From: Cephalotus follicularis
Lineage: Eukaryota; Streptophyta; Magnoliopsida; Oxalidales; Cephalotaceae
Reading direction: 5' to 3'
NCBI GenBank assembly: GCA_001972305.1
Contig: BDDD01000182.1
Coordinates: 559,595-623,594 of the forward strand
Length of the DNA stretch: 64,000 nucleotides
Shown: positions 1-64,000 of the stretch, one piece after another
How the letters are laid out: each line of letters opens with the position of its first letter
Numbering within the stretch: position 1 is the first letter of the stretch
Made by a program: the position numbers and the translations under genes
The notes under the pieces: generated by a model
The model's input: the letters and a program-made list of their open reading frames with translations, nothing else
Databases searched by the model: none
What the model was told of the DNA's origin: nothing

Positions 1-14
1 CCGAGGGTGTTACA
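1..14. mobile_element. Right tip of an LTR that inserted into element A (mostly outside window)
   Basis: The first bases end in GGGTGTTACA, the usual end of LTRs in this window. From base 15 onward the sequence aligns with the integrase region of the Tekay element near 20700. The bases before that do not align. This suggests another LTR inserted here and runs off the left edge. The flanking target repeat cannot be checked inside the window. Confidence 0.35.
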
Positions 15-1999
15 TTAACTGTCTGGCAAGTCAAACAACTTGCCACATACTCAACGATCTCTCGTTTCATGCCAGCCCACAAGTGATCCCTCTTCATGTC
101 TTGGTACATTTTTGTGCTACCAGGTTGGATGCTGTACTAAGATCTATGAGCCCCGCGAAGTAACTCATTCTTCAACCCAGGTTCATTCGGGAGACACACA
201 CGTCCCCGGAATATTAAGACACCATCGGCATGTACCCGAAAATCAGACTCCAAGTCCAGATTCTCTCGAATCGTCCGCAATTCAGGATCGTGTGCTTGAG
301 CATTATTTATTTCGTCAAGGAAAACTGGTTGTGCACTCATACTAGCCATAAAGACTCCAGGTGACTGATTAAACGGAGACCACTCTTGGAAGTCTTCTAA
401 CATCTTCCATTGCGATACCATCGCACTGGCAACCATAGCCTTGTGGCTCAAGGCATCAGCAACCACGTTCGCTTTCCCTGGGTGGTACTGAACACTGCAA
501 TCATAATCATTAAAGAATTCTACCCACCTGCGTTGCCTCATGTTTAGTGTGTCCTGAAAAAACATGTACCTCAAACTCATATGATCGGTAAAGATCACAA
601 ACTGCACATCATAAAGATAGTGCCTCCACTTCTGGAGGGCGAAGATAAGAGTTGCAAGTTCAAGGTCATGAGTCGGGTAGTTTTCTTCATATGGCTTTAT
701 CTTCCTCGAGGCATATGCAATCACTCTGCCTCACTGCATCAATACACAGCCCAAACCTTTACCTGATGCATCACTGTAGATTGCAAAGCCCTCATTACTA
801 TTAGGTAATGCCAAGACAAGAGCAGAAACTAACCAATCCTTCAGTTCATGAAAACTAGCTTCACAGTCTTCGTCCCAGACAAAAGGGGTCTTCTTCTGGG
901 TCAGTCTAGTCAAGGGCTCGGCTATCCTTGAAAAGTTCTGGATAAACCTCCTGTAATATCCCGCCAGTCCAAGGAAACTGCGCACCTCCGTCACGTTCTT
1001 CGGTTGTGGCCAGTCTCGTACCACTTTAGTCTTTGATGGGTCCACCGTCAAGCCTTCCCCAGATACGATGTGACCAAGAAAGATCACATGATCAAGCCAG
1101 AACTCACACTTGCCGAACTTGGCGTACAACCGATGTTCTCTGAGAACTTTCAATACCAGCCTCAGATGATGAGTGTGCTCCTCCTCACTCCTTGAATATA
1201 CCAGTATGTCATCAATAAATACCACAACAAACTGGTCCAACTATGGTCAGAATACGTCATTCATTAATGACATGAAAGCTGCCGGTGAATTGGTAACACC
1301 AAACGGCATCACCAAGAACTCGTAATGACCATATCGTGTCCAGAAGGCGGTCTTCTCAATGTCTCCTTCCCTTACTCTCAGTTGGTGGTAACCTGACCTC
1401 AAGTTGAGCTTGGAAAATACCCTTGATCCTTGCAACTGGTCAAACAAATCCTCGATGTGGGGTAAAGGATACTTGTTCTTGATAGTTGCCTTGTTCAACA
1501 TTCTGTAGCCGATGCAGAGCCTCATCGACCCATCTTTCTTCTTGACAAACAGTACAGGCTCACCCCACGGAGAAACACTAGGTCGAATAAAACCCTTATC
1601 GATCAGATATTGTAACTGCAATTTCAGTTCCCTCAATTCTGCAGGGGCCATTCTATATGGTGCTTTAGAAATAGGACCTGTACCTGGTATAAGATCGATA
1701 ACAAACTCCATATTCCTCTTCGGTGGCAAAGATCCCAAGTCATCAGGAAACACATCTGGGAACTCACACACCACTGGAATTTACTCCAAGCTCAAACCTT
1801 TTCTCTTCCTTCAATCAATCACATAAGCCATGTATCCTTCGTATCCTTTCTCCGGGTATCTCGATGCTCGAATAAAGGATATGATCGGTGTCGAGAACCC
1901 TTTGTCTCCCTTGAACTGAAAAGTCATTCCATCGGGCAGACAAAAATCCACAGTTTTATTATAACAATCCATGCGAGCAAAGTGTGCTGACAGCCAATC
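15..1999 (-). pseudogene. Element A: Tekay/Del-type pol remnant (integrase start, RNase H, reverse transcriptase, end of protease)
   Basis: The minus strand encodes the middle of a Ty3/gypsy polyprotein. Reading from high to low coordinates, the order is the end of the protease, reverse transcriptase (about 1240-1800 and on to 760), RNase H (about 330-760) and the start of integrase. It aligns throughout with the whole-length Tekay element at 16889-26914. It is a fossil with several breaks. The protease is cut by the solo LTR at 2000-4829 and resumes on its far side. The 3' half of integrase, the chromodomain and the 3' LTR lie outside the window. Confidence 0.9.
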
Positions 2000-4829
2000 T
2001 GTAATACCCCGATTCTTGTGTGCATATTTTGGAATTTTATTTTACTATATGGTTGGCCAATTTTAATTTGGGCTTTTATTTTTTAGGCTTAAAGACGTTA
2101 ATTTTGGGCTGTTGAATATTGGTTGGACTATGTACATGAATAAGTAAAATTAATTGAATTATATTTTGTATAAATATTAAATCAGTTTTTATTATTAATA
2201 TGGCAAAAGTGTTTTAAATTGGAAATAAAATAAGAGTATTATGGCAATTTTATTTTGTTTCCTATTTCTCCCCTCCCTCTCCCGTAAATCTCTTCCCTCT
2301 CCCTCACAAAACAGATTTTCTTCCTTCCTTCTCCCTATCAATCCCGAAATTCTGCCCTCTTTCCACATTATATCAGATTTTGGATTCCCTTTTTACCTTA
2401 CCATGACCTAAATTGCCTTTCTTCTTGGTTAAGTATGCTATATGCCCATTGTTTGTGCCTCCATTGTTTATCTCTCTCCTGGTGGCCGAACCTGCAAGAT
2501 TAGAATCTGTTTTGTTCTCCTTTGATCATCATACCAGGTCTGTTTTTCCTCTGTTGTTATGGTTTAGCAATTTAATTAGGTCTAATGTCATCCGAATTCT
2601 ATTGCATGTTGGTTGCTAGTATGTTTTGGTTTCTATTTCCTGCAACTCTAAGTGTTATCATGGTTTCTGAACCTGTCAACATGCACTAGGTAGAAGTTAT
2701 ATACTAATATTGATAAAAGATAATGATAATTGATCATATATGCATGTATACAATGAATTGGAAAATTGTCTATATAAAGCATGATCACCAATTGCATGAA
2801 CTTTTTGATTCTGGGTGTTTAAATGCAACTATTAAGTCACATATGTCCTATGCAAGTGTTTAAGATCATCTAGTATTGTAATATTGGAAGTTGACAGAAA
2901 AATTGCATAGAAACTGATGTGTTTTGCTATTCTGTCGAGCAGAACAGTCGGCTGTCCATTTAAACAGTCGACTGTTAGACTTTAAGTAGTCGACTGCCCT
3001 GTAAAATAGTCGGCTGGTTGCCTTGCATAGTCGACTAGACCCCTGTCACAGTCGACTGGATTCAACCCAGTTTGAGTAGTCGGCTGCCTATGCGATACAG
3101 TCGACTGCCATCTTTGAACAGTCGACTGGATTTTGTTACAATCGGCTGGAATTGTCCAGTAAATTTTCTGGTTTCAAGTTTTGTCATCCGTTTGGTTTTG
3201 TAATGATTTGGAGTATGCTTTTGACAGTTCTAAATTACTGATTGATGATTGGAAGTGATTTTTTTAATTCTTATATGTATGATATTGCATCTCTTAGATT
3301 TTTGTGCTACGAGTGACAATTAGAAATTGTTGATCAATTCGTCTATCTTTGTTGTGATCGCTTAAGGTACGGATTTTTTGTTCTTCGATATCTCCTTCGG
3401 TTTTATCTGAATAAATTCAGTTTAGTATTTTTATGATAACGTACGGATCTTAGTTTCTTGATACCCTCCTATCGGTTTTACTGTAGTAAATAAAAGATAG
3501 TTTTACTTTATGAATAATGTACGGATTTTTCTGCTCTTTGGCTATTTGATTTTATTGGAGCTATCCCGTTTCACTTTTTATGAACTTGGCTATGTTTTAC
3601 GATTCAATACGCTTTTGAAAATAAAAGTCAGTTGACATTTTACGAATTTAATGTTCTTGACTTTATTCTTATGCTATGATATGTTAAGAAATATGATACG
3701 ATCATCTCTTTATAGTGGAAAATAAATGAGTTGATGTTATGTAATGATTTTACTATGTCCAGAAAATGTTTAGAAAATGTGTTTACGTTTTTAAATCATT
3801 TTTAGAAACAAAGCAATGTTTTGAAGTAAGGATATACACAGAGATATTTCCTACCTATGGAGGTACCATAGGCATGTCGTAGGCCTGGCACTGGGACATG
3901 ACACTTCCGTAGCAGTGTGATTTGACTAAGGCGTCTCTCTATGTTATGAATAAATCCCATGAGGTGGATTTATGGATCCGATATGTGTGATAGAGGCGTA
4001 TGGGTATACTCTAGTTATATGTTATGTTAAGGATATGGATTCTGGGGATTGATTGTGTAGTGTCGTACACGTCCTTCCGTTTGGCATGTGGGCCTTGCAA
4101 ACCCCTTGCACCTATGCATATGTGTATGCACTTTGGATCTCGGTAATGAGATTATGGACTCAGATAAGTCTCTGTTTGTTGTTTTTCGTTTTGAATATGT
4201 TTTGGGATTTTGAACTTGGATTATGTTTTGAAATTGAATAACGCTTTGAAAATTCAATATTCGTTTTGAACTGATTGTATGATTACTTACCTTCGCTTTT
4301 GAAAATAATGTTAAATTATTTTATGCATAAGGTATATGATATTTAAAGATTCAGGTATTTTCTATCTTTTAAATTATCATTTTATGTTTTATGATTCTAT
4401 ATCCGTACTGAGGTTTGCTCAGCCGCGTTTTTGTTTCAATGCGGCAGGTATTCGGGGATAGCATCCGGGCAACGTGTGATGAGCGAGATGTCACCTATGA
4501 TAAGGATCACTTAGGAGATGGAATCGTTTATGCTTAGTTATTTTATGGTCATGTTAGGACCCCCTATTTGAACAATATTATGTATTTTAGTTTATGACTT
4601 TGGATTATGTTTCAGTTTTTGGTTTATGTTTAAGTTTTCATATTATGAATAAAGTCTTAGACAATGTTTTAGATTTTGAATATTAAGTTTTAGACCATCA
4701 CGCAATTTGAATAAAAGATGAGTTAATAATCTGATAAAAAGGAATAAAATTGAGTTATATTTCATGATAGGTTATGTTTAGTTTCGGACTATGAACTGGT
4801 AAGGAATCCCGCCATTCGGGGGTGTTAGA
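2000..4829 (+). mobile_element. Solo LTR, 2.8 kb, Ty3-type, inserted in the protease of element A
   Basis: The LTR starts TGTAATACCCCG and ends GGGTGTTAGA. It is flanked by the 5-bp target duplication CAATC (1995-1999 and 4830-4834). Element A coding sequence continues exactly across the gap. No gag or pol is inside, so the element is reduced to one LTR. A second copy of the same family lies at 9698-12434 on the other strand; the two share a conserved block around 3860-3990. A cluster of CAGTCGACTG-like palindromes sits at 2934-3150. A conserved block near 4400-4447 ends in GCGGCAG and resembles a 3' splice site. Confidence 0.88.
2934..3150. repeat. Cluster of GTCGAC-core palindromes (CAGTCGACTG type)
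   Basis: About nine copies of CAGTCGACTG or one-base variants such as CAGTCGGCTG, spaced roughly 20-30 bp. The spacers are unrelated to each other. The cluster lies between the proposed 5' and 3' splice sites of this LTR. Confidence 0.85.
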
Positions 4830-4834
4830 CAATC

Positions 4835-6297
4835 CATCCCCAATATAACATCAAAGTCACGGATAGGCAGCACTATTAAATATGCATACAAAGATATGCC
4901 TACCATAGACATCTCACAACTCCTATATAACGAGTCAGTATACATAGAAGTCCCAGTCGGCGTACTCACATCAAGTATATATGACATGTAGTTAGGGGTG
5001 ACATCTAAGCAAGATGCAAAACATGCATATATAAAAGAATGCGATGCTCCAGAATCCATCAATACTCTAGCAAAAAAATCATATATATACAGAGTACCTC
5101 CAACAACAGAAGTCGACTCTGGAACCTCTGTCTGAGCAAGTACAAAAAATCTACCTTTTGCGATGCCCTTGTCAGTGTCCTTCCTATGTGACGGTCCCGC
5201 CGCCGCACCACTACTACTCCCCGACCCAGTAGGCGCTGTAGCAGAACTCTTCGGATAGTCCTTCACCGAATGACCAGGTGCCCCGCACCTCAAGCACCAA
5301 CCATTGAACCTCCAACAATCTTTCTGTTGGTGGCCTGTATGACCACAATAATAGCAACCCCCAGATCTAGCATTACTCCCCTGGTTGGGAGTACCCTGTG
5401 AAGCTGTCTGCTGAGACTTCTTCTTAGACGACTTTGTTGGAGAACTACCATCTTGCCATTTTGACGATGCTGGTCGGGACTGTGTAGAACCCTGTTTATT
5501 CTGCTATGCGCGAGCTCTCTCAGCCCGGTCTTCACTGGAAATTGTCTCCAGTAGTCTTGCTTTCTGAGCAACCTCCACAAAAGTCCCCAGTTCCATAGCT
5601 CTAATTCTTGATCGAAGATTCGGTCGTAAACCTCTCAGGAATCTCTGTATCTTCTTCGCTTCATCAACTACCAGATAAGGTGAATGTCTGTCCCGCTCCA
5701 TGAACCTTGCTTGATACTCAGCCACAGTCATCTCTCCCTGTTGTAACTCCAAGAGCTCTCGTCACTCTTGTTCAATACGCGGAACATAAGTCTCCAAGAA
5801 CTCCGTCTGGAATCTGTCCCAAGTGCTGTCCAGTCTCTATGATTCCCATTTTGCTTTGACCATCTCCCACCAATGAGTGGCCTCACCCTATAAACAGTAT
5901 ACAGAAACTTCTGTTTTTGACTATCAGTACAGTCCATCACTTCAAAGATTTTCTTCGAGTCCTCTAGCCATCTCTCAGCAACAGTAGCATCAAGTTCCCC
6001 CCGGAAACTGGGTGGATTCAGCCTCATGAACTTTTCAATGTCCCTCCCAAACTGGTTATTATCCTCTCCCGAGCAGTGGTTGGGATCTCTATGTTGCGGC
6101 CAAGCTTGCACGTAGTACTGGTGCATCTCCTCCGCATTAGCCCTATTAAAGGCCATCTGTTGCTGAAAATAGTCCGCAATTCGGGCGATTGGATCTCTAT
6201 CATCTTGGGGATCATTCATTCCTTGTGGAACGTTCGCTTCCTCATGGGCATTAGCTCCAACAGCTCTAGCCCTAGCACGAGTTCTCCTTCGGTCCAT
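4835..6297 (-). pseudogene. Element A: Tekay-type gag and protease remnant
   Basis: The gag begins just inside the primer site with a basic, Arg-rich stretch (MDRRRTRARARAVG). Capsid-like sequence, a CCHC zinc knuckle (about 5250-5350) and an aspartic protease with a DSGASHSF motif (near 5040) follow. The same order and sequence occur in the element at 22600-24089. It is a fossil with a few breaks. Gag packages the genomic RNA into cytoplasmic particles in the intact family. Confidence 0.9.
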
Positions 6298-6409
6298 TGG
6301 TTCCTATAAGAAGGATGACGGTTAGTCATGACTTTAGGCAAACAATTCATTAATTGCCAAGGACAGTATCCTAGCTAAGCATATATGGAATATGCTCTAA
6401 TACCACTCT
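6298..6409 (-). other. Element A leader with primer binding site (6394-6405)
   Basis: Between the gag start and the LTR edge the minus strand carries a TGGTATTAGAGC-like primer site, matching the 3' end of plant initiator-Met tRNA with one difference from TGGTATCAGAGC. It lies four bases inside the LTR edge. The leader is about 110 bp and aligns with 24090-24199 of the other Tekay element. Confidence 0.85.
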
Positions 6410-6798
6410 TGTCACACCCCGTTTTCTCGAGAAGACAACATTAAGCGGTAAGGCAATTAACATATAAATTCAGCTCATGTAAAAGCCATAAAATTTAAAC
6501 TTTTAAACAAGATATCAATTGCGGAAGCATAAAACTCATAAGCTGAAAACTTGTAACGTGCATCCCATACTGCACGCTACTCAAAACAAGCTCGTCACTG
6601 TTAATAGCCCACAAAACGGAGTGTGATCACAGTACAATATTAAATCCCATCATTAACAAAACCATAAGTACAATACATTAGTAGTCCTTAAACAAAACCC
6701 GGTTTATTACAAAACAGGAGAATAAGTAAGCCAAGAACAAAAACAACATAACAACTTGTTCTTCGTCCATGCCAGTCCAACCGGTCCACTACATCAAT

Positions 6799-7555
6799 CT
6801 GTAAAGTAGGGGGTTAGCCTTTGTCCTCACTCAGCTAAGTCATAAAAGTCGCTCAGGATGAACATTAAATGCATGCCATGTAATGTAATGCATAAATGAT
6901 GCAGTGCAAGAAGTACCAGTTTATATATATATATGAAAATACATATAGATTTTAGCAGTTCAGTAAAAATAACAGTGGCTACATATATAAGAAAATATAT
7001 GCATGCGAGAACAGTACAGTTGTAACCCAGCCAGGGCTACATCAATGGTTGCCCCCTTAACAGTCGGCTGTCTCTTTTTGACAGTCGACTGCTCATTTAA
7101 CAGTCGGCTATCTCCTCTTGACAGTCGGTTGTTTAGTGGGCAGTACGCATTTTCTACATCGCCACTCACCCCAACATTTCCATCTTAGCGAATCCGGGTA
7201 AAGTGACACGTGGACAGTCGACCATCATCCCAAACAGTCAGCTATGCCATCTACGGTTGCCTGTTATCTCTTTGCAGTCAGCTAATCATACAGCATGAGG
7301 TAACCTCCATTAAAACGCATGAACAGTCGTCTGGCTCCTTTGCACAGTCGGCTATTTCCCTCTAGTAGTCGGCTGCTCCTACGAGCAGTGCACAAAACAG
7401 CAAAAAACACATGAAATTCTCAACCCAATCCATTCAAAAGAGAGCATTCATCAACAGCAACACACATTCATGCTCATATCATAGTCAATTGCATGCATTT
7501 CATCTATGAACAACCGTTATAATTGAACTAAAACCACATTTATGAAATCCCCTAC
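6799..7555 (-). other. Putative intron inside LTR of element A
   Basis: The donor reads AAG/GTAGGG. The acceptor reads CTACTTTACAG and follows a CTAACCCC branch-point-like block. The same pair of sites occurs in the other Tekay-type LTRs in this window. There is no transcript evidence here. The interval is about 757 bp. Confidence 0.4.
7061..7380. repeat. Cluster of GTCGAC-core palindromes, intronic cluster of element A LTR
   Basis: About eleven copies of CAGTCGGCTG, CAGTCGACTG and near variants at roughly 25-35 bp spacing, inside the proposed LTR intron. Confidence 0.85.
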
Positions 7556-7920
7556 CTTGAATTCCAAGTTAGGAATTGCAATCCACCTCTTTAAGTTTCG
7601 GATCTGAGGTGTTCAAAGCTCCCATGTCCATCCAATGGTTCCAACAGATCCGGTTCTCCCACTGGTTCGAGCCTCAAAGTCCCCGGTTCGAGTACAGAGC
7701 ATTTGGGTTTCACTTTTCTCTCTCTCTTTTTTCTCATTTTTCCTCACAAACTCTTGTCTCTTTTCTCTCTTTGAAATGCTGATGGGAAGAGGAGAATATG
7801 GTGTATTTTTATGGAGAAAACGCATCTCCCTTCCTCTCTCCTCACCTGCCCAAATATCATCTCAATCACTTCTCTCCCTGCCAAGATAGGTCTAGCATGC
7901 ACGTTATGCTGTCTAACCCA

Positions 7921-8340
7921 TGGCAGTCGACTGTCTTCCTTGGTAGTCGACTGTCCCTGTCGACAGTCCCAGTCGGCTGTCCCTCCCAGCAGTCGGCTGG
8001 TTCCACTTAAGGGGGTCCAGTCAACTATCTCTCTCTGGCAGTTGGCTGCTTGCCCTGTTTCAACACTTCTCTCACAATTTCCTTGACCTCTTTCTACTAG
8101 CTTTAACATTACAAAGTGGGAAAATTCATAACTCTCAGTAATTCAAAGCATAGATTACATCGAGAAATACAATATTATATTTAATAAAAATCCCAAGCGT
8201 GGTAGCAGCCGACTGTCAGAGAGAGGCAGTCGACTGGATCCCCTTTAGTAGAACCAGCCGACTACTGGGAGAAACATCCGGCTTGAAATGTCGGTAGAGA
8301 CAGCTGACTACCATGGAAAATAGTCGACTTCCATGGGTCG
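7921..8340. repeat. Two facing upstream clusters of CAGTCGACTG-type palindromes
   Basis: The upstream (U3-side) cluster of the minus-strand LTR (7921-8050) faces the homologous cluster of the plus-strand LTR (8207-8340). Together they hold about a dozen copies. The pairing makes this the centre of a large imperfect inverted repeat. Confidence 0.8.
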
Positions 8341-8880
8341 GACAGAATAACATGTGTGCCAGGCTTGTCATGGCAGAGGGAGGAGTGATTGATGGGAAAT
8401 GCTGGCAAAAAGAGAGAGAAAAAAGGGAACTCGTCTTTCCCATAAAAACACACATTCTCCTCCTCCTTCCATCAGCATTGCATCGGGAGGGAAGAAATAG
8501 AGAGTTTATGAGGAAGAAGGAGGGAAAAGAGAGGGAGAAGTTGAGCCCAAATGCTCCACACTTCAATCGGGACACTTTGAGACTTGAGCAAGTGGGAGAA
8601 CCGGACCTCTTGGAGCCATTGGACGGACTTGGGAGCTTTGAACGCCTTGGATCTGGGACTTAAAGAGGTGGATTGCAATTCCTAACTTGGAATTCAAAGG
8701 TAGGGGATTTTATAATTGTGATTTAAGTTCCGTTATGATGGATGTTCATAGATGCAATGCATGCAATAGACTATGATATGAGCATGAAATGTGTTGTTGT
8801 TGATGAATGCTCTATTGTGTTTGGATTGAGGTGAGAATTGCATGTATTTTTCTGCTGTTTTCGTGCACTACTCGCAGGAG

Positions 8881-9215
8881 CAGCCGACTGTCCCAGGAGG
8901 ACAGCTGACTGTTCAAGGTCACCAACCAGTTGCTCAGTGCGAATAGCCGACTACTCGAGGGAAACAACCGACTGTGCTAAGGAGCCAGTCGACTGTTCAT
9001 GCGTTTTAATGGAGGTCACCTCCTGCTTGTTGTGTAGTCGACTGCCAAGAGAGGGCAACCGACTGTAGATGGCATAGCCGACTATTGTTAGAAGGCAGCC
9101 GACTGCCAATAGAGGACAGTCGACTGTTGATAGGCAGACAGCCGACTGCCAGGCTAGACCGGCCGAGTGTTGAGAGGGAACAACCGACTGTCATGAAGGG
9201 ATAGCCGACTGTTGA
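8881..9215. repeat. Densest GTCGAC-core palindrome cluster
   Basis: About fourteen copies of CAGCCGACTG, CAGTCGACTG and one-base variants in 335 bp, mean spacing near 25 bp. CAGCCGACTG and CAGTCGGCTG are reverse complements, so plus- and minus-oriented LTRs carry the same asymmetric variant. Confidence 0.9.
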
Positions 9216-9653
9216 GGGACTGACTTGCATTCTAAGCATATGCGTGCATTATGTACAGTTGTGAACTAAATTGTGAACTGATTGTGAAATGTTTTATCAT
9301 TTTTGGAAGTGTATACATGATTATTATAAATCATTATTTTACTCAGATTTGTATGTTTTAAGCAAAATATATATTTTTGGAAGATTGTGAAAATGGCTTA
9401 CAAAAGATCGTGAACTGTTCAAAGAGTTATACATCGTGAAAATACGTTGTTTTCAAGTATTTTAACTTATAAACTACTTGGAAAACAAATTGTGAACTGA
9501 ATTGATTGTTGATTATGATTGTTGCCATACTAGTTGCGTGGTAGAGATGCCAGTGATGGCTAGTGACAGGGTTGACCCAAGGGCCAGGAGATGGCTGGGT
9601 AACTCACTGTACCGTGACCTACTCATGCTTCCAGGAGTTGGGGCTGATGTCAG

Positions 9654-9697
9654 GATGTACGACGTTGGGGCTAGGAGTTGGCGATGCTCTTCGTACC
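9654..9697 (+). other. Conserved 40-bp element with complementary ends (GTACGA ... TCGTAC)
   Basis: The segment opens with GTACGACGTTGGGGC and closes with GCTCTTCGTAC, so its ends can pair. A close copy occurs at 55441-55480 in a separate LTR. The solo LTR at 9698 inserted immediately after it and duplicated its last five bases. Confidence 0.5.
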
Positions 9698-9999
9698 TGT
9701 AACACCCCAGGACGGCGTGAGTCGTCACAGGGTCATATCATACATAGCATAACATATTATGAGTTTACTTTATTAGCCCATAACAGCCGAAAACGTGGCA
9801 GTCTTACCAAAACATTAAAAACTTAACATATTAAGTAGTTGCGGAAAACTCAAAACATAGTTCAGTTCCAATTTAAAACATAAAACATAAAATCAAATGT
9901 TTCAGACCACTAAACATAACATAGGGATCACTCTCCTAAGGATCCAACACATAAGGTGGTCATCACTAAATCACACTTTCCCCCGCTACTCCTGAAAAC

Positions 10000-11636
10000 C
10001 TGCCGCATGGAAAACAAAAACGCGGCTGAGCAAACCTCAGTACGGATAAGGGAAATAGAACAGTAAACGGTAATTTAAAAACGTTAATAATCCAATAATA
10101 ACGTAACAGAAATCTTTAACAGATAAAACAGTTTAATCATATTCAAAAGACAATTGCATACTTTTCAAAACAATTACGAAACATCAAAATCATAATTCGT
10201 AAAACATACTGAGCCATATTCATATCACATATCATAAATTTTGGCAAGGGAGGCGCTAATTCCACATTCCCACTAGAATTGAAGTGTACGACACTACACA
10301 AGTCAATTCTCACATACACAAGTCTGATCACACCTCGGACCACATATCTGAATTCACCTCAGATCACATAAAACAGAATCGATTCATACGCCTCTATCAC
10401 ATAGCGGATCCACAAATCCACCTCATGGGATTCGTTCATACACTCAGAGATGCCGTAGTCTAATCACACCCCTACGGAAGTGTCACGTCCCCGTGCCAGG
10501 CCCACGACGTGCCTATGGATACGCCCCATAGGTGGGTACAATACTCAGTATTTAAATTAAAATAATTGATTTATCAAAATCAACTTGAAACACATAAAAT
10601 ATGTTTTCACACAACATATTCAAAAACTGCTCACAACAGTATTATAACATATCATATCGTAACATATCGTATCTTAACATATCGTACCATAACATATTGT
10701 ATAGATAAAGTCGGAATCAATTAAAATGTCAAACCAACTTAAATTCGAAACATATCAAGATCATGAAACATCGTTGATTTCATAAATGAAGATGTTTATC
10801 AAAACAGTTTCAGTTTGAATGTCAGATAGCCAAGGAACAGAAAATTCGTACCTTATGCGCTTGCAAAGTACTTACGAATAGGCGATCAAGAACAAATTTC
10901 TCCTTTGAAGTACACAATCTATAAATATATTCAAAATCATATGTATAAGAGTTTAAAACACATTAGAAGCATTAAACAGACTCATAAAAGTGTTTGGAAA
11001 AGATTCGGATCGATTCGGGGGTCAAACGAATCAAAACTGTTGAAAACAGCACATTCCAGGGCATAACAGTCGATTAGAACAGGGGTCCAGTCGACTGGAG
11101 AGGCTTGGCAATCGACTGGATCATATGAACAGTCGACTACTCAACCAAAAATGCAGGTAGTCGACTGTGTTCTTCAATCCAGTCGAGTACACAACCATTC
11201 CAGTCGACTGTCCACTCAGACAGTCGGCTGTTCTGGGCGACAGAACAGTTGGAAATTCGACGATTTGCTACTAAAAATGGTTCAAATGATTTCTACATTA
11301 AACTAGAGACATATGGACATAAACATATGATTATATATGAGTTGTAGGTGATTTACAAACACAAATTTGACAAAGAAACGACCTTTCCATGATTTAACTT
11401 GAAAAAGGAAGCAAGAAGACATTGCATGAACATGTCCAGATTTTGTTTCTAATTGATAACAGATGTTATAAACTCAGTTTGTGACATATATAGGTGCATA
11501 AAACGTGCAGATAACATTACTAACACAATAGCAACATGTTTGGGCAAGAATCAAAGACTCCAAGATACCAAGAGCACAAAAACTCAAAGTAAGCCATTGA
11601 AACAAAACTATAATTGAAGGAGATGAATTCACTGAC
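10000..11636 (-). other. Putative intron inside the solo LTR
   Basis: Donor ACAG/GTCAGT and acceptor TGCGGCAG/GTTTTC on the minus strand, preceded by a TACTGAGG-like block. The acceptor block has a direct counterpart in the LTR at 2000-4829 (4441-4447). Sequence-based only. Confidence 0.35.
11066..11233. repeat. GTCGAC-core palindrome cluster
   Basis: About eight CAGTCGACTG-like copies. It occupies the same relative place, inside the proposed intron, as 2934-3150 does in the sister LTR. Confidence 0.82.
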
Positions 11637-12499
11637 CTGTAGTGATGTCAAGGAACAACCAGAAAACAGTAGGAGGAACACAAACACAACACACAATCTG
11701 CTGTGAACAGAAACAAAGAAAGAAGAATACAAAACCATGGTATTTTTAGACATACATAGCAAACTAAGAGAATTCAATCCAAGGAAACAACTAAAGGATT
11801 GAGATTACCTCTTGAACTTTGAAGAATGATTTACACAGAAGATTATTTCACACAAACAAGGTAGAATCTGCAATAGCTTGCATGAAGGATGAAGGCAACA
11901 TTTAAAATGGCAAGATACTCAATAATGGAGAAAGGAGGAGACAAGATTTGACAAAAGGGAGAAGAAGGGGGAACTTTTCTGGATTTTCAAATGGAAAAGG
12001 AAGCTTAAACATGTGAATTGATAGTGGGAATTGCTGGAAAGAAGGAGATGGTGGAAGGAAGTAGGAAGAAAGTTGAAGAAAATGCTAAAATAAGAAAAAA
12101 GGAAATTAAAAGAATAATAGAAAAAAGGAATTATGGATTTCAAAGATAAAAGAATAATAATAAAAAGAATTAAGGATTATTAAAATAAAAGAATAATAAT
12201 TTGTTTTTAATAAAATAAGTTTTGGATTAAAATAAGAATTTATAAAACCAAACATAGCATAACATACCCAAATATCGGACCGGTATCATTCCGCACAATT
12301 CACATAAACCCAAATCATAGGGCAACCGGACTTTTAAAATTAAACAAAATTAAAATCCCGAAAACACATACAAATTCCGTAAAATATATTTACGAACCCG
12401 TAAAAATACATTTTCGAACAAACAGGGTATTACAGTACCCATTGTGAATTGATTGGTGCTTTGGACATGATTGTGAATCATGAGATTGTAGCCTTTTGG

Positions 12500-12540
12500 C
12501 ATATGTATATATACCTATATATATATATATATATATATGC
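12500..12540. repeat. AT dinucleotide microsatellite
   Basis: An ATATAT run in the downstream part of the element B LTR. Similar but shorter TATA runs sit at the matching place in other LTR copies, for example near 6930, 24695 and 55575. Confidence 0.8.
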
Positions 12541-13022
12541 ATCGAGATATAGTATGTATTACATTACGATGCATTCATTACATGCAATTGTTTATCACTG
12601 ACCCTAAATTACACTTATAGTCTAGCCGAGTGAGGACAAAGGCTATTACAGATTGATGCACTGAGATGGATTTTGACCGTGCGCGGCCGAATCAGAGGGC
12701 GGATGGAGTTTTATTTACTTAAATAAATGTTAAACAATGTATTGTAACATATGTTGTTTTTGATTACTGTATAATGTATTAATGATGTTGATCGACTTTT
12801 ATTAAGCTTCGTTTGTGGGCAGTTGACAACGGATTAATAATATTAAATATTGGAATCATGCGGTATGGGACGCATGGTTCTGTTTACTTATTTAGCTTAT
12901 TATTAAATGCTTCCACAAGATGTTATTGGAATCAAAGTTTTAAATTTATCGTATTTTATGTATAGCTGGATTTATGTTGATTTCCATGACTTATATGTTG
13001 TTAATGAAGTGGGGTGTGATAG

Positions 13023-13783
13023 TGGGAGTCGAAGGGACTCGACAGTACATGTCAGAGGTTCCAAAGGGAGTTTCTTGATACTTATGTTCCCAGATCGAGC
13101 AAGAACAGAGACAGACGAAGCTCTTGGAGTTACGTCAATGGGAGATGACTGTGGCCGAGTATAAGGCCAGATTTATGGAGCTGGCCAGGCACTCAGCCTA
13201 TCTTGTAGCTGATGAAGAGAAGAAGATACGGAGGTTCTTTAGGGGTCTAAGATCGGATCTTCGGTCAAGGATTAGAGAATTGGAGTTGGGGACTTTTGTA
13301 GAAGTCGCTCAGAAAGCAAAATTGATGGATAGCATTTCAAATGAGGACCATGCCGAGAGGGCTCGTATACAGCAGAGTAAGCAAAGCCCTACCCAGTCTA
13401 GGCCAATATCATCGAACTGGGAAGGAAGTGGTTCTCCAATGAAATCATCAAGGAACAAATCTCAACAGACAGCTACCCAAGGTACTCCTAGTCAGGGGAG
13501 TAATGCTAGAACTGAAGCTTGTTCTCATTGTGGCCGTAAAAGCCATCAGCTGGAGGAATGTTGGTTGAAAAATGGGATGTGCATGAAGTGCGGAGCACCT
13601 GACCATTTTGCGAGGGATTGTCAAAGAAGGCAAGTGACAGTGCCTACTGGACCTGCAAGTGATAGTGGTACCACAACTTGTCCTTCACAACGGAGAGATA
13701 CCGGCAAGAGCATTATGAGAGGTAAGGTCTTCCCTCTTACTCACATACATTATATTGTTATTAATCGAAGTTGTTTTGATTGA
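13023..13783 (+). pseudogene. Element B gag remnant
   Basis: The sequence aligns with the middle and end of Tekay gag: a capsid-like stretch, then two CCHC zinc knuckles (CSHCGRKSHQLEEC and CMKCGAPDHFARDC). No primer site or gag start like those at 6297-6409 and 24089-24199 is seen between the LTR edge and this piece. It is a fossil. Orientation matches the LTR on its left. Confidence 0.85.
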
Positions 13784-14717
13784 TTGGGTTATCTAAAATA
13801 GTGATTGAGTGGATACTGATTAATATTAAGTTAGAACCTTCGGGGGCTAGCTAGCAAGTACGAGCATGAATGAATAATTGACTTAACGGTCAAACGAATG
13901 ATTGAATGAATTGTTGAGGCAGTAGAGGGAATGAACGACCATACACGTGTATATTGGTATGGGACAACATATATACTTAGCTAACTTCTAGGCTTCGTTT
14001 GGATCGATAAATGAGTATGGATTGTATCGTATTGATGCCGATTATATCGACTGGTTATTGGAGATAAGTCGACGAGACCTTGCATTGGTTACCGAAGGTT
14101 GAACAATCGACGATTAAGAATGAGTATTAGGTCACAGACATTAGGGAGATATTCGATTAGAAGGCTCGAGGGTATTCTCAAAACTCGATTTGAGATCGGG
14201 TTATCACCAGTTGAGAATACGTAAAGGAGATATTGAAAGACGAATTTTCAAACACGATATGGTCATTACGAGTTTCAGTTACCCCAACAACATTTATACC
14301 ATTAATGAATGGTGTGTCCTGATCATCCTAGGATCAGTTGGTCGTAATGCTCATTGATGGCCTACTGAGATAGTCAAAAGAACTATGTCGATAGTGTGGA
14401 AAGGAGACTTTTATTTTTTGATGTCTTCCATGGTTTTATGTTACGAAACTACATCCAAGATCCATCATACATCATGGGTGGTGACTCGATATCGATTCAA
14501 GATGATCCTTCTTACGAGAAGTCACCAGTGAGGACCCCTGATTGGAAGACACAAGTATTGAGGAACCGAACCGTACCTATGGTGAGGATTCAATGGCAGT
14601 TTCATCATCCTTATGAGATGACATGGGAACATGCAGAAGAGATTAGGGAATGATACCTCATTTATCCCAGAAGTGTTAAGCAAATTCGAGGACGAATTTT
14701 TTTGAAGTAGGGTGGAT
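13784..14717 (+). pseudogene. Collapsed pol remnant with chromodomain end and polypurine tract
   Basis: Only islands of Tekay pol remain within about 0.9 kb: a reverse-transcriptase piece (about 14190-14300), the end of integrase (about 14430-14520), and a chromodomain-like end (about 14540-14653, WQFHHPYEMTWEHAEEI). A purine-rich tract (GAAGTAGGGTGGAT) ends at 14717, just before an LTR. The stretch 13790-14150 was not assignable. In intact members pol is about three times longer. Confidence 0.7.
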
Positions 14718-14858
14718 TGTTAACGCCCGGAATTTCATATGCGTGATATTTCATAATTAATGTGAATGATGGAAATTCCATTTTGATAATGCTGCCCAAT
14801 TGAGTAAGGATTTATTAAAGGTATAATGCGAATTGGAAAAGGGGCTAAAAACAGCCTT

Positions 14859-15012
14859 AAGCGTCGACGCCTAAGAAGTAACTTTCGACACCCAACGATT
14901 GCAATGCGTGCTTAAATGTAAGTTTCAAAGAGTTGACGCTAGAGATATGCGTCGACGCCAATGCATGCGTTGAGTTAAGCATCAATGCCTATGTTATAAC
15001 CGGGGACGCTTA
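14859..15012. repeat. GTCGAC-core palindromes, GCGTCGACGC type
   Basis: About five copies with GC arms (AAGCGTCGACGCCT and similar) upstream of a purine-rich probable start region. Confidence 0.8.
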
Positions 15013-17265
15013 ATGTCGAATATCAGACACGTTTTAGTGTTGGTGGAAACATGTGAAAGGGGGTAGATTTAATCACTGTTTGGCATGTTATGGTGCCAGG
15101 AATGGCGTGTCCAACATGCACACCTGGCTTTTCAGCATTCAGTGACTGAAGTGGAAGAGAAAGCATGACACATGGGTGTCATGCGGCACGTGAGAAGTGA
15201 AGGGAAGAAAGAGAAAGGCGCTTGGCGCCATGTGCATGTTATGCATGTGGGTAGGGGAGAGAGAAAGAGAATGTGCCATTTAAAACACGCCATTCTTACT
15301 CCTTCTCTTCAGTGCCTGAAAGTGAAAGAAGAGAGGAAGAAATAGAGAGAAAAACAGAGAGAAAATTGGTGAAGAAAAGAGAGAGAAAGAGAGAGGAACA
15401 ATTCCTCCATTGTTGAGTTGAATCAAAGCTTGGAAGCTTGGGACTTGGAGCTCAAACCTGGGTGCTCAAAACGTCACTGATTAGGAACTCAAAGTGGTGG
15501 ACTATTGGATTCCTAACTTGGAACCAAAGGTATTTTGGGAACCTATGGCTCATAGGGTAGCGGAAGCACTCAATTTGATTTTTCGGCGTTAGGGTGATTA
15601 ACTTTAATTCTAACCAAATAGTTAATTTCCAAGCAATGGGAAATCCCTAAAACCTATTATCAAAGAGTCCCTAATAATGTCCAAGATCACTAATTAAACA
15701 TACAACCAAATCCATCTCCAAGCATCATTAAATTTGAGATCACAAATATAAAAGAAGGAGAAGAAAATATTACCAAAGTGAAGAACTCCTTCTTTCAAGT
15801 CAAGCTCCCTCTACCTTTTAATCCAAAACCAAATGCTCCAAGACCTTCATTTTACCATGGCAGGGAGGATAAGATGGAGAGGTTTAGTGTTTAACCTAGA
15901 CAAAATAAATATAGGTAAAGATTGAATGTAATACACAAAGGAATCTCCACCTAAAATGATTGAGGATATGTAGAAAAGTTGGTTGATATGATATCTTTCT
16001 TTGTTGGAGACAAAGTTGGCATGTTTTCTCTTGAAAAGGAAGAAAGCACGACCACTAAAGAGAGATGGGAGAGAGAGCAATTATGTGAGAGGGAGAGATG
16101 CCAAGAGCGGGAGCAATTGTCGTGAGAGTCATTTAAAGGAAAACAAAACTTCATTAGTAAGTAAAGCCTTATTAGTTTTGTCCTTTTGTGAATCATTGTA
16201 TTTAATGCAACCATGACTCATCAATTCTCCACCAAGTAAATGCTTCTCAAGTTTATATCATCTCACAAATATCTTCATTTGCACCATGCAATGGCTGGCC
16301 ACATGCTCTCAAATATGTAATAGCCGTATAAGCCAAAATGGAAGAATTGAAGTTGACAAAGTGAACTAATGTGGGATTAATTTGGACATGATTTTGGGCC
16401 TCCCAATATAATACAATATTGAGCCCAAATATATGCCAAGATGATCCATTCCCTATGGCCCAAATTCGTCCAGGATAGGGGATTAAATCCCTAGCCCAAA
16501 GTTAGCCCAATGCTCTCTCTTTACAATAAGTTCCTAAAGCACTTAATGTAAATTCATATCAACCCTTCGCTTGGAATATTTTTATCGTGGTATTGTATGG
16601 ACCCGAATCCAGAAAATAAAATATTCACTAGCAAGGTAACATCTCATTGATGTCAACATTTTACTAAATGACATGTTTCTCTACACGTCAACCAGTTCAA
16701 AGTCAGGCAGGACCAGAAAGCCTGCCGATCTCCAGTATGATGATAAATTCCCAGATAATCCCGTTTGTCTGGTACGACTATTCTAATAGTGACCGACTAT
16801 TAAAATAGCCCTGGTGTGATCTCCAGTCACCCCCCAGATCCTTGTATTACCATGTCTATCAATCAGGGACCGAATAGCCAGTCGCTTTTGTCACGCCCCC
16901 ATTTTTCCAAGTGGACAACATATAAGCGGTAAGGCAACCAACACAGCATAATTCAGCTCATGCGATAAACGTATAAACAAAATCTTTAGTAGCGGAAGCA
17001 ATAACATGAAATAAGCTAAATTTAAATATGCATCACGCATCCCATACTACGTGATGCCAACAAGTTTATATAGAATCCAACATCATAGTCGATCGCCCAA
17101 AATGGAGCGTGATAAACAGTACAGGGTGATAAGAATAAACCACGTTACAATAATCCAATTAACATAATCATTGTTCATTTGATCCAGTACATAGAATAAT
17201 AGAAACAATTCAGTCTTCTCCTTAAGTCTCCTTGCATGCTCCATATCATATCCCACTCCATCAAT

Positions 17266-18686
17266 CTGTTACAGTAGGGATTAGCCTTTGTCCTCACTCG
17301 GCTAAGTGAATAAACTCATAAATGCGGTTCGAGGTATATGATAATGAGTATCATGAATGGATGCATTATGATGCAGTACAGTATATATTTATTGCAGTAT
17401 ATATATCGCAGTGTATACATATATAAAGTATATGCATGTTCATAGTACAGGTATAACCTCATAAGGCTACATCAACACAAGCAGTAAATATGTCCCAAAA
17501 GGAACCAGACAATCCAGTCGTCATGACCGTCGCCACCTCCTGGCCCCAATGTCATGCACTCTTACCCCATCCCCGTTTGCGAACGGTTTGGAGTAAGTCC
17601 TCCGTACAGGTTGCTTAGCACAACGGCCAAACAATCAATAGGTTATTAGCACAGCGGCTAATAATCAATAGGCATAAGCATTGCACAGTACAAGTCAAGC
17701 AATAAAATGTAATTACTTGATCAAATATATTTGTTTAAAATATATTACTCCGTTCACAAGTTGTGATAAGTTATAAAACTTAAAAAAATACATTTGATTG
17801 TGTAACCAATCCTTTAAAACATATATTATATTCATATGTCGACAAATATACATTTTCGTACAATAATGATTTTAATAATCGTACAACCTTTTCAAAATGG
17901 TTAACACTTTTTAGAAATCAACCATAATGCAATTCACAGTAATAATGCAAACATGTGCTCAAAATGCATCTAGGATCGTTTCTTGAGTCGTTTCGGGTCT
18001 AGCGGTCCCATTCGAACGAAATTTCTTCAAACAGGGGGATAGGCGTCGATGCTTATTCCCAGGGCATCGACGTCTTTACCCTAAGGCGTCAACCCCTCAT
18101 ACAGTTATTCCCAGGCATTTTTGGACCAAAGACGTCGATGCTTTTCCAAAGACATCGATGTCTTTATGATACCATAAGGTATCAGTTCGCAGTTCTCGAT
18201 TCTAGAGGGAAGAATCCAGCCTCTAAACCCCCGTACAAGCAAAACTTATCCTCTTAAGGCGTAAGAAATGCTACTTGTTATCAGGATATTTAACCAGAAC
18301 ATCAATCCGTAAATAAACTCGTAACCACGAGTGGCTAATTCACCATTTGCAGTAAACACTGCTATTCTATGAATACCCAGAAAAGGACATCGATGTATTT
18401 CATATCCACACACGAAGACATCGACGTCTTCAGGTAGACATCGATGTCTTTTCAGTCCAGAACGTCATTTCCACAGTTTTAACACAACAGGTTATTAACC
18501 AAATTACCCATTACACAAACCAGTTCACATATTCATGCAATCTGCACATGCATGTTCACTCCGTACATCACAGTAGTCACAACCACAATTCAAGATTTCA
18601 ATTCATCCATTAACATGCAATTCATCCATGACATTTCGATAACATAGAACCCAAAATGCATGTATAAGATCATCACTTTCCCCTAC
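17266..18686 (-). other. Putative intron in 3' LTR of element C
   Basis: Donor AGAG/GTAGGG and acceptor CTACTGTAACAG on the minus strand, about 1.42 kb apart. Both sites are unchanged in the partner LTR although the LTRs differ at about one base in twenty. Confidence 0.45.
18041..18452. repeat. GTCGAC-core palindromes, GACGTCGATGTC type, intronic cluster
   Basis: About seven copies such as AAAGACGTCGATGCTTTT and AAGACATCGATGTCTTT in two groups. The arms differ from the CAG...CTG and GCG...CGC subfamilies but keep the central TCGA. Confidence 0.8.
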
Positions 18687-19225
18687 CTCTGGTTTCAAGT
18701 TAGAAACCTTGAAAGTCCACCTCTTTGAGTTCCAAGGTTCTAGCCACAGCAGCTCCAAGATCCTCTCAGCAACTGCGATCCACGAGTTCTAAGTCTCTAG
18801 CTCCAATCAAGCTCAACGATGGTGGCTCTCTCTTTCTCTCACTCACTGGTTTTCTTCTCTTCCTTTCCTTTGGTGTTTTAAATAAGAGAGAGAGGTGGGT
18901 AGGGGGTTGTTCTTATGCAGATGCCCCCCCCCCCCCCCCCCCACCTTCTTTCTCCTTGCATTTAATGAACACTCTCGTGTTCTCTCCCTCATTCCCAGTG
19001 AGTTCTGCCTTTCCTTTTGTTTCCTTCTCCTCTTTTCTTTTGCAGGTTCCATGCATACCCACACTTGTCATGTTCTTCCTCCTTCTTCAGTCATGCAGGT
19101 CAGGAGACCATTGTGCATGATCAACACATCTCCTTCCCGTGCCTCAAGGCGCCTAGATGATGCCTCAAAACTGCCCATTGCATGCTATTCTGTCAGTGTT
19201 TAACGTGACAGATATTCTTTAAAAA

Positions 19226-19378
19226 GGCGTCGACGTCTTTCCTTAGACGTCGATGTCTTTTTCCCTTTCATAAGAAGGTGTCGATGTCTTCACCCTACAT
19301 CGACGTGTATGTCCATGCATTCATGTGCATCTCAGTTACCATAGGCGTCCACGTATTTCCTAAGACATCGACGCGTTT
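19226..19378. repeat. GTCGAC-core palindromes, upstream cluster of element C 3' LTR
   Basis: About six copies such as GGCGTCGACGTCTTT and AGACGTCGATGTCTTT just inside the U3 side of the LTR. Confidence 0.8.
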
Positions 19379-19547
19379 CTCCCAAAACTACGCCGTTTTA
19401 GGTTTAACATTCACATTTCTTTCCCAAAACAATATTTAGGGTTTGGAAACATATTTCGAGTTCAAAATCTCAACATTTTCATTAATTCAAGCATAAGATT
19501 ACATCTTAAAATGAAATGTTACAATCAGGAAAATACCGGGTGTTACA

Positions 19548-19565
19548 TCCACCCCTCCTTCAAGA
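19548..19565 (-). other. Polypurine tract of element C
   Basis: On the minus strand CTTGAAGGAGGGGTGGA ends at the LTR edge. This is the usual plus-strand primer for reverse transcription in Ty3 elements. Confidence 0.85.
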
Positions 19566-19589
19566 AATTTCATCCTCGAAATTAACACA

Positions 19590-20960
19590 ATACTAAAACA
19601 AATGCGGGTAATGTTCTCGGATGTCGTCCTCACGTTCGCAAGTCGCTTCATCTGGCCTATGAAATTGCCACTGGACCTTTACCATCAGAATGGTCTGGTT
19701 CTTTAATACTTGTGTCTTCCAATCCAAGATTCTGACAGGTGACTCCTCGCAGGAAAGATCATCTCACACCGTAACCAAGTCGTAATCCAGGACATGTGAT
19801 GGATCTCGGATATAACCTCGTAGCATCGATATATGGAAGACATCATGTATACCCGACAAGGTAGGAGGCAAGGCTAGCTGATAAGCTACCTCCCCAACCC
19901 TCTCCAGGATCTTAAACGGACCAATATAGCGTGGCGCTAACCTGCCCTTCTTCCCGAATCTTTGCACCCCTTTCCACGGAGATACCTTCAAAAATACGTA
20001 ATCTCCAACATTGAAGGTTAAAGGCCTTCTCTTCAAATTGTGGGCGTAGCTCTTCTACCGACTCTGTGCTGCTAGCAACTTTTCTCTGATGAACTTGACT
20101 TTCTCCGAAGTCTCCTCCACCAAATCCGACCCAAGAAATGGTCGTTCACCAACTTCATCCCAACAGACGGGTGACCTACACTTTCTCCCATACAGTGCCT
20201 CGTATGGAGCCATACCAATACTCGCGTGATAGCTGTTATTATAAGAAAACTCTATCAGAGGGATATGGTCTTCCCAAGTTCTACCAAAATCGATCACGCA
20301 AGCCCGAAGCATATCCTCCAAGGTTTGGATGGTACGCTCCGACTGTCCGTATGTTTAAGGATGGAAAGCAGTACTGAGATTCAATCTTGTTCCGAAGGCT
20401 GTGTGAAATCTCTTCCAGAAGTTGGAAGTGAAGATCGAATCCCTATCACAAATGATGCTCACCAGAACACCGTGCAGTCTCACAATCTCCTTCACATACA
20501 ATTGAGCTAACTTGCTTGCGGAATCAGTGACATGTGTAGGCAAAAAGTGTGCTGATTTGGTGAGTATATCCACAATAACCCACACGGAATTATGACGATG
20601 CCTAGTCAGTGGAAATCCAGAAACAAAGTCCATCGTAATGTGTTCCCACTTCCATTCTGCCACTGGTAGCGACTGCAACAGTCCTGCCGGTCTCTGGTGT
20701 TCAACCTTGACCCTTTGGCAAGTCAAATACTTCGTGACATATTCTGCAATTTCGCGCTTCATGCCAGGCCACCAGTAAGTCTTCTTCATATCTCGGTACA
20801 TGTTGGTGCTACCAGGATGAATACTGTACAGAGATTTATGAGCCCCGCGGAGTAACTCATCCTTCAGTCTTGGTTCATTCGGGAGACACACAAGTCCCCG
20901 ATATCTCAGAATATCATCAGCATGGACTTGAAAATCAGATTCCGAGTCCAGGTTCTCCCG
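19590..20960 (-). pseudogene. Element C: integrase and chromodomain remnant
   Basis: From high to low coordinate the minus strand encodes the zinc-binding start of integrase (about 20750-20890), the catalytic core, the GPY/F-type C-terminal region (about 19850-20036, RYIGPFKILERVG) and a chromodomain-like end (about 19600-19760). The chromodomain after integrase marks the chromovirus branch and in intact members guides insertion toward marked chromatin. It is a fossil with several breaks. Confidence 0.9.
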
Positions 20961-20963
20961 AAT

Positions 20964-22600
20964 TCATTGCAACTCTGGATCATGGGGTTGTGCAGCCCTG
21001 ATGTGATCTAATAACACTGGCTGGACCCGCATGTCAGCCACAAAAAATCTCGGTGACTGATTGAACGGAGACCAGTCTTGGAAGTCTTCCAACATCTTCC
21101 ATTGCGACACCATTGTACTGGCAACCATAGCCTTGCGGCTCAAGGCATCAGCGACTACATTCGCTTTCCCCGAGTGGTACTGGATACTGCAGTCATAATC
21201 ATTAAAGAACTCCACCCACCTGCGCTGTCTCATGTTCAGTGTGTCCTGACAAAACAGGTACCTCAAACTCTTACGATCGGTAAAGATCTCAAACTGCACC
21301 CCATAAAGATAGTGTCTCCAGTTTTAGCTTCCTAGAAGCATAAGCAATCACCTTTTCTTGCTGCATCAGCACGCAGCCCAAGCCCTTACCTGATTTATCA
21401 CTATAGACTGCAAAGCCCTCATTACCCTCAGGTAATGCCAAGATAGGAGCGGAAACCAACCGATCCTTCAGTTCATAGAAACTAGCTTCACAATCTTCAT
21501 CCCAGACAAACAAGGTCTTCATCTGGGTCAGTCTAGTCAAGGGCTCGGCTATCCTTGAAAAGTTCTGGATAAACCTCCTGTAATACCCTGCCAAGCCAAG
21601 AAAATTGCGTACCTCTGTCACATTCTTTTGCTGTGGCCAATCTTGTAACACCTCTGTCTTTGACGGTTCCACCGCCAAACCTTCTCCGGATACAATGTGA
21701 CCAAGCAAGCTCACACGGTCAAGCCAAAATTCACACTTACTGAATTTGGCATACAGCTGCTGCTCTAGGAGAATCTGCAGAGCCAACCTCAGGTGGCAAG
21801 CATGCTCTTCCTCACTCCTTGAGTATACAAGTACGTCATCAATAAACACAACGACAAACTGGTCCAGGTACGGTCAAAACACATCGTTCATCAATGACAT
21901 GAACGCAGCCGGTGCATTGGTAACACCAAAAGGCATCACAAGGAACTCATAGTGAATGTATCTTGTCCGGAAAGTAGTCTTCTCAATATCTCCTTCCCTC
22001 ACCTTCAGCTGGTGATACCCTAATCTCAAATCAAGTTTCGAGAACACTCTCGCCCCCTGCAACTGGTCGAACAAATCCTCGATGTGGGGTAAAGGATACT
22101 TGTTCTTGATAGTTGCTTTGTTCAACATTCTGTAGTCGATGTAAAGTCTCAACGACCCATCCTTCTTTTTGACAAATAGTACAGGCGCACCCCACGGAGA
22201 AACACTGGGTCGAATAAAACCCTTATCGATCAGATCCTGTAACTGCAATTTCAGTTCTGTCAATTCTGCAAGAGCCATTCTATATGGTGCTTTAGAAATA
22301 GGAGCTGTACCTGGTATAAGATCAATTACAAACTCCATATTCATCTTCGGTGGCAAAGATCCCAAGTCATCAGGGAACACATCTGGAAATTCACACACTA
22401 CTGGGATCTCCTCCAGGCTCAAACCCTTCTCCTTCCTCCGACCAATTACATAAGCAAGATACCCTTCACATCCTTTCTCGAGATACCTCGACACACGGAT
22501 GAAGGATACAATCAGTGTGGAAAACACCTTGTCTCCCTTAAACTGGAAAACCGTACCATTGGGCAGACGAAAATCAACCGTCTTGCTGTAACAGTCCATG
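20964..22600 (-). pseudogene. Element C: reverse transcriptase and RNase H remnant
   Basis: The reverse transcriptase lies at about 21850-22460 and continues to about 21600. RNase H follows to about 20964 ([26 protein letters not shown]). The order protease, RT, RNase H, integrase is that of Ty3/gypsy. Sequence matches element A closely. It is a fossil with a few breaks. Confidence 0.92.
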
Positions 22601-24089
22601 TAAGCATGATGTGCTGATAGCCAATCCATTCCCAAAATAACATCGAAGTCGCAGATAGGCAATACTATCAAATCCGCATACAAGGAAATGACTGCCATAG
22701 ACATCTCACAACCCCTATATACGGTATCTGTATACATGGAAACTCCAGCAGGTGTGCTCACATCCAAGGTATATGGCATGCAGTCTAGTGTTACATCTAA
22801 ACATGATGCAAAATTTGATGAAATGAAAGAATGTGATGCTCCAGGGTCCATCAATACTCTAGCAGCAAAACCGTAAATATACAGTGTACCTCCAATGACC
22901 GAGGTAGACTCCGGACCTCTATCTGTGAAAGGGTAAAAACTTTACCTTTTGCAATGCCCTTGCCGGTGTCCCTTCGCTGTGTAGGCCCCGCTGCGGCACC
23001 GTCGCTACTAGCTGGTCCAGTAGGTTCTATAGCTTGACTCTTCGGGCAATCTCTCACTGAATGGCCAGATGCCCCACACCTCAAACATAGTCCGTTCATC
23101 CTCTAGCAATCTTTCTATAAGTGGCCCTTACGACCACAGTGATAACAAGCTCCAGTTCCCGCATTACTCCCCTGACTAGGAGTACCCTGTGTGGCAGTCT
23201 GTCCAGATCTGTTCTTCGATGATTTAGTCAGAGAACCACCGCCTTGACATTTTGAAGAAGCTGGTCTTGTTGGGCTCTGTTTCTTTTGTTGTACTCGGGC
23301 CCTCTCTGCTCGGTCCTCACTGGATATGCTTTCCAGCAGCCTCGCTTTTTGAGCGACCTCCGAAAAAGTACCCAACTCCATAGCCCTAATCCTCGACTGA
23401 AGATCCAGTCGCAAACCCCTCAGAAATCTCCGTATCTTTTTCACGTCATCGGCTACCAGATAAGGTGAATGTCTGGCTAGCTCCATAAACCTGGCCTGGT
23501 ACTCGGCCACAGTCATCTCCCCTTGACGTAACTCAAGAAGCTCTATCTCCCTCCGTTCTTGCTCAACCCGGGGTACATAGGAATCGAGGAACTCTGTCTA
23601 GAATCTCTCCCATGTAGCATCGAGTCCAGCTGACTCCCACTTTTCTTTGACCATCTCCCAGCAGTGAGTGGCCTCTCCCCATAGATGGTACACGGAAAAC
23701 TTCAATTTCTGTTCATCTGTACAGTCCATTACTTCAAAGATTTTCTCCAAGTCTTGTAGCCACCTCTCAGCGATGGTAGCATCTAGCTCTCCCCAAAAGC
23801 TGGGCGGATTCTGATGCATGAATCTCTCAATGTTCCTCCCAAACTGATTACTATCCTCCCCTGCGCACTGGTCAGGAGCCCTGTGTCGTGGTTGTGCTTG
23901 TGCATAATTCTGGCGCAATTCCTCCGTATTAGCCATATTGAAGGCCATATGTTGTTGAAAGTAATCTGTGATACGAACCATCGGATCTCTCACATCCAAG
24001 GGAACATTCATTCCTTGCGGCATATTCGCTTCCTCAGGGGCATTGGCTCCAACAGCTCTAGCCCTAGCGCGCGTTCTCCTTCGGTCCAT
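22601..24089 (-). pseudogene. Element C: gag and protease remnant
   Basis: Gag starts with MDRRRTRARARAVGANAPEE, continues through a capsid-like region with the retrotransposon-gag pattern (AERWLQDLEKIFEVMDC), and ends with two CCHC knuckles (near 23140 and 23075). An aspartic protease (near 22840) follows. It is a fossil with a few breaks. Confidence 0.92.
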
Positions 24090-24199
24090 TTGTTCCTATA
24101 AGAAGGATGACGGTTAGTCACGACTTTAGGAAACCATTTATTGATTGCCAAGGAAAGTATCCTAGATAAGCATATATGGAATATGCTCTGATACCATGC
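24090..24199 (-). other. Element C leader with primer binding site (24185-24196)
   Basis: The minus strand carries an exact TGGTATCAGAGC three bases inside the LTR. It matches the initiator-Met tRNA 3' end used by many plant LTR elements. Confidence 0.93.
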
Positions 24200-24576
24200 T
24201 GTCACGCCCCCATTTTTCCAAGTGGACAACATATAAGCGGTAAGGCAATCAACACAACATAATTAAGCTCATGCGATAAACGTATAAACAAAATCTTCAG
24301 TAGCGGAAGCAATAACATGAAATAAGCTGAATTTAAATATGCATCACGCATCCCATACTACGTGATGCCAACAAGTTTATATAAAATCCAACATCATAGT
24401 CGATCGCCCAAAACGGAACGTGATAAACAGTACAGGGTGATAAGAATAAACCACGTTACAATAATCCAATTAACATAATCATTGTTCATTTGATCCAGTA
24501 CATAAAATAAGAGAAAACATTCAGTCTTCTCCTTATGTCTCCTTGCGTGCTCCATATCATATCCCACTCCATCAAT

Positions 24577-26063
24577 CTGTTACAGTAGGGGTTAGCCTTT
24601 GTCCTCACTCGGCTAAGTGAATAAACTCATAAATGCGGTTCGAGGTATATGATAATGAGTATCATGAATGGGTGCATTATGATGTAGTACAGTATATATA
24701 TATATATTGCAGTATATATATTGTAGTGTATACATATATAAAGTATATGCATGTTCACAGTACAGGTATAACCTCGTAAGGCTACATCAACACAAGCAGT
24801 AAATATGTCCCAAAAGGAACCAGACAATCCAGTCGTCATGACCGTCGCCACCTCCTAGGCCCAACGTCATGCACTCTTACCCCATCCCCGTTTGTGAACG
24901 GTTTGGAGTAAGTCCTTCGTACAGGTTTCTTCGTACAATGGCCAAACAATCAACATGTTATTAGCACAGCGGTTAATAATCAACAGGCACAAGCATTGCA
25001 CAGTACAAGTCAAGTAATAAAATGTAATTACTTGATCAAATATATTTGTTTAAAATATATTACTCCGTTCACAAGTTATGATAAGTTATAAAACTTAAAA
25101 CAATACATTTGATTGTGTAACCAATCCTTTAAAACATTTCTTCGTCTTTGGAAAATACTTTCCCCAGTCATTTCGAAAATATATATATTCGTATGTTGAC
25201 AAATATACATTTTCGTACAATAATGATTTTGATAATCATACAAGCTTTTCAAAATGGCTAACACTTTTTAGAAATCAACCATAATGTAATTCACAGTAAT
25301 AATGCAAACATATGCTCAGAATGCATCTAGGATCATTTCTAGAGTCGTTTCAGGTCTAGCGGGTCCCATTCGAGCGAAATTTCTTCAAACAGAGGGATAG
25401 GCGTCGATGCTTATTCCCATGGCGTCGACGTCTTTACCCTAAGGCGTCACCCCCTCGTACAGTTATTCCCAGGCATTTTTGGACCAAAGACGTCGATGTT
25501 TTTCCAAAGACATCGATGTCTTTATGATACCAGGAGGTATCAGTTCGCAGTTCTCGATTTTAGAGGGAAGAATCCAGCCCCTAAACCCCCGTACAAGCAA
25601 AACTCATCCTCTCAAGGTGTCAGAAATGCTATTGGTTATCAGGATATGTAACCAGAACATCAACCCGTAAATAAACTCGTAACCACGAGTGGCTAATTCA
25701 CCATCTGCAGTAAACACTGATATTCTATGAATACCCAGAAAAGGCGTCGATGCTTTTACTCAAACATCGATGTCTTTCATATCCACACACGAAGACATTG
25801 ACGTCTTCAGGTAGACATCGACGTCTGTTCAGTCCAGAACGTCATTTCCACAGTTTTAACACAACATGTTATTAACCAAATTACCCATTACACAAACCAG
25901 TTCACATATTCATGCAATCTGTACATGCATGTTCACTCCGTACATCACAGTGGTCACAACCAAGATTCAAGATTTCAATTCATCCATTAACATGAAATTC
26001 ATCCATGACATTTCAATAACATAGAACCCAAAATGCATGTATAAGATCATCACTTTCCCCTAC
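24577..26063 (-). other. Putative intron in 5' LTR of element C
   Basis: Donor GGAG/GTAGGG and acceptor CTACTGTAACAG, about 1.49 kb apart. It aligns with the pair in the 3' LTR. This LTR's transcript would carry the intron in the leader, upstream of the primer site and gag. Confidence 0.45.
25400..25830. repeat. GTCGAC-core palindromes, intronic cluster of element C 5' LTR
   Basis: About seven copies in two groups, aligned with 18041-18452. Several copies differ between the LTRs at the central CpG. Confidence 0.8.
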
Positions 26064-26593
26064 CTCCGGTTTCAAGTTAGACACCTTGTAAGTCGACCTC
26101 TTTGAGTTCCAAGGTTCTGGCCACAACAGCTCCAAGATCCTCTCAGCAACTGCGATCCACGAGCTCTAAGTCTCTAGCTCCAATCAAGCTCAACGATGGT
26201 GTCTCTCTCTTTCTCCCACTCACTGGTTTTCTCCTCTTCCTTTCCTTTGGTGTTTTAAACAAGATAGAGAGGTGGGGAGGGGGTTGTTGTTATGTAGATG
26301 GCTCCCCTCACCTTATTTCTCCTTGCATTCAATGAACACTCTCGTGTTCTCTCCCTTTTTCCCAGTGAGTTTTGCCTTTCCTTTTGTTTCCTTCTCCTCT
26401 CTTCTTTTGCAGGTTCCATGCATACCCACACTTGTCATGTTCTTCCTCCTTCTTCAGTCATGCAGGTCAGGAGACCATTGTGCATGATCAACACGTCTCC
26501 TTCCCGTGCCTCAAGGCACCTGGATGATGCCTCAAAATTGCCCATTGCATGCTATTCTGTCAGTGTTTAACGTGACAGATGTTCTTTACAAAG

Positions 26594-26748
26594 GCGTCGA
26601 CGTCTTTCCTTAGACGTCGATGTCTTTTTCCCTTTCATAAGAAGGTGTCGATGTCTTCACCCTACATCGATGTGCATTTCCATGCATTCACGTGCATCTC
26701 GGTTTCCATAGGCGTCCACGTCTTTCCAAAGACATCGACGCGTTTCTC
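26594..26748. repeat. GTCGAC-core palindromes, upstream cluster of element C 5' LTR
   Basis: About six copies, aligned with 19226-19378. Confidence 0.8.
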
Positions 26749-27855
26749 CCAAAACTGCGCCGTTTTAGGTTTAACATTCACATTTCTTTCCCAAAACAAT
26801 ATTTAGGGTTTGGAAACATATTTTGAGTTTGAAATCTCAACATTTTCATTAATTCAAGCGTAAGATTACATCTTAAAATGAAATATTACAATCAGGAAAA
26901 TATCGGGTGGTACAGCTTTATCCAGTCATCGGCATATGTGTCATGTTTCCCTTGGCATACTTAGCTCCGATCAACGGTCTAGGGTTTGGATGAATGTCAC
27001 CCCTAGATTTAGCCATGTTACTAAATATCTATGATCACACTGTGACTATGACAGACCTCCCATGGAAACTACCATGTCTCTAGTCCATCTATAATTTGAT
27101 CTGGATTTTAAGTCTACAACGTACACAGATAAATAGAGCTGGTCACCCTCAGCCCAGGTGTGACATCACTTGCACACTCGCTCATAAATCTCAATACAGT
27201 TTCACAAAACCCAAAGACAACCCTTTTACCAGCACGTTCCTAGTGCTGGGAAAGGTGAAAATTAAAGTCAAGCAGTCACCACACTATGCATGCTAGCTGC
27301 TCAGGTCAAAGGAGACAACGCAGGCGTAGACCTACTAGTCACCATAGACTATACACTACCGAGACCATAGGAATCCCTATTGACATGGGTATTGACTATC
27401 CAAATGGGGATCCTATTATGGGTCAGTTCAGCATCATGCATCCGCGCACGCACCTCACACTAGCTTTAGGTTAATACCGAATGGTCCATGAGAAGATCCA
27501 TCCTCCCTCACTGGGAGCAAGCATAATGTGGTAAGTCTTTCTACGGTTCAACAATGGCCCAAAGAATTTGAACCTTTGACTTGGATCAGTTTAGTCATAG
27601 GGAATGAGGATCTTAATGTCATGGCCTCCATGGCAAGAGATCTAACCCTTTGATGTGATAGGGCTATATATGGCATACAGTTAATTATAATTAATTATTC
27701 TGTTCCTTTTGGTAGGTTGGGATGAGCCATATAATCATGACAATATAAATAAAGTTGCACATAGAACATAAATGGAATATAGAACTGTATAAATCAAGAG
27801 TGTATATGTACAAGCACCACACCACGTGGCATGTAGGGACACCCCTAATCAAATA

Positions 27856-29560
27856 ATCTCCCACTTGGCCCTCCAAGCCACAATGACCTATAGACTAAGC
27901 CCATTGCACTTCTATGTCTCTCAAGTACAGTACTGCTCAAAGCCTCGGTAAGTGGGTCTACTATGTTTGCCTCCATGGAAACTCTCTCTAAGGTGATGTC
28001 TCCTATGTCTATGATTTCCCTGATCAGATGATACCATCACAATATGTGTTTGGAGCGATGGTGAGACCGGGCTCTTTCGTTTGTGCAATAGCCCCATCGT
28101 TGTCATAGTATACCACAACCGGTCGTGCAATGGTAGGAACCACATCAAGTTTAGTAATGAACTTTCGCATCCAAACAGCTTCCTTAGCGGCATCGGAGGC
28201 TGCAACATACTCTGCTTCCGTTGTGGAGTCCGCAGTAGTTTCCTACTTCAAACTCGTCTAGCTCACAACACCACCGTTCAGGATGAAAATGAATCCTGAA
28301 ATGAACTTGTGATCATCCGGATCATTGTTGAAACTAGAGTCAGTATAACCCTCTAATTTCAATTCACTATCTCCTCCATAAATCAAAGACGTATCCTGAG
28401 TCCTTCTCAGGTATTTGAGAACCCCTTTGACTATTTCCTAGTGTTTCTCACCGGGGTCGGACTGAAATTGACTAGCCATACCCAATGCATATGCAACATT
28501 AGGCCTAGTACATAGCATGTCGTACATGATGAAGCCAACAGCTGAAGCATATGGCTGCCAACTCATGCGTGCCCTCTCCTCATTTGTCTTTGGAGACATC
28601 CTCTTGGAGAGGTCAATTCCCTGACCAATTGGTAGTAGGGCACGCTTGGAATTCTCAAGGCCATACCATTTCAGTACCTTGCTGATGTACTGGCTTTGGG
28701 AGAGCCCTAGCAACCTATTACATCTATCTCTATAGATTTTTATACCCAATATATAGGAAGCCTCTCCCAAATCCTTCATGGAGAAGTTCTTGGATAACCA
28801 TATTTTAACGGACTGTAACATACCCACATCATTCCCTATGATTAGTATGTCATCCACGTATAGTGCCAAGAAAGTGATATTTGGGCCATCCTATTTTCGG
28901 TAGACACAAGGCTCATCTACGTTTTTGATGAAACCGAAAGTCTTAACGGTCTCGTCAAAATGGATATTCCAGCTATGGGATACTTGCTTAAGGTCATAAA
29001 TAGACCTTTGGAGCTTGCACACTCTCTGTGGATGATCCTCGGATGTAAACCAGTCAGGTTGGGACATATAAATGTCCTCTTCAAGATAGCCATTCAAGAA
29101 GGATGTCTTGACATCCATCTGCCATATCTCATAATCATAATGAGCGGCAATAGCAAGCAATATCCGGATGGACTTAAGCATAGCGACTGGTGAGAAAGTT
29201 TCGATATAGTCGACTCCATGTCTTTACCTATACCCTTTCGTGACCAATTGTGCTTTATAAGTCTCTATCTTACCATCAATGATAATCTTCCTCTTGAAGA
29301 TCCATTTGCATCCAATAGGGTTAACACCCTCAGGAGCATCTACCAAGTTCCATACTTGGTTGGCGTACATGGAGTCCATCTCGGATTTCATGGCTTCAAG
29401 CCATGCCCTGGATTCAGTGATATTCACTGCTTCCTTGTAGATGATAGGCTTGTCATCATCGATGTCGTTGAGTTCATCAGTGCCCTCAATGACAAAACCA
29501 TATCTCTCAGGCGCTATTGAAACTCGGCTTAATCTCCTCACCAGAGGAGTACCTTCTTGA
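27856..29560 (-). pseudogene. Element D: copia reverse transcriptase and RNase H remnant
   Basis: Reverse transcriptase spans about 28440-29540, with LYVDDILIIGND near 28850. RNase H follows to about 27930. A purine-rich tract (AAGTGGGAGA on the minus strand) lies at the LTR edge. It is a fossil with several breaks. Confidence 0.9.
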
Positions 29561-31140
29561 GATCCTTTCTAAAGTTGGGGTCCTTCCCCAATTATGTCTC
29601 TAGAGGGTTCAATCTCTAATTCCTCTTCACCCTGTGGGCTTTCACCAGTTGATAACTCTCTCAGTTCCACCTTGCTCCCACTGCTCCCTGCAAGCAGGTA
29701 ATCCCTCTCCAGGAATTTAGCAGTTTGCGAAACAAAAACTTTTTGTTCGCTGGAATGGTAAAAGTAGTATCTCATGCTCTCCTTAGGATACCCCACAAAT
29801 CGGCAACGATCCGCTTGTGCCTCCAGCTTAAAAGCCTTTTGCATGTTAACTGAAGCTGGACAGCCCTAAACCCTCAGATGGTTTAGGCTGTGTTTCCTCC
29901 CTTTAAATGCCTTGTAAGGAGTGGAGGGGACGGATTTAGAAGAATCCGGTTTAGGATGTGCCCTGCTGCTTGTAGCGCATAACCCCAGAATGATATAGGC
30001 AGATATGTGAAAGACATCATGGAATGGACCACATTCATCAAGGTTCTATTCCTCCACTCGGACACACCGTTATGATGTAGTGTTTTAGGAGGTGTCCATT
30101 GAGCGGGAATTCCGTTATCCCTAAGCTAACCTAGGAATTCAGTAGATAGGTATTCACCACCTTGATCTGACCAGAGGATCTTAATGGGTTTACACATTTG
30201 CTTTTCTACTTCTAGTCTGAATTCTTTGAACCTCTCAAAAGCCTCGGACTTGTGTTTCATCAAAAACACGTACCTAAAACGTGAGAAGTCATCGGTGAAG
30301 GTAATGAAGTAGGGATAACCTCCAATAACATTGACCGACATAGGTCTAGAGACGTCATTGTGGACAAGCCCCAACATGTCCACTGGCTTTTCCCTTACCC
30401 CAGAGAAGGGAGATTTGGTCATCTTGCCAATAAGACATGGCTCACATGTAGGAAAGGACTCCACATCCTGGATGTCGAGAAGACTATCCTTAACCAAACG
30501 TGTTAGTCTAGCATCGCTAGGATGACCTAGTCTACAATGCGACATATGTCAAGGATTTATATCGCTTATATCTCATTGTCTTTTAGTGCTAGTTCGAGTT
30601 TGAATTGTTAAAGCCATTTGTTGATTTGTATTTAAAACATAAATCCCATTGTCTATGTGTCCCTCACATATAAGAACTTTGTTATCCATAAGACTACAAG
30701 TAAATGCAGTAAAATTGAGCTCCATGCCCATGTTATACAAATAGGTAACATAAATAATGTTCCTTACAAGGATCCTGACATAATAACAAGGATCAAGTTT
30801 TAATACATTCCCATTCAACAAAAACAATTCAAAAACGCCTACATAAGTGGTGTGAATCCTTGACCCATCACCTAGGCGTAAGTCCAGTGCTTCCCTAGCA
30901 TCAAGCTTTCTAGCTCCTTTTAGTCCCTTCAAAGAGTTACAAATATTAGTTCCACAATCTGAATTAAAAACCTAAGTTGAACTAACATTTTCAGCTAGAA
31001 AAAGTTCAATCATAAAAGTACCTAACCCTGAGGCACCTTTTGATTTGGAGTTTTGGAACTCTCGGCACTGAAATCTCCAATGACCTTGCTTCACACAATA
31101 GAAGCAACAGTCTTCATCCTAAAGCTTTTGGATCATATCT
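29561..31140 (-). pseudogene. Element D: copia protease-integrase remnant
   Basis: The integrase zinc-binding region (HCRLGHPSDARLTR near 30540) and the catalytic core (DDFSRFRYVFLMKHKSEAFERF near 30260) are clear. The C-terminal part is at 29569-30065. A diverged protease region lies at 30573-30932. It aligns with the plus-strand copy at 52140-53560. It is a fossil with several breaks. Confidence 0.88.
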
Positions 31141-31924
31141 AGGATGGCTCCCCCAACCACTGGCCCCGCTGACCTAGTAGGTTGTCTTCCTTTCTTCTTC
31201 TTCTTCTTCCCTTTAGGAATCATGGGTGCCTTGCCCGTGGACTTAGATCCTCTCGATCTTCTCTTATTAGGAGTTTTCTAGGAAGAGGTAGAAGCATCAC
31301 ATTAGACTTGGAATTTCCATGATCCATGTCTACTTCGGCAGTACAAAGCATTTCCACAAGCCTAGGTAGATCCGTGTTCACCTTATTCAAGTGGAAATTT
31401 GTGATGAATTGGGAGTATGACAGTGGAAGAGAGTAAAGCACCAGGTCAATGTAAAAATCATTGTCCATGATGGGATCTAACTGATGCAACTGATCAATGA
31501 GATCTATCATCTTTAGTCCATGTGCGTGGACTGAAGCTCCCTTGGTCATATTCACAGAAAAGAGATGGCAGGACAAGTTAAACCTCTCGGTTCAAGACCG
31601 GGATCCATACAACTCCTGAAGATGGAGAAGTATGGCTCCAAGGGTTTCAAGTTTCTCGTGTTGTCTTTGCAATTCTGGGACCATACCCAAAATTGCTAGG
31701 CAACGAGCTTGCTCGTCCTCGTCTATCCATTTGGCCCTCTTGGCCTTTTGCTCTTCTGTCGAAGTGGCTCCCAATATAGGGGGGTTCTCAGTCATGACAT
31801 GAACAAACTTCATGCTCGTGAGTGCTAAGCACAGATTACGCTGCCAATCCATAACGTTTGGACTCATAAGCTTATTAGTTTCCAATACGCATGAAAGTGC
31901 AGTGCCAACTGACATTTTAAGCAA
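31141..31924 (-). pseudogene. Element D: copia gag remnant
   Basis: Gag begins MSVGTALSCVLETNKL and continues with the UBN2-like pattern of copia gag. A diverged zinc-knuckle region follows near 31090-31130. It aligns with 50386-52080 on the other strand. It is a fossil with a few breaks. Confidence 0.88.
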
Positions 31925-33312
31925 AGTCTGTATATATCTAGCAACCTATAAAAGAGGAAACAAAATGAGAGTAATTTTAGCAGATAATTCCATTTAATGT
32001 TATTACCATAATCCTTGGTGTTTTGTAATTATGCATACTCCTACTATTCTAATCGTATCCCACACCCCCATGTGGAATTCGGGAAGCCTCTCGCTTCCTA
32101 GTGGGGATCGGAATCTATCCAGAATATCATAGTCCCAGCTGTAGCTGAACAAACTACAATATCTAAATAGGTAGGTACGAGTACCAATTTACATTCTCGG
32201 GCTCTCCCCTCGAAATGTAAGATCTGATGCAAAATATTCGGCCTCACAACCCCAATGGTCTCTACTGTAGCAAGATGGTAACCATAAGATCTTGGTATAA
32301 GTCAAACCCACAATCCTCAAAGAAATGAACCCGTTTTGACACCCACACACAGTATACTGTCAGAATGTCAAAACATGATTATTTCCTTCCAGTGTACCTC
32401 ACACTGAAATTGAAACGAAATGGTCATACGGAGCACCTCAGCTGTAACTGGTGCCATCCCCAGTATGTCCATACAATTCAACAATGATTATGGAAGGCCA
32501 ACGACAAGGTAGCCATATGCCCCACCGCTTATGGACTTATTATTTATATGATTTGGAGGAATTTGCTCTCACCAATTTTATTAAATTACCAATGCCATTA
32601 TTAGATAATTTAATTATCTTCAAATCCCTTGGGAACGGCTGAACATGCTTGGACGAGTTTGGATTGTTTGTAAAAAGAAAAACATCCATCTTATGCATCC
32701 TAAAAGTGGCCTGACTTGGGACATAAAACTATAAGTGATCACATGAGCCAACGTGATCACTTGGTCTCCTAGGTGTACTAATTAAATTAACTCGACTACA
32801 TTTAGCTACCACGCATACATGGTCTTCAATTGGTCTTGTATTCTTCTTTATCCCCTCTTCCAGATTGATTGGTCTCCTTTCTTCCATTTACATCCATTGT
32901 ACAATAAAGAAAAGAAATACAATTGAGGGAGAAGAGAATTCTATTCCCTATAAAATAAAGGACAACAAAACAAACGGTGCATGCAGGCAGCCATATTACA
33001 GACCGAATGAATTCCATTAATGGTAATAAAGAATTTAAATCATCCACAAAAGAAACCATAAAACCAGGTCTAGTCCCAAGCCTACCAGCATGCATAGGAA
33101 TTTCAAAATATATCCATATATATATAATTGAATTAACACGTAAAAATTTTAATGTTCAATGGCTCGTCGATTTCACCAAATGCTGAAGAAATTGCAACTC
33201 CCACAAAATCTAGGATTACAATAAAATCGGCCAATAAAGGGAAACCAACCACAAAGCCATTAGACATCAAATTAAGGTTTCATTGATGCTAATTAGGTTG
33301 CTCTGATACCAC
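31925..33312 (-). other. Element D leader (1.4 kb) with primer binding site at 33300-33311
   Basis: The untranslated leader between primer site and gag is long. The minus strand shows an exact TGGTATCAGAGC one base inside the LTR. The leader is alignable with 49136-50385, which is what identifies the plus-strand copy as the same family. Confidence 0.85.
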
Positions 33313-35614
33313 TGTTTGGGAACCTATGGCTCATAGGGCAGTGAAAGCACTCAATTTGATTTTTCGGCATTAGGGTGAATAACTTTAATTCTAACAGAAT
33401 AGTTAATTGCCAAGAAATGAGAAATCCCTAAAACCTATTATCAAAGAGTCCCAAATAATGTCCAAGATCACTAAATAAACATACATCCAAATCCATCTCC
33501 AAGCATCATTAAATTTGAGATCACAAATATAAAAGAAGGAGAAGAAAATATTACCAAAGTGAAGAAACCCTTCCTTCAAGTCAAGCTCCCTCTACTCTTT
33601 AATCCAAAACCAAATGCTCCAAGACCTTCCTTTTACCACGGAAAGGAGGATGAGATGGAGAGGCTTAGTGTTTAACCTATACTAAATCAATGTAGGTAAA
33701 AATCCAATGTAATATACAAAGGAATCTCCACCTAAAATGACTAAGGATGTGTAGAAAGGTTTGTTGATATGATATCTTTCTTTGTTGGAGGCAAAGATGG
33801 CGTGTTCTTTCTCGAAAATGAATAAAGCACAGCCACTAAAGAGAGATGGGAGAGAGAGCAATTATGTGAGAGGGAGAGATGCCAAGAGAAGGAGCAATTG
33901 CTGTGGGAGTCATTTAAAGGAAAACAAAACTTCATTAGTAAGTAAAGGCTTACTTATTAGTTTTGTCCTTTTGTGAATGATTGCATTTAATGTAACCATG
34001 ACTCATAAATTATCCACCAAGTAAATACTCCACAGGTTTATATCATCTCAAAAATATCTTCATTTCCACCATGCAATGGCCGGCCACATGCTCTGAAATA
34101 TGTAATAGCCGTATATGCCAAAATTGAAGAATTGAAGTTGACAAAGTGAACTAATGTGGGATTAATTTGGACATTATTTTGGGCCTCCCAATATAATGCA
34201 ATATTGAGCCAAAAAATAAGCCAAGATGGTCCATTCCCTATGGCCCAAATTCGGCCATGACACATGATTAAATCCCTAGCCCAAAGTTAGCCCAATGCTC
34301 TCTCTTTACAATAAGTTTCCAAAGCACTTAATGTAAATTCATATCAACCATTCGCTTGGAATATTTTATCGTGCTACTGCATGGACCCGAATCCAGCAAA
34401 TAAAATATTCATTAGCAAAGTAACATCTCCTTGATGTCAACCTTTTACTAAATGACATGTTTCTCTACAGGTCAACCAGTTCAAAGTTAGGCAGGACCTG
34501 AAAGCCTGTCGATCTCCAGTATGATGATAAATTCCCAGATAATCCCGTTTGTCTGGTACCACTATTCTAATAGTCACTGACTATTAAAATAGCCCCGGTG
34601 CGATCTCCAGTCACCCCCTGAATCCGTGTATTACCGCATCTATCAATCAGGGACTGAATAGCCAGTCGCTTTATCCAGTCATCGACATATGTGTCATGTT
34701 TCCCTCGTCATACTTAGCTCTGATCAACGGTCTAGGGTTTGGATGAATGTCACCCCTATATTTATTCGTGATACTAAATATCTATGATCGTACTGAGACT
34801 ATGACAAACCTCCCACGGAAACTACCCCGTCTCTGGTCCGTCTATAACCTGATCAGGATTTTAAGTCTGCAACGTACACAGATAAATAGAGCTGGTCACC
34901 CTTAGCCCGGGTGTGACGATCCCTTGTTGCGAACTCACTCATACATCTCAATGCGGCTTCCACAAGACCCAAAGACAACCCTTTTGCCAGCACGTGGCTA
35001 GTGGTGGGCAAGGTGGAAATCAAAGTCAAGCAGTCCCCACACAATGCATGCTAGCCGCTCAGGTCAAAGGAGACAACGCAGGCGTAGACCTACCAGTCAC
35101 CAAAGACTATACACTACTGAGACCATAGGAATCCCTATTGACATGGGTATTGACTATCCAAATAGGGATCCTATTGTGGGTCAGTTCAGCATCATGCATC
35201 CGCACACACACCCCACTTTAGCTTTAGGTTAATACCAAATGGTCCGTGAGAAGATCCATCCTCCCTCCCTAGGAGCAAGCATAATGTGGCAAGTCTTTAC
35301 CATGTTTCAACAATGGCCCAAAGAAAGCGAATCTTTGACTTGGAATAGTTTAGTAACAGGGAATAAGGATCTTATTCTCATGGCCTCCATGGCAAGAGAT
35401 CCAAGTCTTTGATGTGACAGGACTATATATGGCATATAGTTAATTATAATTAATTATTCTGTTCCTTTTGGTATGTTGGGATGAGCCATATAATCATGAC
35501 AATATAAATAAATCTGCACATAGAACATAAATGGAATATAGAATTGTATAAATCAAGACTGTATAAATACAAGCACCACACCACGTGGCATGTAGGGATA
35601 CCCCTAATCTAACA
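33313..35614 (-). mobile_element. 5' LTR of copia element D
   Basis: Length 2.30 kb, plus-strand edges TGTTTGGGAACC and CTAATCTAACA. It contains no GTCGAC palindrome cluster, unlike the Ty3-type LTRs around it. It contains the uninterrupted form of the site where element C inserted in the partner LTR. Confidence 0.92.
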
Positions 35615-35867
35615 AGGCAGGGGAAATTATACATGCAATTTTGACTTCAAGGATAGTGTTTGTTCATTGATGTTTGCATGGATTTGTAATTTTGTAAGAG
35701 TATGACTGGTATTATGGTTCCTGTGAGATGTTAACCTATATGCATGTTATGCTATGGTGTGATATTGGATTGTATTGTATGTTTGGATTGCTTGATCTTC
35801 CCCTGGTTTTTGTGATGGGTTAGAGAAGATTACCTGGTCTTCTTTAACCATTTAGGCTTAAAGGATA

Positions 35868-36250
35868 AGTGCTGACGCTTTGACATGTTATACAAAAATG
35901 TACACTGGTTTGACGAATAAACGTCGACGCCTATGGACAACGTCCACGCCTTGTTTAAAAAATGCACTCTAGTTGATGATAAATGTCGACACCTAGAGAA
36001 AGCATCGACACCCTGTTTGGATAATGTGAAGAGATGGCTACATGAAAATTGTTGCATGGCGTCCTACCTCAAGTGTTGACCCAAAGTGATGAGCGCCGAC
36101 GCTCAAGGATCCTTACCTTGAAGCGCCAATGCCAAAGACGCTTGTTAAGATGAATGTTTCTGGTTAAAGTGCTGAGGCTATGGAGTTTAGCGTCAACGCT
36201 TAAGGGACATAAGCACCGACGCCTAGGAGATAAACATCGACGCTTAAAGC
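35868..36250. repeat. GTCGAC-core palindromes, intronic cluster of the 14718-37562 LTR
   Basis: About nine copies of GCGTCGACGC-like and decayed forms (AACGTCGACGCCTA, AGCGCCGACGCTCA). Confidence 0.78.
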
Positions 36251-36599
36251 ACTGTTTCAGATGATTTAACTTATATAGCATCCGTTGAGCTCGGATTGAG
36301 CCTAGGTGCATATGAGCATATGTTTGCATTGCATACTATTGTGGATTAAACTGTTGATTTCTAAAATGTTGTCATTTTGGAAATGCATAGATGGTTTAAT
36401 AAAATCATTGTTATATGGAAATTTATATTTTCCAAAGGGATTGAAAAATGGTTTCAAATGATTGAAATATTGTTATACGAAAATGAGTATTTTTGAAGGA
36501 TTCAGTATTATTCAAAATGATTGTTTATACATTTTAAATAAATTTAATATTGTCAAGTACTTGACAACTATAATCCACTTCGAATTGGAGTGATTGAAT

Positions 36600-36850
36600 T
36601 GGATTGTGATGGGAATTCCATATGTTACCGAGCACTGAGTGCAAGTAACTGGGAATTTCACATGTGTTGGCTACTAACCACTGAGTGTAACGTAGTTAGG
36701 GTTTCTCATTATGGCTTCAAATCACTTTGTGTGAGTAGTTAGGGACTCCCATATGCGTTGGTTACTAATCACATGAGTGTAATGTAATCGGGTTGCTGAT
36801 CAGATGAGTGTAATGTAACCGGGTGCTAATCACTGAGTGTACGCAACCCT
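36600..36850 (+). repeat. Diverged tandem repeats (CACTGAGTGTAA motif)
   Basis: A unit containing ACTAACCACTGAGTGTAACG recurs about six times, at 30-65 bp spacing, with many changes. It sits at the place in the LTR where other copies have the 40-bp GTACGA...TCGTAC element. Confidence 0.6.
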
Positions 36851-37562
36851 GGATTGGATTCATGGGTCCTTAGAGACCGAAGAAAATGGATTGTCTGGTT
36901 GTATCCATTTGGCATGGTTGCAAACTTGTTTAGCATACATACATATACGTGGAAATGTCATGTACTATGTACCGCATCATGAATGCATTCATTACATGTC
37001 ATTCATTATTATTGACCGTGAAATGTATTTATATTTACTCTACTTAGCCGAGTGAGGACAAAGACTAACCCCCTACAATTTCAGATTGACAGAGGCAATA
37101 GGACAAGTGCTGCCGAAGCTGTGATTAGAAGCTTCTATTCCTGAAGGTTGTTAAGTTGTTTTGTATTGTAATAATCTTGCTCATGTTTGAAGAGGATGTT
37201 AAGTTGTACCTTGTTTCCGTTGGACAATTGTATTAATGGGTTTTTGAAATGATGGAGTACCTATTTGAGTAATTGTTAACGGTTTTTTCTATGGGAGAGA
37301 TTTATGTGTATTTGTGAGTGTTTATTCACGCTTCGTTTTGAGGGCAATTAATAAGGGATTAATTGTATTGTATTTTGGTTAAGAAATTTCTGACATGTAG
37401 TATGGGATGCATGTCCATTGTTGTTTCGGATTATGATTATATGCTTCCGCAAGATATTAATTGTTTCAAACAGTTTTTAAATTGCCGTAAAATGCATAAG
37501 CTGCACATATAAATGTTGATTGCCATGCCCTAAGACGTTGTTAATGGAAATGGGGTGTGACA

Positions 37563-39160
37563 TAAACCCCCCATACTTAAACTTTGCATTATCGTCAATA
37601 CAATGAAACACAACTATAAAAAAAATAATAAATGAGCAAAAATAGACGAAGCAATGCAAGTAAATAAAAGAAAATTGGGGTAGGGTTTACCGGATATGAT
37701 CATGGAGGTCCGTGGCTTCTTTTACTGGTGCAGCCGAAAACTCTAAAAACTATCGACGTGCACGTAATTTAACTACAAAAACAATGAAGAACAATAACAT
37801 AAAGGAAACAAGGTATGTAAGTAAAACGGTGGGTTGCCTCCCACCAAGCACTAGGCTTTAACGTCTTTAGCTAGACGCAGGGGGTATGAATATCACAGAG
37901 GAGTGTAGACAGGATCAATCAAGTCAACAGACTCAATGATCTGTCCATCAGTAATTCCATCCATATATGGTTTCAGACGTTGCCCATTGACTTTAAATGT
38001 GGATCCATTGGTCGGGTGCTTGATGGTCACAGCACCATGAGAGAATACTTATCATGAAAGTCCTTGGTTCTAGCCTTGTAAGTCCGTGCACTGTCATATG
38101 CACTGTTACGCAACTCGTCGAGTTCTAAAAGCTTAATAGCAAGGTTAGAACCAGTTGTCTTCATGTCAAAATTAAATTGCCTTGTAGCCCATAGCGCACA
38201 GTGTTCCAACTCAATAGGCAAATGGCAAGCTTTCCCAAAAACAAGGCGGTATGGTGACATGCCAATGGGAGTCCTATATGTTGTCCGATAGGCCCACTAA
38301 GCATCATCTGGTCTTAACAACTAATCTTTCCTATCAGGTATAACGATTTTTTCAGAACTCTCTTAAGCTCCGTATTGGACACCTCTATCTGCCCACTAGT
38401 CTGGGGATGATACTGAGTGGCAATCTTAAGCGTTATAGAGTATTTCTTTAAGAGTGAACCTACATTCCAGTATTTAAAATGTGAACCAACGTCTCTGATA
38501 ATGGCTCTAGGAAAACATGTTCATCAGGGAATGAATCTCTAACTAATTTCGTGGATGGGGGAGACTCAACTACGATTCTGGACAGACGGTTAGCTACGAC
38601 ATTCTCAGAAACTTTCTTATCATGGATTTTTAAGTCAAATTCCAATAATAGCAGAATCCATCGAATAAGTCTAGGTTTTGTGTCCTTTTTGGAAAAGAGG
38701 TGCTTGAGAGCATAATGATCCGTATACAGCACAACCTTGGATCCTAGGAGGTATGAACGAAATTTTTCCAGAGCAAACACTACTGCTAACAATTCTTTTT
38801 TTAGTCGTGGTGTAATTAGATTGAGGCTCTGAAAAAGTCTAACTATCATAGTAAATGACAACCGGTTTCTTGTCTACCATCTATCCTAAAATAGCACCGA
38901 CTGCATAATATGATGTCTCGGACATAATTTCTAAAGGCAGCGACCAATCCGGGGTTTGGATAATAGGTGCAGTTGACAATGAACCTTTCAAGGTCTGAAA
39001 AGACTGGAGGCAGGCACCATCGAAGACAAATGGTATATTCTTGACAAGTAGGTTGCATAGGGGTCCAGAGATGGTACTAAAGTATTTAATGAATCGCCTG
39101 TAAAATCCGGCATGGCCAAGAAAGGATCTGATTGCTGAATAGAAAAGGCAGGAGGGAGAT
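37563..39160 (-). pseudogene. Element E: integrase end, RNase H and end of reverse transcriptase
   Basis: Minus-strand islands: integrase C-terminal part (about 38027-38430), RNase H (about 38460-38860, [18 protein letters not shown]) and connection region of RT (about 38880-39160). The noncoding tail at 37563-38020 includes a GGTGGGTTGCCTCCCACC stretch seen in many Athila elements. It is a fossil. Confidence 0.82.
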
Positions 39161-39326
39161 TGTAAGGACCCAAATTTCCATGAAAGATATTAATTATTGA
39201 AAATGATTGCTATTGTGTAGCTAACAAATATTTCAAGGGGCTACGCTCGGGGAGTACGGGGTTCGGGGGGCAGCGCCCCCAGAAGAAAATTTTATTTGGC
39301 TAAGTGATGAGAAGGAAAACTGTCTT

Positions 39327-39665
39327 AAGCGTCGACAGTTGCACTTAAAGCGTCGACGCTTCGGTAGTAACGGTCGATGCTTAGACCCCCCAAATGACGC
39401 TTTAAACCAGTGCAAGGGTAAATTGGAAATATGCCTCTAACCATCGACGCTTAGGGATAAAGAGTCGACGCTTTGAGCAACGGTCGACGTTCTAAATGAA
39501 AATATCGACGCTTTGAAGTCAGGTATGTCTGTTGACTTGGACGAAGACTTAAAAGCATCGACGCTTTGTAAGAAAGCGTCAGCGCTTTAGTCGGGATAGA
39601 GATAAAAAACTCAGGTAAAGGCTGTAACCGTCGACGCTCAGAGAGAAACCGTCAACGCTTTGAGT
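39327..39665. repeat. GTCGAC-core palindromes, AAGCGTCGACGCTT type
   Basis: About ten copies of AGCGTCGACGCTT and decayed forms upstream of the GA-rich start region. I see no cluster in the proposed intron of this LTR. Confidence 0.85.
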
Positions 39666-39779
39666 CGTTTTTCTGAAGTTTTGTGCGCCATGAGCAACGA
39701 ACGGGCGGGGTAAAAATTGGGCAAAAAACAACAAAAAATGAGGCGACGTTTTTACCTATAAATAGCAGTAAATTGAGAG

Positions 39780-39930
39780 AGTGATCAGTAGAAAAATTTG
39801 GGAGAGAGAGTTTACTGAGAGAAGGAAGAGAGAAAGAGAAGGAAGAGAAGGAAGAGAGAAAGAGAGAAAGAAGAGAAGGAAGAGAGAAAGAAAGAAGGGA
39901 AGGGAAGAGGAGAAAAGAGAATTTTGTTGG
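39780..39930 (+). repeat. GA-rich low-complexity stretch
   Basis: Repeated GAGAGAAAGAGAG with few pyrimidines. Such stretches mark the probable transcription start region in nearly every LTR here, for example 15330-15400 and 54590-54612, and on the minus strand 62820-62860. Confidence 0.85.
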
Positions 39931-39987
39931 GATTTCAGCATAGTAATTTCTTCAGTGTGGAGAAAAGAGAGAAGGAGATAAAGTGAG

Positions 39988-41090
39988 GTAAGGACTCGTG
40001 TTCTTTTTTCTAAAAATACTTTATGTTAGGAATTTCTACTCATTCTTTTAAAGTATTTTATTTTAGTATTCAGCTCAATTTAATTTAACTTTCCCATCAA
40101 TATGATCGGTATATTCGTCTGACCGAGTGGAGGAAGTTAATTTTTAATTTAATATTTCAATTATGCAGTTTTATGCTCGTTGCAACCGTTTATTTTATGA
40201 ACTCAATTTAATTTAACTTTTCCATCGATATGATTGGTATATCCGTCTGACCGAGTGGAGGAAGTTAATTTTTAATTTAATATTTCAATTAAGCAGTTTT
40301 TTGCTCGTTGCAACCGTTTATTTTATCAACTCAATTTAATTTAACTTTCCCATCGATATGATCGGTATATCCGTCTGACCGAGTGGAGGAAGTTAATTTT
40401 CAATTTAATATTTTAATTAAGCAATTTTTATGCTCGATATTTAAATAATTTATTCGTATATATCTTTTATAATTATTACGCTCCTGTATTTTAAATTTCT
40501 GCCAATATTCGTGGTAAATGTCTATATTAAATTTATGTAAATTATTAAATTCTATGTTAAATTGCTGCCAAATTCTTTACGAAATTATATATTACCATTT
40601 TAAAATATTTCCGTTTGAAATATGAATTCTAGAAAATGTTGTACAAAATTATTTATGAATGCTTTGAGCTGATCACTCAACGTATCGAAAAATGATTATT
40701 TTTACGAAATGAGAAAAGGCAACAGACTGAGATGAACAACGACTGGATTGCGATCCAGGGTGGATTAATCTAGTAAAACATTAATGTTAAAGAGCGGAGA
40801 GTGCTCTCGGACATGCATGTGATGTAAGGATAGTAATCGGGGAGTGCACAATGCCCCGGTGAAGCAATGGTTCAACAGGGTTAATTAAAGTTTATAAACC
40901 CCTCAGTATTTATGAAATATTCTGATTCATAAGATATGATCAGAAAAGAAATGAATGAATGTGAAATGTAATGGTTTTATAAAAATACCAGAAAATGAAT
41001 TTCAATAATGTTTTATTACGGTAATTCTTACTGAGCTATTTTGGTGCTCACTCCTTTCAATGTTTTTGTTTTCAACTAAAAATTTTCCAG
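39988..41090 (+). other. Putative intron in the solo LTR
   Basis: Donor GTGAG/GTAAGG and acceptor AAAATTTTCCAG, 1.1 kb apart. A related minus-strand pair occurs in the LTR at 54012-62863, near 62750 (GTAAGG) and 56655 (TTTTCCAG). Confidence 0.42.
40074..40437 (+). repeat. Tandem repeat, 128-bp unit, nearly three copies
   Basis: Copies begin at 40074, 40202 and 40330 with CTCAATTTAATTTAACTTT, and each contains GTCTGACCGAGTGGAGGAAG. They differ by only a few bases, so the array is younger than the surrounding LTR or has been homogenised. Confidence 0.92.
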
Positions 41091-41390
41091 GAAAAGATTG
41101 AACGAGGAAAGTCGAGCTTTGGCAGGAGCTCATAAGTGATGTTTCGGAAGGAAATTATGTTACGAATTATGTTACGAATATAATTCTGTGTAATAGTTTA
41201 TGACATTATAAACTAATGTTTTTCGCTGTATAATGCCTTTTGATAGATCCTGTGGAGATGTAAGATGTTGTCTATAATTGTTATGATGTATGATGATTTA
41301 AATAAGAGTATAAAATTTTAAGGTTTAGTATATCAAGTTATTTATAGATATTAGCAATTAGTAGGATTGTTAAAGGATAATAGGTTTCAA

Positions 41391-42849
41391 CTTTTTCTCT
41401 ATAAACCTCACTCCCACGGGAGGGGACAATGTGTCCAAGCACAATGCCTTCTTGAACCATAAAATGGCTCTTCTCCCAACTCGGAACTAGATTTGTCTTC
41501 TTACAATGCTTGAGAACTTGTTCCATCTTAAGGAGGCCATCATCAAAGGATGCTCCAAAGACAGAGAAATCATCCATAAAAACCTCGAGGAACTCCCCTA
41601 CCATATCAGAGAATATAGATAGCATGCAATGCTGGAAAGTGGCAGGGTGTTACATAATCCAAAGGGCATCCGTTTGAAAGTGAATGTGCCATAAGGGCAT
41701 GTAAATGTTGTTTTCTCTTGGTCATGTGGGCACACACTTACTTGGTTATATCCAGAGTAGACAACTAAAAAGCTAAAGTCGCTATTGTCGGACAGCCTCT
41801 CAAGGATCTGATCAATGAATGGAAGTGGGAAGTGATCTTTGTGAGTCACGGAGTTAAGTTTTCTATAATCAATACATATTCTCCAACCAGTCGTTGTACG
41901 AGTGGGGATCTTGTCACCTTTTTTATTCTCAACTACAGTAATGCCTGACTTCTTTGGTACTACCTGAGTAGGACTAACCCATTTGCTGTCAGAGATGGGG
42001 TAAATAATGCCAGCATCTAACCACTTCACAATCTCATTCTTGACAACTTTGCGTATATTTGGATTTAATCTTCGTTGTGCATCCCTAAAAGGTTTAGCAC
42101 CATCTTCACAAAAAATCTGATGCATACAGATAGTTGGGCTTTTGCCTTTCAGATCTGCCACTGATCACCCCAATGGCTTCTTTGTGATCCTTTAAAACTG
42201 CCAATACCTTGTCTTCTTGATCAGTAGTCAAACTGGATGCAATAATGACATGGGGTGTCTCATTCGGCCCCAAGTAAGCTTACTTCAAAGAGTCGGGTGA
42301 GGACTTTCTGTCTAAAACAGGGGGAGATTCTATGGAATTCAGCAGGGGTGACTTTACCAGGGGGGGTAATGGCTCAAATTTATATGTCCACGGAGGGAGA
42401 TTTGAAGAGATAGGAAAATCCAATAGGGCATTGATCTCAATAGTGTCTGTATTATAATTGTCACCAAAGATGCTCAAATATTGCTGCGGAGAGTTATTTA
42501 CAAGTGTTTCGGGTGCACACTCGGATACCACCTCATCTATCATATATATGGCAAAACAATCCTCCTCACCCTGAGGTCCTAGGGCTGTATTAAAGATGTT
42601 TAGTCTCAACTTCTTATTACCAAAGGATATGTCCATGGCTCCAGATCGATAGTTTATGCAAGCATTTGCTGTGGCTAAGAAAGGATGACCTAAGATAATC
42701 AATTGGGGCTTCCCATTCGAAGGGTTTCCATATCGAGCACGAGGAAATCCCATGGAAAATAGAGCTCGTCCACTTTCACTAGAACATCCTATATTAACCC
42801 CTTAGGACTTTTTAGAGATCTATCATTATGTTGAAGAGTCACCTCAGTG
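41391..42849 (-). pseudogene. Element E: reverse transcriptase start and protease (second part)
   Basis: Reverse transcriptase at about 41400-42161 (WRICIDYRKLNSVT, FTCPYGTFTFKRMPFGLCN) and protease end at about 42640-42840 (IILGHPFLATANACINYRSG). The protease is cut by the insertion at 42850 and resumes at 45687. It is a fossil. Confidence 0.85.
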
Positions 42850-43239
42850 TCTGACGACCCAAGTCCATTTTGGCATTTGGACCTTTTCTTTTGGGCCTTG
42901 AAAATTTTTCTTTGGTGAAGAGTTGGGCCTTAGTGGTTTGGGCTGGTTGGTTTTGGTTGTGTTTTGGCTTCTTCCATTTTTGGCGCGCTGGCATTGAGGA
43001 AGTGTGTACGTAGGTGTGGTAGGTTGTGTAAGGGATTTACAGTGTCCCATCTTGTGAAGCAAACAACCTTCACATCAAGGCAGTTTAAGCAGTCAAGGAG
43101 TCCTTGTATCAGTTGTGTGTGCTAGAAGCGTTAGTTAAGAGAAGCGAGTGAGTTCTTTGTGCTTCTTCTTCTTTCCTTTTGAAGTTTCTTTGGTGAAGGC
43201 AAGTTTTGCTTGAAGATCTTGGACCTTGAGTTCGTCGAG

Positions 43240-44662
43240 GTGAGCTCTTCTTTCTTCATCTTCTTTCCTCTGTTAGTTTGGCAATGTGCATTCTAAGCCT
43301 CCCGTTCACGATGGATACAGAGATAAGATGGTGGTGATCCGTGGTGGATTCTTCAGCGATGTGGATGGTCAGGACAACTATCCAAGGAGACGATCATGCA
43401 TGTAGGCTTCATGCATGTTTTTCTTCTTTTTTCGTACAGACTATGTTAAGTCTGTGTTTGTTGTTGTTCTTGTAGCCGAGGAGCCGAGCGTGGATCCAGA
43501 GCCATAGGAGCTGTGCGGAGGTGTGTGGTTACGTGGTGAGTGCGACATTCCTTTCTTTTACCTTGAACAATTGAGAGCTTTAAGCTTATTTTGTGTCCTC
43601 TAATATATTCTCTTTCATGGTGTCTTATTTCTGGGAGTTGTTCCTTTCTCTTGTTTTGACATGTTTCAGTTGATATTGATTTCCGAGTTGGTGTTCTCAA
43701 TGTTCTGGGATGTGTTTTCCCTTGATTTATCCTGTTTATATATGTGTGTGTGTGTGTGTGTGTCATAACTCTTGTGATACCATGTGTTGTTGGATTCCCC
43801 TCTCATAACTACAGTGGCATCGTCTATGATGCTCTCTAAGTGTGACTGCCCCCAAGTTCCTCTACATGGATTTGCACATTCTAATTGTCTATGATGGGAT
43901 GTGAGTGTGACTGTAGCCAAGGATTCGCTTCTTTTCCCAACAGGGCTTGTAGGATGCTCTACTATGAGATTCCCAACGAAGGATGGTTCCTGCGGTGATT
44001 CGCCGACCTCTTAGTCGATGTTCTTATAAGCGATTTCTGATGAGGGTGGTGCCTTAGCGGTGATTCGCTGGCCCCTCGGTTGATATTCATGATCTGCTTG
44101 TCTCTTAGGGGCTGGGTTCGACACTGATCCATCGATACCTCTGATGGAAGACCAAGACATGTGTCTCTCTGTACAGGTATATGACAGATGGGGCACCTCC
44201 TGTAAGCCTATGATCTTCATCTCCAAGTTTTTGGCGGATTGTGTGAGATTGCCACCGTGAAATCCGGCGCCAGCAGATGTATTGGATATGGTTGAGTTGA
44301 TTTGGCCGAGGTGGCTTAGGTAACATGACAGGTACTAGTATTCCTCTGATCAATTGATCCCTGGAGTTTAAGATCCTTTGTTGGGTCCTTGGGAAATTTG
44401 GTTTGGACACCTTGCTTTATTTTGTCCATCTTGTTCTTATTTTCAGCATTATTGATGTTTTATATATATCTTTTGCTATTTTTATTCTCCAAGTAGTCTG
44501 TTGATTCTTGTTGAGTATCCTCGGGCAATTAGCCGTGGTTATTTGTTAGCCAGTTGGGCATAGCCTTTTTGCGCAGCGTCCAGTGCTAATCGGACGCTAA
44601 TGGAATGCTTCTTTCCCCTCTCACTAGTCTTTGGACTAACCCCCTCCTAGGTTGTTTTGCAG
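43240..44662 (+). other. Putative intron in the LTR-like insertion
   Basis: Donor CGAG/GTGAGC and acceptor TTGTTTTGCAG with GACTAACCCC 25 bp upstream as a plausible branch point. This is the best-scoring pair by eye in the window. Confidence 0.45.
43741..43763. repeat. TG dinucleotide microsatellite
   Basis: About eleven TG units. Confidence 0.9.
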
Positions 44663-45129
44663 TTGAGGAAGCAGGTGAAGTTTCCTTCTCGTCAGACCAC
44701 ATTTAAGGATTTTTAAAAAGGTAGACCGTGGAGCAGACACCTCCCCTGGCCTTCTGGGCTAGTTTCGCCTTTCATGCATTGGGGATAATCTTTTGGGTAG
44801 TTTGTAATTGTTTTGTAAACATTTTATGTATAAACTTCTAATGGATATTGATGTATGATCATTTTTATGATTATGGACTGAAATGATTCATCTCGAATGA
44901 TTTATGTTGATGATGTTTGAAGCTCCAGGTTATGTAGACCTTAGTACCGAGCTCCCAAGGTGAGATAAGGAGGAATGTTGATGTTGAGGATTGTGGTCGG
45001 GCATTGGATCGACCTTAGGATAGATCTTGGTGCATGGAAGGCTTTCTTGGCAGAAAGTCAGACCATCCCGGTCGTTGTCCGAGCATGTTCGGGTGCTAGG
45101 GAAGTAGATGTTAGACCATTAGGTTAGTT

Positions 45130-45305
45130 GGAAGTCCTCGAATGTGAGGGGTGCATGGATCTTTGTTGCCACATGTGTCTTTGGACGATAGTGAGTCCTC
45201 GGACATTCGTGTGTCCCTGGACGTTTGTGAGTCCTCGTACTTTAGGCATGTCCCCGGGCTTTGGCGAGTGCTCGAACATTTTGACACACTTAGGTTCCTC
45301 GGGCA
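45130..45305 (+). repeat. Diverged short tandem repeats (GTCCTCGGACATT motif)
   Basis: A unit of about 20 bp (GTCCTCGGACATTCGTGT and relatives) recurs about seven times near the end of the LTR-like insertion. Confidence 0.55.
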
Positions 45306-45681
45306 TATAGCTCGGGTTGAGGCCTGAGCGTGTGAGGTGTTATGTTTACTGAGGTGAGGAACGCAGTTCTTGGTTCCTCGGGAATCTTAGCAAACCTTGG
45401 GGTTTTAGGTGACAGCGCGCGTGGGGTTTCTTGGAGATTAAGTTAAACGGTGAGTTTTGGTTTTCCCTGGTAGTTTCTTTAAGTCCTATGCCTTTTTCTT
45501 TTATCCCCAGTGGTATTACGCGTTCCCAACCCTGACTTCCTCGTCGGGCCTTTGCGTAATGGACCGCTGGCATCTTCTAGGTTGGTTTGCTAGGATGGTT
45601 TGTTGGTTTTGAGGGTTGTTGGTAGGTGTGCCTTCCTCGGTAGAGCTCGTCTCCCTGGTGGAATAGGAATGAGTCCTGTTA

Positions 45682-47782
45682 CAGTGGGTTTTAATTTCCC
45701 AAACCCAAAATGGTCATAAACTGAGATAGGGAGGATGTTAACGCTGGCCCCTAAATCTAGGTGTGCTCTCTGTATATGTAAATTTCCAATCTTACAAGAT
45801 ATCAGAGGAGCTCTGCGGTCTTTTAGTTTAGGTGGCAGGTTGTTATAAAGCACTGCGCTCACCTGCTCTGTTAGATGGACAGTTTACGGAATTAGAGTTT
45901 TCAGCTTACGCTTCATGTTGCATAAGTCCTTTAAGAACTTGGCATATGTTGGCACTTACCGTATCGCATCCAGGAGAGGAAGGTTAATCTGGACCTGCTT
46001 AAACAGTTCCATCATCGCTTCCATCCTTCCCACCATTTTACCAAACGGAGGAACAAAAGACAGAGATCGTAAACACTCAAGAAAAGGTGCTTTAGGAGAA
46101 ACAAGAGTAATGTCCTTTTCCTTCCCCTTGTATTCACTCTCTTTATACATGGAGGCTTTAGTGACTTCCTGGTTACATTTGCTAAGGGTCTCTTTCTCAC
46201 CACTCTCTGAGGACACTCTCTCCTTAAGACTCTTATCACGAATCAGATCAGGATTTGGAACAGTTACTTGTGGCTCTCCGATTACCCCACCACTTCTCAA
46301 AGTAGTAATTGCTTGGGCTTGTTCTAAGTGGGAATGATGTCCAGACTGATTTTTAGGATTTCCTACCACTTGAGTGGGTAAGTGGCCTTCTTCTCTCTTC
46401 CTGATGATATCAGCTAGCTGTGCTATTTGAGTTTCCACTTTGGAGATGAATCGAGTACGGGAGTTAAGGATCTGATAATATTTCTGGCAATTCTTGTTGA
46501 TCCCATCCAAAGAAAATAGTACCTTATCCATTTTATCCTCAGTTGTCGTAGGCACTTAAGGTGGTGGAATGTTAGATTGTTGCACATCCCTATAGGCATT
46601 ATGATAGAGAGGGGAATTATTTTGCCTATAAGGGGGGGTTGTGGCTGGTATTGGGCTGCTTCCATCCGAAGTCGGGGTGATTCCTCCATCCCGGGTTATA
46701 CGTGTTGGAGAACGGATCATTCCTCGGCCTAGGGAATTCTTGCACTGCTTGTGCTTGTTCTTGAATAAATTTAGGACATTGCACAGTAAGCGGACAATCA
46801 CTCATCTAATGTGTTGGCTAGCACATAAGGCGCAAGCCTCTTGTGCAATAGAAATCTGGGTAGATTGCGTAGGAAGCGTCCCTATAGTTAGCACTTTATT
46901 TAATTTATGGGACATGATGTCCACCTTGGCCTAGATGGTCTCAAATTGGCTAACCTCATATATACCTCCTTTCTTCTAAGTACCCATTCAGAGGACTCTA
47001 CTCTGAATGATAAATGATGCAGAGAGTTCTCGCCGAGGGTATCAAACAATTGCCAGGCTTCGTCCCCACTTTTGTGCATAAATGTGCCTCCACAAGAAGC
47101 ATCCACCATCTGTCTATTTTGTGCGGTCAGTCCATCATAGAAGCATTGGACTAAGTGCCATTGAGGTACGACATGATGGGGGAATTTTATGATGAGGTCC
47201 TTTAATCTTTTCCATGACTCATGGAACTGTTCACCGTCTTGCTGCGAGAAGCTAGTGAGAACTCGCCTTATCTGGTTGGTCTGACCTATGGGAAAATATT
47301 TCATAAGGAACTCCTGCTGTAATTGTGCCCGTGTGGTGATAATCACAGAGTCCAAGGAATGGAGCAATTGTTTAGCTCTGTCCTTTAATGAGAATGGAAA
47401 TAAAATCAGCTTAAGGGCATCCTCAGAAAAGTTTTTGAATTTTAAATGTGGAACATATCCTAATGAATTCATCCAAATGCTTATACGGTTCCTCTGTGGC
47501 AAGTCCATAAAAGGATGGTAACATCTGTATAATACTAGACTTGATCTCATATTGAGCTGCATGGACTTCAGGCACCCTAATACATGAGGTAGTTATATAT
47601 GCACCTAGAGTAAAGTGTTCACTTAAGGGCCGTCTTGGGGACGCGTCATTATTAGCACCCATTATGTTATCCGCTCTAATGCCAGCCAGGGTTCTGTCGA
47701 TATCTAGGTCACAGGTAACTACTTCATAATCTAATGATCATTGACCTAGCATGCACCTAAGCTTCTATGACACTCATTTAGC
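45682..47782 (-). pseudogene. Element E: gag and protease (first part)
   Basis: Gag spans about 45950-47670 on the minus strand and includes the retrotransposon-gag pattern (LILFPFSLKDRAKQLLHSL near 47390). The protease start (PPKLKDRRAPLISCKIG) lies near 45820. Athila gag is normally long, which fits. It is a fossil with several breaks. Confidence 0.85.
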
Positions 47783-47813
47783 TCCCCGGGAACGCCACCA
47801 AAATTTTATTCGA
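47783..47813 (-). other. Element E primer binding site
   Basis: The minus strand reads TGGTGGCGTTCCCGGGGA just inside the LTR. It resembles the tRNA-Asp primer site TGGCGCCGTTGCCGGGGA typical of Athila, with several changes. Confidence 0.65.
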
Positions 47814-49135
47814 TGTCGTTGAGCTGATTCAAAATTACCCTAATCAACAACTAGGGTAATTGAAAGTAGGGATCATTCCCACAAAGAGCTGTAATGATAT
47901 GAAATATAAATGAACTTAGTGTGCACTTAAACAAAAATAACGAACACTAAATGAAACAACTTTGGAAGAGAATTGATTTGAATTAGACTACGGTAAGGAT
48001 GAACTTAACAATGCAGATTAAATATCTAATGCAATATGACAATCTAAATAGGAACTTAATATGAGAAAACAATCCCTTAGATGTGAGAATCCCCCATGTA
48101 TATATATATATGCTCAAGTTCATGGCATAAATTCTAGTTTAATATAATATCACATAAAATAAAGTTTTAACCTAGATACACCATATCCTGTCAAACCTTG
48201 ATACTCTTGAAAGGTTGACTGGTTAAAGAATGTCTTTGGTGCAATCACATAGAAAGATTAAGAATCATTGCATGATGTAAATGAAATAGAGCTACCAGCA
48301 CTAAAACATCAAAATAGATTTTATATCATTAAAATTCCTTCTCATCAATGTTCCACATACATTAACAAAAGAAAAGTGTCTTACATACATGCCATTAAAC
48401 CTGAAAACCAGACATTAAGATATATAAAATACATGGGACATCCAGGGATTAAGATACTTAGTCGATCATGATGATGGTAGCAGTCTTCTTCAGATGGTCT
48501 TTTTTTATACAACAACCAGCTTCCTGTTTATTTGTCATCCTTTTCCTTTTATACTCCAATTCTCCACAAAAATGGGAAATAATCTAACCTATTACAATCT
48601 AAATCAAACTGCATAAACTTTCCAATCTGTTGCCTGATATGTCGTAAGCGTTGACACTTATATTTAAAGTGTCGTCGGTTTGTAATTGTTCTGTTAAGCT
48701 GAGATGCGCGACGACGTGGTGAATGTTTGAATTGCCATGTTAAGCATCGATGGTATCGATAAAGCGTCGATGGTTTTGGTAAAGTGTTGATTCTTTGTGT
48801 AAAGGCGTTGATGCTTAAAGTGTTCAATTTGATTTTTAAGCTTATGTACTAGGACTTTGACGCCTTAACCTTAACTGATGGCGCTTTCAGTTTAAGCGTG
48901 GACGCTTGCAAGCAAGGCATCGACGCTTTGCTCTGTTTCCTGCAGAATTTTGTCAATTCTTCAATCTTTGATCTACTTACTCTCAATTTATGGCAATTTA
49001 ACTCGTGTTTCTGCATTTTAATCTTTTTGGGCTCTTACCTGAAAGTCAATCAAACACAACCAAAGTAATATGTTCAAAGTATAAAAATACAATAACTCAC
49101 TCATTAAAAAAACACATTTTTATGATCAAAACACA
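47814..49135 (-). mobile_element. 5' LTR of Athila element E, 1.3 kb
   Basis: Minus-strand edges read TGTGTTTTGATC and AACGACA. The right edge is where copia leader sequence begins. It contains GCGTCGACGC-like palindromes at 48645-48925, although Athila is a different Ty3 branch from the Tekay elements. Confidence 0.72.
48645..48925. repeat. GTCGAC-core palindromes in an Athila LTR
   Basis: About seven decayed copies such as AAAGCGTCGATGG, AAGGCATCGACGCTTTG and TTTAAGCGTGGACGCTTG, spaced 20-60 bp. Confidence 0.65.
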
Positions 49136-50385
49136 CTAATGAAATCGACGAACCATTGAATGAAAATTTGTTACGTGCTAATTCAATTATATATTTGTTA
49201 TATTTTTTCATTTCTTATGCATGCTGGTAGGCTTGGGACTCAGCCTAACTTTTTGTTTTCATTGTGTTGATGATTTAATTGCTTTATTACATTTATGGAA
49301 TTCAATCGGTCTATAATAAGGCTGCTTGCATGCGCCGTAATTTATTCTTGTTCTTATTTTCTTAAAGTAGAATTCTCTTCTCCCTCAATTGTATTCCTTT
49401 TTGTTTAATTGTGTACATATGGTTGTAAGTTGAAGAAAGGAGATCAATGGAGATTAAAGAGAAGATCAAGAAGGTTACAAGACCAGTTAAGGCAATGTAT
49501 GCATGGTAGCAATTGTAATAGAGTTAAATTAAATTAGTACATTTAGGAGAACAAGAGATCACGTTGGCTCACGTGATTTCTTATAGATTTAGTCCCAAGT
49601 CAAGCCACTTTTTGGGTGCATGAGATGGATCTTTTTCCTTTTACAATCAATCCAAACACGTCCAAGCATGTTAAGCCGTCCAAACGGATAGGAAGATTAA
49701 AATTAATCTAAACGGCTTTGGTAATTTTGATAAAATTGATGAGACCAAATCCCTCCAATTTGCAAATAATAAGTCCATAAGCGGCGGAGCATATGGCTGC
49801 CCTGTCTTTGGCCTTCCACAATCATCATTGAATGGTGCGGACATATTGGGGATAGTAACAACCCTCCGCTGAGGTCTACCATATGACCATTTCTATTCAA
49901 TTTTAGTGCGAGGTGCACTGGAAGGAACTAACCACATTTTGGTAGTCTGACACCCTCTCGGGTGGGTATCAAAATGGGTTCATTTCCTTGAGGACTATGG
50001 GTCTGACTTATGCCGAGAACTTACGGTTCTGTCTTGCCCTCCGCTGAAACTATAAGGGCCGGTAGGTCAAATCTGGTATCGGAACTTACATCTAGGGTAA
50101 GAGGTCCTAATGTAAATTGGTATTCATACCTACCTATCTTGGCATTGTGGTTTGTCATGCCCTACGCTGAGGCCATGATATTCTAGATAGATTCCGATCC
50201 CCAGTAGGAAGCGAGAGGCTTCCTGAATTCCACATGGAGGTGTGGGATACGATTAGAATAGTGGGAGGAGCCATAAGTATAAAAGACCAACTATAATGGT
50301 AATAACATAAATGGAATTATTTTCTAATTAAACTCTCTTTTGTTTCCTCTTTTATAGGTTGCTAGTTATCACCATATTCTGTAAA

Positions 50386-52080
50386 ATGTCAGTTGGCAAA
50401 GCACTATCACAAGTTCTGGAAACAAACAAGCTTACGGGTCCAAATTTCTTGGATTGGCAGCGCAATCTGCGCTTAGCACTCATGAGCATGAAACAATCTC
50501 ATATCATGACTGAGAGCCCCCCTAAACTGGTAGCCAACCTGACAGAAGAGCAAATGGCTAAGAGGGACAAATGGTTAGATGAGGATGAGCAAGCTCGTTG
50601 CCTAGTGATTTCGGGTATGGTCTCGGAATTGCAAAGTCAGCACGAGAAACTTGCAACCCTAGGAGACATAATTCTCCATCTTCACAAGTTGTGTGGATCC
50701 CTGTTGAGGACTGAGTGGTTTAACTTGTCCTGTTAGCTCTTCTGTGCGAAGATGGCCGAGGGAACTTCAGTCCATGTGTAACGCCCCAAACCCCAAGGGC
50801 CGACCCCCAATGTTTGACGCGCTACTAACAGTATCATTCATTTACCAATATTCAGCGGAAATTAAAAACTTTTAAAAATATAATAATGCATGCGGAATAC
50901 ATCCAATAAATAATAACTTATGTGGATAGAACCTAATGTTATACAATACTGTTCATAAAAGCTCTGCCATAGACCGGCAGGTCATAAAAAAAATACAATT
51001 TCATCTTTATACAGTTGGGTCGTCGAACTACAATAAGAGGGAGGAGACTCACCTGGGGCTTCAATCCTCATCGTGCTGCGAAGCTCCACCTGTACCTGAC
51101 CCGTTAAATTACAATGCAATGGGTCAGCGACCACTGGTCGTGTAGGAACTACCACCATGCATTTATGAAATGCAGACGCAGCAAGCATATGCGATGCAAA
51201 TAAGAGATGCAATGACAGTACAACCCATACAGTCCGTTCAACACTATAACGGTCCTTAAAAGTCATTAACAATCATTATACAATCATTAAGAGTCACTAA
51301 CAGTCATTATGAATCCTTCCTCGGCATTCCCTACTTAAGGAGGAGCGGTAACACACTCCAGACATTAGAGGCAGAGAAAGTAGGACATGAATAACATTTC
51401 ATTTTAGGCAGACCAGTTCCTTGGGTTCCTCGGCTTTAGGAAGAGCAATATACCCGTTCTAGGGGTTATAGGCAGAGGAGAGGAACATTTTGTGCCTGAT
51501 TCTCCTTTTTCTTCTTTAAATAATTTCGGCCCAGTTCAAAGAAAACATTGCCAGCCCAATAGCCATTCTTTTATATAATAAAATCCAGGATGTTACACCA
51601 TGCCCATGGATTGAAGATGATTGATCTTATTGAGTAGTTGTCTCAACTAGATCTTACCATGGACAATGATTTCTACATTGACCTGGTACTTTCATGTCTT
51701 CCCCGATCATACTTCCAGTTCATCACAAATTTCCACAAGAACAAGGTGGATACTAATCTATCAAAACTTGTGGAAATGCTTTGTACGGTCGAAGTCGACA
51801 TGGACCATGGGAGGTACAAGTCGAATCTAATGTTTCTTCCTTCTTCATCTTCCTGGATAGCTCCTAGTAGGGCCGGATCGAGAGGATCCACGTCCAAGGG
51901 TAAGGCGCCAATGAAACTTAAAGGGAAGAAGAAGAAAGGGAGAAAAGCAACTGTGTCGACAAGGCTAGATTTTGGGGGAACCATCCTAGATACGATTTGA
52001 CAACTTCAGGATGATGACTATTGCTTTTATTATGGAAAGCACGGACATTGGAGATCATAGTGCAGTGAGTTCCAAAAGTC
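50386..52080 (+). pseudogene. Element F: copia gag remnant, split by a solo LTR
   Basis: Begins MSVGKALSQVLETNKLTGPN and aligns with element D gag. A basic stretch and a CCHC-like knuckle lie near 51930-52060. It is a fossil. Confidence 0.87.
50777..51597 (-). mobile_element. Small solo LTR, 821 bp
   Basis: Plus-strand edges TGTAACGCCCC and GGATGTTACA, flanked by target duplication CCATG (50772-50776 and 51598-51602). Copia gag continues across. Minus orientation is preferred because that strand has TTATATAAAAG (TATA-like, near 51570) and a perfect donor CAG/GTGAGT (intron would start at 51052). A short degenerate CATTAACAAT-type repeat lies near 51260-51310. No palindrome cluster is seen. 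Confidence 0.88.
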
Positions 52081-53577
52081 CAAATCATGAGGTGCCTTTG
52101 GGTCAGGTACTTTCATGATTGTGCTTTTTCTAGCTACTAATGTTAGTTCAATTGGGGTTTTGGATTCAGGTTGTGGAACTAATATTTGTAACTCTTTGCA
52201 GGGGCTAAGAGGCGCTAGACAGTTGAGAGAGGCTGGAGCTTTGGACTTGCGCTTAGGTGATGGATAGAGGGTTCACACCACGGTGATAGGGGTTTATGAA
52301 TTGTTTTTCTGTAATGACCATGTAATTAAACTTGATCCTTGTTGTTTTTTCAAGAAGCTTGTAAGAAACGTTATTTCTGTTTCATATTTGTATAAGATGG
52401 GCATGGAGCTCATTTTTTCCGTTAATGGCTGTAGACTTATACATAACAATGTTCTTGTATGTGATGGACACATTGACAATGTGATCTATGTTTTAAATGA
52501 AAATAAACAAATGGCTTTAACAATTCAAACTGGACAAAGACAAAGAGAGATATGCGATGTAAACCATTCATACATAAGGCATTGTAGATTAGGTCATCCT
52601 AGTGAGGCTAGACTAACACGTGTGGTTAAGGATGGTCTTTTGGACATCCAGGACATGGAGTCCTTTCCTACGTGTGAGCCATGTTTAATTAGAAAGATGA
52701 CCAAATCTTCCTTCTCTGGGGTTGGAGAAAGGGCAGTGGACATACTGGGACTTGTCCACATCGACGTCTGCGGACCTATGTCGGTCAATGCTATTGCAGG
52801 TTTTCCCTACTTCATTACCTTCACTGATGACTTGTCACGGTATGGGTATGTGTTTCTGATGAAACACAAGTCTGAAGCCTTTGAGAGGTTCAAGGAATTC
52901 ATACTAGAAGTAGAAAAGCAAATGGGTAAAGCCATTAAGATCCTTCAGTTGGATCGAGATGATGAATACCTATCTATTGGATTCCAGGGTTATCTTAGGG
53001 ATAATGGAATTCTCTCTGAGTGGACACCTCCTGGAACACCACAACATAATGGTGTGTCCGAACAAAGGAATCAGACCTTGATAATTATGGTCCAGTCCAT
53101 GATGTCTTTTGCGGATCTTCGTATATCATTCTGGGGTTTTGCACTTCTGGTGGCACTGCACATCCTAAAATGGATTCCTTCCAAATCTGTCCCCTCCACT
53201 CCTTTCGAGGTTTACAAGGGAGGAAACCCATCCTAAACTGTTTGAGGGTTTAGGGTTGGCCAGCTTATTTTGGGAGGCAAGAGCCTTCTAAGCTGGATGC
53301 ACGAGCGGATTGTTGCCGATTTGTGGGATATCCTAGAGAGTCAAGAGGGTACTAATTTTACCATACCAACGATCAAACGGTATTTGTTTCGCAAGCTACT
53401 ACATTCCTAGAGAAGGAATACGTGCTTGTAGGGAGAAGTGGGAGCAAGGTGGAACAGAGAGAGTTATCACCTTTTGAAAGCTCACAAGATGAGGAGGAAT
53501 TAGAGGGTCAACCCTCTACAGACACAGTTGGGGAAGGTTCCCAACCTGAGAGTGGATCTTAGTTAGGCGCTCCTCAG
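52081..53577 (+). pseudogene. Element F: copia protease and integrase remnant
   Basis: Integrase zinc-binding region (HCRLGHPSEARLTR), catalytic core around FTDDLSRYGYVFLMKHKSE, and the PGTPQHNGVSEQRN stretch are all clear within 52283-53236. Protease sequence before it is diverged. It matches element D. It is a fossil. Confidence 0.9.
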
Positions 53578-54011
53578 GTGAGGAGATCAGGCAGAGTTCT
53601 GATAGCCCCTGAGAGATATGGAATTCTCATTGAGGGCACTAATGAACTCAATGACATCGATGATGACAAGCCTGTCAGCTACGAGGAAGTAATGAAGAGC
53701 ACTGAATCCAGGGCATGGCTAGAGTCCATGAAATCTGAGATGGACTCCATGGACGCCAACCAAGTATGGAACTTGGTCAATGCACCATAGGGTATTAACC
53801 CTATTGGTTGAAAATGGATCTTCAAGAGGAAGATTGGTGTTGATGGTAAGATAGAGACTTGCAAAGAGAGATTGGTCACGAAAGGGTATAGGCAAAGACA
53901 TGGCATCGACTATACCGAAACTTTCTCACCAGCCACAATACTTAAGTCCATCCGGATATTGCTTGCTATTGCCTCTCATTATGATAACGAGATATTGCAA
54001 ATGAATGTCAA
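53578..54011 (+). pseudogene. Element F: start of copia reverse transcriptase
   Basis: Sequence matches element D from RRSGRVLIAPERYG onward through KGYRQRHGIDYTETFSP and stops at an LTR insertion in the EILQMNV region. Bases 54007-54011 (GTCAA) are the left flank of that insertion. Confidence 0.85.
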
Positions 54012-54266
54012 TGTAACGTCCCTGATCCGAGTTCACTTTATACTCAAAGCGTGCCTCAAGGATCCCGTGCGTTACGTGGGGTGAAACCTTTGACCTTTTA
54101 AACGATATTGCTTATAGCGTATTTGTAATGCCCGGGATTTTCATTAATATAATGTTTTATTTTCCAATGCATTTATGCAATTAATTAATGAGAATTATGA
54201 CTTTTCCTTTTTGTAGTGTTAAATTTGGGCAAAAGTTGAAGTGTAGAAAGTGTTGCTACAGGGCGG

Positions 54267-54408
54267 GCAGTCGACTGCCCAAGAGGGACGGTTGACTGGA
54301 CCCCCTTCCCTGAGTGGAACCCGCCGACTGCTGTGAGAGACAGCTGGCTGGGGATGGTGTCGGCAGAGACAGCCGACTGCAAAGATAAGGGAGTCGACGG
54401 TCATGGTA
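54267..54408. repeat. GTCGAC-core palindromes, upstream cluster
   Basis: About six copies of GCAGTCGACTGCC-like sequence between the LTR start and the TATA-like element. Confidence 0.82.
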
Positions 54409-54940
54409 TGTGTCAGCTAAAAACGTGTTAGCAGTCTCATTTGGCAGAGAGAAAGGGAGAGGAGACAAAATTTGTGATAGTGTCAGCTTGTGAGGAGAGA
54501 GACATGAAAATGGCATAAAAACACACTTTCTCTTCTCTTCTAATCAGCAAATTCAAAGTGACAGAGGGTTGTGAAGAGGGTGAGGACAGTGGAGAGAAAA
54601 AGAGAGAGAGAAGTTGTATCTCTCCAATTTTGAGCTTGGAATTTGGGCTTGGAGCTCGAACCAGACTTGGTGGAGTTGCCGGACGAATTCGGAGGCTTGG
54701 AAACTCCGATTGGAACTTAAAGAGGTGGATTGCAATTCCTAACTTGGAATTCTAAGGTAGGGGTAAATTTCATAATTTTTATTTAAGTTTCGTTATAATG
54801 GAAGTTAATGGACGAATTGCATGCTATGGACTGTACTATGAGCATAAATGTGTGTTATTGCTGTTGAATGCTCGTGTTTGGTTGGATTGAATTGTGAAAG
54901 ACATACATTTTTCTATTGTTTTTGCCTACTGCTACAAATC

Positions 54941-55235
54941 CAGTCGACTGCCAAGGCGGGCAGCCGACTGGCGAGCTAGAACAGCCGGCTGTTCAGTGCA
55001 AACAGCCGACTACTCAATAGGAAATAGCCGACTGGACGTAAGAACCAGTCGATTGTTCATACGTTTAATAGAAAATATATGCAGAAGGTTGTGTAGTCGA
55101 CTGTCATTTGAGGGCAACCGACCAGACGAGGAAGACAGCCGACTGTTAGGGGAGGCAGCCGACTGCCAGGACTAGGACAACCAGTTGTCGAAGGAAAATA
55201 GCCGACTGTCAAGAGGAGACAGCCGACTGGTTAGG
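54941..55235. repeat. GTCGAC-core palindromes, intronic cluster
   Basis: About eleven copies (CAGTCGACTG, CAGCCGACTG, ATAGCCGACTG and similar) with 20-30 bp spacing. Confidence 0.88.
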
Positions 55236-55440
55236 GACTGACCCGCACTTTGAGCATATCTGTGCATTGCGTTTTGATATGAAATGAATTGATGATTGGA
55301 ATATGGATGATTCTAAAGTGTTTTATTCATTTTAGAAATGTGTACATGATTTTATACAAATCATTATTTGATATGAAAATATATATTTTTTTGATTTGTT
55401 GCCTTGCTTCGTGACCCGGGAGTCGGGGGCCGAAGTAAGA

Positions 55441-55480
55441 GTACGACGTCGGGGCCAGGAGATGGCGGCGCTCTTCGTAC
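55441..55480 (+). other. 40-bp element with complementary ends (GTACGA ... TCGTAC)
   Basis: The second copy of the segment at 9654-9697. The core GGGGCCAGGAGATGG also occurs, in reverse orientation, in both LTRs of element C (near 17540 and 24850), so it is conserved between subfamilies. Confidence 0.5.
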
Positions 55481-57039
55481 ATATTTGATTTGATTGGTTT
55501 TGTCCTTTGAGACATGATTGATGATTTGATGGTTGTAGCCCCTTGGCATGGTTGCACCTATTGGCATATATGTATATACATATGTATATGTACGTGTGGT
55601 GATATATTATATATATTGCATCATGAGTGCATTCATTTCATGACATTCATTATCACTAACCTTGAATTACACTTATGATTTAGTCGAGTGAGGACAAAGG
55701 CTAACCCCCTACTGTTGCAGATTGATGCAGTGATGTGGATATCGACCGTACACGGCGAATCTGTGGAGAGATAGAGTTTTATTGTTTAAATAAATGTTTT
55801 AACAATGTATTGAGACCCGTATTATTTTGGATTAATGTATTAATGGTGTTGATCGACTTTTGATCACGCCCCATTTACGGGCAATCGACGATGGCTCAAT
55901 TATGTTAGTGTTGGAATCATGTGGTATGGGACGCATGATTCGGTTTGTTTATCTAGCTTGTTATTAAATGCTTCTGCACATGCGAATGGAATTGAAGTTT
56001 TTAATTTTATCATATTTGTATGAGCTGGATAACGTTATATTGATTGCCTTTATCACTTTAATGCTGTCTTATCGGGAACGGGGTGTGACAGTATTCGATA
56101 AGCTCATAACTTAAAAATATACTTAGAATTATCATTAATCATCTGTATCATAATTAATAACTTCACAGGATACCTTTATAGCCTTTAACACCAACTTTTA
56201 GAATTATCATACTTCTCACTTGAAACCTTTAAACACAATGACGATCATTTCTAACAGCGATACATAACAGTGGAAACGTCACATCATACTCGATAACTTG
56301 ATATCTTCAAATATCCTTATTTCTTAAAAAATTTCATACTCGTAACAATTTACAACATAATTATAAACCTCAAATATATTCTATAACTTTCAGCGCCAAC
56401 TTCTAAATAACAACATTTTATGAAAACGTCGTAATTGTAGCGTTTATTTCTATACATTTATGTCTACACGTCATCTGTCATAATACCTTACACAGTGGAA
56501 AACATAGACTTGTCATAACAGCGTTATACAGCGGAAACATAAACTCGTTATGTCAACAGCAGTTGATGCAAAACCTTATAGCATAACATGCTTTCTTTCC
56601 CAAACTTCCTTTACGAATTTTCTCTAAAGCTCGCAATTCCACCATCGATCGTCTCCTGGAAAACATTTTATTTGGAAACAAAACATTGCAAGGAATGAGC
56701 TCAAATAGCCCAGTAAGGATTATAGTCATAAAAACGTTATAGATTTTTTTTTATATATTCTTTATCAAAACGTTTTCAAATCATACATTTTACTAGCATA
56801 TAACGTAGCCATACTTTACTCTCAAGTATGTTCAATAACTCTTGATATATAAAAAAATGTAGAGAGAGAAGCTCCTCCCTCTCTCTTCTTTTCTCCCTTC
56901 TCCTTACCCTGGTTTTTCCCGCCTTTGAGCCCTTTCTTCGCCTAACCTTTGCTTCCTTTCCCTGGTTCTGTGCTTCCTCTACCTTCTACCTCTACCGTCT
57001 AATAACCCTGACTCTTCTCTGGAGTTCTTTGAGCCCTCG

Positions 57040-58082
57040 ATGGTTGATGGACAGCCTAGGGAAAACCCCCCCCCTGAGGTTGCTCTGAACGGGGCTAAGG
57101 AATAGGAGCACTCCATTGTTGCGTTCTTAGTTGGAAAGAAGCTCCCAAACAGGGACGTCTTGCAGATCCTTCAGAGGAAGTGGGGACAGATTGGTAGGTT
57201 TTCGATCCATGTTGCTGGTAATGGTGTCTTCTTGGCAAGGTTTGAGAACAGGCAGGCGAGAGACTGGGTCCTTGATAAAGGTCCATGGGACGTGTGGGGT
57301 TATCATTTGGCCATTCGGCCGTGGAGTCGAGATATGTCATTGTCTTTGGGGGAGTGTAAATCCATGCCACTGTGGGTTAAACTGAAGGGTGTTCCTATTC
57401 AGTTCTGGAACAAAGTGGGGCTTAGTTACATTGCTAGCGTGCTTGGTAAGCCTCTGCATATGGATGTCACAACGATGAATAGACACCTCCTTATGTTTGC
57501 GCGTGTGTGCATTGACATGTCTGCTTCGAGTTCATTCCCAGAGAGTGTAACCTTAGAATTGGAGGATGGTAGTACAACTTCCATTGAAGTGGAGTATCCT
57601 TGGCGCCCGGCCGCGTGTGCACTCTGCAAGGTTTTTGATCACTCAACCGGTCTTGCCCTAATGTGAGCAGTAGGGAATGGATGCCAAGACCAGTGTTGAT
57701 GGCTCAACGGAAACCTGAAGATGCTGAGGGGTGGATCACCGTTAAAAGGAAAGACAGTGGTGCTGTTGATGATATTTCTTCACCTCCTGTGGTAGAGGGT
57801 GCCACTGGTCCTGTCACGGTTGGTGATGTGCCAGAAGGGTTGCAGCCCCCAAAAACTCCCGTGAAGGCTACTACTGATAATCCATCGACCTCTAAGGAAG
57901 CTAGAAAGATGATTGGGGAGGCGGAAAGGTGCATATTGCCTAGTTCTCCTCGTAAACTGCTGCCAGGAAGCTCTAGCGGGTCAAAGAAGAGAAAGAAAAA
58001 GGGCCATAGTGGCCAGGGGGGGCTGGTTCTCGCAGGTCCAGATGACAGGTGTTGCCACTTGGAATGTGAGGGGCTTGAATGA
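57040..58082 (+). pseudogene. LINE ORF1: DUF4283-like RNA-binding protein with CCHC knuckle, damaged
   Basis: ORF1 of plant L1 elements encodes an RNA-binding protein that coats the element's RNA. The likely start is ATG at 57040. An in-frame TAG occurs at 57103, after 21 codons. The DUF4283-like region (about 57106-57600: [37 protein letters not shown]) then stays open. The zinc knuckle ([13 protein letters not shown]) begins at about 57616, and near 57653 one base appears missing, since the second half continues in the next frame (SSREWMPRP onward) to a stop at 58080. The tail is Lys-rich ([10 protein letters not shown]). It overlaps ORF2 by about 40 bp. Confidence 0.85.
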
Positions 58083-61000
58083 CCCCTCAAAACACAATGA
58101 GGTGAGGCATTTCCTAAGCTCCAATAGCATCTCCTTGGTTGGCCTTTTGGAATCTAGGGTTAGTATCCATAATCTTGATAGGATAGTTAGTAGTTTAGGT
58201 AAGAAATGGGTTTATACCTCAAACCATCATGTGTCCCTGGCTGGTAGAATTGTTGTGGCCTGGAACCCCTCCTATCTTAACTTTGTTCCTGTCCATGTCA
58301 CTGAGCAAGCCATCCACGGCCATGCTACCCTCAGTGATAATATGTGTATCCATGTCTCTTTTGTATATGGTTTGTGTGACAGAACCGCAAGGAAGTCCCT
58401 ATGGGGTGAATTGGCTCATTGTGCTGCTATGTTTCGCAACGAACCTTGGGTGGTCCTTGGTGATTTCAATGTTACCCGGTATGGAACTGAACATGCTACT
58501 AGTAGGGTGGTCACCAAGGCAATGCAGGACTTTAACAAGGCTGTTGTTACAGCGGAGTTGGAGGATCTTAATAGTGCTGGTTATGTGTTTACTTGGAGTA
58601 ATAGGAGGCAGGGAGAGGGGGAGGTTAAGAAGAAGTTAGATAGGGCTATGGGGAATTGGCAGTGGTTTAAGTCTTTGGGTGATGCATATGCCCACTTTCA
58701 CCCCCCTGGGATCTCTGATCATTCTCCGATCACCATCCAGATGAGACTTAGGCAGCCGTTTAGGGGGAGATCTTTTAAGTACTTAAACTTTTGGTCGAAG
58801 GATGACCGGTTTTTGCAGGTGGTAAGCCATGAATGGTTGAAGGCTCATACAGGCTCTCCCCTTGTTGTTATACACAAGAAGTTGAAATCTCTTAAAGCTT
58901 GCCTAAGGAATTTTTGCTCTAGACCTGACTCTAGGGTGGCTGACCTTAGGGCCCGGTTGAAGCAGGTGCAACAACTATCCCTTGGGGGGGATGTTCCCCC
59001 AGGTGTCTTTGAGCTGGAGAGACAGTTAAGATTGGAAGTTAGTGATGCGGCCAGGGATGAAGAAGCCTTCTTTAAGCAGAAATCTAGGATTCAATGGCTT
59101 AAGGAGGGAGATTCTAATTCTGCCTTCTTCCATAGGGTGGTGAAGATGAGGCAGTCCAGAAACCACATAGTACGGATAAGGGATGAAGATGAGGGTTGGG
59201 TTGTCACTGAGGAAGCTATTGCTCACGTTGGGATTGATCACTACAGAAAGCTTATGGGGACTTCGAGTAGACAAGAGCCTAGGTTATGTGACCTTTATGG
59301 ATATGACAAGCATATATCTGAGGAGCATTTTATTGCCATGGGCAGCCCAATATCTAGGGAGGAAGTAAAGGATGCTTTGTGGTCTCTCAATCCCCTCAAA
59401 GCCCCTGGCCCGGATGGGTACAATGGCAGCTTTTTCAGAGATGCGTGGAGCATTGTTGGCGAAGATTGCACCCAGGCCATCCTTAGTTTCTTTGCCACGG
59501 GTTTCATGCCCAGAAGTCTCAACGCCACAGCCTTAGCCCTTGTGCCCAAGGTGAAGTGTCCAGAGAGGATGAGTGACTTTAGACCTATCGCCTGTTGTAA
59601 CTTCCTTTACAAAACTATCTCGAAGATCATTGCTAATAGATTGAAGCTAGCCCTCCAACACCTAGTAGACCCTGCACAGTCGGCTTTTGTCAAGGGTCGA
59701 AACATAAGACATAACATTTTGCTTGCCCAGGAGCTCCTGCGTGGATACCACTTGAATAGGGGTGCTGCCCGTTGTGCCTTTAAGGTGGATATACACAAGG
59801 CCTATGATACTATTGAGTGGGACTTTGTCCTGGCCATGTTAACGAAGGTTGGGTGCCCCAGGAACTTTGTTGGGTGGGTTAGACAGTGCATCTCTTCTCC
59901 TATGTACTCGGTGATTCTTAATGGTAGCATGCATGGATTCTTTCCTGGTAAGAGGGGGCTTAGGCAGGGAGACCCTCTCTCGCCTTACCTCTTTGCTTTG
60001 AGTGTTGATCTCCTCTCCCACCTTCTCCATCCCTCTGTCTTAGGGAGACAATTCAGGTTCCACCCAAGGTGCCAGCGGGTGGGCATTACCCACCTGTGTT
60101 ATGCAGACGACCTCCTTTTGCTATCGGCGGCGAGCCTCTCATCTGTTAACTGCCTTTTCGAGAGCTTGGATAAGTTCAAAGAAGCCTCGGGTCTCACAGT
60201 TAGTCCTCAGAAGAGTGTGGTGTTTTTCTGCAACACTAATGCTAGGATGAGGAGGGACATTCTCCATAGGGTTGGGTGCCTTGAAGGTATGTTGCCAGTG
60301 ACTTATCTTGGTCTCCCCCTGATCACTAAGAGATTATCTAAGGGAGCGTGTAGCACTCTGGTGGAGCGTATCACGGCTAGAGCCAATTCCTGGGTAAGTA
60401 AGGCCTTGTCTTTTGCTGGTCGACTTCAACTGGTGAAGGCTACCCTTATCAGTATGCAGTGCTATTGGTGTAACATTTTCCTTCTTCCCATGAGTACTAT
60501 AAAGGAGTGTGAACGTGTCCTTAGGACTTTCCTGTGGGGTGGAAGAGGCAGAGCCAAGGTGAAGTGGGCTGATGTTTGTAAACCGTTCTTGGAGGGTGGG
60601 CTGGGTATCCGTGACTTGAAGACATGGAATAAAGCTTTGCTCCTTAAACATCTCTGGTCTGTGCTCACGGAGGATTCTATCTGGGCCAAATGGTGTCATG
60701 CCTATCTTCTCCATAATTCCAACCTTTGGACAGCTACGTTACATGGTCATCTTTCTTGGTCATGGAGGCAGATCCTTCGTCTGAGACCACTGGCGAAGGA
60801 GCATCTCATTTACAAATGTGGGAACGGTGAGCATTTCTCCCTCTGGTTCGATCCGTGGCTGCATGGAGATTCCGTTCATGCTCTTTATGGACACAGGGTA
60901 ATGTTTGAAGCTGGTCTGAGCAAGCATGCCCGGGTGAAGGATGTTATAAGGGAGGGTGAGTGGTGTTGGCCCCAGACCTCATGTGATGTGGTTGAACTGC

Positions 61001-61647
61001 AACGGAGAGTGAGAAGCATCCCAATCTCAACTGCTCCAGATAGTATACATTGGGACAAAGTGGGGGAGGTGTTCTCCACTGCCAGTGCATTTCATGGTAT
61101 TAGACAAAGGTTCCTATTGGTGGATTGGCACGACATTGTCTGGCATAGTAGAAGAATACCTAAGCATGCTTTCAGCTTATGGTTAGCGCTTCGGGGAGCT
61201 CATAGGACCAAGGACAAATTGTTGGCTTTTGGGGTGGTTCATAGTGCCGATTGTGCCTTCCTCTGTGGGGAGACAGAAACGCTACAACATCTCTTCTTCC
61301 AATGTCCGTTCTCATCCATGGTGTGGAGGGAAGTCCTGCTTATGTGCAATATTGCCAGACCCCTTCTCCCGTGGGCGGATGAAGTGCTGTGGATGTCCAC
61401 TCATGCAAGAGGCAGTGCGTTTCACCATACTGTGAGGAGACTTGCCTTTGCAGCCACCGTTTATCATTTGTGGATAGAGAGGAATCGTCGCTGCTTCAAG
61501 AACGTGTTCCTACCTTACCAGGAGATCATTCGCTTGGTGAAACAGGATGTCAGTGGGAAGCTGGCATCAGGCAAGAGCTATCCCAGGTGTGAACGTTACC
61601 ATAGCCTATGTGTTAATTGGGGTGTCCCGTTCGGTGAGGATATCTGA
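58042..61647 (+). CDS. LINE ORF2: endonuclease-reverse transcriptase, 1201 aa
   Basis: ORF2 cleaves target DNA and copies the element RNA onto the nick in the nucleus. I chose ATG 58042 because the endonuclease fold starts there (ATWNVRGLN). The open frame extends 43 codons further upstream, but within ORF1. Endonuclease, residues 1-230: Asn8, Glu37 (LLESR), GDFN 140-143, SDHSPI 225-230. Reverse transcriptase, about 440-740: [38 protein letters not shown] and YADD near 687-690. C-terminal zf-RVT region, about 1025-1100, with [18 protein letters not shown]. No RNase H domain follows. No stop or frameshift is seen and all key motifs are present, so it may be functional. Confidence 0.95.
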
Positions 61648-62025
61648 TACTGGTACAAAGGTGGTGGGTTGCTTTGGTGCCTCAGTGCGCAACGCAATGG
61701 TTTCTTGGGCTGATGACACGGGTGGAAGATGGGCATCTGCTGGCAGATGCGCTTGGGCGTTATGTGTGCTTATGCTGGGCTGCTGGCGCGCGTTTGGTGG
61801 TCAGGGGTGGGCTAAGGCCCACTTGTGTGGCTCTTGCCCTATAGATGACACATACCCTAGTTTAGGGCCTTTTGTATGTTTTGTTATGGTTTGGGGTTTT
61901 AATACTCATACTTTTTGGGTCTCTAGGTAGTGAGCATTTGGCATGTCCTTTTTGTAAACATGCTAATGCCTTTGTAACATCTATTATTGATATATTTTAA
62001 CCAAATTGTTCCAAAAAAAAAAAAA
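61648..62025 (+). other. LINE 3' untranslated region and poly(A) tail
   Basis: About 366 bp of non-coding sequence ends in a run of 15 A (62013-62027, the last two shared with the target duplication). I see no AATAAA close to the tail. The short open frames here have no recognisable domain. Confidence 0.85.
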
Positions 62026-62863
62026 AACGTAGCCATACTTTTGAAAACAAAACATCATTAAAATCCTTTTCTGGTATAAAAACCATCACGTTTCATAAAA
62101 TCACATTCATTCTTTACTGTTCATATCTCATGAAACAGAACATTTCATTCTCTTTTTCTGATCATATCTCATGAATCAGAACATTTCATAAATAACTGAG
62201 GGGTCATAAAAACATAAAAACAGACCCAATTGAACCATTGCTTCACCGGGGCATTGTGCACTCCCCCATTACTATCCTTACACCACATGCATGTCCGTGA
62301 GCACTCTCCGCTCATAACATTAATCCTTGTCTAGATTAATCCTCCCTGGATCGCAATCCAGTAGTTGTTCATCTCGATTCATTGCATTTTCTCATTTCGT
62401 AAAAAACATTTCTTAATACTTTGAGTGATCAGCTCAAAGCATTAATAAAACAATTTTGTAAAACATTTGTGAAACTAAATTTAAAACAGTATTGTAAAAC
62501 ATTTGTAAAACTGAATTTAAAACATTTTAATAAAACATAATATGAGCAAAAAGTTTTAAATACAAATTTTCGTAAGAAAATGGCAAAATATCGAAATACA
62601 TAAAAGCATAATTTTCCAGAAAATACTTTAAAATGAGTAAGCATAAAATATTTGGCAAAAATATAGAATTGTTGTTAAAATTCTTTGGTATATAAAAATA
62701 GCATTTTTCCTTACCACCACAAAATACTTTAAAAAGGCGATTATGAATCCTTACATTGCTTTAATCTCCTTCCCTCCTTTTCTAGGCTGAAGTAATTTCT
62801 ACACCGAAATCTCCACAAAATTCTCCTTCTCTTCTCTTCTCTCTTTCTCTTTCTCTCTTTCTC

Positions 62864-64000
62864 TGTAACTCCCGGGAATGTCACGCATTGTAATTAATTA
62901 AATTTTGATGTAACCTTACCATGGAATTAATGAGAATAATGAAATTCCAGACTTTGATGATGTTTTCCAAACTCTAATGATGTTGATTTTGGAATACGAA
63001 TGTTAATGAAATGTTAAAAGAGTGCTTTTTAGGTCAAACAGCACAGTTTTGGGTTGAAAGCGTCGACGCCTTTTTGGAAAGCGTCGATGCCTTTTTGGAA
63101 AGCGTCGACGCCTATGCGACAAAAATGTGCACGTGAACCATGCACATGCATGTCGACGCCTTTAGACAAAACGCTATAAGCGTTGACGCCTGAATATAAA
63201 CGTTGACGGATTGTGTTGTGTCCCTGATGTGCACAAACAACAGATAAACATGGCACTTGGAGGAATGTTTGTGCCACTCTTCAGACACCTTCACATGTGT
63301 TTTATGACGTGTTCATCATGTATTGAGATTCCCTGAGTTATAGGGACTTGAAAGGCACTGAAGAGAGGAAGAATGTCTAAGTGCATGGCCTGCAAAGAGG
63401 AAGAATGCAACACCTGTTGCATCAGGCTTGCATGAGGGAGAGAGACTTAAATTGGTGGGCATATGTAGATGAAACAAAAATAAAATCTGCATAAAAGTCG
63501 ACTCCTCTCACCCCTCTCATTTGTTACTGAAAGAGAAGGCCAAAATATTGAGAGAGACACGGAGAGGGAAGGAAGTAGAAATGATAGAGAGAGAAAAGAT
63601 CAAACTCCATTGTTGAGCAAGAGAGAGAAAGCTTGGAGCTTGGACAACGACTGTGGAACAAACCAGGGAGCTTTCAGGCTGAACCTGGGGACGCAAAGTA
63701 ACTTAGTGGATACTAAAAGTGGTGGACTTTTGGCTTCTAACTTGAAGCCTGAGGTAGGGGAAGCCATACTTGTATTTTGTGTTCAATATTTGTGTTTTTT
63801 CAGTGATGTTTATGCACAGATTGCATGAACTGTTGAACTATTTTTGGTCACTGAAATTATACCATGTTGTACTGGATGTGTAATATGATGTTACATGTAA
63901 TTTTTCTGGGCTTTATACATGTTGGATTGCATGTTATTGTTGTGGAAATGTCACTGTTTGGTCACGTCGTGAGGAACAAGACGATTGATGCTTGAAACCG
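62864..64000 (+). mobile_element. Start of a Tekay-type LTR leaving the window
   Basis: Begins TGTAACTCCCGGGAATGTC directly after the GA/CT-rich end of the previous LTR. It has an upstream palindrome cluster of the GCGTCGACGC type, a purine-rich start region (63535-63630) and a donor GAG/GTAGGG (63754), as in the 14718-37562 LTR. The acceptor block and the LTR end lie beyond the window. Confidence 0.78.
63058..63208. repeat. GTCGAC-core palindromes with a near-tandem triplet
   Basis: Three units of AAGCGTCGACGCCTTTTTGG in a row at 63058-63115, about 22 bp apart, then three more spaced copies. The first three spacers are almost identical, so this cluster shows growth by tandem copying. Confidence 0.85.

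Follow-up and report, generated by a model that had tools for sequence, protein, structure and literature searches.

Ty3 elements make up a large share of many plant genomes. Tandem enhancer repeats are found in retrotransposon and viral promoters, such as the BII boxes of Tnt1 and the 21-bp repeats of HTLV-1 and SV40. VANDALs are DNA transposons. The VANC targets in Arabidopsis VANDALs are arrays of short motifs in the non-coding parts of the transposon, and the motifs given are YAGTATTAY and AGTTGTCC/AC (Hosaka et al. 2017, PMC5735166; PMC10398659); the terms "palindrom-", "spacing", "periodic", and "LTR" are absent from the main text of PMC5735166 by word count. In the Drosophila gypsy insulator, a 340-bp portion of the 5′ untranslated region contains 12 Su(Hw) sites (PMC2374998). 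Among the PLACE-type entries, CBFHV (RYCGAC) and CRTDREHVCBF2 (GTCGAC) are sites for barley CBF1 and CBF2 (PMC4222965). In this report, we describe arrays of 10-bp palindromes with a GTCGAC-type core in the LTRs of a single 64-kb window, the whole stretch of DNA that was analysed. The 11 array-bearing LTRs of this one window fall into about four groups that share no alignable sequence at an E value of 1e-3. No report of GTCGAC palindrome arrays in LTRs was found in the titles and abstract starts among the matches listed, with few subscription journals covered.

GTCGAC was found 48 times in the window, compared with 5.3 expected from the dinucleotide composition, and it ranks first in over-representation among the 64 six-base palindromes. 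Ty3-type LTRs contain 42 of the 48 exact copies. The 10-mers CAGTCGACTG, GCGTCGACGC, and ACATCGATGT occur exactly 13, 5, and 6 times, respectively (24 for the three consensuses together), and each has a mean of 0.0 in 20 sequences generated from a first-order model. When up to two mismatches to these consensuses, which were derived from this same window, are allowed, there are 134 sites across 11 LTRs, and 121 of them are grouped into 20 arrays of 3–11 sites. With consensuses and control regions that were picked after inspection of the data, all 11 LTRs contained more sites (7–17 observed, 1.0–2.9 expected) than any of the 200 dinucleotide shuffles made from the same LTR. No clear enrichment was obtained with two Copia LTRs and seven internal or LINE regions (200 shuffles each); the strongest of these nine controls has 8 sites versus 4.2 expected, a count matched by 13 of 200 shuffles. 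Neither an 821-bp solo LTR nor one truncated LTR was clearly enriched in the same test. Of 13 LTRs and LTR fragments outside Copia, 11 have arrays, compared with 0 of 2 Copia LTRs; this tally includes LTR12 without a superfamily assignment, and it is not blind, because the boundaries of some LTRs (LTR8, LTR9, LTR11, and LTR57) were sought on account of the array. When a more degenerate motif was applied to a subset of six array-bearing LTRs (of 11) and to six controls, LTR57 was only marginal (8 sites versus 4.2 expected, reached by 34 of 500 shuffles; one pair at 20–22 bp, found in 9 of 500 shuffles). The initial annotation had reported at least 17 clusters and more than 100 copies in ten or more LTRs, at a density unlikely to arise by chance. 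The observation is confirmed, and these counts of clusters and copies are right if imperfect copies are included.

The sites belong to two flank classes built around one core, YAG-YCGA-CTG (the CAG class) and RCR-TCGA-YGY (the CpG-variable GCG/ACA class). A division into three classes was dropped because ACATCGATGT looks like GCGTCGACGC after a CpG-to-TpG/CpA change and both forms occur together in the arrays of element E2. LTR1 (54124–56090, plus strand, 1967 bp, with the ends TGTAATGCCC...GGGTGTGACA) has two plus-strand arrays of the CAG class: array 1 (54268–54400) with 5 sites upstream of a TATA-like CATAAAA at LTR position 391, and array 2 (54941–55229) with 11 sites on the 3′ side of a conserved donor-like block. 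LTR2, which is missing roughly its first 150 bp, carries 4 CAG-class sites in array 1 (8206–8330) and 11 in array 2 (8881–9211), both on the plus strand. LTR3 (6410–8203) belongs to a Ty3-type element on the minus strand, as its 5′ LTR, and a primer-binding-site complement is found at 6394–6405 (one mismatch). Its arrays are also of the CAG class and on the minus strand, with 7 sites in array 1 (7924–8048) and sub-clusters of 3 and 6 sites in array 2 (7039–7375), one of the 6 being scored as ACA. The solo LTRs LTR4 (9698–12434, 5-bp duplication GTACC) and LTR6 (2000–4829, 5-bp duplication CAATC) contain CAG-class arrays of 8 sites at 11067–11230 (minus strand) and 10 sites at 2945–3148 (plus strand), respectively, with the orientation uncertain in both cases.

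The second class is found in E2, a minus-strand Ty3-type element (16889–26914, target duplication GCTTT) whose LTRs (16889–19547 and 24200–26914) are 92.5% identical. The minus-strand arrays of its 5′ LTR are array 1 (26594–26741), with 5 sites of the RCRTCGAYGY class, and array 2 (25401–25824), with two sub-clusters of 4 sites each; those of its 3′ LTR are array 1 (19227–19374), with 5 sites, and array 2 (18043–18447), with sub-clusters of 3 and 5 sites. LTR57 (14722–15533 and 35616–37562) is interrupted by a nested Copia-type element and has 3 GCG-class sites in array 1 (14861–14958) and 7 in array 2 (35921–36243), both on the plus strand. LTR8 begins at 62864 and extends past the end of the window; its array 1 (63060–63189, plus strand) has 5 GCG-class sites after the removal of overlaps. 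The array of LTR9 (39329–39658, plus strand) has 8 GCG-class sites and is located approximately 100 bp upstream of TATAAATA; this LTR spans about 39099–41654, and no target duplication was seen. In LTR11, a putative 5′ LTR adjoining a gag ORF (46900–47592), there are 7 sites of a degenerate GCG class at 48648–48926 (minus strand).

An exon-end or splice-donor-like block is conserved at 8654–8707 (plus strand), between the arrays. Further copies are found at 54710–54766, at 63707–63762, and at 15484–15532, where the block is cut by the nested insertion, and on the minus strand at 18677–18735, 26055–26111, and 7547–7570. In the seven LTRs that share this block, one array precedes it, upstream of the putative start region, and in all six of the block-bearing LTRs that extend far enough a second array is located 3′ of the block.

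The coding content of the elements was surveyed with Pfam on 20 of the 48 ORFs of at least 110 amino acids. Domains were found in 12, all of retroelement or LINE type (gag, protease, reverse transcriptase, RNase H, integrase, and DUF4283); the other 8 had no match. The elements are broken, and the scanned ORFs did not reveal any additional protein gene; intact copies may carry one. E2 has ORFs with Pfam domains, an exact primer-site match at 24185–24196, and an integrase tail that appears chromodomain-like as judged by eye only. It is a candidate for the Tekay-like plant Ty3 chromoviruses, which are marked by gag, protease, reverse transcriptase, and integrase in Ty3 order, a chromodomain, and an iMet primer site. 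A protein-coding reason for array 1 was also considered and rejected. The ORFs at 7744–8142 (minus strand) and 8298–8663 (plus strand), which overlie array 1 of LTR3 and of LTR2, have no Pfam match, and they are 48% identical over 69 residues while the underlying DNA is 80% identical, which does not have the look of conservation at the protein level.

The spacing between neighbouring sites is 20–22 bp in 59 of 101 intervals. A subset of 12 of the 20 arrays contributes 69 spacings, 41 of them in this range, compared with 5.6 ± 2.2 under random placement, where the maximum in 5000 draws was 16. Phasing was judged from the pair-distance spectrum, since the vector strength of neighbour spacings is uninformative when one value dominates. 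In the whole window, RYCGRY pairs at 19, 20, 21, and 22 bp number 6, 16, 33, and 4, respectively, with secondary peaks at 40–43 and 60–64 bp and an off-ladder peak of 10 pairs at 70 bp. Other intervals also depart from whole double turns, including 28 bp (four), 48–50 bp (seven), and 13 bp (two). The spacing of 20–35 bp in the initial annotation is thus corrected to mainly a 21-bp ladder, equal to two helical turns. Its description of the spacers as unrelated holds for LTR4 and LTR6, where spacer similarity does not rise above that of shuffled spacers and the 21-bp phasing is still kept. In LTR1–3, E2, LTR9, and LTR8 (two spacers only) and, weakly, in LTR57, the spacers resemble one another, and tandem duplication has therefore contributed. 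LTR11 offers just two spacers for comparison. In a search for relatives elsewhere, two pattern scans of viral contigs gave no matches to the GCG pair pattern and one to a CAG pair pattern, a single hairpin just after a 559-codon ORF in a stretch of 58% GC, which was read as a terminator and a chance match.

The arrays could be neutral or structurally driven 21-bp minisatellites, formed by slippage from one palindromic unit whose remainder has since decayed, with no need for a binding protein. Short 20–21-bp arrays are reported by Tandem Repeats Finder at 3078, 7060, 9089, and 63056, among others, the spacers of LTR1, LTR2, LTR3, E2, LTR8, and LTR9 are more alike than shuffled ones, and LTR1 contains an internal duplication of approximately 95 bp (54941–55035 versus 55136–55230, 74% identical). 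Under neutral decay, however, the 10-bp sites and their CpG would not be expected to survive while the spacers drift. Among three related LTRs, the identity is 79–87% in site columns, 61–74% in spacers, and 63–70% elsewhere, and CpG is kept in 66 of 87 cases in sites versus 56 of 199 outside, with every pair scored both ways. Neither should such decay yield the CpG observed/expected ratio of 1.10 found in the arrays, a value that is partly built in by the CpG core of the site, compared with 0.64 in the remaining LTR and 0.51 elsewhere. LTR4 and LTR6 keep the spacing with spacers at chance level, and the core and spacing are common to groups of LTRs that do not align with one another at E 1e-3. 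We consider the minisatellite explanation unlikely.

The same CpG values bear on host control, in which the arrays would be read by a silencing or chromatin protein of the host, or would serve as methylation-dense or boundary DNA, and would be kept for reasons other than a benefit to the element. The arrays are CpG-rich within CpG-poor surroundings, and perfect CAG-class sites hold CAG/CTG and CG, which are symmetric CHG and CG positions. Purely harmful sites should vanish, but here they have multiplied in several lineages and are conserved in the one family tested. This explanation appears highly improbable.

The information in the aligned sites is mostly within the 10 bp, and the GCG class adds the adjoining AA/TT. 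In both classes, the left and right halves of a site vary near-independently, which is the expectation for a pair of half-sites read by a protein. A first signal of palindrome-preserving compensation inside GCG-class sites was rejected because scoring against two symmetric consensuses had introduced a bias. When degenerate patterns are used, most position pairs inside the sites are at expectation and there is no clear compensation. Two pairs deviate, each under one degenerate pattern, namely the outer (23 of 2000) and the third (45 of 2000), and shuffling within LTRs weakens these signals to 161 and 142 of 2000, respectively. The sites of LTR1–3 are not fully symmetric: RYCGAC is present on the sense strand only in 26 of 51 and on the antisense strand only in 1 of 51, and the right half on the sense strand is better kept. 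This asymmetry would also be given by a monomer, a heterodimer, or the duplication of one variant.

Self-complementary sites could instead act in RNA, by pairing within or between transcripts for the dimerisation or packaging of element RNA. Any two perfect sites are able to pair, and the segments 54930–55240 (z = –3.56, 0 of 100 shuffles as good) and 2935–3160 (z = –6.45, 0 of 200) fold into more stable structures than their shuffles, but arrays of palindromes fold well regardless of purpose. In the common sense variant of LTR1–3, the C at position 4 lowers the stability of the self-duplex from –15.9 to –5.7 kcal/mol, and the mirror variant, in which a G-U pair is retained (–14.7 kcal/mol), is rare, as the strand counts of RYCGAC indicate; this argument would still allow antisense RNA to pair. 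Clear compensating changes would be looked for inside the sites and are not seen there, and neither helical phasing nor an array before the presumed start is expected for an RNA function. Rfam returned no matches at gathering scores. We regard a role in RNA as highly improbable.

Alternatively, the sites could be CRT/DRE elements (RYCGAC, GTCGAC) read by host AP2 proteins of the CBF/DREB type, which would make LTR expression stress-driven. RYCGAC is present on either strand in 39 of 51 sites of LTR1–3, 16 of 18 of LTR4 and LTR6, and 9 of 13 of LTR9. It is absent from both strands in 9 of 18 sites of the E2 5′ LTR, 10 of 19 of the E2 3′ LTR, 9 of 14 of LTR57, 4 of 7 of LTR8, and 8 of 10 of LTR11, tallies that include sites with up to three mismatches. 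The two-sided conservation of bases, the symmetry, and the two outer-base classes are also left unaccounted for, and this explanation is very unlikely.

The arrays are probably, in our judgement, phased multi-copy sites for a sequence-specific dimeric DNA-binding protein that recognizes an inverted repeat of 10 bp centred on YCGR. The reading fits best because of the symmetric consensus, the 21-bp phasing, the greater conservation of sites than of spacers, the retained CpG, and the position around the presumed promoter. The initial annotation had suggested an array of binding sites, perhaps for a host transcription factor or an element-encoded dimer, or a chromatin signal; the binding-site reading is retained here, with a host factor and an element-encoded factor both as candidates. 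A dimer would bind each palindrome, and the two-turn spacing would set successive dimers on the same face of the DNA and so favour cooperative binding. One array lies upstream of the putative start region of the LTR and the other, where present, downstream of a putative first-exon end. These positions make it likely that the arrays activate the LTR promoter or hold it open against silencing.

The LTR3 element and E2 are 76–83% identical internally, yet they have CAG and RCRTCGAYGY sites, respectively; this split may come from LTR exchange. Because the outer two base pairs change between lineages in all copies together, the lineages are each likely to depend on a related factor with its own specificity. 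A bolder form of the binding-array reading likens the arrays to lineage-specific "addresses" of the VANDAL type, and we hold it with little confidence. Related dimeric proteins, from the host or borne by intact copies of the elements, would keep the promoter open through phased palindromes on both of its sides, and whole arrays would switch specificity together as lineages split, escaping silencing or competition. If binding is confirmed, the arrays would be a handle on proteins that Ty3 elements depend on for expression, a natural set of cases in which the specificity of an entire array shifts at once, and strong candidate sites for a shared activator, an anti-silencing factor, or a boundary protein.

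Of the systems introduced above, the VANDALs as described in those sources are similar in that a short motif is repeated many times in non-coding element DNA, the motif differs between related elements in all copies together (here the LTR3 element and E2), and arrays grow and shrink through tandem duplication. VANDALs encode the binding protein, which the LTR elements may not: their broken copies gave no additional protein gene among the ORFs scanned. The VANC motifs are also unlike the LTR palindromes. The gypsy insulator, as its source presents it, is an array of protein sites in a non-coding part of a gypsy-type element, at a density similar to that of the candidate sites here; however, it is a single array of sites for a zinc-finger protein, the host element is from an animal and has them in its 5′ untranslated region, and palindromes are not reported in that source. 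The CRT/DRE of barley CBF1 and CBF2, as listed there, shares the GTCGAC or GCCGAC core, above all with the CAG-class sites, but it is a 6-bp directional site that is missing from both strands in at least half of the sites in five of six GCG-class LTRs. In Tnt1, HTLV-1, and SV40, activator sites are repeated 5′ of a TATA box, with 21-bp units in some, and these are a few near-identical repeats in one family. The LTR arrays described here are instead composed of 3–11 degenerate palindromes, occur in several unalignable families, and include a second array downstream.

The window, the one stretch of sequence analysed, is 41% GC over 64,000 bases and contains Ty3-type and Copia-type retroelements and one LINE, which suggest a plant origin. 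The hexamer GTCGAC was found 48 times in the whole window, compared with 5.3 occurrences predicted by the dinucleotide content, and this ratio of 9.0 is the highest among all 64 six-base palindromes; that of the runner-up (3.8) rests on three occurrences. Array-bearing Ty3-type LTRs (24,689 bases assigned) hold 42 of the 48 copies, and 38 fall within 20 array intervals (3,264 bases in total) whose ends differ slightly from those of the site scan. For that scan, a site was defined by no more than two mismatches to CAGTCGACTG, GCGTCGACGC, or ACATCGATGT, and an array as a row of at least three sites. We identified 134 sites in 11 LTRs, of which 121 belong to 20 arrays of 3 to 11 sites, in agreement with the at least 17 clusters and more than 100 copies in at least 10 LTRs counted by eye in the initial annotation.

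The LTRs were placed by self-alignment, together with target duplications, matches to primer sites, and common ends of the form TGTAAYACCCC...GGGTGTTACA. LTR1 spans 54124-56090. LTR2 (8204-13021), which lacks roughly its first 150 bp, is parted by LTR4 (9698-12434), and it stands on the plus strand head to head with the minus-strand LTR3 (6410-8203); the two are 80% identical (6410-9697, junction near 8204). Exact 5-bp target duplications were found for LTR4 (GTACC), LTR6 (2000-4829, CAATC), the 821 bp LTR12 (CCATG), and E2 (16889-26914, GCTTT), a minus-strand Ty3-type element with two LTRs. LTR57 (14722-15533 and 35616-37562) is parted by a Copia-type element (about 15534-35615) that itself contains E2, giving three levels of nesting at 14722-37562. 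E2 splits one Copia LTR, and the other (33315-35615) represents the empty site. LTR9 (about 39099-41654), at whose ends no target duplication was seen, includes a tandem repeat at 40070-40436 (128 bp unit, 2.9 copies, 93% matches). LTR11 lies at about 47686-49139, and LTR8 begins at 62864. The LINE (57106-61647), inserted in an LTR fragment, has a DUF4283 ORF and an uninterrupted ORF of 1244 codons that is endonuclease- and reverse transcriptase-like by eye; it may be young.

All 11 array-bearing LTRs exceeded each of their own 200 dinucleotide shuffles (7-17 sites observed, 1.0-2.9 expected). LTR12 (0 sites), both Copia LTRs (1 site each), and seven internal or LINE regions did not go beyond all 200 of their shuffles; the highest control, one Copia internal region, had 8 sites versus 4.2 expected, with as many in 13 of 200 shuffles. 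The truncated LTR10 has 2 sites (as many in 38 of 200 shuffles) and is not counted as a counter-example because LTR8 seems to cut it off short of the position expected for an array. In a looser test, RYCGRY pairs 20-22 bp apart were counted in six of the 11 LTRs and six control regions, using 500 shuffles. LTR1, LTR6, the E2 5' LTR, and LTR9 were above all 500, LTR11 was above all but 1, and LTR57 was marginal (9 of 500 as many); the controls had 0 such pairs. With the excess of GTCGAC and the 11 LTRs that surpass all of their own shuffles, the clustering proposed initially is genuine and non-random.

The sites fall into two classes that have one core in common. The form YAG-YCGA-CTG (CAG class) is found in LTR1, 2, 3, 4, and 6, and RCR-TCGA-YGY (GCG class), often preceded by AA and followed by T-rich sequence, in E2 and LTR57, 8, 9, and 11. 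At no more than one mismatch, the five CAG LTRs contain 36 CAG-type and 0 GCG/ACA-type sites, and the six remaining array LTRs contain 0 CAG-type sites; at two mismatches, one LTR3 site scores as ACA. The LTR3 element and E2 differ in class and have internal regions that are 76-83% identical, so either whole arrays were switched together or LTRs were exchanged. Separately, within 13022-15533, a gag-pol remnant lies between LTR2 and LTR57, which are apparently not a pair because their classes differ (CAG and GCG); a recombinant or an LTR exchange is possible.

Within arrays, 59 of 101 neighbour intervals are 20-22 bp. For 12 of the 20 arrays the count is 41 of 69, versus 5.6 ± 2.2 (maximum 16) when equal site numbers were dropped at random into equal array lengths. 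Over the whole window, with duplicated LTR copies counted more than once, RYCGRY pair distances form a ladder of about 21 bp, or two helical turns: 6, 16, 33, and 4 pairs at 19-22 bp, 6, 4, 13, and 7 at 40-43 bp, and 4, 5, 6, 6, and 5 at 60-64 bp. Off this ladder there is a peak at 70 bp (10 pairs), and off-pattern array intervals are 28 bp (four), 48-50 bp (seven), 13 bp (two), and scattered longer ones. Spacers are alike within LTR1, 2, 3, E2, 8, and 9 (0 to 4 of 500 base-shuffled sets as alike), weakly alike in LTR57 (24 of 500), and at chance likeness in LTR4 (82 of 500) and LTR6 (164 of 500), which retain the interval; two spacers each were used for LTR8 and LTR11. The spacing of 20-35 bp with unrelated spacers described initially holds for the spacers of LTR4 and LTR6, but the intervals are mostly 20-22 bp and the spacers elsewhere are largely alike; the arrays show more order than was first seen. 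Since spacers are alike in most LTRs and the interval is kept in LTR4 and LTR6, the arrays grew at least in part by tandem duplication, and the site and interval outlived the spacer.

Constraint was assessed in a single LTR family by aligning LTR1, LTR2, and LTR3, with sites defined in one sequence per comparison. Column agreement was 79-87% in sites, 61-74% in spacers, and 63-70% in the rest, the site-spacer gap being least between LTR2 and LTR3. In directed comparisons, in which neither the LTRs nor the two directions are independent, CpG was retained in 66 of 87 cases in sites versus 56 of 199 outside. The observed/expected CpG ratio reaches 1.10 within arrays, compared with 0.64 for the remainder of array-bearing LTRs and 0.51 elsewhere; part of the array value arises because the site core contains CpG. 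A neutral minisatellite would account for the likeness of the spacers but fails to account for the conservation.

The consensus is a 10-bp inverted repeat, information is largely confined to the site, and the site halves vary almost independently. Because of these properties, the helical phasing, and the conservation, we propose that protein dimers would be aligned along one DNA face around the LTR promoter. The main blemish on the dimer reading is an asymmetry in the 51 sites of LTR1-3, where RYCGAC occurs in sense only in 26, antisense only in 1, both in 12, and neither in 12. It may be a single inherited variant, since many sites descend from shared sites, but binding by a monomer or a heterodimer would be consistent with it, too. 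The self-complementary sites could instead pair as RNA, and both array RNAs that were folded are stable; however, the frequent sense variant drops self-pairing from -15.9 to -5.7 kcal/mol, and the mirror variant that keeps the wobble is rare in LTR1-3. RYCGAC is the CBF/DRE core in an excerpt of PMC4222965, and the site core fits it, with a match on at least one strand in 39 of 51 LTR1-3, 16 of 18 LTR4/6, and 9 of 13 LTR9 sites. Against CBF/DRE elements, RYCGAC is absent from 9 of 18 E2 5'-LTR, 10 of 19 E2 3'-LTR, 9 of 14 LTR57, 4 of 7 LTR8, and 8 of 10 LTR11 sites.

In sense orientation, the first array starts 140-231 bp into LTR1, 3, 57, 8, 9, 11, and the two LTRs of E2; in the 5'-truncated LTR2 it starts at position 3. 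Downstream of it are the TATA-like CATAAAA (391 in LTR1 and LTR3, 238 in LTR2, 627 in LTR8) and, in LTR9, TATAAATA near 659; E2 and LTR57 have only TTTAAAA. Pyrimidine-rich and GA-rich stretches lie near the TATA-like words, the E2 pyrimidine stretch precedes TTTAAAA, and most LTRs have additional TATA-like words at other positions. The TATA, pyrimidine, and donor patterns are putative signals. A block of about 55 bp ending in AGGTAGGG (15484-15532, 54710-54766, 63707-63762, and others) is common to seven otherwise diverged LTRs (LTR1, 2, 3, 8, 57, and both of E2), the LTR57 copy being interrupted before its end by the nested insertion. Its end looks like a splice donor, which suggests a putative spliced leader starting within the LTR. 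A second array lies downstream of this block, at about 680-1514, in six of the seven; LTR8 runs out of the window before that point. No second array of at least three sites was found in LTR9 or LTR11. LTR4 and LTR6 have lone arrays, which would lie at 1205-1368 and 946-1149, respectively, in the orientations tentatively assigned to these LTRs.

Dimer binding would activate the LTR promoter or shield the LTR from silencing, and the arrays are plausible, though unproven, candidate binding sites. The factor might be encoded by the element itself; of the 20 ORFs scanned out of 48, 12 have domains of retroelement or LINE type and 8 gave no match, and the elements are broken. Comparable palindrome arrays in LTRs were not found among the open-access matches listed, as judged by title and abstract start. 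Palindromes are considered as insertion targets in an excerpt of PMC6911290. Within a gypsy-type element, the closest parallel is the gypsy insulator, as excerpted from PMC2374998. The closest parallel to the LTR arrays comes from VANDAL transposons and their VANC target arrays; according to portions of PMC5735166 and PMC10398659, the motifs in these arrays are short and tandemly repeated, change in concert among related elements, and serve as binding sites for an anti-silencing protein.
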